From Buxus sempervirens (lineage: Eukaryota > Streptophyta > Magnoliopsida > Buxales > Buxaceae), in NCBI GenBank assembly GCA_947561395.2, contig OX387184.1, positions 23,798,766-23,862,765 on the forward strand: a stretch of 64,000 nucleotides of DNA, given 5' to 3'. Numbering within the stretch: position 1 is the first letter of the stretch; every line of letters begins with the position of its first letter. Under the pieces are notes generated by a model, which searched no databases, was not told the origin of the DNA, and saw only the letters and a list, made by a program, of their open reading frames with translations. The translations under genes were made by a program, and so were the position numbers. Shown here in pieces: positions 1-64,000 of the stretch.

Positions 1-432
1 TCTTTCTTCCTCTTTAGATTCCTTGATCATTCACTTGCATGAATCTGAGTGTTACATTTTCTGCAATCAGAAAGGACTTTCTAATGGGACAAAATGAGAG
101 CCATGGTTTTAGTTTATGAAAGAAAAGGAATGCGGCGCAAAGTTCTTTTGTAAATGGGTTGAGTCATGTTCTACCCTTTTTCTTGGTTGCTTGAACTTTG
201 GCAGTTTCAATTCTTCTTTCTTTCCTTCTCTTTTCCTTTTAGAGGCTTTTTAGCATTTTTGCTTTTTGATGCCCTAGTGTGCTTCCTTTCCTTTCTTTCT
301 TTTTTCTTTTTGCTTTTGCATTCTTGCATCCTTTCTTCTTTTCTTGTTCTTTGCCAAGCACTTTATTTAGGGCTTCTGACTCAGTAGGTTGGAAATAAGA
401 ATGTTAGGCTCAAAGGGTTTGACTAAGGATAT
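1..432 (-). other. Probable post-pol remnant of a minus-strand Tat element
   Basis: No gene is recognised. The plus strand is CT-rich; on the minus strand it is A-rich and contains a short stretch (a run reading TTTCTTTCATAAACTA) that also occurs in the region after integrase in element A near 20060. I infer that it is the 3' untranslated part of a minus-strand Tat element, possibly element C itself, continuing off the left edge. The open frame at 166-387 is low-complexity Phe/Leu/Ser and I do not regard it as coding. Confidence 0.35.
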
Positions 433-513
433 TGTAAGCACCTTATTTTTGCACCCCTGGAATTGCTGAAAATGAAAACCCTGGCAGAAAGTCAAACCCC
501 GAGGGGACAAAAA

Positions 514-1075
514 GTTGACTTTTTGATCAAGAGAAATTTGGCCACCTTGATTTATATCATTAGATAGAGAATCCCGACACGGTTCCAACGTAACTGAGTT
601 TGCAGGAATCGGAGCCCGGATGAGGGTTCTGCGGGCGGTCAAACTTGGGTGGAGCCAAAAGTTGACTTTCTGCTAAAATCCGATCCAGATACCTTGCTCT
701 ATGTCACTGGATAGAGAATCTCGACACGATTCCAACGCAATTGAGTTTGCAGGAATCGGAGTCCAGATGAGGGTTCTGCGAGCGATCAAACTTGAGCGGA
801 GCCAAAAGTTGACTTTCTGCTAAAATCCGATCCAGAGGCCTACCCCTAGGTCATTGGATAGGGAATCTTGACACAGTTCCAACGCAACTGAGTTTGCAGG
901 AATCGGGGTCCGGATGAAGGTTCTGTGGGCGGTCAAACTTGAGTAGAGCCAAAAGTTGACTTTCTGCTAAAATCCGATCCGGAGGCCTACCCCTAGGTCA
1001 TGGGACATAGGGCTCCGATACGATTCTAACGCAACTGAGTTTGCCCAGATCGGAGCCCGGATGAAGAAAATATGA
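514..1075 (+). repeat. 147-bp tandem repeat inside LTR E
   Basis: GTTGACTTT recurs at 514, 661, 808 and 955, giving three units of exactly 147 bp and a shorter fourth of about 121 bp. Each unit carries TTCCAACG, CTGAGTTTGC and a GGATGA motif. LTRs B, C and D have the same motif in about two diverged copies (period about 138 bp in the 5' LTR of B). Confidence 0.9.
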
Positions 1076-1343
1076 GTTGACAAAATTCCCGAGCAACAAA
1101 ACCGGCAAACTGCGCACGTGGCAAGTTGTGCAGGAAAATATCTCAGGGATCAAATCCGTAAATATCCAAACATTCAAAATATCCCAGGGACCAATCTGAA
1201 AATATTTGAAAATATCTGAATAAAATAATATTAAACCAAAATATCCCAGGGACTATATCTTAATTTTCGGATTGTTTAAACAAACGAGCGGCCGCATTAA
1301 ATGTTTTTTAATCATTTGGTCGCTCGAGCGAACATGGCAAGCG

Positions 1344-1384
1344 GTATCCGCTCAGCTTGCACTCAGTGCAAGTTGAGCGGATAC
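1344..1384 (+). promoter_or_regulatory. Long hairpin upstream of LTR E TATA box
   Basis: Two 20-base arms, beginning GTATCCGCTCAG and ending GAGCGGATAC, pair with one mismatch around a single central base. A TATAAG box follows at about 1402-1407. The position matches the palindrome blocks of the other LTRs in the window. Confidence 0.75.
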
Positions 1385-2129
1385 CCCTTTTTTTTCTCTT
1401 CTATAAGAGCTGCGCGAGGATTCAGTGCAAAGGGTTCTGCATTTTTTTGGGGTGGGACATTTTTTTTGGTTCGGATTCTTGGGGTTCGCCATTGTCTGTC
1501 TGGGGTTTCGGCATTTTCTTGGTCGACAGTCTTTGGGTTGGGCATTCGAAGGTGGTCTTGACCACCATCTTCCCCAAAAGAAGACACACTTCTTCCCCAC
1601 TCTACCTGGTTCGAGACCCGTTCCCTCTCTTCTTCTACTTCCTCGTCAAACCCGAAGTAGATCTTGCTGTGCGCGTGAGAGGTGTTGCTCCGGCGGCTGC
1701 TCGCGCGCTCCAAGGAGGCTTCACCCACTTCGGAGAGGTGTTGAAACACCCAGGTAATGTTCCCGATGGCCTCTGGTCCAAAATAAATAAGTTCATTGCT
1801 ATATTTGCTTTTCTGTTATTTCGTTTAGTAACAGTGCTTGTGTGATTCGAAGGGGGAGCATGTTCTCCTTGATGTTTGCATCTCTTGTATCCCGATAAAC
1901 CCCCCATGTTCCCTTCTTCATTATTCATGTCCTGAGTGGTTGGTTTTCGGATTAGGGTTGTGTGCGAGGGGATATCGGATGTGATGTTAGAGAAGCTTAG
2001 ATTAATTTCCAAGTGTGCTTAGAGGCCTTCTGGGGTTCTAAGGATCCCCAGAGAGTGATTACAAAGCTTAAAAAACCAGTTACAGAGCTTAAAAACTAGT
2101 CAGAAATGGAGTTTGGAAAGAAAAAACAG

Positions 2130-2490
2130 CGAATCAGGGTATGCGCTGAGCTCGCGCTGAGCTCCCGCTCACTTATTCTGGGTCCGCCCACTTCGCGCTG
2201 AGCTTGCGCTCACTTATTTATGGGTCCGCCTACCTCGCGCCGAGCTCACGTTGAGCTTGCGCTCACTTCTTTTTGGGTGCGCTGAGCTCACGCCCACTTC
2301 TTTTTTGGGTGCGCTGAGCTCGCGCCCACTTCTTTTGGGTGCGCTGAGCTCAAGCCCACTTCTTTTTGGGTGCGCTGAGCTCGCGCCCACTTGGCGCTCA
2401 GCTTGCGCCCACTTCGCCCGTGGATCGTTTTCTTTGGTATTTCGGTCTGCCCACCTCGCTGACCTTGCACCTAGTGCCTGAGGTCGGCGC
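2130..2490 (+). repeat. GCGCTGAGCTCGCGC short tandem repeat in LTR E
   Basis: Units of about 33-36 bp built on GGTGCGCTGAGCTC and CGCCCACTTC, in four to six variants. The block ends with a second imperfect hairpin (near 2455-2495, arms GACCTTGCAC and GTGCCTGAGGTC) that resembles the one at 1344-1384. Open frames across it on both strands are products of the repeat. Confidence 0.8.
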
Positions 2491-3612
2491 ATACCCCTAA
2501 AAAAAGGCCGAATTGCCATATTTTTGAAAAATCACGAAAATGCCCTTTACCGCGGGGGGCTTCGCCCCCCCGCACCCCCCAACCCCATTGTTCGCTCCAC
2601 CCACAAGGGCCCCAGGTACATCCCCTTGGACCTAGCATAATGAGTCAGTCTCTCCTTAATAAGTGTCAACCTTGTATATTTTTCTGTGATTATTGCTGGA
2701 TGTGAGTGCCATCTCCAAACCGGATAAACCAACAAGGTTTCTGGGTGACCCGGAAACCCAACATGGGACTTGGACCCTCAGTCCAACTTGATTTCCAATG
2801 GGCCTTCCAACGGGGCCCACTTGGCCCAATAAACATGTATGCATGCAACTTAATCAAGATAAGCAAAATTAACCGATTAAACCGGGCAGACCAAACCTAA
2901 GGCGGTCCACCCGAACCAGACTTGTGAACTTGATGCATGAATTGCGTGGTTTGGCCGAGACCAAGGGCAAGGGCCTACCGGGCTCGCCAAAGCCCACCAA
3001 CCGAACCAAGGAAGGGTGCAAACCCTAACCTCTGGTAACTTGGGCTCACAAGCTTTAATCAGGACCATGGGCCCCAAGCCCAGTGTCCAAACTCACTTTG
3101 GCAAATTAAAACGATAAATCCAATAAAAATACTTGGCCACCATGTGGGCCCACCTTAGGGCCCACAAACCAATCCGGCCCACCTTTTCATGGAAAACACT
3201 TAAAATTCAAATCTGAACCTAAAGTAAAATCAGTGCACTTAACCTAAGCCCAAAGGGCCCCCTAGAATAGGGCGAGGCCCACAAGGGCACACGGGCTTGA
3301 CTAAGCCCCCCAATGATACCGTGGGCCTTCCAACGGGGCCCACCCAACCAGACCCAAATCACCTAATTAATCAAGATAAAAGCAATTAGAGGGACCCACA
3401 CCACTTTGGAGGTCCCGCTAGACTTAACCAAAACTGTGCATGTTGAAATAGGAATCGGGTGAAACCAACTGAGTTGACTCAAACCAGGGAAACCATGTGA
3501 CCCGTCTTTTGACGGGGCGGACCGGGGTGTCTACGGACTTCCCCGGACCGTAACTGAGAACTCGCTTAGAATCTCAAGCCGCAGACCAAGCCTTAATAGA
3601 CAAAAACTTAGG

Positions 3613-5038
3613 CACCCAGGTGATATTCATAGTGCTCATTAGCGTTGTAATTGCGACTATTAGTCGGCTGGTGGGTTGGCTACTTTTTCTGCAAATATCC
3701 CTTTTTCAACAAGGTTGGTAGCAATTCTGACACTGAATAAGGGAGGGGAGTAAACACTATGGTCATTCTTGCTTGGTGTTCCTCTCTGGTTAACCTAGGC
3801 CGTCTTGTAGCTTGTGTTTCTTGGCCAATATTTTGGCTTTCCCTTGTGTTAGGTGCCAAGAAGTGGTAAGGTCTGTTCTTTTGGACGTAGTTAACATTCT
3901 CGTCCTCTTTCTTCCTTTCCGGGCCTCTCCCACTAACAGGGCCTCTTTTCTGCTCAGGAAATCCTGCAACTCTGCCGGACTTAACTCCGTCTTCTATTCT
4001 GTCAGCCACGACCACCAGGTTTGCAAAACTCGTAGCAAACTGCCCCAGCAGCAGTGTGTAATAATGGTGCCCTAATGTTGAGATGAACAGGGTCACCATC
4101 TCTTTTTTCAACATGGGAGGTTGAACCATGGCAGCCATCTCTCGCCACCTCTTATCATACTCACGAATGGACTCCGTGCTTTTCTTGACCATCTTTTGTA
4201 GCTTCATCCGAGTGGGCAAGACTTCGGTGTTAAACTTGAAGTGCTCCAGGAAAGTACTTGCCAAGTCATCCCATGTCCGGATTCGGCTTCTGTCTAGACT
4301 GGCGAACCATCTCTGCACTGATCTTGTCAGCGAGCGTTGAAAGAATTGGATCATAATTTTTTCATCATGTGCATACTGACACATGTCCCCGTAGTATGCT
4401 CTCAGATGTGACAGCGGATCTCCACTTCCGTCAAACTTCAAAAAATCCGGACACTTGAATTTTTGCGGAAGCTATATATCAGGGAAGAACCCTAGCCTAT
4501 CCAGTGAGGCTTCCTTTGGCACAGAACCTCGGTTCGCATTCCGTACATGTTCTTTTAGGGCTTGCAAATCGGCTTGCATCGATTCTTGTGCCCAATATCA
4601 ATCTTCTACTTCGTGCCATATTCCCATCACTTGTTGTTGTGGAATAATAGGGGGTATCGGAATCCTTAATTGTTCCGGCTGGACAGGTAGTGGTTGAGGA
4701 ACTGGCTGCTCTGGCAGATGCAAGTTTATCTGTGGAATGGCAGGTGGTAGCTGCACTAGCATCACTGGCAGTGGTTGAGGTGCCAATGGCTGTGGTGGTG
4801 GTACCGATGGCTCCTGGGGAGGTACCGACTATTGTGGAGGTATCGGCAATTGTTGTTGTGGCTGCACAAACTGAGGTGGTATTTGCAGCCTTTCCATTCG
4901 CTGCATCATGTTTGCTATCATGGCCATGAAGTTGGCCATCTGCTGGTTAAGCCCTGTGATTACTGGATGGTCTTCCATCTTTTCTTGCTCCTGAGGGGGT
5001 GGAGGTAGTGCTTGTTCAAGTCCTTCAGCAGGATCCAT
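3613..5038 (-). pseudogene. Element C gag remnant
   Basis: On the minus strand it encodes a Tat-type Gag: a Pro/Gln-rich amino-terminal part, then the core with FDGSGDPLSHLRAYYGDM, FFQRSLTRSVQRWFASL and VREYDKRW-like motifs, then the conserved FTPLPYS..LLPTLLKKGYL line. The same order is seen in A and B. It is broken, with at least two interruptions, and only part of the usual gag is present. The first methionine at about 5038 follows a stretch reading GGTACCAAGATTGC on the minus strand, which is shared with the gag leader of B. It is a structural (capsid) gene fossil and is not expected to function. Confidence 0.85.
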
Positions 5039-5280
5039 CTGGAGTTTTCTTCTTGAACGTAGGAGGTACAGGCTGCGATACGCAATCTTGGTACCTTGTT
5101 AAACAAAAGACACAAATTAATATAAAGAATTCAGATTATATCAAAACATAATGCATGTTGATGCATGCCAATGCAAATTATTCATGACTTTTTGATTTGA
5201 TTGATTTCCACTTAATTGATTTTTCCTTTGTTCTGAAACTTTTATTCAACAACCAAGGAGGATAATTTGATCTCTTTTTA
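5039..5280 (-). other. Element C leader just before gag
   Basis: Non-coding. It contains the GGTACCAAGATTGC line near 5087-5100 (minus strand), also found upstream of gag in element B, where it follows an acceptor-like CAG. Confidence 0.5.
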
Positions 5281-6249
5281 GCCGCCATTCGGAGAAAAGG
5301 GGAGAGTCCCTGAGAATAATCTCCTTTTCACCGCTACTTCGGAGGTAAGGAAAGAAGATTTCTGAAAATAATTTCCTTCATCCGCCACTTCGGAGGTAAG
5401 GAAAAAGATCTCTGGAAATGATTTCCTTCAACTGCCACTTCAGAGGTTGACCGCCACTTCGGAGGTAAGGAAAAGGACCGCCACTTCGAAGGTTGGCCTC
5501 CATTTCGGAGGAAAGATCTCTTTTAACTGCCACTTCAGAGGTAAAGGGGGAGAAGATCCCTGGAAATTATTTCCTTCAACCGCCACTTCGGATGTTGACC
5601 GCCACTTCGGAGGTAAGGAAATAACCTCTGGAAATGATTTCCTTCAACCGCCACTGCGGAGGTTGACCGCCACTTCGGAGGTAAGGAAATAACCTCTGGA
5701 AATGATTTCCTTCAACCGCCACTTCGGAGGTTGACCGCCACTTCGGAGGTTGGCCTCCACTTCGGAGGAAAAATCCCTTTTGACCGCCACTTCAGAGGTA
5801 AAGGGGAAGAAGATCTCTGGAAATTATTTCCTTCAACTGCCACTTCGGAGGTTGACCGCCACTTCTGAGGTAAGGAAAAAGATCTCCAGAAATGATTTCC
5901 TTCAACCGCCACTTCGGAGGTTGACCGCCACTTCGGAGGTAAGGAAAATGACCGCCACTTTGAAGGTTGGCCTCCACTTCGGAGGAAAAATCCCTTTTGA
6001 CCGCCACTTTGGAGGTAAAGGGGAAGAAGATCCCTGGAAATTATTTCCTTCAACCGCCACTTCGGAGGTTGACCGCCACTTCGGAGGTAAGAAAATAATC
6101 TCTGAAAATGATTTCCTTCGACCGCCACTTCGGAGGTGAGGAAAAGGACCACCACTTCGGAGGTAAGGAAAGATTTCCTTCAACCGCCACTTTGGAGGTA
6201 AGGAAAAAAGATTTATGGAAATGATTTCCTTCAACCGCCACTTCGGAGG
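5281..6249. repeat. CGCCACTTCGGAGG tandem array, left part
   Basis: Dozens of copies of a short unit around GACCGCCACTTCGGAGGT, arranged in longer mixed units with TAAGGAAA and TGATTTCCTTCAAC spacers. The array lies in element C's leader and is cut at 6249/24418 by element A. Open frames on both strands are repeat artefacts. Confidence 0.9.
6245..6249. repeat. Target duplication GGAGG, left copy (element A)
   Basis: GGAGG directly before the LTR start; the identical five bases follow the 3' LTR at 24418-24422. Confidence 0.95.
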
Positions 6250-6339
6250 TGTAGACACCCCAAATTGCACAAACAATCATCAAAAATCATTATCTCCTGG
6301 AAAGCCAGCACAGAATTTGAAGAAAATAAATTTTTGCCT

Positions 6340-6487
6340 GTATCCGGATACTCAATCCGGATACAAGTGCTCCTCCCCGTATCCGGATACTCATACCGGA
6401 TACGTGTGAGCCCTAGCGTATCCGGTACCATGTACCGGATACCTTAAGGCCCTTTTTTTATCCGGTCTGACATACCGGATACCTTAA
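6340..6487 (+). promoter_or_regulatory. TATCCGGATA palindrome block in LTR A
   Basis: Repeated dyads of TATCCGGATA, CCGGATAC and GTATCCGG type, about six half-site pairs, roughly 150 bp upstream of the TATA box. It is repeated identically in the 3' LTR at about 22232-22379. A related block recurs in the leader at 10040-10195. Confidence 0.8.
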
Positions 6488-6637
6488 GTTTGCTCAAAAT
6501 TAGGGTTTTCCGAGAGCTTTTCACTTTTACCATCATGTCCCTCATTAAATGAGGGGAAATCGCGGAAATAACCTTAGGGTTTAGGTTTGAGGGGTTCTAG
6601 ACATTAATTTGTGTCTACCAATGACCTTAGCCCTTGC

Positions 6638-6646
6638 CTATAAATA
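6638..6646 (+). promoter_or_regulatory. LTR A TATA box
   Basis: CTATAAATA, with transcription expected to start some 30 bases downstream. The 3' LTR copy is at about 22531. Confidence 0.8.
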
Positions 6647-8527
6647 GGAGCCTCCTCCTTAAGCAAAGGGCACACAACTCTTGTTTTGAATTCTCGCAAA
6701 GAAGAACTCCAAGAGAAGAAGAAAACCGCTGCGGAATCGCCTCCAGAACTCAGGTAAGCCTCAACTTTTCCTTTTATTTTCTGTCTTTACATTCCTAGAT
6801 CTAGATCTCTTCTTCTACCTTTCTGTAGTGTAAAGCCTTGTTTGTATGTGTGGAAATCCTTCCCCGGCTCAAAGTATCTCAAGACTCCCCTAGCCGTAAA
6901 ACGTGAAGGCGGATCTAGGAGAAACGAGACTGGGGATTGACCCTAGTGCTAGAACCCATGTAGCATAAGGCCTTTTTGATTGATTGTAAACCGTTCCATA
7001 TTCAAAGTACCCTTGATTATCTTAAAGAGAACAGAGGGAAACGATAATGGAACGGAACCCTAGGCTATGTTAGAACCTATTTTGTTGAATCTATATGCAT
7101 GTGTATGGATCTTGCTTGGTTTTTTTTCACTTTTGCACACATATCACTATTTTGGCGGGATAGGCCCATATTTGGGGTTTATTGCATTTATTGTGATAAA
7201 TCTCAAATAAATGGCCTCAATCAATTCTGGAATGCCTTTCGGATGATTTTAAAGTATTTGTGTTCATCTTGCACGAATTTCATTTTTATCAATTTTCGGA
7301 CTTGTTTTTACTCAAAAATGGCTTAGCTTGACAGCACCTGTACCCTTACTTCGGACGTCCGTAACTTCATCATCCGGATGAATTTTGGGGTGATTCCAGA
7401 ACCATGGGAAAGGTGAGGCTGTCTAGTTTATGTCCACCAAATTTCATGAATTTCTATCTAGCAGATTTTTGACACCTCTCTGTCGAAGTTAAGTGGACAG
7501 TTCAGGTCCAAGTACAGAACTTGTCACTTCGACGGACCGCCATGTGTTCGTTTTAAGTCCGATTCGAGTGGTTTTTATTTCTGAGTACTCCTTTTTGAGT
7601 CTATTTTCAAATCCAGTTGGTTTCATATTTTTTGGATTCCATTTGAATTATTGGTAGCCGATTTACTCAGAACTGCTCATTTGCATTTTTCTGGGTAAAT
7701 CTGTGATCTTCGGGGCCTGTTCGGGAGACCACCCAAGGCACATCCGAAGGGATTTTTGTATGAGGCTAGTTTCTGTTGAAAGATGGCCATACAGACTTCA
7801 ATCACACCAAATTTCGTGGATTTCTATGTAGTGGACTTTTCTAGACAATTTTCCAAAGTTGCCCACTTACTACTTTTAAAAATCCCCAACAGCAACTTCA
7901 AAGGAGCATAACTCCTAGATTTTTCATCGGAATGAAGTGAAATTTTGCATGAGACTCTTATTTATCATAATATTTCAAATAGAGTTGGTTTGAATCAATT
8001 TGAAATTGGATTTGAATGATTTCAAGGCAAATGGTATACTTTTTACCAAATTTTCCGAATTTGATTTAACTTGGTTTTGAGCAATTTGTGCTTTGATTTC
8101 CATCTTTTGAGATATTCCAGAAATGATATTGACATAAGAGAGGATCTAAAATCCATTTAGATCTTCATGTGAAAATATCATACATTAATCCTTTTTCAAG
8201 GTTTTCTATGATTTTTAGCAAGCTTTCTTACTTTATTTTTTGCATGAACATACACTTGGCAACCACTTCGTGTGGATGAATGGGGGTGCCTAACACCTTC
8301 CCCCGTTCATAATCTAATCCCCTTACCCATCTCTGGATTTGATTTTCAAGTAGGATTATTTTTATCCTAGAATTTGTCTTTTGGCTATTTTTGCCTACCT
8401 TTTAACTCTTTGGTGTCCATTCTCACCCCAAAATCATGAATGGTGGCGACTCTCCCAATTTTTGCGTTGAGCCCGTGTGTTGACGGAGGGACGATCACTC
8501 CGGTGATTTTTTCCCATGTCTCACAAC

Positions 8528-8546
8528 TGGCGACTCTGCTGGGGAC
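8528..8546 (+). other. Element A primer-binding site
   Basis: TGGCGACTCTGCTGGGGAC starts two bases after the LTR. Elements B and C carry near-identical sites. It is of the type reported for Ogre/Tat elements (tRNA-Arg class); the exact tRNA was not checked. Confidence 0.8.
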
Positions 8547-8689
8547 TTGTGGATTTAAGCCTTTTTGTGCATATTCATGCTTTTTACTTATTTTGAATGC
8601 TTGCTACTTTGTTTAATTCATTTGTATATATTCTTGTATTTCAAATCAGATTGGGATGCTTTTGAATTTTATATGAATCAAGTCATGTA

Positions 8690-9320
8690 TATTTTGCTTG
8701 ATGTTGCCTAAAGGTTGATTTAGGTAAAGCCTATTTTGAAACATGATTTGGATGTGTTTTGTGATGACATGCTTTGATTTAAGTTGTTATGCCATGAAAA
8801 AGAAATTTTCAAAATCTGGAAATTTGGTGTAAATTTTGAGTATTCAAGCATGTTTCCCATGAATAATACTTTTTGTGCTTAATGGTTGTTTTAGGCCATG
8901 ATTTGAACTTGGGGGTATGGAATGACATAAGTTGAGCATGAAAACAATGAAAAAAAAAATCTGAAATGCTTAGTGGGAATTTTGGGGATTTTCAAGCATA
9001 TGTTTCCCAAGCTAAAAGCTTTTTATGTCATATTATTAGCTTCTGGGTTTTAGGCTTGGATTTGGGCATAAAACCATGTCACTTGAGCATCCAATTGAAG
9101 AAAAAAAATCTGGAAATTTCAGTGTATATTTGGGGGATTTCAAGCATGTTTTACCTCATTGAAACACTTTTGAACCATGTCAAGTAGTGCTAAAATTTTA
9201 GGTTTCAAGTGGGGTAGAAATGGTACACTTTGAGCATGAAAAAGAGCATGAAATCTGGGATTTTAGGGAATGCTTTTGAGTTTCAAGCATGCTTACATGA
9301 TTTAATGGTGGTTTGTACAA
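8690..9320 (+). repeat. Degenerate ~148-bp repeats in element A leader
   Basis: CAAGCAT(G/A) preceded by AAATCTG and a TTTTGGGG-like run recurs at 8845, 8993, 9141 and 9284, with spacings of 148, 148 and 143 bp. It is non-coding. Confidence 0.7.
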
Positions 9321-10478
9321 ATGACATGTTTTGTATAACACTTTTTGGGCATGTAATATTTTTTGTGCATATTTTGGTGCTTGCTTGCTTGTATTTAGCT
9401 TCATTATCTTTGTCATTAGTACCTTGGCTCGAAATTGAATGCATGGCTACGAAAAAGAGTGGCAAGGGGCTGGGACGTTGTGAATGTTACCACAATTTAA
9501 AATTGCACTTGAGCACTTGAAACAATTTGCACAGCCTACCCTTTACCTATTAGGAAGTTGAACCATGAATGTGTGTAGCTTGGCGCACCGAGGTCGTGAC
9601 TTCGGAAAGCGAAAGTGAAAACATTTACCTTAGAATTTGAGTCAATGATGTGATGACAATGGGATCTGTGATTCGATTCCGGGCATCACTAGACTTGAGT
9701 TCTAAGTTGCCAATTAAGCCAAAACCCAAAAACCATACGCTTGAAGGTGGAGAAACACGTTTTCGGCTAAAAGCACACAATTGCGTTTGGGGAATTGGGT
9801 GTAAATGTGGGAAGGCCGTTTGCATGTTTTACAGGCCAAGGTATAATGTGAATACCATATTGAATGAAGGTAATACAAGGTGGCAAGGTAAAATCATGTT
9901 CTTTTCATGAATTTGGGGATTTTGCAAATATAATGTCCAAGCCCAATTTGGGGCAAGTTTTGAAGGTCAAATTAAGGTGAACATCAATTGGGAATGAAAA
10001 AAAATCAAATCTGGTGAAAAAATGAGTCTAAAAGGGCCATTTCGGCAATAACCGGCAACTCAGGCCGGTTAATAACAACCCTGTTCATATCCGGTATATA
10101 TTTCCGGATAAAAAGGCATATGCGTGAATCCGGTTATGGTAACCGGATACAATAAGGCATATTATTATCCGGAATGTTATACCGGATACGTTCAAAAATG
10201 CACAAATTGGCTTTTCAGCCCAAGTTTTCAGAATAAAATGCCTAAAACACTGTGGATCATCCTTAGGCACCCCGAAAAGAACATAAAAAATGTTCCAAAA
10301 TACAAAAAAAAAAAGAAAAGAAAAACAAAAAAGAATAAAATAAAATATTCTTTCAGGGTTTAACCTAACTCTGAAAATCAAAGAGGAAACCAAGGTGTCA
10401 TATTTTTTGACACCAACTCAACTCAAACATGTGTCAGTCAAACTCTGGAACTTGAAAACTGAGAAAATTCAGCAAATT
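9321..10478 (+). other. Element A leader, unique part with second palindrome block
   Basis: No coding feature is recognised. At about 10040-10195 there are further CCGGATA-type dyads (for example ATCCGGTATATATTTCCGG and AACCGGATAC) like those in LTR U3. A-rich runs follow at 10300-10350. Confidence 0.6.
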
Positions 10479-12250
10479 TGAAGAAGAAAAAAAAACCTTT
10501 GGTTAGTTATTTTTATCAATCAAATCAAAAAAAAAATGGGACACTTGGAAGCCCTAGAATATTCCATGAAAACCTTTGGTTGGTTATTTTTATCAATCAA
10601 ATCAAAAAAATGATGAAAACCTTGGTTGGTTATTTTTATCAATCACATCAAAAAAAAAATAAAAACCTTTGGTTGGTTATTTTTATCAATCAAATCAAAA
10701 AAGTGGGACACTTGGAAGCCCTAGAATATTCCATGAAGACCTTGGTTGGTTATTTTTATCAATCACATCAAAAAATAAAAAATAAAAACCTTTGGTTGGT
10801 TATTTTTATCAATCAAATCAAAAAAAAGTGGGACACTTGGAAGCCTTAGAATATTCCATGAAAACCTTGGTTGGTTATTTTTATCAATCAAATCAAAAAA
10901 AAATGAAAACCTTTGGTTGGTTATTTTTATCAATCAAATCAAAACATTTGTGGGATACTTGGATAGAGTAGTCCAAGACACCTTTGGTTGGTTATTTTTA
11001 TCAATCAAATCAAAACATTTGTGGGATACTTGGATAGAGTAGTCCAAGACACCTTTGGTTGGTTATTTTTATCAATCAAATCAAAACATTTGTGGGATAC
11101 TTGGAAGCCCTAGAATATTCCAAGACACCTTTGGTTGGTTATTTTTATCAATCAAATCAAAACATTTGTGGGATACTTGGATAGAGTAGTCCAAGATACC
11201 TTTGGTTGGTTATTTTTATCAATCAAATCAAAACATTTGTGGGATACTTGGATAGAGTAGTCCAAGACACATTTGGTTGGTTATTTTTATCAATCAAATC
11301 AAAACATTTGTGGGATACTTGGAAGCCCTAGAATATTCCAAGACACCTTTGATTGGTTATTTTTATCAATCAAATCAAAACATTTGTGGGATACTTGGAT
11401 AGAGTAGTCCAAGACACCTTTGGTTGGTTATTTTTATCAATCAAATCAAAACATTTGTGGGATACTTGGATAGAGTAGTCCAAGACACCTTTGGTTGATT
11501 ATTTTTATCAATCAAATCAAAACATTTGTGGGATACTTGGATAGAGTAGTCCAAGACACCTTTGGTTGGTTATTTTTATCAATCAAATCAAAACATTTGT
11601 GGGATACTTGGATAGAATATTCCAAGATACCTTTGGTTGGTTATTTTTATCAATCAAATCAAAACATTTGTGGGATACTTGGATAGAGTAGTCCAAGATA
11701 CCTTTGGTTGGTTATTTTTATCAATCAAATCAAAACATTTGTGGGATACTTGGATAGAGTAGTCCAAGACACATTTGGTTGGTTATTTTTATCAATCAAA
11801 TCAAAACATTTGTGGGATACTTGGAAGCCCTAGAATATTCCAAGACACCTTTGATTGGTTATTTTTATCAATCAAATCAAAACATTTGTGGGATACTTGG
11901 ATAGAGTAGTCCAAGACACCTTTGGTTGGTTATTTTTATCAATCAAATCAAAACATTTGTGGGATACTTGGATAGAGTAGTCCAAGACACCTTTGGTTGA
12001 TTATTTTTATCAATCAAATCAAAACATTTGTGGGATACTTGGATAGAGTAGTCCAAGACACCTTTGGTTGGTTATTTTTATCAATCAAATCAAAACATTT
12101 GTGGGATACTTGGATAGAATATTCCAAGATACCTTTGGTTGGTTATTTTTATCAATCAAATCAAAAAAAAATGAAAACCTTGGTTGGTTATTTTTATCAA
12201 TCAAATAAAAAATTTGGGACCCTTGGAAGCCCTAGAATATTCCAACTCAA
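10479..12250 (+). repeat. 71-bp tandem array with 502-bp higher-order repeat
   Basis: About 25 units built on GGTTGGTTATTTTTATCAAT and CATTTGTGGGATACTTGG. Units are mostly 71 bp with a 76-bp variant containing CCCTAGAATATTCC. Six 71-bp units plus one 76-bp unit make a 502-bp block, present about twice (11191-11692 and 11693 to about 12194). Open frames inside are repeat artefacts that recur at the same 502-bp offset. Confidence 0.9.
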
Positions 12251-12349
12251 AACAAAACAAAAAAAAAATATCTGGATTGGTGTTCACCTAACCTACTGGT
12301 TTACATGTATAGGGGTGTGACTCAAGATAAATGGAAGCTAACATGTTTT

Positions 12350-12428
12350 ATTCATTTTTTCCTCAGGTACATTCAACCCAGGTACACTTGCAATCATTGC
12401 TCCAGTAACTAGATCCAAAGCCAGAACA
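12350..12428 (+). promoter_or_regulatory. Acceptor-like site before element A gag
   Basis: TTTTTTCCTCAG followed by GTACATTCAACCCAGGTACA, about 60 bases before the gag start codon at 12429. Element B has the comparable CCCAGGTACCAAAATTGC. With the donor-like site in the LTR it could remove the repeat-filled leader from the mRNA; this is inferred. Confidence 0.45.
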
Positions 12429-14612
12429 ATGAATACTGAAGAGAACCAAGCCCAAGCTACCGTCCCTGCTCAGGACTTTACTCAACTGCAGGAACAGGTG
12501 GCCGGTCTGGCCAAAATGCTGGGGGACTTACTGGCGGCTCAAGCCCAACAGGCCCAAGCCCAGAACCAGGCATCTACTTCCCATCAGGCACCACCACCTC
12601 AGGCCTACATTCCGCCTCCGGTTCAGCCCATGCCTGAGCCCATTTCTGAACCAGTCCCTGAACCCATTCTGATCAGGGAAAATATGGCGGAGTCTGAGAA
12701 AGAGCTGGAAAAAGAAAAGGCCAGAGATGAAATGGAAAAGAAAATGCTGCTGAGGATAGAAAGAATCCAGGCAGAGCTGAAAGAGGTGAAGGGGGGAGGC
12801 AGCCATGCAGGCACCACCTTCGAGGACCTGTGCATGTACCCGGACGTCTGTCTACCGGCTAAGTTCAGGTGCCCGGATTTTGACAAGTTTGATGGCACGG
12901 GCTGCCCATTAAGCCATCTGAAACTATACTGCGGGGCCCTGTGCCAGTTTTGCCGGGATGATGGCATACTGATCCAGCTCTTTCAGAGGAGTCTGACCGG
13001 GTCAGCCCTTCGGTGGTTCGCTACAGTGGACCATGGAAGGATTAGAAGGTGGAAGGACTTGGCCGATGCTTTCCTAGACCAATACAAGTTCAACTCTGAG
13101 ATCGTGCCGGACCGGTACGACATGATGAGGATGACCAAGGGGAAGGATGAACCGGTACGGCAGTACGCCAAGAGATGGAGAGAGGCCGCCTCCCAGGTCA
13201 GGCCGCCTATGCAAGAGCCGGAGATGATCTCCACATTTATGGGCACACTGGGGCAGCCCTTTTACAACCATCTGGTGGGCCAGATCACCACCAACTTTGC
13301 AGCCCTGGTACAGGTAGCGGACCGGATCGAGGAAGGGGTCAAGTCAGGACGGCTGATAGACTACTCTACTCTGACTGGGTAGTCTGATTCCTCTGCCTCC
13401 ATGGCCCAGAAGAAAGGGGCCGGGTTTAAAAAGACGGGGGCCCGAAAAGAAGGGGAGGTGAACCTAGTCCAGGCTCCTCCAGCCAAGAAGCCACTGCACG
13501 TCAACATCTCTGCACCCCAACAGGCCCAGCAGGCCCAGCAGTCGTACCAGACCCCGCTGAATGTCAACTTCCCTCCCTCTGTGCCAGCTAACACAAGGAG
13601 GACTTTTTCTAAGGAGGAGCGGGATGCCTGGTTCGCAGCAAGAAAGAACCGGGTTTTCACCCCTCTACCCATATCGCTGTCCCAACTACTGCCAACCCTG
13701 CTAAAGGGTGAGTACTTGACTCTGAAGGAGCCTAACCCGAATGCCACCAGGGGAAGGAATTTTGACACGTCAGTCACCTGTGACTTCCACATGGGTGCAC
13801 CAGGGCATTCTACAGATACCTGCTGGGTATTGAAGCATGCAGTCCAGGATTTGTTGGACCAGAAGGCCTTGGTGTTCAACACTGCTGCACCCGCCCTGTC
13901 CGGGAATGATATTGGGCAGAACCCTCTGCCGTACCACAATGGGGCAGGCCCATCCAACTCCATCTCTGCCATATCCACCACGAGAAGGGCCTTTGACCCA
14001 TCTCAGCTTATAGCACCAGTAGGGACCACTGTCCAGGTCCATTTCTTCCCAGAGGAGGACGAAGAGGAGATCAACATGGTCTCCCAAAAAAATAATACAG
14101 CTGCTGAGGACATAAGTTCCTCTTTGAACCGGGTCTCATCTCTTATGACCCAGATGAATACTGCAAGGCCCCCATTGGTCTTCAATTGCAGTCCACCCAT
14201 TTATTCCCCATCCAAGCCGTCTAAGGCTCCACTGGTCATCAATCTTGACCCCACTACTGCTTCCATCACTTCTTCTGTCCCCACCAAATCCAAACTTCAA
14301 CCCCTGGTTGTAAATGTGCAGCCAGCCCAAACTATCCCTAAACCGGCCCATACATCCCGGTCCAGACTCCAGCCATTAGTGGTTAACATCCCTAAACTAG
14401 CCTATTCAGAGGCCGCTGTACCATGGAATTACAGCGAGGGAATCACGGCTACGGTTCCAATGGTCAGGAACCAGAACCAGGAGGAGGTGAACCTCATGAC
14501 GAGGTCGGGAAGATGTGCAGGGGGTGAAGAGAAAGAAAAGGAGACAGAAACAGAAAAAGAAAAAATAGAAAAAGAAAATGAAGAAAAAAGAAAACAGAAG
14601 GAAAAAAAATAA
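12429..14612 (+). pseudogene. Element A gag region
   Basis: Structural capsid protein of a Tat-type element. From the start codon at 12429 there is a Gln/Ala/Pro-rich leader, a Glu/Lys-rich coiled stretch, then the retrotransposon Gag core with FDGTGCPLSHLKLYCGALCQ, LFQRSLTGSALRWFATV, PVRQYAKRWREAA and GQPFYNHLVGQ. Downstream are the FTPLPISLSQLLPTLL line, a Pro/Ser-rich segment and a Glu/Lys tail. It is close to whole, with about one interruption. The order and motifs match gag of B and C. Confidence 0.9.
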
Positions 14613-14619
14613 AGTAGGA

Positions 14620-16140
14620 GAAGACACCCCCCAGGGTGCAGAAAATGAGGCAGCAGACCTCATAAAAATAATAAAGAAAAGTGAATTCAATCTTGTGGAT
14701 CAGCTGAACAAGGTCCCGGCCCAGATTTCAATACTGGGCCTTTTGCTGAATTCCGAAAAGCACAGGGATGCATTGTTAAGGGTGCTACAGAGTGCACACG
14801 TATCCCAGACTATTGATCCGGACCAGCTTGGTAAAATGGTTGGTCAAATCTTGTCACATAATGTGATAAGTTTCTCAGAAGGTGAGATCAGCCCAGGTGG
14901 GTGTTATCATGTGGACCCTTTGCACATCACTGTACTTTGTAAGGGCTGCATGGTTGCACGGGTTTTAATTGACAACGGGTCCGCGTTAAACGTTTGCCCG
15001 TTAATCACTTTTACCAAGCTGGGTCTGGACCAGTCAAGGATTAAACAGAATGGGCGGATAGTGAGGGCTTTTGATAGCTCCAAGACCCACTCCCTAGGGG
15101 AGATTGAACTGCCGGTCACAATTGGGCCGAATATCTTCAACATCACATTTGAGGTGATGGATATACCCGCAGCCTTCAATCTGCTCCTAGGAAGGCCGTG
15201 GATACATTCGGCTAGGGCAATACCATCCACGCTCCACCAGAGGGTGAAATATGTAAGAGGGCAAAGGGTGATAACAGTCCTAGCCGAAAACTTGGTGCCG
15301 CCCATTGTGTCACCTGATGTACCATTAATCAATGTGGACTTGACTGTCGACAAGATTGCATTCCACTCATTCCAATTTGAGGCGGTAAATTACATACCTG
15401 GGGGGTGTGAGAAAAAGAAAGAAAAAGGGACCACTGCAGAAAAGATGGTCAAGAAAGTGATGCAGAAATACCACTTTCACCCAGGGAAAGGCCTGGGGAT
15501 CAATCTGCAGGGGATCGTGGAGCCAATCACGGCTAAGAAACTGATCCCCAAGGTAGGGTTGGGCTTCAAGCCCAGAGGCTGGAGAAGAATGAAGCAAGAA
15601 GAAGGGGAGAGCAGAAGCAAAGGAAAACTCCCTCACTTAAGGGAAAGTTTCCCTAAACCCTCCTACATAATCCAAATTTCTCCGCCTATGGACCAATCAA
15701 AACCTCCCTACTACAATGTCAACCCATTTCAAAAGCCTTCTGTTTCGGCCCTACAAACCTATAACCCATCTCCAATACTGGGAGCAGTGGATGGGCCTGG
15801 ACCACAGTCCGAGCAGCAGGTGGACTTTTCTGAAGATGTTGGTGCATTCTTCGCCATGACTGAGGGTGAAAAGACAGGGGCAGACATGGAACTGCCATTT
15901 ATTGACTGGGCCGCAGTAAAGGTTCCAGACAAGGTCATTTCTGGATTGGGCCCCGTAGCAGAAAAGGGCAGTACCCACCCGGTGATGATGGCATCGGATT
16001 CTGGGTTTGAAGAGCAGGCTTTCCCTATTTCCCCTGCTCCCCAAAATTTTGTACTGAACAATTGGGAGGAAACTCCCCTTACCTTTGAAGCAGCGTTAGT
16101 TTGGCAAACTGACGCGGCTTCCAAAAAAAAACTCCAATAG
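14620..16140 (+). pseudogene. Element A protease region
   Basis: Retropepsin-type aspartic protease. The active-site motif LIDNGSALNV lies at about 14965-14994 (Asp at 14971), followed by the typical LLLGRPWIHSA flap-end motif. A Gly-rich G-patch-like segment (HPGKGLGINLQGI) follows at about 15475-15515, as in Ogre/Tat polyproteins, then a linker without recognised domains. It precedes RT. The frame relation to gag and to RT is not continuous, as is common for this family. Confidence 0.85.
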
Positions 16141-17663
16141 TGGATTGCCATTTCCCTGAAGGTTCTAATGGGCCTTCGTCTTCAGGGGAATTATGTTTAG
16201 AAGGCCCACAAAAAACCCAAAAAGATTTTTCTATTTTTTCTAGAAAATTTAATTTTTTCAAAAAGGTCCAAACCGCTTATGAACCATATAATCAGACCGA
16301 ATTGGACCAGGTTGAATATGACTTCGACCTTGAGCTCGACTTTGATCTCATGGGGGTCGAAGAAGAGACCGAGGTCGAAGAAGAAGACGTTCCAAAAGAA
16401 ATCGAATACCAATTGGAACGTCATGAAAAGGGGGTCCAACCTAATATTGAGGAGACCATATCCATAAACCTTGGGACCAAAGAGGACCCAAAAATTGTGA
16501 AAATCGGGTCATGCTTGTCTGATGTGCAGAAAAATGAAATGTCACAGTTCTTGGCAGATTACAAGGATGTGTTTGCTTGGTCGTATCGGGACATGCCGGG
16601 GTTGGACACGGACATGGTGGTGCATAAGTTGCCAATTTTACCAGGGGTTAAGCCGATTAAGCAGAAGCTGAGAAGATTGAAACCTGAGTGGACTCTGAAG
16701 GTCAAGGATGAAGTGGTCAAACAGTTCCAAGCTGGATTTTTGGCAGTCTCTACGTACCCGGAGTGGCTCGCAAACATAGTGCCGGTACCAAAGAAGGACG
16801 GGAAGGTCCGAATGTGCGTGGACTATAGAGACTTGAACAGGGCAAGCCCAAAGGACGATTTTCCGCTTCCACACATCGACATTCTGGTTGATAATACTGC
16901 GGTACATAGCCTGTTTTCTTTCATGGATGGTTTCTCGGGATATAATCAGATCAAGATGGCTAAGGAGGATCAAGAAAAAACAGCATTTATCACACCTTGG
17001 GGCACATTCCACTACACAGTCATGCCGTTTGGGCTTAAGAACGCTGGGGCAACATACCAGCGGGCCATGACAGCACTATTTCATGACATGATCCACAAGG
17101 AGATGGAGGTCTACGTAGACGATATGATTGCCAAATCCTGCAAAGAAGAAGACCACTTGATCAATCTGAAGAAAGTGTTTGATCGGCTCAGGAAGTACAG
17201 TTTACGGCTTAACCCGGCTAAGTGCGTCTTTGGGGCTACATCAGGGAAATTACTGGGGTTTATAGTGAGCCGAAGAGGAATTGAAATTGACCCGGCTAAA
17301 GCCAAGGCCATAATTGAAATGCCAGCACCCAGAACTGAGAAGGAGGTCAGGGGTTTTCTTGGAAGGATTCAATACATAAGCCGGTTCATAGCACAGCTCA
17401 CTGCTATCTGTGAACCAATTTTCAAACTTTTGAGGAAAGATAACCCGACGGTCTGGAATGAGGACTGCCAGCAGGCATTTGATACAATAAAGAGGTATTT
17501 GCTAAACCCACCTGTGCTAGTGCCACCAACTCCAGGAAAACCACTGATCCTGTACTTGTCAGTGTTGGAAACGTCGATGGGATGTGTCTTGGGGCAGCAT
17601 GATGAGACTGGTAGAAAAGAAAGGGCAATTTACTATCTGAGTAAAAAAATTCACAGAATATGA
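16141..17663 (+). pseudogene. Element A reverse transcriptase region
   Basis: Ty3/gypsy reverse transcriptase. Acidic linker first, then HEKGVQPNIEE, the RT core with PEWLANIVPVPKKDGKVRMC, VDYRDLNRASPKDDFPLPHI, FMDGFSGYNQIKMA, MPFGLKNAGATYQRAM and the catalytic YVDD at 17112-17123, followed by the connection domain. Motifs are complete. It copies the element's RNA into DNA in virus-like particles. Confidence 0.93.
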
Positions 17664-17679
17664 AGCCAAATACTCACCA

Positions 17680-18420
17680 TTGGAAAAGACTTGTTGTGCT
17701 CTAGTGTGGGCCACTCAGAGGCTAAGGCATTATTTCCTTAGTCACTCCACACTATTGATATCCCGGATGGACCCGCTGAAATATTTATTTGAGAAACCGG
17801 CACTGACTGGCAGAACGGCAAAGTGGCAACTACTATTGTCCGAGTTTGACGTCACATACATCACCCAGAAGGCGATCAAGGGTCAAGCCATAGCTGATCA
17901 CCTGGCTGCACATCCTCTGCCAGAATATCAACCCTTGAAGACCAACTTTCCCGATGAGGCAATTCTGTACACTGAAGAGGAGGACAGTGAGAGTTATTGG
18001 CAGATGTTCTTTGATGGGGCCGCCAATATGAATGGGAACGGAATAGGGGCAGTCTTGGTTAAACCAGATGGTTCACACATCCCAATTGCAGTAAAACTGA
18101 GATTCCAGTGCACCAATAACATAGCAGAATATGAGGCATGCATAATTGGATTGCAAGCAGCCATGGATCATGGAGTAGAGGAACTTGACGTATACGGGGA
18201 TTCGAGTCTTATCATCTTCCAAACAACTGGTGAGTGGAAAACCAAGGATCACAAATTGATCCCCTATCACCAGTATTTGGAAGAAATAAGCACAAATTTC
18301 ACTCGAATTTCCTTCAACTATATGCCAAGGGCCAAGAATCAGTTTGCGGATGCTCTAGCAACCTTGGCTTCAATGGTCAGCATACCAGAAGGAGTAGACA
18401 TCAGACCGCTGGAAATTGAG
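17680..18420 (+). pseudogene. Element A RNase H region
   Basis: After the RT connection comes a plant-type RNase H with MFFDGAANMNGNGIGAVLV, NNIAEYEACIIGLQAA and VYGDSSLI, followed by KNQFADALATLAS, giving the D-E-D-D acidic set. It removes the RNA strand during reverse transcription. A second, RNase H-like connection domain before it is the usual Ty3/gypsy arrangement. Confidence 0.9.
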
Positions 18421-18649
18421 GTCAGGGATGAACCGGCTTACTGTCTCGTTCTAGAGGGAGCACCAGAAGAAGAAACACCATGGTTTCAGGATATCAAGAA
18501 CTTCTTGAATAATCGGAGTTTGCCAGAAAATGCCACGGCCACTGAGAAGAGAACAATACAAAGATTGGCTGGTCAGTTTTTGCTAAGTGGTGGGCATGTG
18601 TACAAGAGGTCACATAACGACATTCTGCTAAGATGTGTTGCCAAGGCTG

Positions 18650-19728
18650 AATCGGAAAGGCTGATTGAGACTGTACATGGAGGAGTCTGTGGGCCCCATA
18701 TGAGTGGGCACATGCTGGCTAAGAAGATCCTGAGGCTGGGATACTACTGGACAACCATGGAGCATGATTGCTGTATACATGTCAGGAGGTGCCATCAATG
18801 CCAAATCTATGCAGATAACAAGCATGCACCCCCAGGTGAGCTGCACAACATGACATCACCCTGGCCCTTCTCTGTGTGGGGCATAGATGTTATTGGCATG
18901 ATCTCCCCTAAAGCATCGAACGGGAACAGATTCATCTTGGTGGCGATTGATTATTTCACTAAGTGGGTGGAAGCAGCATCATATGCAAATATCACAAGCA
19001 ACCATGTGATCAAATTTTTGAAGCACAACATTATTTGTCGCTATGGACTGCCAAGTGCCATAGTATCAGACAATGCTTCAAATATTAAGAACAAGGACAT
19101 GAAGAAAATGTGTGAGCAGTTTCAGATCACCCACCATAAGTCAGCTCCGTACAGGCCAAAGATGAATGGGGCAGTGGAAGCAGCAAACAAGAACATAAAG
19201 AAAATCATTCAGAAGATGATAGTGAGTTACAAAGATTGGCATGAAATGCTGCCACTTGCTCTGCATGCATACAGAACCTCGATCCGGACCTCAACTGGGG
19301 CAACCCCGTACTCCCTAGTCTATGGGATGGAAGCAGTCTTGCCCGTGGAAGTAGAGATCCCCTCACTCCGAGTGCTCATGGAAGCAGAACTAGAAGAAGC
19401 CGAATGGGTCCAGTCAAGACATGATCAACTTAACCTGATAGAAGAAAAACGGTTGAAAGCACTTTGCCATGGACAGTTGTACTAGAAGAGAATGGCCCGG
19501 GCCTACAATAAGAAAGTGAGGCCCAGAACTTTCCAAGAAGGAAACTTAGTGCTAAAGAAAATTCTACCATTTTTGGAAGACCCTCGTGGTAAGTTCAAGC
19601 CCAATTGGGAAGGCCCATATATCGTCAAGAAAGTCCTATCAGGTGGAGCACTCATCTTAGCAGAAATGGATGGGTCAGATTTTCCTGAGCCCATTAACTC
19701 TGATGCGGTAAAAAGGTATTTCCCTTGA
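18650..19728 (+). pseudogene. Element A integrase region
   Basis: Amino-terminal HHCC zinc finger (HGGVCGPHMSGHMLAKKI to CHQCQIYAD), then the DDE catalytic core with WGIDVIGMI, IVSDNASNI and GAVEAANKN, and a basic carboxy-terminal segment ending in GPYIVKKVLSGGALI and LAEMDG. It joins the DNA copy to the host chromosome. Nearly whole, with about one interruption near its carboxy end. Confidence 0.9.
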
Positions 19729-20675
19729 GTGAATATTTCTAGGAAATGATCCGAGGCCATTTTTCTTTATTTCCTTCAAAAATTTTAATCCCTAGTCTAG
19801 CCAAGTTGAGCCGGTTCGTTTCTTTGATCAACCCAAACTGGATTTACAGTCAAATTGGGGCAAAATCAATTGGGGCAAAGGTGAGGAAAGAAAAAGAAAA
19901 AGAGAGGAAAAGCAATGAAAAATGGCAAATGAAAGCCAAGTGTGAAAAAAGATGCAAAAAATGCAATTTGGGGGAAAAGGGTTAAATTCATCATGACTGT
20001 AAGTCCGGTTGACCTATTTCCACACTTGAAAAATTTTGGGCCTTTAATACCCTTTCTTTCATAAACTAAGCTTAGCCTTTATTTCGTCCTATTTTTAAGC
20101 CCTCGGTGATCTTAGCTTGTTCATTCAAATATCAGAGTAGGATGGGTGATGACGGAATTCGGAAGCCGGCCCTAGTGAAAACCGTAACTGGCGCTAGGGG
20201 CAACATTGGCAAAAAGGCAAAAAGAAAAAAAATAAGAAAAATGAAAGAAAATCAGAGATTGAGTTGATCATGGGGAGCTGAGCTTCAAGCAAAATCGGCA
20301 TGAGATATATGGGGCAGTTTTGGCAGTTGGGGATGACTCTAAAGGTCCTAAGATGGACGGTTCGGATCCCTCAGTATTTTCTGGACTACCCTTTTCATTA
20401 TTTAACCTGGTTCTAATTCCTTTAATTATAGGTGATTAAGTGCATGGACCAAATTTCAAAAAAAAAAATATACAAAAAAAAAATATAAAAAGGAAAAATT
20501 ATACTTTGGCCAGTGATGAGAAATCAAATACTTTTCATAAAACCTTTGTTTTTACAAGCATCTGAGCATTCTGAGGCCAATAATATAAAAACTTTATTTT
20601 GAATTAAAACCTTTGTATTTCCACTATTGGAGTTCAATTTTGTACAAAGGTATGAAAAATGTGCAGGAAATAAAG
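19729..20675 (+). other. Element A post-pol region
   Basis: Non-coding. It contains lines shared with element B after its pol (ATTTCGTCCTA, GATGACGGAATT, TAGTGAAAAC and GGCGCTA). A-rich runs lie near 20210-20250 and 20455-20500. Confidence 0.6.
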
Positions 20676-21554
20676 CTAGTCTCCTAGCCGCTCCTCAAGC
20701 TCCCGAATCCGAGCTGCCTGAGCTGCAATGACTCCTGAAGCCCCCTCTGCAGTGGGATCACTCAGGAAGGAAATGACCTCATCTGAAAGGGCCTGCTGGA
20801 TCCTCATACTCCTAAGGCTGGCCAAAGTATCCTGGTACTTCTGCCGGATCATACGGACATCGAAGCGACGGGCCTGCCTCTGCTCCTCCAGCTTCTCTTC
20901 CACGGCAATACGGCGTGAGGTCTGCTCATCAAGCTGCCTCTCCAGATAAGCACTCTGTATCCTGAGCTCCTGGGCCTCCCGTACCCATATCTGCTGAAGC
21001 CGCTTATGAGAAGCCCGCTCAGACTCTAGAATGTCCTCATAGATGGGAGCCAAGACTACAGGAGGATCTTCGGGTACTGGGGCCTGAGTCTGTATCTGTT
21101 CCTTGATCCAGAAGAAATAATCCTTCACATGGGTTTCCGAGAAGACAGGACCATGCATAAAGCGGACATAAGACCACTCCTTCATCAACCAGGCATTCAG
21201 CTTCATAGAAAGGGGCCCAAGACGATCCTCATATCCACATGGGATGATAATCCCCTGGGTCGCTCGGAACTGACGAAGGACCCGCAAAGGAAGATACAGC
21301 ACTGCATGCTTTAGGCCCGCCAAGATCAGAAAGTTGCGGTCTCGGAAGCTAATCACTGTCTCCGCATTAGGCTGATAAGTGCCAGGCCATCTCACCTGGT
21401 CATCCTGAAGCGAGCCCAAAAAAGTGAACCAGCCTTGTTTGCCCCCTGGAATATCGGGGCACCCCCTGTTGCTCATCAAGAGGGGGACTTTTAGACTCGG
21501 GAAGAAGTGTCGATTGATCTCTTCAATCTGGCTCAAATGATCAAGTAGCCAAAG
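20676..21554 (-). CDS. Element A antisense extra ORF (PMD/DUF7745-like, ORF1-related)
   Basis: A 290-residue open frame lies antisense between integrase and the 3' LTR. It carries LQLWLLDHL, WFTFLGSLQDDQVRWPGTY, AGLKHAVLYLPLRVLRQFRA and KEWSYVRFMHG, then a long helical tail rich in Arg/Glu/Gln. These lines align with the carboxy-terminal two-thirds of the sense ORF1 of element B (44899-46239; GLTHAMPYYPDRILRQFGKS, KEWQHVHILQED). No ATG starts the frame where homology begins; instead the minus strand reads TCTCTCTTCCTTTGCAG immediately before it, a good acceptor, so an upstream exon is likely. Extra antisense ORFs in this position are known in some Tat elements. I place it near the plant mobile domain/DUF7745 proteins from memory. 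Function unknown. Confidence 0.75.
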   Translation of the reverse strand, partial: LWLLDHLSQIEEINRHFFPSLKVPLLMSNRGCPDIPGGKQGWFTFLGSLQDDQVRWPGTYQPNAETVISFRDRNFLILAGLKHAVLYLPLRVLRQFRATQGIIIPCGYEDRLGPLSMKLNAWLMKEWSYVRFMHGPVFSETHVKDYFFWIKEQIQTQAPVPEDPPVVLAPIYEDILESERASHKRLQQIWVREAQELRIQSAYLERQLDEQTSRRIAVEEKLEEQRQARRFDVRMIRQKYQDTLASLRSMRIQQALSDEVISFLSDPTAEGASGVIAAQAARIRELEERLGD

Positions 21555-21589
21555 CTGCAAAGGAAGAGAGATATGTCAGCACATTGTTA

Positions 21590-21740
21590 AGAAAAAAAAA
21601 GAGAAAAGAGAAAAAGAAAAAAAAAGAAAAAAAAAAGAAAAAAGAAAAGAAAAAAAAAAGAGAAAAAAAAAAGAAAGAAGAATAAAATAGAAAAAAAAGA
21701 AGAAAAGAAAAAAAAGAGAAGGAAAAGGAAAGAGCAAAAT
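21590..21740 (+). repeat. A-rich tract in element A
   Basis: About 150 bases of almost pure A/G. On the minus strand it is a long pyrimidine tract just upstream of the acceptor-like site of the antisense ORF. Confidence 0.8.
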
Positions 21741-22127
21741 TGTGCTACAATTTCTATTTTCTCAAAATCCTATTTTTGTCTTGAAATCCACCTCACAGCC
21801 ACGAGAGCTTTGTGGAATTCGGGACAACTTTGGGAAATGTGCTGGTCAAAAGGATGATATCCACTCAATTTTCAACTTGGTTTGATAAAAAATCAGTTTT
21901 TCAAAAAAAATCCTATTTTTGGGCTTAAAATCCACTTCACAGCCACAAAGGGCTCAGTGGAATTTAAGAACTCTTGGAGAGATGCCCCCTTAAAGTGAGG
22001 GCCTTTTGGCAAATCTCCACTCAATAATGGTTTTCTACAGAAATTGAATTAAACCGAGCAAATCATGCTCAAGGGAATGCAATTTGGGCTTGTCTACTCT
22101 TTGCAGCTCACTGCTTCGCAGCTCCCG
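21741..22127 (+). repeat. Two ~143-bp repeats before the polypurine tract
   Basis: TCCTATTTTTG...AAATCCAC(C/T)TCACAGCCAC occurs at 21768 and 21911 in diverged copies. Non-coding. Confidence 0.6.
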
Positions 22128-22141
22128 CAAAGAGGGGCAGT
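22128..22141 (+). other. Element A polypurine tract
   Basis: CAAAGAGGGGCAGT abuts the 3' LTR; element B has CAAAGAGGGGCAGC at the same place. It primes plus-strand DNA synthesis. Confidence 0.85.
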
Positions 22142-24417
22142 TGTAGACACCCCAAATTGCACAAACAATCATCAAAAATCATTATCTCCTGGAAAGCCAG
22201 CACAGAATTTGAAGAAAATAAATTTTTGCCTGTATCCGGATACTCAATCCGGATACAAGTGCTCCTCCCCGTATCCGGATACTCATACCGGATACGTGTG
22301 AGCCCTAGCGTATCCGGTACCATGTACCGGATACCTTAAGGCCCTTTTTTTATCCGGTCTGACATACCGGATACCTTAAGTTTGCTCAAAATTAGGGTTT
22401 TCCGAGAGCTTTTCACTTTTACCATCATGTCCCTCATTAAATGAGGGGAAATCGCGGAAATAACCTTAGGGTTTAGGTTTGAGGGGTTCTAGACATTAAT
22501 TTGTGTCTACCAATGACCTTAGCCCTTGCCTATAAATAGGAGCCTCCTCCTTAAGCAAAGGGCACACAACTCTTGTTTTGAATTCTCACAAAGAAGAACT
22601 CCAAGAGAAGAAGAAAACCGCTGCGGAATCGCCTCCAGAACTCAGGTAAGCCTCAACTTTTCCTTTTATTTTCTGTCTTTACATTCCTAGATCTAGATCT
22701 CTTCTTCTACCTTTCTGTAGTGTAAAGCCTTGTTTGTATGTGTGGAAATCCTTCCCCGGCTCAAAGTATCTCAAGACTCCCCTAGCCGTAAAACGTGAAG
22801 GCGGATCTAGGAGAAACGAGACTGGGGATTGACCCTAGTGCTAGAACCCATGTAGCATAAGGCCTTTTTGATTGATTGTAAACCGTTCCATATTCAAAGT
22901 ACCCTTGATTATCTTAAAGAGAACAGAGGGAAACGATAATGGAACGGAACCCTAGGCTATGTTAGAACCTATTTTGTTGAATCTATATGCATGTGTATGG
23001 ATCTTGCTTGGTTTTTTTTCACTTTTGCACACATATCACTATTTTGGCGGGATAGGCCCATATTTGGGGTTTATTGCATTTATTGTGATAAATCTCAAAT
23101 AAATGGCCTCAATCAATTCTGGAATGCCTTTCGGATGATTTTAAAGTATTTGTGTTCATCTTGCATGAATTTCATTTTTATCAATTTTCGGACTTGTTTT
23201 TACTCAAAAATGGCTTAGCTTGACAGCACCTGTACCCTTACTTCGGACGTCCGTAACTACATCATCCGGATGAATTTTGGGGTAATTCCAGAACCATGGG
23301 AAAGGTGAGGCTGTCTAGTTTATGTCCACCAAATTTCATGAATTTCTATCTAGCCGATTTTTGACACCTCTCTGTCGAAGTTAAGTGGACAGTTCAGGTC
23401 CAAGTACAGAACTTGTCACTTCGACGGACCGCCATGTGTTCGTTTTAAGTCCGATTCGAGTGGTTTTTATTTCTGAGTACTCCTTTTTGAGTCTATTTTC
23501 AAATCCAGTTGGTTTCATATTTTTTGGATTCCATTTGAATTATTGGTAGCCGATTTACTCAGAACTGCTCATTTGCATTTTTCTGGGTAAATCTGTGATC
23601 TTCGGGGCCTGTTCGGGAGACCACCCAAGGCACATCCGAAGGGATTTTTGTATGAGGCTAGTTTCTGTTGAAAGATGGCCATACAGACTTCAATCACACC
23701 AAATTTCGTGGATTTCTATGTAGTGGACTTTTCTAGACAATTTTCCAAAGTTGCCCACTTACTACTTTTAAAAATCCCCAACAGCAACTTCAAAGGAGCA
23801 TAACTCCTAGATTTTTCATCGGAATGAAGTGAAATTTTGCATGAGACTCTTATTTATCATAATATTTCAAATAGAGTTGGTTTGAATCAATTTGAAATTG
23901 GATTTGAATGATTTCAAGGCAAATGGTATACTTTTTACCAAATTTTCCGAATTTGATTTAACTTGGTTTTGAGCAATTTGTGCTTTGATTTCCATCTTTT
24001 GAGATATTCCAGAAATGATATTGACATAAGAGAGGATCTAAAATCCATTTAGATCTTCATGTGAAAATATCATACATTAATCCTTTTTCAAGGTTTTCTA
24101 TGATTTTTAGCAAGCTTTCTTACTTTATTTTTTGCATGAACATACACTTGGCAACCACTTCGTGTGGATGAATGGGGGTGCCTAACACCTTCCCCCGTTC
24201 ATAATCTAATCCCCTTACCCATCTCTGGATTTGATTTTCAAGTAGGATTATTTTTATCCTAGAATTTGTCTTTTGGCTATTTTTGCCTACCTTTTAACTC
24301 TTTGGTGTCCATTCTCACCCCAAAATCATGAATGGTGGCGACTCTCCCAATTTTTGCGTTGAGCCCGTGTGTTGACGGAGGGACGATCACTCCGGTGATT
24401 TTTTCCCATGTCTCACA
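22142..24417 (+). repeat. Element A 3' LTR
   Basis: 2,276 bp, identical to the 5' LTR apart from about five substitutions seen by eye. It is followed by the GGAGG target duplication and the second part of element C's array. Confidence 0.95.
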
Positions 24418-24560
24418 GGAGGTAAGGAGAAAAGATTTTTTTTTGGACCGCCACTTCGGCGGTCATGAGAAAAGATTGTTTTTTGGACCGCCACTTCGGA
24501 GGTCATGAGAAAAGATTTTTGTTTTGGACCGCCATTTCGGAAGTCAAGGTAGAAGATTAA
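24418..24560. repeat. CGCCACTTCGGAGG tandem array, right part
   Basis: Continuation of the array at 5281-6249, separated from it by element A. The first five bases (GGAGG) are the second copy of the target duplication. Confidence 0.9.
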
Positions 24561-26434
24561 AACCGCCATTTCGGAGGTAAAGAAAGAATCTCTGGGATCG
24601 GAAACCACAAGAGTTGATTTTGATTTTGGAAATGCGGAGCGTTGATTTCCAAAGGATCAGTTTGGAGAATTCCAAGGAATGATAAGGGATTTGGGATGGT
24701 GGGAACACAAAGTATTGATTTCCATCAGGATTTGGGAAACTACAAGAGTTGATTTCCCAATTGGCTGACTTTCTTTAAGATTTTTTTTTATTTCTCTTTT
24801 CCTCTTTTTTTTTCTCTTTTTTTTCTTTGTCCGATGGCCATCGGCAAAAATCAGACTTTTTTTCCACTTCCTTATTTTGGGCTGTTTCACAGCCAATTGA
24901 AACTTGGTTTAAGCATGGGGGATTGAAACCATTGTTTACCCTAAGGCAAATTTAATGTACACTTAGAGGCAATTCAAATCTTTGAAATTTTTTTTGGTTT
25001 TTTGGTTTTTTTTTTGGTTTTTTTTAAATGAGTTAATCAAGCATGCTTATGCAGATGATCTTGAAGTGTGTGCACTTGATGCATGAAGATGCGTACACAA
25101 AATTAGAACCAACATTACCATTCTGCATAATTAAAAAGTGTGTGCATAGTCCTAAAAAGGTTGGTGCTCCTTGAGGCACGACCTCTAGACATACTTGTGT
25201 ATGGAAGCACATATGAGTCCAGATCAGCCTTCTTTCATCTATTCTTTCTTCTACCTTTGATTTCAGGTGTCAGACCAAATGATAATTAAAATCTGCAGAA
25301 TTTCATCTTAAGGGCTTTTGAGAACCCAGAAGAAGGGTACAAATTTACTTCAAGGTTGGTAGGCTGAATTCCTAAATCTAGGGTTTTATGCCCCTGATTT
25401 GATCTGGCATATTTCAGTCTGTTTGTCTGATCTGGCCGGCTTTCATCTGCTCAAAAGGCCGACCTGGACTCGAAGTGCTCCCAATGGACTCGATGGGTCA
25501 AGGCCCATGGTTCACAGGACTCAATGCATGGATTTGGGGTGGCTCCCTTGATCAAAATTTGGTTGGCTTCCTAAATTAGGGCTAAGGCAGCCCATGATCT
25601 AGGGTTCACTCAATTCAATGCAAAAGAGCGGGGGTATTTGGCCCTGATGGACTCTTGGATTTTGAATTAATTTTATCCATCTTCACTTTAATCATTCAAA
25701 TCTCATTCACGCTGCATTCACAAAGCTGAGGTTTATCAGAATCAATAGGTGGGGAAAGGGTACCCAGCTCGAGACATTTGCCTATAAGGGTCTGAGCCAC
25801 GTACTAGACCCTCGCCTACGACGGCATGAAGCTAGTGGCGCTAAGGAATCCAGAAGCCTGGGGAGATGGGTTTACCCTGCTTTCCCTGGCAAGCCACGGG
25901 AGCGTGGGGCTAATACCATCCCAAAAATAAGTTCATCATTTTAAGAAGGGTGGCTGCTAAAGAGATCTAGGTTTTGGTAAGGAAGAGCAGCATTTCATTT
26001 CATCACAGCATTCAGATCGGATCATCCATGCAAACTTCCTCGTGCGTGTCACCCCACATAGTTTAATGTAGGAAAGGAAATCATTCATGGTGTGGTGGAG
26101 TGTTCATGTGTGCAGTTGGGCAAGGTGTTGTGTCTATTTGGGTGAGTCTTGGATATTTGATTGACAAAGGATTCCTTGTTATCTCTTTATAGTGAAGTGC
26201 AGAATTGGCACTCAATATGATGTCCGGGAGAGTCCCTAGTTAAGTGGAGGGTCACAGGGAACCACTTAAATTCCACTTTCCTTAAGCAATTATCTCGTCC
26301 CTTTGACATGACTCCCCAGATCATGTAATTACAAGTATTCCGCATCTCACTAAAGTAAGATAACAGGTAACACCTAAACCGATCTATATCCATCAAAATT
26401 GACTCTTTGAACCAGGGTCCAACTGGGTTGAGGG
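24561..26434 (-). other. Element C leader
   Basis: Non-coding. A pyrimidine-rich run lies at 24775-24830 and a T-rich run near 24985-25025. From about 25650 to 26434 it is homologous, in reverse complement, to element B's leader, including a stretch with CACGGGAGCGTGGGGCTAAT (matching B near 44030). No extra ORF like those of A or B is recognised. Confidence 0.6.
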
Positions 26435-26453
26435 CTCCCCAGCGGAGTCGCCA
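26435..26453 (-). other. Element C primer-binding site
   Basis: On the minus strand TGGCGACTCCGCTGGGGAG, next to the LTR end. It differs from A's site at two positions. Confidence 0.75.
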
Positions 26454-28138
26454 AGCTGTGCGCACCCCATTTCGAGCTGCACGTGAGGTGCATGCGAAGT
26501 GATGCTCACCTCGGGACTGTTTTGGAGTCGCCACTGCCTGAGAGGTGTAGGCAGACACAAAGGGGCACCTATCCAGGCCTAATTTTCTGGTCTGCGGCTT
26601 TTTAGAGATCTGGACAAGTTCTCGGTTACGTCTAGGGAAGTCTGAAGACACCCTAGCCCGCCCCGTCGGTTGACAGGTCCCATGGGTCTCCTTGGTTTGA
26701 GTCAACTTAGTTTTCACCCAATTCCTAGGCCAACATGCACATTTATTTGGTCTGGTGGGGACCATTGAGGGTGTGGGTCTCCTTTTTATTTGATTTTATC
26801 TTTTTATCAATTAATGAAGTGGGTCTGGTATGGGCCCCATTGGAAGGCCTAGTGGAATCCAGGTTGGGCTTAAGTCAAGCCCAAGGCCCAATTTGGGTTA
26901 TTGGGTAACCCTTATTGGATTTTGGCTATTTGGTTTAAAGGTTTTTTGAATATTTACAAAGTTAATGGGTTGAAGCTTTTTAGGGCCCAATGGACTTGGA
27001 TTTGGCCCATGAGCAATTAACCAAGTGGCCTTTAGCCCATTTATCAAAACGGACCTTAGTTGGGCCGAACGGGGTGTGGGCCCTATTGGAGGGCCCACGA
27101 AGTCTTGGTGGGCCCACTTAGGCCCACAGTCTCAAAATGGGCCTTAAAAAGTCTAAATAGCCCAATGGATCGGGTTAAGTTTATTTGGGTCGGATTGGGT
27201 CCGACCGGGTTAGAAAAAATGGATTTTTAAGTTATTTGCAAACTTGACCGTATTCTAATCACGGTCTGAACTGAACCGTATTCCAAATACGTTTTTGGCC
27301 CGATTTCCCAAAAATGCCGTGATTCCGGCCGGATCTAGTTTGCCGATTCCTTTTCGCCGTCCGCCGACTTCTGTTGGGAGTTTTAGCACTTTGAAATGGT
27401 TCAAAGTTCCTACCTTTGGTTCAAATGTCTTCTTTTTTGGTGTTCCGCCGAAAGAAAAGATTTCATTTCTTCATTGCACTTTCGGTTCGTTGATGAATCT
27501 GCATGTGTGGGGAATCGAGAAGGGAGAGAGGGGAAGAATTACGGGGTACAAAAGATGATTAAAGGAGGACAAATCCCTCCCTAAATTAGTTGATCAAATT
27601 AACACAAAAAAGGGTTAGTGCACAAATGTTTGACTAAGACCCTTCTCTTAATGAGAAATCTCTCTTCTCCCGTCTTTTTCGTGTAAGGGAACTCCCCTCC
27701 CGGGGAGTCCCATTTGTATGCACAAAATAAACAAACAGGTTAGAAATAAACACGGTAAAGGATAGCCTTTTAAATAGCCAGAAAGATAACTTGTTCAAAA
27801 TATTTTGATAACAATGAATGTTACAAACAAAGCAATGGAAAAACTTACAGTGTTATTATTACCTTGCTCTTAGGTGTAGAGGTTCTCCGACTGATTTTGG
27901 CAGCGCTTCCGCACTCCCGTTGATTTCCAAAGGTGGATTTGAAAAGGGGTTCTCTTGCCTTCGGGTTGAAAGGATGAAAGGAGAAGAGAATGGGTAAGGT
28001 TTAGGGGCAAAAATGGGAATAAAAACGGAAGTTGAAAGTGACAGATGGTTTTGGCAGAGCTCCGGACGTGGAAAAATGCAAGGAGGGAGATCAAGGAGGC
28101 TAAGGGGCCACCCCTTTCCAAATGGAGGCTGGCCCCCC

Positions 28139-28146
28139 TTTTTATA
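28139..28146 (-). promoter_or_regulatory. LTR C TATA box
   Basis: TATAAAAA on the minus strand, just downstream of the palindrome block and only about 20 bases from the point where LTR D inserted. Confidence 0.65.
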
Positions 28147-28164
28147 GGCAAAAATTGGCCGGAA

Positions 28165-28169
28165 CCGCA
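28165..28169. repeat. Target duplication CCGCA, left copy (solo LTR D)
   Basis: CCGCA before LTR D; the identical copy follows it at 30569-30573. Confidence 0.9.
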
Positions 28170-30568
28170 TGTTAGCACCTGATTTTTGCACCCCCAAAAT
28201 AAAGAAAAATGAAAAGTCAAACTAAAATTCAAACCCTGAGGGGGTCAAAAATTGACTTTTTGATTCAAGTAAATTTGGCCATCAAACTTCATCTCATTAA
28301 AAAGAGCATTTCGACACGATTCTAACGCAACTGAATTTGCTGGAATCGGAGCCCAGATGAGAAAGATATGAACTGGTCAAACTTTTGGGGAGCAAAAAGT
28401 CGACCCCAATTCAGCTGCCAAACTTGACCCCAGTGGACAGGTGGTTCCGAGCCGGTTCCAACGACACTAAGTTTGCTGAAATCGGACACCAGATGAAGAA
28501 GTTATGAGCAGTTGAAGTTTCAGAAAAACTGCCCATGTGGCAAAAAAGGCAGCAAAAATGGAATAAACCAATAAAATAAATAAGATAAATGTGTTTAATA
28601 ATATTTTAATAAAGAGAATCTCGCTTTTAATAAAATAATCGAATAAAAATCTTGCAAAAAACCAAATTGAATAAAGGTTTGAAATCCAAACATTTTAAAA
28701 ACGTGCTGGACCGTATTTGATTTACGGGCAGGGCATGCCCGTATTTGAAATACGGGCGAGATTCCGGAAGAAAACACGCGTCACCGTACGGAGGGACACG
28801 CGTCCCGTACGGCCGAATCTGCGATAATTGCAAATATTCGTTTTTCCCCCGTATTTGAATTACGGGCAAGGCACGCCCGTACTTGAAGTACGGGCAAGGC
28901 ATGCCCGTATTTCAAATAAGGGCACGGAAATTTTGCATATAAATAGAGAGGCCATCCCCCTCATTTGAACAAGCCATCACCCTTTGGCCATCACCCCTGC
29001 TCTCCTAAAATTCCCCTCGACCAAATGCTGCTATCATGCTGACACTCCAGCACCTAACCTCTTCTTTTATCCCCAAACTACCCCTAGGTTCATAAAGCCA
29101 TGCCAAAATCATGCAGAAAATCTTCTTTGGTTTAACTTTCAAACCCATCTCCTAACCAAACTTTGTCTAACGATTTTCAAATATTTGAGAGGACGCGGAA
29201 GCGCTGCCAAATTCACCGGAGAATTCATCATTAACTAAAAACCATATTGTAAGTATGTTGGATTTTATAAATTCTTCATTTCTATTTTGCTTCTAAGTTT
29301 CTTTTAAACACCTTCTTATGTTACTAACTTGATTGCTGTTTTGAGTATCATGAGGATATGGTATTATGAAATGGATCATTACAAGGAAGAAAGAAAGGAA
29401 GTGCCTAAAGAACACTTCAATTAATTTAAGTAAATAACCTTTTTTTTTTTGAGTTCTTAATGTGAAAAGATTGAACCCTTCTTGAAGACAAATGGGTTCC
29501 CTATGATTTCCCATTTCCCCTCTTCACAAAATGATCATGGACAATCCAGAAGGATGCCGGCATTCATATTGAAAAAGAAGAAAGAAGAAGGAGGCCTTTT
29601 AGGCCAAATTAAGCCACATGAAGCATCTGGATGAGTTGAAGAAACCCACAGAAGCCACTGGAGGTCCCAAGAAAGCCACGGAGATGATCCAGATCGGAAT
29701 CTGCAGCAAACATGCAAAATGGGTCGCGTCTGTAAACTCAGGCCGGTCCAGCCTGGACCGTATCTGATTCACGGACAAGGGGGACCGGAATCCATTCACG
29801 GTCAAGGCGGACTGTAAAGAAAACACGGGCAAATGTAAAATAACCTAAAAAGTGTGATTTCTTGGTTCGGTTGGACTTGATCCGGCCTAAGCCGACTTGA
29901 ACCACTCCCTTTAACCATTTTGGGCTTTCTTAAGCCCATTTTTGGACTGTGGGCCTAGATAGGCCCATCAAGACTCCCCTTTGGCCCACTTATGGGGCCC
30001 ATTTTAGACCGGCCCAAACCAAGCCCGTTTTCAACAAACGGGCTCCAGGCCAATTGTCCCTTCGCTAATGGGCCAACTCCAAGCCCACTAAGCCCATTGT
30101 ACCTGTAAATAGTTTAAGTAAATAACCAAATGGGTTACCTAATAACCCAACTGGGCCCAAAGCCCAACCATGGCAGCCCACGGGTCTTCCAACGGGACCC
30201 AGGTCCGACCCACTCCACTTAAATCAATAAAAAGATAAAGTCAAATAAAAGGGACCCACACCTCCAAAGGGCCCCGCTAGACCCAATAAGTAGCATGCTG
30301 GTCTAGGAAGGGTGAACTTGACTCAAAAAACCAGGGAGACCCGAGGGACCCGTCAAACCGACGGGGCGGACCGGGGTGTCTTTAGGACTTCCCCGGATCG
30401 TAACCGAGGACTTAGCTAGAACTCTGAAAAGCCGCAGATCAGACTTAGACCTAATTAGGGCAAAACCGTGTCTGCCTGCACTCTCAGGCAGTGGCGACTC
30501 TGAATGTCCCCAGGCACGCACCAAAGGTGCGCCCGGTGTGCGATCTAGGCCAGGTTTAGGTGCGCACA
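28170..30568 (+). mobile_element. Solo LTR D, Tat-type (B subfamily)
   Basis: TGTTAGCACC...GTGCGCACA, 2,399 bp, with 5-bp duplications on both sides and no internal region, so it is a solo LTR formed by recombination. It shares its start, end, palindromes and GGGCCC-rich part with the LTRs of element B. The TATA box is at 28938-28945 and a donor-like TTGTAAGTATG at about 29249. It lies in the palindrome block of LTR C. Confidence 0.92.
28700..28925 (+). promoter_or_regulatory. CCCGTA..TACGGG palindrome block in LTR D
   Basis: About six dyads of the type CCCGTACTTGAAGTACGGG and CCCGTATTTGAAATACGGG, plus GGGACACGCGTCCC, directly upstream of the TATA box. A second set (CACGGACAAGG, ACCGTATCTGATTCACGG) occurs downstream at about 29755-29825. 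Confidence 0.8.
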
Positions 30569-30775
30569 CCGCACTTTAAGTGCGGTTCGGTCACAACCGT
30601 ACTTCAAGTGCGGTTCCTGCCAAATTACACTAAAAATGAAAAAACCGCACTTCAAGTGCGGTTGGCATTAAAAATGTGCGAATTTGCGCGGATCTACCAG
30701 CTGTCGCCATACGGGACACGCGTCCACCTTCTAGAAGATCAAAACCGCATTTGAAGTGCGGTTTAGACCAAATCG
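30569..30775 (-). promoter_or_regulatory. CCGCACTT..AAGTGCGG palindrome block in LTR C
   Basis: Four to five dyads such as CCGCACTTTAAGTGCGG and CCGCATTTGAAGTGCGG. Before LTR D inserted, this block lay immediately upstream (minus strand) of the TATA box at 28139-28146. Confidence 0.8.
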
Positions 30776-31351
30776 GTTTGCACACGTTTTTTAAATGCCG
30801 GATTTGAAATCTTTTATTAAATTTGATTTTTTGAAAAGATTTTATTCCGATTTATTATTATTTTATTCTAAATATCTTTAGATATTTATTAAAATATTAT
30901 TAAAAATTAAGTTATTTTCTAAAAACAATTATTTTATTCATTTTTTCTGCTTTTGCTTCTGTTTTAGTCACATGGGCAGTTTTCTTGAAACTTCAACTGC
31001 CCATAATTTTTTTGTCCGATGTCTGATTTCAGCAAACTTAGTGTCGTTGGAATCAGCTCGGAATACTCTATCCAATGGGATCAAATTGGGTAGTTGAATT
31101 GGGGTCAAGTAAAAAGTCAACTTTCGCTTCCCCAAAAGTTTGACCGGGTCATAACTTCCTCATCCGGACCCCGATTCTAGCAAACTCAATTGCGTTGGAA
31201 CCGTGTCGAAATGCTCTTTTCAATGAGATGAAGTTTGATGGCCAATTCTCTTTTGATCAAAAAGTCAAATTTCAGCCCCCTCAGGGTTTGAATTTTTAAT
31301 TAAAAATTTCATTTTCTGCATTTTTTGGGGTGCAAAAATCAAGTGTCTACA

Positions 31352-33176
31352 ATGCAAACTCAGTAACAGATTGACCCTGTTAACTACTACTAAGCAGTAC
31401 AAGGTCAATCAAGCACACAGACCTCAATTCTTACTTAAAAAACATGAAACCACTTGAGTTTAAAAGTAGACTCATAAAAAAAGACTCATAAATGAAAATC
31501 AACCAATTCGGAGTTGAAATGAGCTTTTGGTGCTCAATTGAAGTGACAAGTACATCAAATTATGAAAATCTAACTTATCAACTTCAATCATATGGTATAA
31601 GCAAATGGCTAAATGAAAACTTATTAAAATTCACAAGATTAAAATGGACTTCCTCACCTTTCAAACACAACTGGTTTCATTCAAAAATTCCTTCGGAGGA
31701 TCAATAAATGATTGAAACCAGTTAGAGTGTAAGTTCTGTCAAGATTTGGAAAACAATAGTGAAATGAAGTCAAAATTCATTTGATCTGTGCATCCAGCTC
31801 TTCAAATCGAAGAGACATCATTTGGAATGAACAATTACAACTTAAAAAGAATTTAGAGCAAAGGCCTAACTCAAATCTCTCATGATTTGGAGAGTATGAA
31901 CCAAGGAGAGCTCACGTTTGCTTGGAATTACATAGATATAAGGAGATCTGGCCATGAGAACAAAACCTTTTAAAAAACTTGACAAAAATCCCTGAGATAT
32001 TGCTTTGAGGCCAAATTCTTAGATTTACCTTATAGAGTAAAGTAGATTTAGAGAACTATGCCAAAAATTAAAAACTAGTGATTATGTGCACAAAAATTGT
32101 ATAAAATTCACAATAGTGGAGGAAAATCACATAAAGCAACTACAATAAAAAAGAAAGAACCAAAATCATAAGACAGGTTCTAATCCTAAAGGATCCATCC
32201 CCATAGATCGTTTCCCCTAGCCTTCTCTTCATGTTTTACGTCTAAAGAGAGACTTAAGGTACTTTGATCAAGGGTTTGGGACTATAATCACAAAGATGCC
32301 TTATTCTATAGAAAGGTAAAAGGAGAGAATGTTAGAATTGAAAGAGGATTATTGAATTCAAAAGAGAGATATACTTTGTAAGCTCATTCTTCGAGCAAGC
32401 AAGTAAGAAGATCTTCAAGTGTGCAATCCAGTAGAGCTTCCCCTCTCTAAGCATGGCTCTCACCCTCCAATTTTGTAGCCATTTGCAAGAGGAGAGACCC
32501 TCTATTTATAGATGGAATGTGGGACAAAAGAGTCCAAAGGGCATGAGCAAAATAGTTCTCTAGATCTTTCCAATTCTAATTAAAACATGAATTGGAGGGA
32601 ATTCAGCTAATTCCGGAGGTTAAATTGGAAAATTCAGAGCCTCTAGAAAGAGGTAGAGAGTGTAAATAGAGCACAGATCTGGGGCTCTTGAAAAATGATT
32701 AAATCTACAAATAATCGTATTTCATATAAGGTTATGCAGTAACCGTGTTTGAAGTAAGGTTACTTCATCACCGTATATATAATACAGTGACAAAACGGTT
32801 ATTTACCCATGTGCGCAACTAACATGGCACAACCCGTTGAAGCTTCCGGATGCCAACTCAACTGCCACTTGCGCACATGAATAAAGCATGAGTGGCAACC
32901 GTGTTGTGCATACGGTTACCACTGCATAGATAATACGTTGAACCAAAATAATGTTTGTAATCGTATTTGATATATGATGCTCAAGTAATCGTATTACAAA
33001 TAAGATGCTTAAATAACCGTATTTGTAATAAGGTGCTCAAGTAACCATAATTGAAATAAGGTTACATATGAATTTTATAAAATTTCAAGCTAAAAACACA
33101 TGTATTGATATATGTATTTAGTTTCAAAACACTTTCATCATTTCTCTTATTTTTGGTGCAATTTAGGGTGTCTACA
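31352..33176 (-). mobile_element. LTR G, partial A-like LTR
   Basis: On the minus strand it starts TGTAGACACCCTAAATTGCACC at 33176, close to the start of LTR A, and has a TATA box (32501-32510, minus) and the lines GTAAAACATGAAG and GAAACGAT seen after the TATA box in LTR A. It stops where element C's LTR begins, consistent with C having inserted into it. The rest is not seen. Older than C. Confidence 0.7.
32690..33085 (-). promoter_or_regulatory. GTAACC..GGTTAC degenerate dyads in LTR G
   Basis: Repeated units of the type AACCGTATTTGTAATAAGG and GTAACC...AAGGTTAC upstream (minus strand) of the TATA box. They are more degenerate than in the younger LTRs. Confidence 0.55.
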
Positions 33177-33963
33177 ATTAGTATAGAAAGAATGACGATT
33201 CCATGTATTATTTATCGATTTAGGGTCATAATATGGGCAAGAAGAGCAAAAAAACCCCATTAACAAAAAAAAAAAAAAAAAGATTTGTAAAGCGATTCAC
33301 GTTTCTACAATATTTTCGCTTCTCTGTATATATAGATTACCCATCTTAGTATATTTCTCTGTTTGTATCATTGGCTTCTTTGTTACTTAAAAAAATAAAG
33401 AACATAAAAGAAATTACACACTTTGTTTAATTGAGCATGGTCAAAGGATTTAAAGTCTTTACCTTCAAGAGAATACAAATAGGGTCCATTTCCAACTAGA
33501 CCTTCTTAGTTTTATGCATAAAAAAGTAAGGCATAAGATCTAACAATATAACAGCAAATCAAACATTAAAAAACAAAAGAAAAAAAACACACACACAAAA
33601 GAGCCCTGTGCACATATGATGGTTCATTTTGATTGAAATTAAGTAGTGTTGGGAACTACTACAAATAAGCACCAGCGTTCTCTATTCATAGTAGAGATCA
33701 ATCTTGCATGTGATTTCCTCTTCTTGTCCTTTGATGGACGAAGATGATAATAATTGTGGCTTTACTGCTCAAACTATTTTCCAAAAATCTAAATTGAAAC
33801 AATGGAGTGCTTCATTAATCACCTTCTTCTTGCTTCAACAAAGCCTTCCCAAGTCTATTATTCCTTACTGCTCTGATAGCCAGTTATCTGAGGGTCAGTT
33901 TGATAGAAAACAACATCACCATTGTCACTAACATAGAGGTTTTGTTTCAAGCTTCTTATTATA
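33177..33963. other. Unassigned non-coding stretch
   Basis: AT-rich, with poly(A)-like runs (33267-33286) and a short CA run. The frame at 33704-33931 has no recognisable domain. No gene or element is recognised. Confidence 0.4.
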
Positions 33964-33971
33964 CTTCCAAT

Positions 33972-34546
33972 TAGGGCTTATCATTGCGCGGGTTCAGGCT
34001 GGGCCATAGGTCACCCATAAGTGATGTGGCCTCTATCCAAGCCCACCCAGCTCGATGATCGGGCTTGTGATTTAATGTCCAAGCCCATTCAATGAGCATA
34101 CTTAAATGCCCAAGGCCGACCAAGCTTGCCTAACAATAATCACTTAGACATCCAATTTTATACTTCTAAAGAAGGCAAAAACATTAATCTTTTCTATTTA
34201 TGACAATTCAAAAAAATATTGGAAAGAAATTTCACATGCCAACAAAAAAGTATCACCATTTTGAAGAAGAGATGGAGGAGTAAAGACTTGTGAAGTAGAT
34301 TTAAGTAGTTTAGGATTAGAAAACAAAGTATTGATTAAATAATAATAAGTGAAAAAACTAATTAAACAATTAAAGTTTGGGCCGGCCCGACATTTCTTAT
34401 TTTTTATCAAACCCGTCCAAAGTTTTTTGGCTTTTAAAAATTAATCCCAGCCTGGCCGTATGGTTAACCATTGCATGATCAAATCCATCTAAAAGCGGAC
34501 CGGTCAGCTCGGACTGGATGGGTCGCCTGGCCCATGAACACCCTTA
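33972..34546. mobile_element. 575-bp non-autonomous hAT (MITE)
   Basis: Flanked by a perfect 8-bp target duplication CTTCCAAT (33964-33971 and 34547-34554). The ends read TAGGGCTTATCAT and, in reverse complement, TAAGGGTGTTCAT: short imperfect inverted repeats beginning TA(G/A)GG as in plant hAT elements. The ends are GC-rich with GGGCC motifs and the middle is AT-rich and non-coding, a typical deletion derivative moved by a related hAT transposase. Confidence 0.88.
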
Positions 34547-34554
34547 CTTCCAAT

Positions 34555-36724
34555 TAAATGAAATGGCAGTGATTCAGACTTCTTTGGCTCCCGATAGTAT
34601 TTTCCATTTCCAAGCATAGGCTTTGCTTCCTTGGTCTACAAGATGACAATAACAAACCATTAGAACCAGCTCTCAAAGCTGTACCGTATGTAGTGTCACA
34701 GTCAATCAAGTACAATACAGAACTAATTGCTTCTATCAAGTGATAATGTGTTACGTGCTTGCTCAAAAGCCTCAAGGTTTATGGAGACTTCCTTGGTTAA
34801 GCACTTTAACATTTAGGATTCTCCACTTAACATTTAGGATCATAACACTGGTGTGAATCACATGGGTTCCAATATCATGATCGATGTTATTGATCCATCC
34901 ATAGTTACGATCTAGCGTTGTAAGCCCTCCCCATAGATAACTCCATTCCTCTTCAATACAACTTTAAGGACAAGAAGAAGAAGAAGAAGACAAGGTCACC
35001 GATCGGTGGTAGGTTTGCGCTTAAGTGGAAGGAGAAACTGTTGAGAGCTACTTCTCCGTACGGGTAGCCTATCTCTACTCCTTATAGATGAGCCCATATC
35101 CATATCCATTTCACGTTATCAAACGAGATTACAACATAAAAAAGTGCTTTATTAAGCTAAAAGCCAAAATAAGCAATTAATTGAGCAATCCAAACAAAGC
35201 CCTAATAATGTAATTATGGGTTAAGAAAGTGATTTATTAAATTAAAATTATAAATTAGCATTTAATCGAGCTGTGCCAAGTGCATTCCCACTATTTAATT
35301 GGTGATAAATTGCAATAAAAACATGATTCTGTCTAATCACAAAGGAAATCAGGCAAACTTTATGGTTTTGTGTTAATTATTCCTTCTTCTTCTTTTTTCC
35401 CTTTTTTTTCTGTTGAGAGGAAAAAAAAAATAAGGATCAAAATTAAAGTGAACTGTGTATGGTTCTGAATGATTGTTTGCAACGATTATCGATTTACAAT
35501 CCCAAATGGATTTCAAAGTTCCAATCTGGTAGATCAAATGGGTTTGATATAAACGAAAATCAATTAATTTACATATTTTAATGGGCGATATAACTTTGAA
35601 AACCAAAAGATTTCAGTTCAGACGACATACCCTATCTCATTCGAAGATCTAAGCACAAGTACGCAATCAGAGAGATGAAAATATCTAGAAAACATATAGA
35701 GAGAGAGGAAAAGCTTAAATCTGTTTGCTTTAACATAAAAATGGAATCTTTACTTTCTTTTCTTCTCGGACAGAGAGAGAGAGAGAGAGAGGGGCGAGCA
35801 TGTAACAGAAGAGCCAAACTTACAAACCACGCAAAGGTCAGGATTGCAAGCATTAAGCTTCTGTATCGTTGTCGGAGAAGAGATTCGCGCAGGGGACCGG
35901 CCCGACTTGTCACTCGAATAACGCATTGGCCATTCGATTTCAGACGCCGCTTTCTCCCCTCGCTTCTCCTTTCACAAGACGAACAATAAGGACCTTTGTT
36001 TACATCCCTAACCTCTTCTAGCTTTTCCAAATATACCCCTCAACAATTTTCTTTATTCTCCCTCCCAACAAATATGCATGGATCTCATTTTGAGATGTCA
36101 TGTATGCAACAAGATTCCCTACCATACCCTACCACAACAAGTATGGGTTGTTATGACTCTCAAGTAGGGTTGATTATCAGCCAGGCCTTATACCTAATCT
36201 GTTTAAAACTCATGACGCTCCTGCTTTGGATATGCGAATTTACGCTCTTTATCCAAACCCCTTCTAAATTCGCGAATTACAACTTGTAAGAACGCGCTCT
36301 CAACATCGAAATCACGATTAGACTTATCTAAATCATTATTTGACTTGATCATCCCTATTTTAACTCTAAATTTAGGAAGATTATAAGTATTTGATAATTT
36401 TTAATATTAATTAGATGATAATAGAAATCTAATCAAATAAAAATTGGAAAAGTCTTGGGAGAGGTTATAGGAGAAAATAAATGCTTATCTTAATTTCTCT
36501 TGTTAATTTAATATTTATCCCTTGTTAACTTTTGTCTTTCCAACCCTTATCTTTGCATGCAACTACTCTTACGACGAGCGACATGAACCTTTGAGATATA
36601 TATATATATAAAATAGCATGTGTGCACGCTCTAAAGGCGCTTTGGACCATAGGCGATTTTTAATATTGATGCTCTCACGCTCTGGCTCTTGATCTCGCTC
36701 TCGCTCTACACTTTGGTAACTAAA
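34555..36724. other. Unassigned stretch, possible host flank
   Basis: No gene recognised. It has a short GAA run (near 34970), an AG-type microsatellite at about 35772-35792 and a TA run at about 36596-36610. A 132-codon frame on the minus strand (35632-36030) has one hydrophobic segment, but it runs through the microsatellite and resembles nothing I know. It may include the 5' region of a host gene on the minus strand; I cannot support one. Confidence 0.4.
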
Positions 36725-36726
36725 GG

Positions 36727-36800
36727 CTAGGTCGGCATGGGCATAGTACGGCCCAGCACGCTTAAAGCGTGCCCATGCCCGGCCCGACATGTGACCAACC
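36727..36800 (+). repeat. hAT left terminal and subterminal repeats
   Basis: CTAGGTCGGCATGGGCATAG followed by GC-rich subterminal motifs, including the inverted pair GGCATGGGC and GCCCATGCC. The partner is at about 63120-63306. Confidence 0.6.
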
Positions 36801-37193
36801 TAGCAAGGCACTGTCCACATCAAGCGGGCGTGCCTACTAGGGCTGCAACTTGGTTCGAGTAAACCCGAAACCAACCAGAACCAAACCGATTTCAGTTCGG
36901 TTCGGTTCGGTTCGGTTCGGTTCGGTTATTTAAAAGTTCGGTTCGGTTTTGGTTCTTAAAAAACTAACCCGAATTAAATCGGTTTGGTTTTGGGTTAAGT
37001 GTTCAGTTAAACCGAACCGAATTAGAATATTTACCTAATCCGAACTGAACTGAACCGAATTATTATATATAAAATTAAAGTTTATAAATTTACCTTTAAA
37101 ATTTAATAAAATTACTATCCCACCCCTCTCTTAAGTCGATCTCCTTCATACAATTCTTTCAATCTTCCAAACCCTAACCCATTACCCCAACTG

Positions 37194-37984
37194 AAGTGTC
37201 AGCGAGTGCTCATCGTCGCTAGCTCGTTTGTTTGTTTATCCTCTCTTTTTCGTTTTGCTTTTGTGTCTTTAATTTGTTCTCTTTCAAGCTTCTCTAATGG
37301 TGCCCAAGGCAGATAAGAAGCCCGCTGTCGCTGAAGAGGAGAAGAAGGCTGAGAAGGCTCCTGTTGCAGAGAAGAAGCCCAAGGCTGAGAAGAAGCTCCT
37401 GAAGGAAGTGGCTTCTTTGGACAAAAATAAGAAGAGATCGAAGAAGAGTGTCGAGACTTACAAGATCTACATCTTCAAGGTCTTGAAGCAGGTCCATCCT
37501 GATATCGGCATCTCCAGTAAGGCCATGGGATCATGAACAGCTTCATCAATGATATCTTTGAGAAGCTCGCATAGGAAGCTTCGTGGCTCGCCAGGTACAA
37601 TAAGAAGCCGACCATCACATCTCGGGAGATCCAGACTGCTGTTCGTTTGGTGTTGCCCGGAGAGCTTGCGAAGCATGCGGTTTCTGAAGGGACCAAGGCG
37701 GTCACTAAATTTACCAGTTCTTAGAGTTTCGTCGATTAGGGTTTCTGGTTCAAGGATTTTGTGGATTTAGTTTTTGACGATGGGTTTATTGTACTCAACG
37801 GTTTGTGAACGTATATGCGTATTTGATTTCTCATCATCGATCGCATTAAACTTGGATTAGGTTTTCTGGTGTAAAGATTAGCCTTATCTTTTAATGTTGT
37901 TTTCTTTAGGTTTTGTAATTTTCAACTCAACGATGAATGAAAGATAGTTTTTTCTGCTAAAAAAAAAAAGTGTCGACGAGTGCC
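37194..37984 (+). mobile_element. H2B retrocopy with poly(A) tail and target duplication
   Basis: The copy is bounded by AAGTGTCAGCGAGTGC (37194-37209) and AAGTGTCGACGAGTGC (37969-37984), a 16-base duplication with two mismatches, and ends in an 11-base A run (37959-37969) directly before the right duplication. It includes a short 5' UTR, the H2B reading region and a 3' UTR of about 230 bases. This is the signature of LINE-driven retroposition of a polyadenylated plant histone mRNA. Confidence 0.85.
37297..37724 (+). pseudogene. Histone H2B processed pseudogene
   Basis: Histone H2B pairs with H2A in the nucleosome core. The first 78 codons are open: a Lys/Ala/Glu-rich plant amino tail ([20 protein letters not shown]), then [18 protein letters not shown] and [12 protein letters not shown] of the histone fold. 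At about 37528 one base is missing compared with the usual GIMNSF codons, shifting the frame. The rest, readable in the next frame, gives [39 protein letters not shown] and KAVTKFTSS with a stop at 37722-37724; a second lesion turns the usual Gln codon in LAQEAS into a stop near 37573. Total length matches plant H2B (about 145 residues). It lies inside a transposon and is not expected to be functional. Confidence 0.93.
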
Positions 37985-38124
37985 AAGTCAGCCGACCGCT
38001 GATTCCCATCCTCATCTGCTTCAGGTAATCCCCTCCTTTCCCTCTCTTTCGCGTCTCTTTCCCTCCCTCCCTCCTTCTCGTCTTTACCTCCTTCCCTCAC
38101 TCTCGTCTCGCTTGCTCCCTCCCT

Positions 38125-38130
<6 letters not shown>

Positions 38131-38170
<40 letters not shown>
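38131..38170 (+). repeat. (CT)n microsatellite
   Basis: About 20 CT units in a pyrimidine-rich leader just before the SPT5-like start codon; pyrimidine-rich 5' UTRs of this kind are common in plant genes. Confidence 0.9.
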
Positions 38171-38173
<3 letters not shown>

Positions 38174-38209
38174 GAGATATCTAGTTTCCCTCTCAAAGAA
38201 ACCCTAGCA

Positions 38210-38480
38210 ATGCCTCGCAGAGACGAAGATGAAGATTTGGATGAATACGAGGAAGAAGACGAAGAGGATGCAGGCGGTCGCAGCAGAAAACGCGGACGAT
38301 CCGACTTTATTGATGATGCTGCGGAGGAGGATGATGAAGAAGAGGACGAAGAAGACGATTGTGATAGTCGTCATAGGAGGTAGAAGAGGCATTTGGGGTC
38401 TGAATTCTTCGAACTCGAAGCCACTGTCAATAGCGATGACGAAGAGGAGGAAGAAGAAGGGGAAGACGATACTAGTTTTC
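38210..38480 (+). pseudogene. SPT5-like transcription elongation factor, captured 5' fragment
   Basis: From ATG at 38210 the frame reads MPRRDEDEDLDEYEEEDEED, SRKRGRSDFIDDAAEEDDEE and, past an in-frame stop at 38381-38383, KRHLGSEFFELEA and SDDEEEEEEGEDD. Acidic runs around RKRGRS(N/D)FIDD are the amino-terminal signature of plant SPT5, the partner of SPT4 in transcription elongation by RNA polymerase II. Only this first-exon portion is present; the NGN and KOW domains are absent and the sequence beyond about 38480 looks intronic. The GAAACCCTAGCA leader before the ATG is typical of a plant 5' UTR. I infer capture of genomic DNA by the hAT. An unrelated acidic nuclear protein is the alternative. 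Confidence 0.7.
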
Positions 38481-38943
38481 GTCAATACTCTTTAGTTTGT
38501 GATAATATATGCTTGGTTAGCTTGTTCTGTGGTTCGAATTTGGTCTCAGGGCTTGAAGGCTGAAGCCAGAGGTACGCTCAATGTCAACCAGAGTCGAGTT
38601 TAATGGTTACCTGATCTAGATCTTTTTATTCTGGGGATTCGATAGGTGGGTGCTGATCATGCTAATGGCTACCTGAAAAATGTGGTAGCAATACAATTAC
38701 TTTGTAAATCGTTTCTCTTCTTTGCCTATTATTTTTTGGTGTTGTTGAATGATGACAGACATGATCGTGTTAGCCCGATCAGAACTGAACCGATCTCATG
38801 TAATTCGGTTCGGTTTGGGTTTCGGTTATTATAATTAACTTCATTTCAGTTCGGTTTTGGGTTGAATCTGTGTAGTTTCGGTTTGGTCTTGGGTTAACAT
38901 CAACCTGGACCGAATCGAACCGAGTTGCACCCCTAGTGCCTGC

Positions 38944-39682
38944 CATTAGGCTCGTCGTGCCGGACGCGAGGCACGACAAACAACTAACCGTTTTTCCCCC
39001 CCAAAAAGTGTTTTTTTTAAATTTCCTTTTACCATTTTATCCCCCAACAACTATATAATAGCCATATTTGGGCGGTATATTTGTAATTGATTGTAAGTGA
39101 CCATTTCTACCCTTCCAACGGCCAAATAACAACCATATTTGAGGGTAGAGGTGGTAAAAAGCCCTTTTGGTTTTCTATAAAAAGGACTAACCCTTCCCAT
39201 TCAAAACCACACCTCTTCTACAATATCTCTTACCTTCTTCATCTTTATAGCTTTCAAGTAATTGTTTTTAATAAATGGCTTAAGCATCAAATGTGGGAAG
39301 TGGATTATAGAGGTTTAAGGCTTCAACTACAAAGTTCAAGCTTCATTCTCAAGAAGTATTCTTCTATTTAATTTTTGATTTTAAATATTATATATATGAG
39401 TAAGTTTCTCCTTCTACCTTTCTTATTATTTGAAAGCCTAGTATAGTGGGTGACATACTATGTAGCTAAGTGCATCTCTATGAAAATTCTGTCACAAAGG
39501 ACGAGATAATTGCCTAAGGAAACTGGGTTTTAAACGGGACCATTTGTGACTCTTCCAGTTACATGGGAATTTTCCTGGTGCATTTTTGCATGCATTGTTC
39601 CTTATTTTACTATAGGCAATGTATCACAAAAAATTATTATCATATTATTTACTAAGTCATTTATTTTTTTACAAATTTGAAA
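38944..39682 (+). other. hAT 5' untranslated region
   Basis: Non-coding, between the Pack-hAT insertion and the transposase start. It has a TATA-like TTCTATAAAAAGGAC near 39172-39186, so the hAT promoter may lie here. Several short frames have no recognisable content. Confidence 0.5.
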
Positions 39683-41107
39683 ATGGACCTTAGGCACCCT
39701 CATTACTTTAACACTGAGGAAAGGGAGTATCTTAGACCCCTTTGTGACCCACCTTTTTTTGAAGATTTTGATGAGACTCAACCCCCATATAGTGACCTTC
39801 CCATCCTAGATAATGACCCTGAGTGCCCTCCCCTCCAAGATTCCATTAGAAATGGGATCATCTTCAAGACCACCTAGGAGCAGTAAGAGGAGTAGAACCT
39901 CTGGTGTCTGGAAAAATTTTGCAATTCAAACTATAGGAAGGGAAGAGGGCAGCTTATAACCACAGCAAAAAAATATTAGCTGCAAAAGTTCAGGTGTTAC
40001 AAGCCACTTTTAGCGGTATTTGCAGAAATACCTTCCAAAACATGGCCAACTAGACCCCAGGCAAACCTAACTTTCCACCAGTAGCTCCAATTTGGGAAGC
40101 TTTATTTTTAACCAAGAAGTGGCTGGGCAAGAAATTGTTAAGTGGGCAATACAAGATGAATTACCCTTTAGACTAATAGAAGATAAAAGATTTAACCGTC
40201 TAATAACCAAATATCTAGCACCAGGATTTAAACTATTCTAATGCCACACTCTAAGAAGTGATGCTTGTAAATTATATATACGCATGAAACAAGGATTAAT
40301 AGATACTTTTTCAAACTGTAGTTTTAATGTGGCTTTAACCTTAAATATCTGGACAAATAGACAAAACATAAGTTTTTTAACTATAACTGCACATTATATA
40401 AATGAGAATTGGAGCATGGAAAAAAGAATAATAACTTTTGTGTCACTTTCTAGAACAGCTAAAGTAGATGCTATAGCATAGAATATAAGAGAGTATAAAT
40501 TACAATGTAAAATAATTGCTTTAACACTTGATAACTAATAATGTTGTAATAGACACACTAAGACAACACTTAAGTTTAAATATAGATGTATGTTTATTTC
40601 ATATTCAATGTGCTTGTCACATCCTAAATTTAGTTGTGCAAGATGGATTAAAAATTGTGCAATGTCATTTAATGAATATTAGATACATAGTAAGATTTTT
40701 AAAATAATCTAGCAAAACTGCTAGATAATTTAAAAATTATTGTACAAGTTTGGGAAAGAAATATAAAAAAATTACCTTAGATTTTGACCATATATGGAAT
40801 TCAACATATTTAATTTTAGATGCTGCACTAGCATTTAAACAAGAACTTACACTATTTTATAAAACAAAAGTGTTTGGAAGTGAACTAGAAGAACTTGACT
40901 GGCAAATAACAGAAATTTTAAGAGAATTTTTAAAAGTTTTTTTGATGCAACAACATTGTTATCGGGGGTTTATTACCCAACATCCCCGAATATTTTAAAT
41001 ATACTATTTCAAATAAGTTGTTGCTTTGAAAAATATGAAGCCATGCCCGTTGCTAATGCTATTTGCCCAGTAATGGAATTTAAAATTTTAAAATATTGGC
41101 AGGAAAT

Positions 41108-41112
41108 GCCCC
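41108..41112. repeat. Target duplication GCCCC, left copy (element B)
   Basis: GCCCC before the 5' LTR; the identical copy is at 59950-59954, and the transposase sequence reads straight across one copy. Confidence 0.93.
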
Positions 41113-43478
41113 TGTTAGCACCTCATTTTTGCATCCCAAAAAATGAAGAAAATGAAAATTTCAATTAAAAAGTCAAACCCTGAGGGGGCCAAAAATTGAC
41201 TTTTGATTCAAGTAAATTTGGTCATCAAACTTCATCTCATTGAAAAGAGCATTTCGGCACGGTTCCAACGCAACTGAATTTGCTGGAATCGGAGTCCAGA
41301 TGAGAAAATTCTGAGCTGGTCAAACTTTTGGGGTGACTTTTTGCTCGACCCCAATTCAGCTGCTAAACTTGATCCCAATGGATAGGTGGTTCCGAGCCGG
41401 TTCCAACGACACTAAGTTTGCTGAAATCGGACACCGAACGAAGAAGTTATGAGCAGTTGAAGTTTTAGAAAAACTGCCCATGTGGCAAAAAAGATAGCAA
41501 AAAATGGAATAAACCAATAAAATAAATGTGTTTATTAATATTTTAATAAAGAGAATCTCGCTTTTTAATAAAATAATCGGAAAAATCAAATGAAAATCTT
41601 GCAAAAAACCAAATTGAATAAAGGTTTGAAATCCAGACATTTTAAAAACGTGCTGGACCGTATTTCAATTACGGGCAAGCTTCTAGAAGAGGACGCACGT
41701 CGCTGTACGGCGGGACACGCGTCCCGTACGGCCGATTCGCAAGATTTGGAAATGTGCGTTTTTCGCCCGTATTTGTATTACGGGCAAAGCATGCCCGTAC
41801 TTGAAGTACGGGCAAGGCACGCCCGTACTTCAAATACGGGCACGCCCCTTTTTGCCTATAAATAGAGAGGCCCCCCCCCCCCTCATTTCAACAAGCCTTC
41901 CCCCTTAGCCTCTCTGCTCTTCCTCTTTGCCAACCACGGCAAACCTTTGCCCAATTACCACCACCCCCACACCCAAACCCGTTTAATACCCAAAATGCCC
42001 TTGTCATCCCAAAACCCTGTCTAAAACCCCAAATGCCTCTTTTTGAACCCAACCTCCTACCAAACCCCTCTCAAAAATCGACCTAGAAAATTTTGAGGAC
42101 GCGGAAGCACTGCTTAAATTGTCGGAGAACCGTAACACCAACCAAACAACTAATCACATTGTATGTATGTTCTTATTTTAAATTAAGTGAATTTTGGTTT
42201 TATTTTTCTCTTCCTCATTGCCTCTTTTCGTTTTTATGTTATTTCTAACACTGTTTTGAGTGTTGCATATGATGAGGAATTGCATCTAAAAGTGGTTTTT
42301 CCTATGCAAAAAAGAGGTGATAACAAAGGGTTATCAAAAATGTTTCAAAAATGGAAATTTGACTCCATTTGATCACAATTATGGGAAGAAGATTGAAGTT
42401 ATTTTTGAACATCTAATGTCCCCTGTAAATCACCCCTTTCCCATTCCTAAAAGTGATGATGAATAACCAGGAAAGGATCTTGCTTGCTCAAAGAACAAAT
42501 AAGAAGGAAAAGATGGTCATTTGAACTAAAAGAAGGAAATGCAACACATTGAAGGAGCTGGAACCATCCCAGAAGATTGCTGAAGACCTCAAAGAAGCCA
42601 CGGAACTGATCCCAAGCAGAATCGGGAGCAGAAATGAAAAACTAGCCGCACCCGTAAACTCAGAGTGGTCCGGTCAGGACTGTGTTTGCTTCACGGGCGA
42701 GCCAAACCGGATTTCGTTCACGGGCAAGGGTGGACCGTATAGAAAATACGGGCAGATGTAAAAGTAATATAAAAAATGTAATTTTTCGGCCTGGTTGGAT
42801 CTATTCCGACCTAAACCGGTTTAAACCGACCCAAGAAGTTGATTGGGCTATTCTTAGCCCTCCATGGACCATATGGGCCCATCTAGACCACCTTGGGCCC
42901 ACACTTTTGACTGGCCTATACCAGGCCTGTTTTCAATAAACAGGCGCAGGCCCCTTGACCTTTGGCTCATGGGCCCATTCCAAGCCCACTAAGCCCAAAT
43001 AAGTTGTAAATAAATAAAGTTTAAATAAATAACCAAATGGGTTACCCAATAACCCAACTGGGCCCAAGGCCCAATCATGGCAACCCACGGGTCTTCCAAC
43101 GGGACTTGGGCCTGACCCATTTCACCTAGATAAATAAGATAAAATCAAAATAAAAGGGACCCACACCTTCAGAGGGTCCCACCAGACCAAATAAAGCAGC
43201 ATGCTGGTCTAGGAAGGGTGAACTTGACTCAAAAACCAGGGAGACCCCAAAGGACCCGTCGAACCGACGGGGCAGGCTGGGGTGTCTTAGGGTTTCCCCA
43301 GACGTAACTGAGGACTTAGCTAGAACTCTGAAAAGCCACAGACCAGACTTAGACCCGGATAGGGCAAACACCGTGTCTGCCTGCACCTTTCAGGCAGTGG
43401 CGACTCCGAAAGTCCCGAGGCACGCACAAACCCAACGTGCGCCCCGTGTGCGATCTAGGCCAGGTTTAGGTGCGCACA
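41113..43478 (+). repeat. Element B 5' LTR
   Basis: TGTTAGCACC...GTGCGCACA, 2,366 bp. Two copies of the TTCCAACG motif (138-bp spacing), palindrome block, TATA box at 41857-41864, donor-like TTGTATGTATG near 42160, and a GGGCCC-rich second half. Confidence 0.95.
41660..41850 (+). promoter_or_regulatory. CCCGTA..TACGGG palindrome block in 5' LTR B
   Basis: Dyads such as CCCGTACTTGAAGTACGGG and GGGACACGCGTCCC, ending a few bases before the TATA box. The 3' LTR (58085-58310) has one extra dyad unit of about 37 bp. A related set lies downstream at about 42650-42760. Confidence 0.8.
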
Positions 43479-43481
43479 GCT

Positions 43482-43500
43482 TGGCTACTCCGCTGGGGAC
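43482..43500 (+). other. Element B primer-binding site
   Basis: TGGCTACTCCGCTGGGGAC, three bases after the LTR and the same type as in A and C. Confidence 0.8.
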
Positions 43501-44805
43501 CCCTCAACCCAGTCGGACCCTGGTTATCAAATGAGTCAACTTAGGTGGATATAAGCAGATTTAGGAAGTACTTCTTGTCCAACCTTAGTGGTTTATGGAA
43601 CTTATGCAATTACATGGTATTGGGGGATCCTGTCATAAGGACGAGATAATTGCCTAAGGAAAGTGGAATTTAAGCGATTCCCTGTGACCCTCCACTTACC
43701 TGGGGATCCACCCAAGCATTGTATTGCATACTGTTCTGTATTCTCACTATAAAAGTGACATTAAGGAACCCTTAATCAGCCCATTATCTGAGAATCACCC
43801 GCACAGACACAGCACTTAGCTCCACTGCACATACAAGCACCTCACTACATCGTGAATGAACTTTTAACTGCGTGGGGTGACATGCATGAGGGAGTCTGCA
43901 TGGATGATCCGAACTGAATGCTATCTGCACCATGTGAATGCTCTTCTTAACCAAAACCTAGATCTCTCTAGCAGCCACCCTTCTTCAATCGAGAAAATTA
44001 CTTTTGGGATGGTATTAGCCCTACGCTCCCGTGGCTTGCCAGGGAAAGCAGGGTAAACCCATCTCCCCAGGTTTCTGGATTCTTCAAGCGCCATTGGTTT
44101 CTTGCCATGATACGCGAAGGGTCTAGTACTTGGCTCAGACCCTTGAAGGCAGGTGCCTTGGGCTGTGTATCCTTCCCCACCTATTACTTCTGATAAACCC
44201 TGATGTGAGCATGAACATGAATGAACAAATAGGGGTAAAATCAATCTGGGGCATTAACCCCCGCCTTTGTTGGTCTTAACCCTAATTTAAGAAAATTAAC
44301 TCGATTTAATCCGCGCATCCAAGTCGGTCTTGGTTCAGTCGAAAGCCGGCCAGATCAGACAGAAATGGGTCAGAACAGAGGCAGAAAAACCCTAGAGATA
44401 GGATTTCAGCCCACCTGCCGAGTGGCAAATTTGTACCCTCCTTTTGGGTTCTCAACAACCCTAAAGGTGATTCTCTTTCCAGATTTATTTTGTAAATTTC
44501 GCCCTCGAAGGCAAATTGTAAATATTGTTTTCAGTCCGACACTAGGGGCAGATGAAAGAGCAGATGAAAGGGCAGATGAAAGAAAATGCCAGCTAAGACC
44601 TGAATGTATTCTCCAAACATTTAAATGGCATAACCCTTAAGACCCCATAACTTGAGTGCTTGGATTTGATTCTTGTGATTGATAATTACATAAACTACTT
44701 AAGCATTAATTTAATTTTTGCATATCTTGTTGCATGCCTTAGACTAATTTAGAGTTTTTGGTGGAAAACCCTAAATTGATTTGGAATTTCAATCGGATAG
44801 TCGGC
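43501..44805 (+). other. Element B leader before ORF1
   Basis: Non-coding and homologous in reverse complement to element C's leader at about 25300-26430. It has a pyrimidine-CAG site (ATTCTCTTTCCAG near 44470-44482) that could act as an acceptor and a short GCAGATGAAAG repeat near 44550. Confidence 0.5.
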
Positions 44806-46239
44806 ATGGCATCTTCATCCTCGACTAAGAGAGTTCGCTTCCCTAGGATAGAGAAGTGTGCCTTTGATACCCCTTGGATCCGTTCTTAGACAAGGCAATT
44901 GCAAGGAGATGAACAAATTAAATGGGAACAGAAATACCACATGGGACAAACTCTATCCCTATTAAATGTGCCCATTAATTGGGACATGATTCAAGCGGCC
45001 CTACCTTTCTGGGATCCCCAACTTTCACTCTTTAGATTTGGAACTAATGAGCTGACTCCCACAATTGAGGAATTCGAACTATTCCTCCGATTCCGTGACC
45101 ATGGAGAACCAGCCAGGCCAAACCTCAAAGATTGCTACAAGAATGAAGCTTGTACTTTCTTTGGCCTACCCAGAGGAGAATTCCAGACTTTAGGAGGTGA
45201 CCAAGCATTCACTCGGGTCTCTAAAACCTTCCTTGCTAAAAAGATAAGGGACAAAAAGCAGGAAAGACCCCGTGTTTGGTGGGACACCTTCACCCTCGTG
45301 GTTCTGTCACAGCTTTTCTTTCCTACTGGGGGAGACACCATTAATTTGGCCCTCATGGAAATTGTAGACCATCTTCAAGTGAAATTCCGAATTGCACCAC
45401 TGATCCTTGCTCAGTTATATCATGCCTTGACCATGACCAAGAACGGAACTAGAAGGTTTCAAGGATGCGCTCCTCTCCTACACATTTGGCTCCAAGATCA
45501 CCTGATGGTTGCTGAACCTGTCAGCCCACGTTATGGGTATGTCCGTGACAATGTCACATTGATGGCCCGAAGAGAGATTAGACCAGACTTACCCTCCAGA
45601 GAGGACTGGTTTGACCACTTTCTCCAGTTGAAAGGAGAAACTGATATAAGATGGGGAGGCACATTTAACCAAACATATACCCCCGTCATAGCTTTCAGGA
45701 AAAGACATTGCCTAGCCTTGATAGGCCTGACTCATGCCATGCCATACTATCCGGATCGAATTCTGAGACAGTTTGGGAAGTCTCAGGGAATACCAATCAA
45801 GGATGAGGCGGAAGAATTAACTGGCCCACTTACATGGGAATTGAAGAAAAAATTGGTGAAGGAATGGCAACATGTGCACATACTCCAAGAGGACATTTTC
45901 ATTGCATCCGACGTTCGTAATTACGAACAATTGATTGCTCGAGAAACTGGCCTAGACAACCCACCTCCTCTCCATATTGTCACCTTTGACGATATCCCAG
46001 TTCCACCCCCTGACACATACAGGGATAGGGTGGCCGAACTGCGGGAATCTCATTCTCGAATCCACCGTGCATACGTGGATTCCGAGTGTAAAAACAAGCA
46101 GGCCAATGAGGCCCTTCAACAGCAGCTTGACACCATGCGCAGACGCGCAAAAGAGGACCGACGTCTGCGGAATAAACTTCTGCGTGCCTTGAAAAGGCGA
46201 GACGTATCTTCTCATTATGATGATGACCAACCTAGCTAG
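44806..46239 (+). pseudogene. Element B ORF1 (PMD/DUF7745-like extra ORF)
   Basis: An extra protein gene between LTR and gag, as in Ogre elements. The amino part has WDPQLSLFRFGTNELTPTIE, the line typical of plant mobile domain-related proteins (FRFG..EL.PT.EE). The carboxy part (LLHIWLQDHL, WFDHFLQLKGETDIRWGGTF, GLTHAMPYYPDRILRQFGKS, KEWQHVHILQED) aligns with the antisense ORF of element A. It ends in a basic, Arg/Lys-rich helical tail. It is nearly whole, with about one interruption near the start. Role in the element's life cycle unknown. Confidence 0.8.
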
Positions 46240-46369
46240 ACTCTGGGTTTGTTTGTTTTTTTTAATCATGTAATTGCTTGTTCTGAATTTTGGCATTGTA
46301 CTTCCTTTTCCATGAAGTGTTTTGTGTTAGATTTAATAAAGTCAATTAAGACATCCCCCCAATTCCTTT

Positions 46370-46890
46370 TTCAAACAATCTGGCCCCAATCCATCAACTT
46401 CAAAATTTTCAGGGGTTCTAAATAAAGAACACCCAATTCTTACCCAACTTTCAAATCTTCAGAGATTATCAATTCTGAATTTAAATCTTAAATCTTTAAG
46501 GGTTTTGAATAAAGAACACCCAATTCTCACCAACTTTCAAATTTTCAGAAATTATCAATTTCAAATTTAAGTCTTTAAGGGTTCGGAATAAAGAACACCC
46601 AATTTAAAAATTTCAGGCGATCTGAGTAAAGAACTCGCCAAATTCTTTTAAATCTTTAAACTTAAGGGTTCTAAATAAAGAACACCCCATTCTCGCAACC
46701 AATTCTAAAGCTTTCAGGCAATCTGAATAAAGAACTTGCCAAGAGAATCTTTAAACCCAAGGGGTTCTAAGTAAGAACACCCCATCCTTATCAACTCTTA
46801 AACTTTCAAGTTTCAAGTTTAAGCCTTAAAACCCCTGGATTCTGAATAAAGAACACCCAATCCCTTGAGCTCAGATCACACCCGTCTGAT
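46370..46890 (+). repeat. Element B leader array 1 (AATAAAGAACACCC)
   Basis: Irregular repeats around GGGTTCT(A/G)AATAAAGAAC and ACTTTCAAAT(C/T)TTCAG, about seven copies of variable length. Confidence 0.75.
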
Positions 46891-46899
46891 TTAAAAGAT

Positions 46900-47450
46900 C
46901 ATACGGTCAGCCTATGGGGCACTAATGCCACTGGTGTTTAAACCAGAAAATTGGCAGAGGATCGTCCTGGCATAGCATACCCCGTTGTGTGGCATCAAGG
47001 TCAAGCAACTAAGCTAACGACTAAGGTACGCTCGGGTATCCCTAGCCGAACTCTTGGGACACTAATGCCACTGGTGTTTAAACCAGAAAATTGGCAGAGG
47101 ATCGTCCTGGCATAGTATACCCCGTTGTGTGGCACAAAGGTCAAGCAACTAAGCTAACGACTAAGGTACGCTCGGGTATCCCTAGCCAAACTCTTGGGGC
47201 ACTGAAGCCACTGGTAATTAAACCAAAAAGTTGGTGGAAGATCGTCCTGGCATAGCCTTCCCCGTTGTGAGGCGTCAATGTTAATGGTGATTAAACCAAC
47301 GACTAGCTAAGACACGCCCGGGAACTACTAGCCGAAGTTAGGTGCTAAAACCATTAGAGATTAAACTAAAAATTGGTTGAGGTACACCTGGATGTTGCTG
47401 TTTAGCTCATCCCCTGCGGAGACTTAACATGGTCCAACCTCGTAATACTG
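46900..47450 (+). repeat. Element B leader array 2 (140 bp)
   Basis: ACTAATGCCACTGG recurs at 46921 and 47061, and ACTGAAGCCACTGG at 47201, an exact 140-bp spacing, followed by a more diverged fourth unit. Confidence 0.85.
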
Positions 47451-47454
47451 AGCT

Positions 47455-47900
47455 CAAACCAACCTTTTAAATTTCGGGTTCTCTTTCCCAACCGTTTGGT
47501 TGAAATAGATCAGTCTAAACCGGGTTCCATTTCCCAGCCATTTGGCTAAAATAGACCAGTCTAAACCGGGTTCTTTCCCCCAGCCATTTGGCTAAAACAG
47601 ACCAGTCTAAATCGGGTTCTCTCCCCCAACCTTTGGTTAAAACAGATCAGTTTAGGGTTCTCTTTCCCAGCCGTTTGGCTAAAATAGATCAGTCTAAATA
47701 GGGTTCTCTTTCCTAGCCGTTTGGCTAAAACAGATCAGTTTAAACCGGGTTCTATTTCCCAGCCAGACCAGCCTAAACCGGGTTCTCTTTCCCAGCCGCT
47801 TGGTTAAAACAGACCAGTCTACACCGGGTTCTCTTTCCCAGCCGCTTGGCTAAAACAGACCAATCTAAACTGGTTCGGCTAAAATAGATCAAGCTTAAGA
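47455..47900 (+). repeat. Element B leader array 3 (46 bp)
   Basis: GGGTT...CCCAGCC(A/G)TTTGGCTAAAA...CAGTCTAAA recurs at about 47476, 47522, 47568 and 47614, a 46-bp spacing, for eight or nine units. Confidence 0.85.
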
Positions 47901-48019
47901 GTCCCTATCATTTTCAAAATAATTCAAATAAATTAATCCTTGATCCTTCTTTACAGTTAGAATACATCAATAATCATGCATATAAGTTGCACTAATATTC
48001 GCCGGTTGCCCTTCCCAGG

Positions 48020-49460
48020 TACCAAAATTGCTTCTCGAAGCCCTTACCTGTTAAGATCCAGAAAAAGACTTGAGATGGAGCAGCCAAGGGAACAGACCTC
48101 GTCAGGACAGGACCAGGCAGAGTCCAGCCAGACACAGACAGTGACTGACCTACAACAGAGGATTGACGATATGGGGACTATTATTCAAGAGTTAATGGCA
48201 GAATTAAGAGAACTCAGGATGACTCCCCCAGCTGCACCAGTGACCCTGCAGCAACCAATTGTTCCACCACAGATGGATGCTCCACCACCATACCCTGTGT
48301 ACCCAGCACCGTTAGTACCACCTCCGCCCCCACAGGCAGTACCTCTTCCACAAACTATTGCACCTGCCCAACTAGGGCAAGAAGAGGAAGATTGGTATAG
48401 AACACAACAAGCCCAATTTGATGAAAAGATGGCTGCCACTAAGTCAGAGGTAGATGCTTTGCGTGAAGAGCTAAAAAGCCTACGACCCAGTGTGGTCCCC
48501 ATGGAGGCTACTTTAGACAGCCTCTGCTTCTTCTCCGATGTTCAACTTCCACCGAAATTCTAGTGCCCTGGCTTGCATCAGTTTGATGGCACCGGGTGCC
48601 CGTTAAACCACCTAAGGTCATACTCTGGAGATATGTGTCAATATGCCAAAGATGAAAAAACCATGATACAGTTCTTTCAGAGGTTGCTGACAGGAGCAGC
48701 ATACAATTGGTTTTTGGGTTTGGATAAGACTAAGATCAAAAGTTGGAATGATTTAGCTGCCAAGTTCATCCAGTAATACCGATTGAACAGTCAGATAGTT
48801 CAGACCAGGGCAGAATTACAAAGGCTCTCCAAGAAGAATCAAGAGTTAGTACGAGAATATGCCAAGAGATGGAAAGAATTGGCGACCCTAGTCCAACCCC
48901 CACTACTTGAACAGGAGATAACCTCCTTGTTCATTGCATCACTTGGACAGCCATTCTTTTCCCTGCTACTAGGGCAAAGTACTTCTAACTTCAATGACTT
49001 GATTCTAACGGCAGACAGAATTGAAGATGTTGTAAGGGCTGGAAAGATAGATGGTAGTGGTTAGGGCCCTACACAGAGGAGGCCTGCAACCGGACAGAGT
49101 GGCAGAAATCAGGGGCAAGAGCCTAGGAGGCAGGAAACTCAGGCAGTTAATTATGTATAGCCAGCACAGCCCTATCACATTGTCCAGAGGAATGAAAGTC
49201 AGGGGCAGCCTTTGAGAAGGACGAGAGAAGAGGCAGAGGCAAGGATGAAGAGGGTGTTTACCCCGCTGCCTTATGCACCTGCAGAATTGTTGTCTACACT
49301 GCTGAAGAAGGGGTACCTTCAAATCAAGCCTCCCAACCCCAGAATGATCAACTCACGAAATTATAATGTAGCAGAGAGATGCGAGTATCATTCTGGAGCT
49401 CCCGGGCATTCAACAAATCGATGCTGGGACTTGAGGCATGACATACAAGTCTGATAGATA
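48020..49460 (+). pseudogene. Element B gag region
   Basis: Tat-type Gag with a Gln/Pro-rich leader, a coiled segment, then FDGTGCPLNHLRSYSGDMCQ, FFQRLLTGAAYNWF, LVREYAKRWKELA, GQPFFSLLLGQ and FTPLPYAPAELLSTLL...YHSGAPGHSTNRCW. Same domain order as A and C. It is broken, with several interruptions; non-domain Pro-rich sequence continues to about 50185. Confidence 0.88.
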
Positions 49461-50184
49461 GTAAGAAGATCTCTGTAGATCCCCCATCACCAGCAGCACC
49501 TACTCCTCCTACTGGTACAGCCACTAACCCTCTCCCAGACCATAATAAGGCTTCTGGCAGTGGAGCAGTACATCAGGTCACCAGTGATCAAGGCAGTAAA
49601 CTACAGGTTGACCCGTCCTTACTGATTGGACGACCGGGGTAAGTTGTCAGGATTCATCTCCAAGAAGGGGCAATTTATCAACAGATACATGTCATTAATG
49701 AAGATGAGAATGAAGAAACCTTCATGGGGTTCCCTCTGGTGCATTTCAACTTTCCCAAACCAGAGCCCTTCTATCCTCCACCTGTCCCAAACTCACCCCC
49801 ATTAAACATCTTCGACATGATGAACAACCCATTCAATGAGCCTGTGGACTTCCTACTAGAACCACCCACCCTCAACTTACACCAACTTCACCTTGACCCA
49901 ACCTACTCCGCTGTGCCTCCACCTTACCAATTCCTCCCCATGTACCACGAATCCACCATCACTTCCACTGAAAGAGAAGTCAATCGGATCACCCGTTCCG
50001 GTCGATACATAAACCCTAACCCTCCACCTGCACTAGAGGGAGAGACTAGTGAAGAAAGAACAAGGAAAGAAAAAGGGAAGGATGTGGCTACTGAATTGCC
50101 ACAGACCCACAAAAAGAAAGGGAAGGCTCCAGAAGAAGAAATTGAAAACTCCACTATAGTGTCTTCACTCCAGAGTATGATCTA

Positions 50185-51495
50185 GTGCAGCAGTTGAATA
50201 AGACACCAGCCCAGATATCCATTATGCGTCTCTTATTGGATTCAGACAAACATAAAGACGTACTTATGAAAATACTGGGTGATACTCATGTGCCGGACAA
50301 CATCAGCCCTGAGCAGTTGGAGACAGTAATGTCTATAATTGCTATTCCAGAAGCAATCTATTTTTCCTTAGCAGACTTGCCCCCTGAAGGTTATAATCAC
50401 ACGGAGCCTCTGTTTATCACTGTAAGGTGCTCCGACTTAATAGTGAGACGGGTCATGATAGATAACGGGTCAGCTCTGCATATCTACCCAGTCAGGACCT
50501 TCCACAGTCTGCAGCTAAATGTTGATTTGATCAAACCCAGCTCCAATAATGTCCGCGGGTTTGACAATGCCAAGAAGGATTCCCTTGGGGAAGTTACTCT
50601 GGAAGTTACAATTGCTGAAAGGGCCTTCTTCGTCACCTTTGAGTTGATGGACATCAATGCCTCATTTAATTTGCTGATTGGAAGACCTTGGCTACATCAA
50701 GCAGGGGCAGTCCCGTCCACCTTACATCGAATGATCAGATTTATTTCAGGAAATCAATTGATCACGGTTCATGCAGAAAATCACAGAGAATTTGAACAAG
50801 GAGGGGTACCTGTGATTGATTATGAACTGCCTACTTCCTTAAACTTCCAAGCCATTGAGATGGTGCAAGTAAATCGCATTCCTACTCCTCTGCAATCAGA
50901 CTTGTCCCGTAGAAGGAAAAGGAAAAGCATGTTCGGTGCTGCTGAATGCGCCGACTGGGGCCTCCGAGTAGGAGATGGTTTGAGCAAATACAAGCAAGGC
51001 ATCAAGTCTGCAATCCAACCATGTGACAAATCTGTGGGCTTTGGATTGGGGTTTGTTCCTGAACCTGAAGACTATGCCAGGTTATTTGGCATGAAAGCTG
51101 AACGAAAGAGGGTGCGAGCAGAAGGAAGGGACCCACACTGGCCCATCTGTGTACATGGCCAGTTATACCATCACTTTACCAATATGGAGAGGGAAACCGC
51201 ACAGGCCATTCAGAACATAGTCCCCCAGGGATGGGGTGATGAATTCAATGATCCAGTTGATCAAGTGGAAGCTAATTATCTGCAAAGGTTATGGGACCAA
51301 CCTCCCTTGCCCCAGGAAACAGTTACAGAAGAAAACTCAGAAGCTCTCAGTGGGTTGATGGAAGAATTGTCTGCTTTATTCTCTTGGCAGTCAGTTGACA
51401 CCGAAAAACCGGCTATCCCGGAAGAGGCATTTGCCTACCCATCAGATGAGTTCGAGGCACCACCAACTGAGGCTGAAGAAGAAGAGCCAGCTTAG
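50185..51495 (+). pseudogene. Element B protease region
   Basis: Aspartic protease with RRVMIDNGSALHIYPV (Asp codon at 50461) and LLIGRPWLHQA, preceded by the QLNKTPAQISIMRLLLDS line shared with element A. A G-patch-like part (GDGLSKYKQG, GLGFVPEPE) follows, then an acidic tail. The usual Tat order before RT. Confidence 0.88.
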
Positions 51496-52391
51496 TACAT
51501 CTACATGATGGAAAGCCAGGATAGTTCAGGAGAACCCACTCCAAGGCAAAGGTCTCCCCCACCTCCCATCTGCATTATACACCCAAGTACAAGGGATGGT
51601 CTGGGTCAGATGTTCCAGAATATGCCCCAAGTACTGGGACTGCCTACTGAGTTGGCTTATCATGAAACTTATGGTAACTGGGCCCCTGACGAACATTCTT
51701 CCAGCAGGAGGGATGATTCATCAGAAAAATCTGTAACCAAGGCATTGCCTAAGGTGGAACCACCCAACGAAGTCACTATTCGGGTACCAGGGCTGTCATC
51801 CGCTGCGGGGTATGGATCAGTGTATCATCAGAAGATTCAAGACAGCATCAACCAAAGAAGGGCACAGCTGATGACCCCATCTGCATCCCCTCTGATAGCA
51901 GCATCAGCATGATACAAACCGGGAAGGTGAATGCGGTGACTGCTGTAACCAAGGACAAGCACGCATTGCAGAACTGGAGTTTGACGCCACTTGCCACTCG
52001 CAAAGCCGAACTACCACAGGGAGTTTCTTCTACTTCTGAAATTCCCCCTGTAGATATTGCTGCACTTTTTAATAAATGCGTGAAGTCTTTTGATTATTTT
52101 TCTGCTTCTGTAAATAATTCTGCAAATAAGCAAACCCAAAATCGCAACCTTAGTATCAATCTCGACGCACACCCGAAAAATTCGGAGCACGAGATAGATA
52201 ATCAGGCTGCCAAAATCAAACAAAAACAAAAAGGTCAAAAAGAACAAAAAGAAATTCATAGTGTTGAGCAGAAATCAGATAGCAACACTTACTCATCACA
52301 ACCCGATGATTCAGAAATTATCCCCAGTGATTCTTCTGAACTTGAGGATAATGATGAATCACGGGAGGCCCCACCTGAAATCTGATTCGCC

Positions 52392-53735
52392 TTGTACAGG
52401 CATGAAAAGGGTCTCCAGGCTAACATTGAGGAAACTGAACCTATCAACATAGGTGACACAGCACATCCAAGGATTCTTCAAGTTGGTAAAAAGCTGACAT
52501 TATTACAGAAAACACAGATAACTGATTTTCTAAAATCCTACACTGATGTGTTTGCACGGTCATATAAGGATATGCCTGGGTTAGACACGAATTTAGTTGT
52601 GCATCGGTTACCTATAAAGTCTGAGGCCACACCAGTGAAGCAAAAGCTCAGACGCATGAAACCAGAATGGGCCCTGCAAATCAAAGAAGAGGTCACCAAG
52701 AAGTTAAAAGCTGGGTTCTTGAAAGTTACAGATTACCCAGAATGGTTAGCAAACATTGTGCCAGTCCCAAAGAAAGATGGAAGGGTCAGGATGTGTGTTG
52801 ATTACAGGGATCTAAACAAGGCAAGCCCAAAAGATGACTTTCCATTGCCACAAATTGATATATTGGTTGATAATACTGCAACTCATTCCATGTTCTCCTT
52901 TATGGATGGATTCTCTGGGTATAATCAGATACGAATGGCACCTGAAGACATGGAGAATACTTCCTTCATCACACATTAGGGCACATACTGCTACAAAGTG
53001 ATGCCATTCGGGTTGAAGAATGCAGGTGCCACATACCAGCGGGCAATGACTTTGATATTCCACGACCTGATGCATAAGGAGATGGAAGTATATGTGGATG
53101 ACATGATTGCAAAATCAAAAGAAGAGGAAAGTCATTTGGTGAACCTTGGAAAGGTGTTTGATAGACTCAGGGAATGCAAGCTCAGGCTGAACCCGAATAA
53201 GTGTGTATTCGGCGTTACCTCAGGGAAGCTGCTCGGATTCATCGTTGGAAAACGAGGAATTGAAGTTGACCCAGTCAAAGTAAAGGCCATATTGGAGATG
53301 CCACCCCCATCCACAGAGAAAGAAGTAAGAGGTTTCCTTGGTAGGTTACAGTACATCAGTCGGTTCATAGCACAGATGACTCCCGTGTGTGAACCAATAT
53401 TCAAATTACTAAAGAAGGATAACCCAGTGGTCTGGAATAAGGATTGCCAAGAAGCGTTTGACAAAGTCAAGGCTTATTTGATGAGTCCACCAACTTTGGT
53501 TCCCCCTGTACCAGGACGACCGCTAATCATGTACTTGTCAGTCACAGAAACAGCGGCCGGATGTGTTTTAGGACAGCATGATGATATAGGAAGAAAGGAA
53601 CAAGCAATTTATTATCTGAGCAAGAAATTTACCAATTATGAAGTAAGATACACATTGCTTGAGAAGACCTACGGCGCATTGGTATGGGCAGCTCAGAAGC
53701 TCCGACATATCTTCTCAGTCATACTGTCCTTTTGA
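52392..53735 (+). pseudogene. Element B reverse transcriptase region
   Basis: Motifs PEWLANIVPVPKKDGRVRMC, VDYRDLNKASPKDDFPLPQI, FMDGFSGYNQIRMA, MPFGLKNAGATYQRAM and the catalytic YVDD at 53091-53102. It is closely related to element A's RT and broken, with about one or two interruptions. Confidence 0.92.
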
Positions 53736-53749
53736 TCTCAGATACGGAT

Positions 53750-54400
53750 CCCCTGAAGTACATTTTTGAAAAACCGATCTCCACAGGAAGGATAGCCAAG
53801 TGGCAGGTTATCTTATCTCAGTATGACATTGTCTACACCACGAGAAAGGCAATAAAGGGACAGGCAGTAGCAGATTACCTGGCAGAACACCCTGTGCCCG
53901 ACTATCAACCACTTCTCACCGGTTTACCGGATGATGAAATAATGTATGCCGAGTCAGTGGAAAAGGAAACCGGATGGCAAATGTTCTTTGATGGGGCCAT
54001 CAACATCAATGGGAAAGGGATTGGAGCAGTAATCATTTCCCCAGAAGGAATCCATCATCCAATAGCAGCAAAACTCTTGTTCGATTGCACTAACAACATG
54101 GCAGAATACGAAGCATGTGTGTTAGGCTTGCGAGCCGCAATCGAAATGAATATACAAGAGTTGAAAGTTTATGGTGATTCCTGTCTAATCATCTACCAAG
54201 TAACGGGGGATTAGCGGACTAAGGATCCAAAGTTGGTGCCATATCAGGAACTGATTAAGGAATTGGAAGGACAGTTCCAGAAGGTGACATTTGATTACAT
54301 GCTGCGAGACAGAAATCAGTTCGCAGATGCCCTGGCAACGCTGGCATCTATAGCAACCATCACTGGTGATACTTGGGTACAACCGTTGGAGATAGAAGTG
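53750..54400 (+). pseudogene. Element B RNase H region
   Basis: MFFDGAININGKGIGAVIIS, NNMAEYEACVLGLRAAI, VYGDSCLIIYQ and RNQFADALATLAS supply the acidic active-site set. About one interruption. Confidence 0.88.
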
Positions 54401-54639
54401 CGGCGTTCTCCTGTCTACTGTCTTAATGTTGAGAAGAGCACACCAAAAGGGGAACCCTGGTATGCAGACATAATGAGGTACCTGAGAAACAGGACTTTGC
54501 CAGAGAATGCCACAGCATCTGAGAGGCGCACGATTCAGAAACTGGTAGGACAGTTCTTCCTCAGTGGAGGCAAGCTATACAAGAAGTCCTATAATGATTT
54601 ACTGCTGCTATGTGTAACAGAAGAAGAGGCACAACAGCT

Positions 54640-55705
54640 GGTTGATGAAGTCCATGGGGGACAATGTGGCACACATATGAACGGGCATATGCTAGCAAGA
54701 AAAATCTTGAGAATGGGTTATTACTGGTTGACTATGGAACACGATTGCCACATACACGTAAGGAAGTGCCGGTTATGCCAAGTTTATGCTGATAACATTC
54801 ATGCACCGCCCAACACTTTGTACTCAATGACTTCTCCTTGGCCCTTCGCCATCTGGGGAATTGATATGATTAGAGAAATCCATCCGAAGGCATCAAATGG
54901 GCATCGATTCATCTTGGTTGCAATAGACTATTTTACCAAGTGGGTAGAGGCCGTGTCCTTTGCAGATGTCAAAGGGTCCCATGTACTGAAATTCATCAGA
55001 AATAATATTGTCTGTCGCTACGGTGTGCCTGAGGTACTTATCACAGACAATGCCAAGAATCTGAATAACAAGGATATGGACAAGATGTGTGGTGATTTGA
55101 AAATTAGACATCTAAATTCGACAGCGTATCGGCCCAAGATGAATGGAGCAGTAGAAGCTGCCAACAAAAATCTGAAGAAGATATTGGAAAAGATGGTAGT
55201 CACCTACAGAGACTGCCATGAGAAGTTGCCATATGCTTTGCATGCATTCCGAACCTCAATCAGGGCCTCAACCGGAGCAACTCCTTTCTCTCTTGTATAT
55301 GGAATGGAGGCAGTCCTTCCCGTGGAAGTGCAGATCCCTTCGCTCAAAATCCTGAAGGAAGCAGAGGTTGATGATGTTGAATGGGAAGAATCGAGGTTTG
55401 ACCAGTTGCAGTTGCTTGATGAGAAAAGAATTAAGGCTTTATGCCACGAGCAACTCTATCAGCAGAGAGCAGCTCGGACTTATAACAAGAAAGTAATACC
55501 ACGACACTTCAAGGTGGGCAACATTGTTATGAAAAAGATATTCCCCCACCAAGAAGAAAATAAAGGGAAATTCAAGCCAAACTATGAAGGACCATTCATA
55601 GTACACAAAGTTCTGTCCAGAGGAGCACTAATCCTACAAGAGATGGACGGAACTATTTTTCCTGAACCAATAAATGCAGATGCAGTCAAACTGTATTTCC
55701 CCTGA
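54640..55705 (+). pseudogene. Element B integrase region
   Basis: HHCC finger (HGGQCGTHMNGHMLARK to CRLCQVYAD), DDE core (WGIDMIREI, LITDNAKNL, GAVEAANKN) and carboxy-terminal GPFIVHKVLSRGALI...EMDG. The open frame is continuous through the integrase part. Confidence 0.92.
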
Positions 55706-56241
55706 GATCATTCCAATTGGGAAATGAAGAGAGACCATCCTTCACTCTCCCCCAAGCCTATAAACCCTCTCAAACACCCTAAAAGGTTCCCCTAGTTAGA
55801 CACTTTTGGGCTTGAAAATTTCTCTTCTAACCTAGTACAGGTGTTCCTTCACAACAAAAAGGGCATTCCTGGCCCCCAAAAAAAAAAAAAGAGCAATTGC
55901 GAAGAAAATAAGAAAAAGAAAAGAATAAGACAAAATAAAACGGGGAGAATGTGAACCCCACATCAAAATAAGCCAGGATGTAAGCCCCAACAATAAAAGG
56001 AGCATTATACAAACCCATAAAGTCACAACCTTTTGAGCCATTTGTCCTTCTTTCAAAACCCCAGCCTAGCCTACATTTCGTCCTACCTTGAAGACCTCTC
56101 GGATCCTAAAGTGAATGATCTTAAGCAAAACAGTCAAATCCGGATTTTCTGGTAATGACGGAATTGGATTCTCCCTGAAAGGACCAGACATAGTGAAAAC
56201 CCAAAAAGGGCGCTATGTGCAAAAAGGGTCAGTCGTTGCCT

Positions 56242-56277
<36 letters not shown>

Positions 56278-57523
56278 GGTCATGCCTTGATTAGAAAGGG
56301 AAACGCAACAAAAACAGAAGCAGATTGGACACAGTGCAAGGAAAACCAAATGATTTGAAGGGCCTAGACTGGCAGACTGTGTTTAGGTCAACGCTTCACA
56401 AAGGCCTATGATGACAAGGTTAAAAAAACCAAGCACTCTAATCTGTGTCTAACTTAAGGATTGACTTTTGTGATAATTGCAGGCACAAACACACACTAAC
56501 ACGTCTGTGTTTTTTCGTAATTATTCTGCTTAACTACCCTTGAAATTTCCCCAGCTGTGCTGCTAACCCTTGAAGAAGGGTTCATTGCCTTAATCAATAG
56601 CCATTTTTGATTGTAATGAGTAAAAGGCTTAGAATAAACCAGCTCTGCATATCCCCAATGGAGCAAACACTGATGTTGTGTTCCTTGAACAGGTCTAAAG
56701 GAGGAAGAAAGATGTAAGATGAACATGAGAAGAATATTTTGATCCTTTCTTCCCCAGCAGAGATTTCTCCCCTTTTCATCCCCAGTGGAGCTCAGAAGAA
56801 AAAAAGACCGTCAAGATTCTTAGACCCTCCAACAGAACTTCGAGAGCAAAGAAAAGCACTACAATAATCCCCAAGGAGTCGTCTTGACAAATCATATTCT
56901 CACCAGATCCCCAGAAGAGTAACTTATAAATGGGAAAAGACTCTTTAATGCCTCAACAAGAGAAAGAACCTGGCAAGGAGAAGCAACAAGGAAGAGCAAT
57001 AATGGGCCAATCCGCCCCTTCTTGTAAATTTTGATTCTCACTTTTTGTAAATAGCATAGGCTAGAGTAGGTGTGTGGTCTCCGAGATGATGGACAGCAGC
57101 GCGAAAGCTTCCTCCCGTCCTCCCACCGGCATTCCCAGTCCCAAACCTTGGCCTAGCATCCTTTGAAAAAAAAAAAAAAAACTCTCAAGAAATCAAGAAC
57201 TGAAGTCACTAAAAGCTTTAACGGAACAAACAAGAAGAAAAGAACATTGTTAAGTGCCTTGCATCAATGCCGAAACAGGCTGATGAGCTCAGATTTAATC
57301 CTATTCTTCTTTTCAAAAACAAAGAACTAAGGAACAGCCCTATTCAAACCCAAAAGAGGGTATAGGGATTCCAAAGTCAGGAAGTGATACCAGACATCTG
57401 ACACTTCCCTTTCACTAAAAACAGTTCAATGATTGAGCTCGTCGACCATGTTGACAGGAATGCAAGGTGCAAAAATAAGGTTCCTTTTTCTTCTTTGCCG
57501 TTCATCCCCTAAGGTGATTCCGG
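55706..57523 (+). other. Element B post-pol region
   Basis: Non-coding. It shares the lines TACATTTCGTCCTACC, GGTAATGACGGAATTGG and TAGTGAAAACCC with element A's post-pol region. A GA microsatellite lies at 56240-56274 and an A run at 57164-57181. Unlike A, there is no long antisense ORF here. Confidence 0.6.
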
Positions 57524-57537
57524 CAAAGAGGGGCAGC
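57524..57537 (+). other. Element B polypurine tract
   Basis: CAAAGAGGGGCAGC abuts the 3' LTR and matches element A's tract. Confidence 0.85.
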
Positions 57538-59949
57538 TATTAGCACCTCATTTTTGCACCCCAAAAAAATGAAGAAAATGAAGATTTCAATTAAAAAGTC
57601 AAACCCCGAGGGGGCTAAAAATTGACTTTTGATTCAAGTAAATTTGGCCATCAAACTTCATCTTATTGAAAAGAGCATTTCGACACGGTTCCAACGTAAC
57701 TGAATTTGCTGGAATCGGAGTCTAGATGAGAAAATTATGAGCTGGTCAAACTTTTCGGGTGACTTTTTGCTCGACCCCAATTCAGCTGCCAAACTTGATC
57801 CCAATGGATAGGTGGTTCCGAGCCGGTTCCAATGACACTAAATTTACTGAAATAGGACATCGGACGAAGAAGTTATTAGCAGTTGAAGTTTTAGAAAAAC
57901 TGCCCATGTGGCAAAAAAGGTAGAAAAATTGGAATAAACCAATAAAATAAATAAAATAAATGTGTTTATTAATATTTTAATAAATAGAATTTCGCTTTTT
58001 AATAAAATAATCAGAAAAATCAAATGAAAATCTTGCAAAAAACCAAATTGAATAAAGGTTTAAAATCCAGACATTATAAAAACGTGCTGGACCGTATTTC
58101 AATTACGGGCAGGGCATGCCCGTATTTCAAATACGGGCAAGCTTCTAGAAGAGGACGCGTGTCGCTGTACGGCGGGACACGCGTCCCGTACAACCGATTC
58201 GCGAGATTTGGAAATGTACGTTTTTCGCCCGTATTTGCATTACGGGCAAAGCACGCCCGTACTTGAAGTACGGGCAAGGCAAGCCCGTACTTCAAATACA
58301 GGAACGCCCATTTTTGCCTATAAATAGAGAGGCCCCCCCCCCCCTCATTTCAACAAGCCTTCCCCACTTAGCCTCCCTGCTCTTCCTCTTTGCCAACCAC
58401 GGCAAACCTCTGCCCAATTACCACCACCCCCACACCCAAACACGTTTAATACCCAAAATGCCCTTGTCATCCCAAAACCCTGTCTAAAACCCCAAATGCC
58501 TCTTTTTGAACCCAACCTCCTACCAAACCCCTCTCAAAAATCGACCTAGAAAATTTTGAGGACGCGGAAGCACTGCTTAAATTGTCGGAGAACCGTAACA
58601 CCAACCAAACAACTAATCACATTGTATGTATGTTCTTATTTTAAATTAAGTGAATTTTGGTTTTATTTTTCTCTTCCTCATTGCCTCTTTTCGTTTTTAT
58701 GTTATTTCTAACACTGTTTTGAGTGTTGCATATGATGAGGAATTGCATCTAAAAGTGGTTTTTCCTATGCAAAAAAGAGGTGATAACAAAGGGTTATCAA
58801 AAATGTTTCAAAAATGGAAATTTGACTCCATTTGATCACAATTATGGGAAGAAGATTGAAGTTATTTTTGAACATCTAATGTCCCCTGTAAATCACCCCT
58901 TTCCCATTCCTAAAAGTGATGATGAATAACCAGGAAAGGATCTTGCTTGCTCAAAGAACAAATAAGAAGGAAAAGATGGTCATTTGAACTAAAATAAGGA
59001 AATGCGGCACATTGAAGGAGCTGAAACCATCCCAGAAGATTGCTGAAGACCTCAAAGAAGCCACGGAACCGATCCCAAGCAGAATCGGCAGCAGAAATGC
59101 AAAACTAGCCGCGCCCGTAAACTCAGAGCGGTCCGGTCAGGACCATGTTTGCTTCACGGGCGAGCCAAACGGGATTTCGTTCACGGGCAAGGGTGGACCG
59201 TATAGAAAATACGGGCAGATGTAAAAGTAATATAAAAAATGTAATTTTTCGGCCTGGTTGGATCTATTCCGACCTAAACCGGTTTAAACCGATCCAAGAA
59301 GTTGATTGGGCTATTCTTAGCCCTCCATGGACCATGGGCCCATATGGGCCCATCTAGACCACCTTGGGCCCACTTGAGTGGCCCACACTTTTGACTGGCC
59401 TATACCAGGCCTGTTTTCAATAAATAGGCCCAGGCCCCTTGACCTTTGGCTCATGGGCCCATTCCAAGCCCACTAAGCCCAAATAAGTTGTAAATAAATA
59501 AAGTTTAAATAAATAACCAAATGGGTTACCCAATAACCCAACTGGGCCCAAGGCCCAATCATGGCAACCCACGGGACCCGGGCCTGACCCATTTCACCTA
59601 GATAAATAAGATAAAATCAAAATAAAAGGGACCCACACCTTCAGAGGGTCCCACCAGACCAAATAAAGCAGCATGCTGGTCTAGGAAGGGTGAACTTGAC
59701 TCAAAAACTAGGGAGACCCGAGGGACCCGTCAAACCGACGGGGCGGGCCGGGGTGTCTTAGGGCTTCCCCGGACGTAACCGAGAACTTAGCTAGAACTCT
59801 GAAAAGCCGCAGATTAGACTTAGACCCGGATAGGGCAAACACCATGTCTGCTTGCACCTCTCAGGCAGTGGCGACTCCGAAAGTCCCGAGGCACGCACAA
59901 GCCCAACGTGTGCCCCGTGTGCGATCTAGGCCAGGTTTAGGTGCGCACA
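57538..59949 (+). repeat. Element B 3' LTR
   Basis: 2,412 bp, homologous to the 5' LTR throughout. The extra length comes mainly from one additional palindrome unit of about 37 bp before the TATA box (58319-58326) and a short GGGCCC-type insertion near 59340-59385. Confidence 0.93.
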
Positions 59950-60058
59950 GCCCCCTTTATATGTTTTAGCTACTGTAATGGACCCTAGGATTAAATTAGG
60001 AGTAGAAGATTTAATAGAGGGAATAAATGAAAAAAACAATCTTCTTTTCAAATAGATA

Positions 60059-62258
60059 TGTGTGCACCTCGGGCGTGCGGCAAAAGCATGTTACAATGTA
60101 TTATGGAGTCTCCACTTCCTGAAATGGTGCAGGTAGACACCTTGTTGATTTATGGTCTGCACCAGTGATTCCGAATAGGTGACTCGATTACAACTCAGGG
60201 AAGTCCTTGAACACCCTTGGTTGCCCCACCGAAATGGGTTCCCTTAAATCAGTTGGATCATATTTGAGCTGTTTTTATTATTATTTAATTGTTTTTTCTA
60301 TCTTTTATCTTTTATATATTTATTTATTTATTTTTAACGATCACATGTGTACAGACACTGGAGGAATGGGGGTTGTTATGCAACATCCTATACAAAATAT
60401 AATACATATGTAAAAAGAAAAATATTTATGATATAACATGGAGCAATGTACTTGGTTACTTAAAAAAAACATATTTATTTATTTATTTATCATTTAACCT
60501 AGCCACATCATTTTATTTTTTATTGCTTTCTTATGCCTTTTTTTATGATACTTTATTTGCAACAAGCATGTGTTAAAAAACTCAATCATATTTTTTAATT
60601 ACTTTCTTATGCCTTTTTTTTTATTCTTTCTTTCTTTTCTTTTATGATAATTTCTTAGGCCTTCATATATATATATATATAGATATATATTTTATTCTTA
60701 TTTCTAAGGATTTGGAGAAAAGGAGAGTTTTCATAAGAAACTAATAAAATTTACAAATGTTTAAACATATGATTAAAAAAAATAATTAAGAAATAAAATA
60801 AATATGTTAGTTAGGCATATTATCTAAAAAAATTAAGAAAAGAATAAAAAATCTGATTATTATAATTAAGTATGTTAATTAAGCATATTATCTAAAAATA
60901 ATTAAGAAATTAAGAAAAATTAAGCATGTTAGTTAAGCATATTATCTAAAAGGAAATTAAGAAAAAAAATTAAAGAAATAACATGAAAGAAATAAAAGAA
61001 ATAACAAATGAAAGTTAGAGTTATTAAACAGGTTTTAAAGAAGGACTAAAACATGAAATAAAATAAATTCTTTTTAAATCCTTTAACTTTTCAGAATAAC
61101 AAATTAGGCACCCTAGTTTATCAAATTCTCAAAATTCAACCCACATATCCATTCCTTCAATAGATTCGGACGGATAAGAGACATGCTTTATATACTTTCA
61201 TTTGTTAATTTAACAACACTGAAAAATTCAGATTTGGCCATAACAGTGACATGCTTTGTATTATTTTCATTTGATAATCTAACAACATAAAAAATATTTG
61301 ATTAAAGAATCAATAAAAAAATAATAAAAAAACCTGGTATGGAGTCAATTTCCCGAAAACTGATGTGTTCAACTCCAGATGTTCCCTCCTTTCTCTTGCA
61401 CAACCTCCTTCTACCTCTTTTTCTCACTTCCCTCTTTGCTTTTTTTTTTGAAAAACTATCTTCTTTAGATCCTCTCCCTCCTTTTGCTCCCAACTTCTAT
61501 CCTTTTTATAGAGAATTCCCACCCCTTCAACTTCTTAACCCCTCCTTTCCTTAACTTCTCCTCTTCCTCTCTTAAACACCTAAACTCCTAACTCCTCTTC
61601 TTCTCTTAAACCCCTCCTTTCCTTAACTTCTCTTCTTCCTCTCTTAAACAACTAAACTCCTAACTCCTCTTCCTCTCTTAAACCCCTAAACTCCTAACTC
61701 CTCTCTGAAACACCATCATTCATTTAGGTTTGGTCAAAGTCTATTTTGTCCTATATTTTTTAGGTTTATATTTTTTTTTAAGCTTAGTCTCAATATCTCA
61801 ATAGAATATGAGTTGAACCAATTCGTCAAACTCATTTCTCTTTGTTTATATATATATTTTTATTTTCTTTTAATCTCAAAACTTTTATTAACTTTGTTAT
61901 TAAATTTTTTATTTATTTGCATAACAAACCCCATTAAGAAACTTACTTATTTACTAAAAGAATCCCAAAATTTTTAATTTATCATTGGTTACACATGACT
62001 GCCATGTGGCACCCAATTCTGGTTTCATCAGAAATCCCCAAACTACCCTTTAAGTCTTTTATCCATAACTTAGTCATTTGAGATCCTATTTGAGCACAGT
62101 TTGGTGCATCGAAATCGGCTCAGAATTCTCTTTATTATGAACTTGTTATTTCAAAAAGATGGGTCCACTATAAAAACCTCGAATTTCGTGCCCACATATA
62201 TGCAGGTTTAAGATATGCTTCTTGGGCAATTCTATAGTGCAAAAATGGGGTGCTGACA
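60059..62258 (-). mobile_element. Solo LTR H, Tat-type, minus strand
   Basis: 2,200 bp with TG...CA ends and a 5-bp duplication AGATA (60054-60058 and 62259-62263). On the minus strand it starts TGTCAGCACCCCATTTTTGC like LTRs B to E, has the CTGAGCCGATTTCGATGC motif, a TATA box (61502-61510) and ends in a part resembling the end of LTR C (GGTGTCTACCTGCACC). There is no internal region, so it is a solo LTR. It splits the hAT transposase and is old, AT-rich and degraded. Confidence 0.85.
61550..61715 (-). repeat. Pre-TATA pyrimidine repeats in LTR H
   Basis: About four units built on TAAACTCCTAACTCCTCTTC and CTTAAACCCCT (plus strand), about 45-60 bp each, just upstream (minus strand) of the TATA box. 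They are direct repeats, not palindromes. Confidence 0.7.
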
Positions 62259-62788
62259 AGATATAAATAAAATAATAAACATTTTAGAAAGACTTTTTTT
62301 TTATATGATACTAGCTATAGCAGACATAGTTTAACTCAGACCCAATAAACACTACCAGATAGTTCCCGCTGTAATTTTTTAAGTTGGAGAAGAAGGGGGA
62401 AACAACCAGCATCTGGTAGTGGTGGATTGTTTGAGTTAAGGATATATTTAGAAAGCCCCCCATTATGGTTAAGAACTATAGAGGAGTATAATTCTTTTAA
62501 TATTTTGGCATGGTGGAAGCAAAATCAGGTTATTATCCTCTACTTTCCTCCATAGCACGTGTTCTACTAACGGTTCCGGTGTCCACAGTTGCGTCGGAAT
62601 CAACTTTTAGTGTAGGTGGACAAACAATGGACGACTACAAGAGCAGATTAATGTCGGAGATGGTACAAGTATGTGTCTGTCTAACGGATTGGCTAAGGGC
62701 AGAACTGAGAGATTAGGAACATACTGATGATCAACTTACTGGAGACTTCGACGATTTGAATAGTGATGAATTTAGTCTTCCAGATTAG

Positions 62789-63306
62789 TCTAAATTTTAT
62801 TATATTATTTGTAATCAATGTAAAAGTTTTAGTTTAGAAACTTTCCTTTCTGTCCCTCTTTTTTTTTTTTTCTGAAACTGCAAATGAAAGATAGATGAGT
62901 GGGTACCAACCTATTTGGGATGTGCGCTCATACCATAGTGATGCAGTATTATTTGTGTAAGTGTATTATGTATTAAGTGTATTCTTTTTTTCCTTTCTCA
63001 TAAGTGTAAGAAATTTTTGTGAATAATAAATAAATATATATATTTACAATTTTTTGTGTTTTTTTAAATGTTTTCCATTTTTTTTCTATTTTTCTATATT
63101 TCTTACAAAAAAAAATGCCCTAGGCCTGCTAGATCTTGTAGCAAGGCACAGCCCAGCCTTAGCCATGCCAAGGGCAGGGTCGTGCCTAGGGTATTGGGTT
63201 ACGGGCCAAGCATAGCATGACCAGTCTCCTAGGTGGGACGTGTCGTGCCCAGCCCACAGCCAGCCAGGCACGGGCTAATCGTGCCTGTGCTATGCCGAGC
63301 TGGTCC
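62789..63306 (+). other. hAT 3' region and right terminal repeats
   Basis: Non-coding AT-rich part followed, from about 63115, by GC-rich subterminal sequence with GGCACG, GTGCCTAGG and GTCGTGCCC motifs, ending in the right inverted repeat (CCGAGCTGG at 63296-63304). Confidence 0.6.
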
Positions 63307-63318
63307 GATAAGAAACCC

Positions 63319-63346
63319 TATATATATATATATATATATATATAGA
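63319..63346. repeat. (TA)n microsatellite
   Basis: About 14 TA units next to the right hAT end, followed by a GTTT run. Confidence 0.9.
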
Positions 63347-63439
63347 TATTTGTTTGTTTGTTTATTGGCTGCAACTTTAGGTATCTTATTGTAGGTTGTT
63401 GTATGAGAATCTTGCCATACACGATATAGCATCATCTAT

Positions 63440-64000
63440 TTTTGTCTTTTTTCTTTTTTGGAGGTTAAGTAAGAATTGTATTATCTAGCCAAAAAATTAT
63501 TAACAAGACAGCAACAGCTACATCCTCCCCAAGAAACCATATTGAACAACTTTTATGGGGCTAATTAAAACTGAGGCTAAAGGCATAGATGACAGAAACA
63601 TCACTCAAGGCCATTTAGAGACCAAACATCAGTACTAGAATTAGAAAGACATCAAGGCTGTCTAGACTACTTGCAGTTCATGGGTTGATTCTAATTCCAA
63701 CCTTATCATGCGGCCGAATTTCATACTCACATCCATACTTAAGGACTGTAGGATGTTCTTTTTTGTTCTAGTAATTCCTTGAAATACCTTTTATTGTGCT
63801 TAGCCCATACATAGTAGATAGTAGCAGCAAACAATGCCTTTTTCAATCTGTAACTATGCTCTTAGCCTCACATTCTAAACACATACCCATTGTAACACTC
63901 CGTTCAAACTCAATATATGTGTGGATTTCCCCAAATTGACTGCACTTAGCATAACACTCCAGAGAATGGACAGTTGAAGAAAAGATGGTCAATATTTTGT
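63440..64000 (-). mobile_element. LINE (L1-like) 3' fragment
   Basis: On the minus strand, near 63985-63950, it reads DHLFFNCPFSGVLC, the end of the zinc-binding domain that closes plant LINE ORF2 proteins, followed by LKKALFAATIYYVWAKHNK. Several stop codons break the frame, so it is a dead copy. A T-rich run at about 63444-63460 (poly(A)-like on the minus strand) marks the probable 3' end. It continues off the right edge. Confidence 0.65.

What the first reader, a model, noticed from the sequence alone, without database searches (positions are those of the whole stretch)
20676..46239. Homologous extra ORFs in opposite orientation and position in two related Tat elements
Element A has a long antisense ORF between integrase and the 3' LTR (20676-21554, minus). 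Element B has a sense ORF between the 5' LTR and gag (44806-46239). They share a run of motifs in the same order: LWL.DHL, W..F...L....RW.GT, a GL.HA..Y.P.R.LRQF core and KEW..V. So one protein family is carried before gag in sense by one element and after pol in antisense by the other. Extra ORFs in each position are known for Tat/Ogre lineages; that the two are the same family, moved and flipped, suggests that the protein is useful to the element and that its expression has been rewired, perhaps to a separate antisense promoter in the 3' LTR or post-pol region.
Basis: partly seen in the sequence, partly recalled or inferred. Interest (0 to 1): 0.8.

Follow-up and report, generated by a model that had tools for sequence, protein, structure and literature searches.

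The report
Spliced antisense gene in jumping elements
Two related plant retrotransposons carry the same extra gene, one backwards and split by an intron and one forwards without it, and both carry arrays of a precisely spaced paired DNA motif in their promoters, which gives a concrete way to test what this long-mysterious gene does.

Summary
Homology is confirmed: the A and B ORFs align at 32% identity, E=1e-33. Both belong to the Plant mobile domain (PMD)/DUF7745 family.

The A ORF is not a whole gene but the second exon of an antisense gene. Close relatives keep exon 1, an upstream promoter-like region and a GT-AG intron; the window copy lacks exon 1 and that region. B is continuous at exactly that position in 45 of 45 B-clade loci. 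A distant PMD gene has an intron at the same point. Both antisense exons are under strong purifying selection (omega about 0.1). A (antisense) and B (sense) are sister clades; B is best read as moved, flipped and without intron.

Unexpected: LTRs, the A leader and the antisense promoters carry dyads with exact CCG-N11-CGG spacing and family-specific flanks. Genome-wide, two half-site types give 1,310 and 20,488 dyads; the 50 places listed for each all have that spacing although the gap was free.

Best reading: a dimeric regulator, perhaps the PMD protein itself, acts on sense and antisense promoters. Binding is untested. Extra PMD ORFs are known; the intron contrast and shared dyads did not turn up in my searches.

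The parts
6247..8525 (+). Element A 5' LTR
   Evidence: 99.7% identical to 22139-24417
22139..24417 (+). Element A 3' LTR
6344..6478 (.). Four CCG-N11-CGG dyads (CCGGATA/TATCCGG half-sites, about 39 bp apart) in the A 5' LTR, upstream of a TATA box at 6639; repeated at 22236-22370 in the 3' LTR
   Evidence: 4 observed against a shuffle mean of 0.12, maximum 2 of 500 shuffles
10052..10185 (.). Four CCG-N11-CGG dyads in the A leader before gag
   Evidence: shuffle mean 0.01, maximum 1 of 500
12342..19485 (+). Element A gag-pol: gag, G-patch, RT, RNase H, second RNase H (RVT_3), integrase, in several frames
20676..21554 (-). Exon 2 of the antisense PMD/DUF7745 gene (C-terminal half of the domain and a long tail); all that was found of the gene in this copy
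21555..21709 (-). 3' end of the intron: polypyrimidine tract, CTGAC branch-like site, TTTGCAG acceptor; homology to exon-1-bearing relative L002 stops at about 21709
41112..43480 (+). Element B 5' LTR
57537..59951 (+). Element B 3' LTR
41658..41839 (.). Four CCG-N11-CGG dyads (CCGTA half-sites) in the B 5' LTR; the last one ends 17 bp before the TATA box at 41857; two more start at 42707 and 42735; similar array at 58092-58273 in the 3' LTR
   Evidence: 6 in the LTR against a shuffle mean of 0.26, maximum 3 of 500
44806..46239 (+). Sense PMD/DUF7745 ORF of element B, continuous at the position of the A-clade intron (junction 45483/45484); stop codon at 44887-44889 in this copy
52338..55702 (+). 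Element B RT, RNase H and integrase, broken into several frames

Best explanation
Tat-type elements in this plant carry one Plant mobile domain (PMD/DUF7745) gene in two arrangements. In the A clade it is a two-exon gene on the opposite strand after pol, with its own promoter-like region and a spliceosomal intron. An antisense intron is not removed from the sense genomic RNA, so it survives retrotransposition. In the B clade the gene sits in sense before gag under the LTR promoter and has no intron, as a sense intron would be lost through the RNA intermediate. Most likely the antisense, intron-bearing state is older and B arose by copying a spliced antisense message (or an equivalent template switch) into the sense strand. 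The protein is conserved because the element uses it, most likely as a dimeric regulator that acts, directly or with a partner, at CCG-N11-CGG dyads shared by LTR promoters, leader and antisense promoter: an autoregulated activator or anti-silencer of its own family. Shown by sequence: homology, intron, intron-orientation contrast, purifying selection, dyad arrays and their fixed spacing. Inferred: antisense transcription and splicing, the direction of the flip, dimerisation, and binding by the PMD protein. The window's A copy lacks exon 1 and the upstream region and is most likely a deletion derivative.
For: Intron: GT donor in 13 of 13 and AG acceptor in 12 of 13 A-clade loci, 67-176 bp, same position. 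B continuous there in 45 of 45 B-clade loci, which are colinear with the window's B arrangement. Distant PMD gene L063 with an intron at the same position. Selection: exon 1 omega 0.08-0.10 at dS 0.13-0.56; exon 2 window A against L002 20 synonymous to 4 nonsynonymous changes. Trees: A and B nearest each other, R lineage apart; RNase H-integrase agrees (A-B 63%, each 34-35% to L067). Dyads: 44 at N11 against 30 over the 25 other spacings within 500 bp upstream of 13 exon-1 starts; as many in 500 shuffles: 0 times in 11 loci, 2 in L051, 9 in L059; 42 in the window against a mean of 7.8 per other spacing. Genome: 1,310 and 20,488 dyads, reversed-pattern controls 3 and 0; the 50 listed places of each (first in coordinate order, many related by descent) share one spacing. 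A link to VANC: the PMD of L063 matches DUF1985 at E=9.3e-6, below that family's cut-off, and DUF1985 is a domain of VANC proteins (PMC5735166, figure legend).
Against: No RNA data. No spliced-junction retrocopy: the 90 places of the probe all look like intron ends. The R lineage (L064) is antisense too but lacks this intron; it has another one, so antisense does not guarantee retention. No N11 dyad upstream of three R-type PMD genes (L070-L072), though their true starts are unsure. Elements without exon 1, such as the window's A, have amplified, so the gene is not needed in cis. The structure prediction failed (mean pLDDT 37.6) and gives no DNA-binding fold. A strict TATA pattern lies near the start in only 7 of 13 loci. 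Exact words are repeated beyond shuffles around CCG only in the A family and L061; elsewhere the signal is the spacing, not the word. Half-site type follows the element tree, which shared descent alone would give. None of 8 A-, B-, R-type or L030 proteins matches DUF1985, even at E 10.
Confidence: 0.5

Rival explanations
1. The dyads are sites of a host transcription factor family that the elements exploit; the PMD protein works otherwise, for example at chromatin like MAIN/MAIL1, whose direct DNA binding is also unproven.
For: No known DNA-binding domain was found in A or B and no usable model. No N11 dyads upstream of three R-type PMD genes. The host PMD 'DOWN' motif CATGCAGTTT in PMC9899485 (passages read) is unlike the dyad.
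Against: One fixed geometry with at least four different flanks (CCGGATA, CCGTA, AACCGAA, AACCGC/T) fits a diversifying element-encoded protein better than one host factor. By positions, arrays stand at LTRs and at the internal promoter region of the same elements.
Confidence: 0.35
2. A and B (or A/B and R) took up host PMD genes independently: A from an intron-bearing gene in antisense, B from a processed or intronless copy in sense. No gene was moved and flipped inside the element lineage.
For: The two orientations are separate clades. A solitary intronless PMD ORF (L030) beside an exostosin gene groups with B. The tree is unrooted and in the N-terminal half R falls with L063, on a long branch.
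Against: Gene tree and RNase H-integrase comparison agree, with A and B closest in both, as expected from vertical descent.
Confidence: 0.25
3. The antisense transcript acts as RNA (double-stranded RNA or interference with sense transcription) and the ORF is incidental.
For: Proposed for antisense ORFs in general in PMC7264820 (passages read).
Against: Omega near 0.1 in both exons and a frame kept over two exons show selection on the protein.
Confidence: 0.05

Closest known systems
Ogre/Tat extra ORFs with Plant mobile domain (Neumann 2019 PMC6317226; PMD-A clades, Ikeda 2017 PMC5418596)
   Same: Same protein family (PF10536/PF24924); Gypsy elements with a second RNase H between RNase H and integrase.
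   Different: The passages that I read do not describe an intron in the antisense gene, its absence in the sense gene, or shared dyad arrays.
Retand antisense TRP28 (PF04195) genes (Vicient 2025 PMC11963269)
   Same: Antisense gene between pol and the 3' LTR, thought to be regulatory.
   Different: Different domain: neither the A nor the B ORF hits PF04195. The word 'intron' does not occur in that paper's text.
VANC/VANDAL anti-silencing system (Hosaka 2017 PMC5735166; PMC10398659)
   Same: Works alike if the model holds: an element-encoded factor and family-specific short motifs repeated in non-coding parts of its own family. Possible distant kinship: the PMD of L063 matches the VANC domain DUF1985 below cut-off.
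   Different: VANDALs are DNA transposons (recalled); the VANC21 motif is YAGTATTAY, not a fixed-spacing dyad; A, B, R and L030 proteins do not match DUF1985; no binding shown here.
HTLV antisense gene HBZ
   Same: Antisense gene of a retroelement (as told in PMC11963269 and PMC7264820).
   Different: Analogy only; no relationship tested.
Grande gene23
   Same: Antisense extra ORF with a promoter upstream of it and a nuclear product (PMC7264820, passages).
   Different: Protein kinship with PMD not tested here.

Membership tests
PMD/DUF7745 protein family (PF10536, PF24924) | Score above the curated Pfam cut-off | tested here: met
   B: 80.8 bits against 26 (DUF7745) and 78.7 against 34.9 (PMD). 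A exon 2 alone is below (12.1 and 12.2 bits) and is assigned by its match to B. Exon 1 of L002, L060, L061 and L062 is above both cut-offs.
Ogre/Retand type of Tat lineage | Additional RNase H between RNase H and integrase | tested here: met
   RVT_3 at residues 124-242, between RT_RNaseH and Integrase_H2C2/rve in A; B only by homology of its RNase H-integrase part
Ogre | Primer binding site complementary to tRNA-Arg | tested here: inconclusive
   TGGCGACTCTGCTGGGGAC (A) and TGGCTACTCCGCTGGGGAC (B) follow the 5' LTRs; not compared with a tRNA, resemblance recalled
Retand with TRP28 antisense gene | PF04195 in the antisense ORF | tested here: not met
   No PF04195 in the A or B ORF at E 0.1; 0 genome hits, but that search's controls rang nowhere either, so it does not show absence
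VANC family | DUF1985 domain | tested here: not met
   0 of 8 A-, B-, R-type and L030 proteins at E 10; only the distant PMD L063 matches, 26.1 bits against a cut-off of 35.1; 3 genome hits, all below the cut-off
VANC-like sequence-specific anti-silencer (function) | Element-encoded protein binds its family's own motif and removes silencing marks | not testable with these tools
   Motif arrays present; binding and methylation not testable
Spliced antisense gene | GT-AG intron joining two coding exons in phase | tested here: met
   13 of 13 GT, 12 of 13 AG, phase 0 in A-clade relatives; not met by the window copy, which lacks exon 1. Transcription not testable

The most novel reading that the evidence does not exclude
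PMD proteins of Tat retrotransposons are dimeric, sequence-specific activators or anti-silencers that recognise CCG-N11-CGG dyads. They control both the LTR promoter and their own antisense promoter, with recognition flanks that diversify between element families: a retrotransposon counterpart, and perhaps a distant relative, of the VANC system. The host silencing proteins MAIN and MAIL1 would then be relatives of an element-encoded regulator.
Probability: 0.38. Interest if true: 0.86.

Novelty: new variant of a known kind. Interest (0 to 1): 0.62.

Why it matters
What the extra ORFs of Tat/Ogre elements do has been open for years. The strand-specific intron is sequence evidence that the antisense gene has been transcribed and spliced, and its absence in the sense version fits editing of gene structure by passage through RNA. 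The dyads give a defined candidate target, present more than twenty thousand times in this genome, that one DAP-seq or EMSA could test against the PMD protein. A positive result would give a biochemical role to a domain shared with the host silencing proteins MAIN and MAIL1.

Tried and rejected
Spliced retrocopies of the antisense message: a 29-letter probe across the exon junction gave 90 places; all read as pyrimidine-rich intron 3' ends, none as the spliced junction. TRP28 as the antisense domain: no hit in the genome, control uninformative. Solved structures for B: none by sequence at E 1. AlphaFold model of B from a two-row alignment: mean pLDDT 37.6; only a helix at about residues 400-440 is confident; not searched further. 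My rule 'antisense keeps this intron': refuted as a strict rule by the R lineage. Simple repeats as the source of the dyad signal: the N6 peak in the window lies mostly in 1-6246 and the N11 peak does not. DUF1985 in the A, B or R proteins: not found. Literature: searches listed no paper that I recognised as describing a CCG-N11-CGG dyad in these elements or introns in their antisense PMD genes; they were narrow word searches of an open-access library. Steinbauerova 2011 could not be read.

Limits of counts: exon-1 starts of L032, L047 and L059 were placed by alignment offset; in L051 and L060 the codon aligned to the ATG is not ATG. L047 and L059 were left out of dN/dS; L060 exon 2 was used only to its frameshift. 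The L068 row was cut in a wrong frame and is not used; L068 rests. Minus-strand introns are printed one base too long. L032 and L040 have no integrase in the fetched stretch, and L065 and L066 no pol, so their orientation is unknown.

Full report
What was checked. A (20676-21575, minus) is open but has no ATG at its start. B (44806-46239, plus) holds a stop at codon 28 and is open from 44890. They are homologous: BLASTP 115 bits, E=1e-33, 32% identity over 256 columns, A matching only the second half of B. B belongs to DUF7745 and PMD by Pfam; A alone is below the cut-offs. Element A lies between LTRs 6247-8525 and 22139-24417 (99.7% identical), element B between 41112-43480 and 57537-59951 (93.8%).

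The A ORF is an exon. Upstream on its strand stand a long polypyrimidine tract, a CTGAC site and TTTGCAG, directly before the first codon shared with B. The genome (G000, 676 Mb, unnamed) holds many copies: 131 scored matches of A at 96% identity or more, 119 of them without stop, and 94 of B, 77 without stop; only the best candidates are scored, so these shares are biased upward. In a PF24924 search 59 of 118 scored hits end at profile position 200-213. Reading such loci shows a two-exon gene: exon 1 (about 237 aa, ending APILQ) and exon 2 (284-297 aa, starting LWLLDHL). In 13 of 13 loci the intron begins GT, in 12 of 13 it ends AG (L047 is changed), its length is 67-176 bp and its phase is 0.

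Orientation. The PMD gene is antisense to integrase and beyond it in L001, L059-L062 and, by fragments, L047 and L051; in L002, L004 and L005 by alignment to the window, and in L003, L006-L008 by alignment to L002. L032 and L040 could not be judged. In B, 45 of 45 B-clade loci are colinear with the window segment from near the end of the 5' LTR through the PMD ORF towards gag, and all 45 are continuous at the intron position (alignments). These 45 include the window copy, belong to one family and are not independent.

The window copy is decapitated. Of eight A-family loci, five (L002, L003, L006, L007, L008) have exon 1 within the fetched 1.5 kb and three (L001, which is the window copy, L004, L005) do not. 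Homology between the two kinds stops inside the polypyrimidine tract, at about 21709. In the 50 places listed, five sets of positions look like whole elements: LTR dyad arrays 20.1-20.7 kb apart with an internal array 4.7-5.7 kb before the second. The other listed places are single arrays, one pair 9.5 kb apart and one leader site. In the window the LTR arrays are 15.9 kb apart and no dyad stands between integrase and the 3' LTR. The LTR dyads listed include the same strings as in the window's LTRs, and the internal ones the same strings as upstream of exon 1 in L003. So the window element is most likely a deletion derivative, 4.2-4.8 kb shorter, which still inserted recently; this rests on positions, not on read sequence. 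L004 and L005 exon 2 is nearer to L006, which has exon 1, than to A, so the loss may have arisen more than once or been spread by recombination.

Selection. By Nei-Gojobori counts, exon 1 gives omega 0.08-0.10 in pairs with dS 0.13-0.56 (L040/L062, L040/L032, L062/L032, L051/L060); exon 2 gives 0.07-0.14 in the same pairs; window A against L002 has 20 synonymous to 4 nonsynonymous changes. Integrase, for comparison, 0.02-0.03 in the two pairs with a finite dS. The antisense frame is therefore kept as a protein, though less tightly than integrase.

Ancestry. A distant PMD gene (L063) has an intron at the same place (LLQ|CW); it lies beside a frame with a SWIM match just below cut-off on the other strand, so it is probably in a MULE. 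A third element lineage, R, is antisense beyond integrase in the two places tested (L064 with L067; L068), but L064 is continuous at that position and has another GT-AG intron after the domain. In trees of the two domain halves A is one group (81/81 and 89/94), B one group (95/92 and 100/98), and they are nearest each other with R apart. The trees are drawn at the midpoint, deep branches are long, and in the N-terminal half R falls with L063, so a separate uptake by R is not excluded. RNase H-integrase agrees: A-B 63%, A-L067 34%, B-L067 35%. With antisense in both A and R, and the intron of A shared with L063, the simplest history is antisense first, with B moved, flipped and without intron. 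A spliced antisense message used as template would do all three in one step; this step is inference. Independent capture is not excluded.

Promoters and dyads. Upstream of exon 1 a strict TATA pattern stands at -117 in the five A-family loci and at -87 in L051 and L060 (counted there from a codon that aligns with the ATG but is not ATG); six of 13 loci have none near. Starting between about -130 and -270 there are inverted CCG motifs. Exact words repeated beyond shuffles are seen for CCG motifs only in the A family and L061, but the spacing is fixed throughout: within 500 bp upstream of 13 exon-1 starts there are 44 CCG-N11-CGG dyads, 1-4 in each, and 30 for the 25 other gaps together. Dinucleotide shuffles reach the observed number in 0 of 500 for 11 loci, 2 of 500 for L051 and 9 of 500 for L059. 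Flanks differ by family: TATCCGG in the A family, CCGTA in L060 (CCGTA/CCGTG in L051), AACCGAA in L061, AACCGC/T in most dyads of L032/L040/L047/L062. In the window the same geometry fills both LTRs of A (4 each), its leader (4) and both LTRs of B (6 and 7, most with CCGTA); 42 in all against a mean of 7.8 per other gap. Shuffles: A LTR mean 0.12, leader 0.01, B LTR 0.26 (500 each). In the B LTR the array ends 17 bp before TATAAATAG. Genome-wide, TAACCGAA-N(4-10)-TTCGGTTA has 1,310 places (reversed control 3) and GTATCCGG-N(6-12)-CCGGATAC 20,488 (control 0). The listing is cut to the first 50 places in coordinate order, all on contig C1; in both searches all 50 have the gap that equals CCG-N11-CGG. 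Copies share descent, but the inner letters differ widely. No N11 dyad was found in 1.7-1.8 kb upstream of three R-type PMD genes (L070-L072), nor in the locus of the solitary ORF L030.

How it most likely works. The fixed spacing and dyad symmetry point to a dimeric DNA-binding factor. The element encodes a conserved protein with a long C-terminal helix, perhaps a coiled coil (confident at about residues 400-440 of B), and the dyads stand at its own promoter region and in the LTRs. I give 0.35-0.4 that the PMD protein (alone or in a complex) is that factor, and about 0.35 for a host factor. The nearest working model is VANC (PMC5735166, passages). The eight other PMD proteins scanned do not match it. 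Host PMD proteins MAIN/MAIL1 are needed for genes with a 'DOWN' motif, but direct binding is not shown and the motif differs (PMC7156037 and PMC9899485, passages).

What is known already. Extra ORFs in either strand and position, with a call to look for spliced antisense transcripts (PMC7264820, passages); PMD found in 57% of Ogre elements in a survey of extra ORFs (PMC6317226, passages); PMD-A clades only in Gypsy elements (PMC5418596, passages); Retand antisense TRP28 (PMC11963269, outline and parts 1-3 of 5); PMD and G-patch in plant Gypsy elements (PMC9289625, passages). From recall only: Steinbauerova 2011 sorted Tat extra ORFs into two broad groups. New here as far as my searches reach: the intron-orientation contrast and the shared dyads.

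Noticed in passing
L030 and L069 (G000 C21:4718575-4729500): An intact, intronless 457-aa PMD/DUF7745 ORF, 45% identical to B, with no LTR, pol or N11 dyad found around it and Exostosin_GT47 frames (PF03016, E=3.1e-32 and 3.5e-23) about 1.2 kb downstream; possibly a domesticated or solitary gene.
   Followed up: partly
L063 (G000 C14:24634300-24636700), residues 72-193 of the PMD frame: The PMD matches DUF1985, the VANC domain, at E=9.3e-6 below cut-off: PMD and the VANC domain may be distant relatives. At least five similar exon-1 hits in the genome.
   Followed up: partly
One search places, e.g. C12:33557562 and 33560985: Twelve pairs of PMD matches about 3.4 kb apart on one strand: an R-type element family seems to carry two PMD genes in tandem, antisense to pol in the one tested (L068).
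   Followed up: partly
window 14569-16140: A G-patch domain (PF01585, E=1.2e-7) in the A pol upstream of RT; G-patch in plant Gypsy elements is already reported (PMC9289625, passages).
   Followed up: partly
window 10487-12166: Tandem array in the A leader (71-bp unit, 17.5 copies at 10909-12166, with longer units before it), near the dyad array but without N11 dyads.
   Followed up: partly
window 28711-28877 and 30569-30745: Further CCG-N11-CGG arrays of two flank types (CCGTA and AACCGCA); the stretches 28150-29003 and 30783-31345 nearby are 78-86% similar to the B LTR.
   Followed up: no
window 12342-19485: The A gag-pol is split over several frames although its LTRs are 99.7% identical; whether this is an intron, recoding or damage was not examined.
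   Followed up: no
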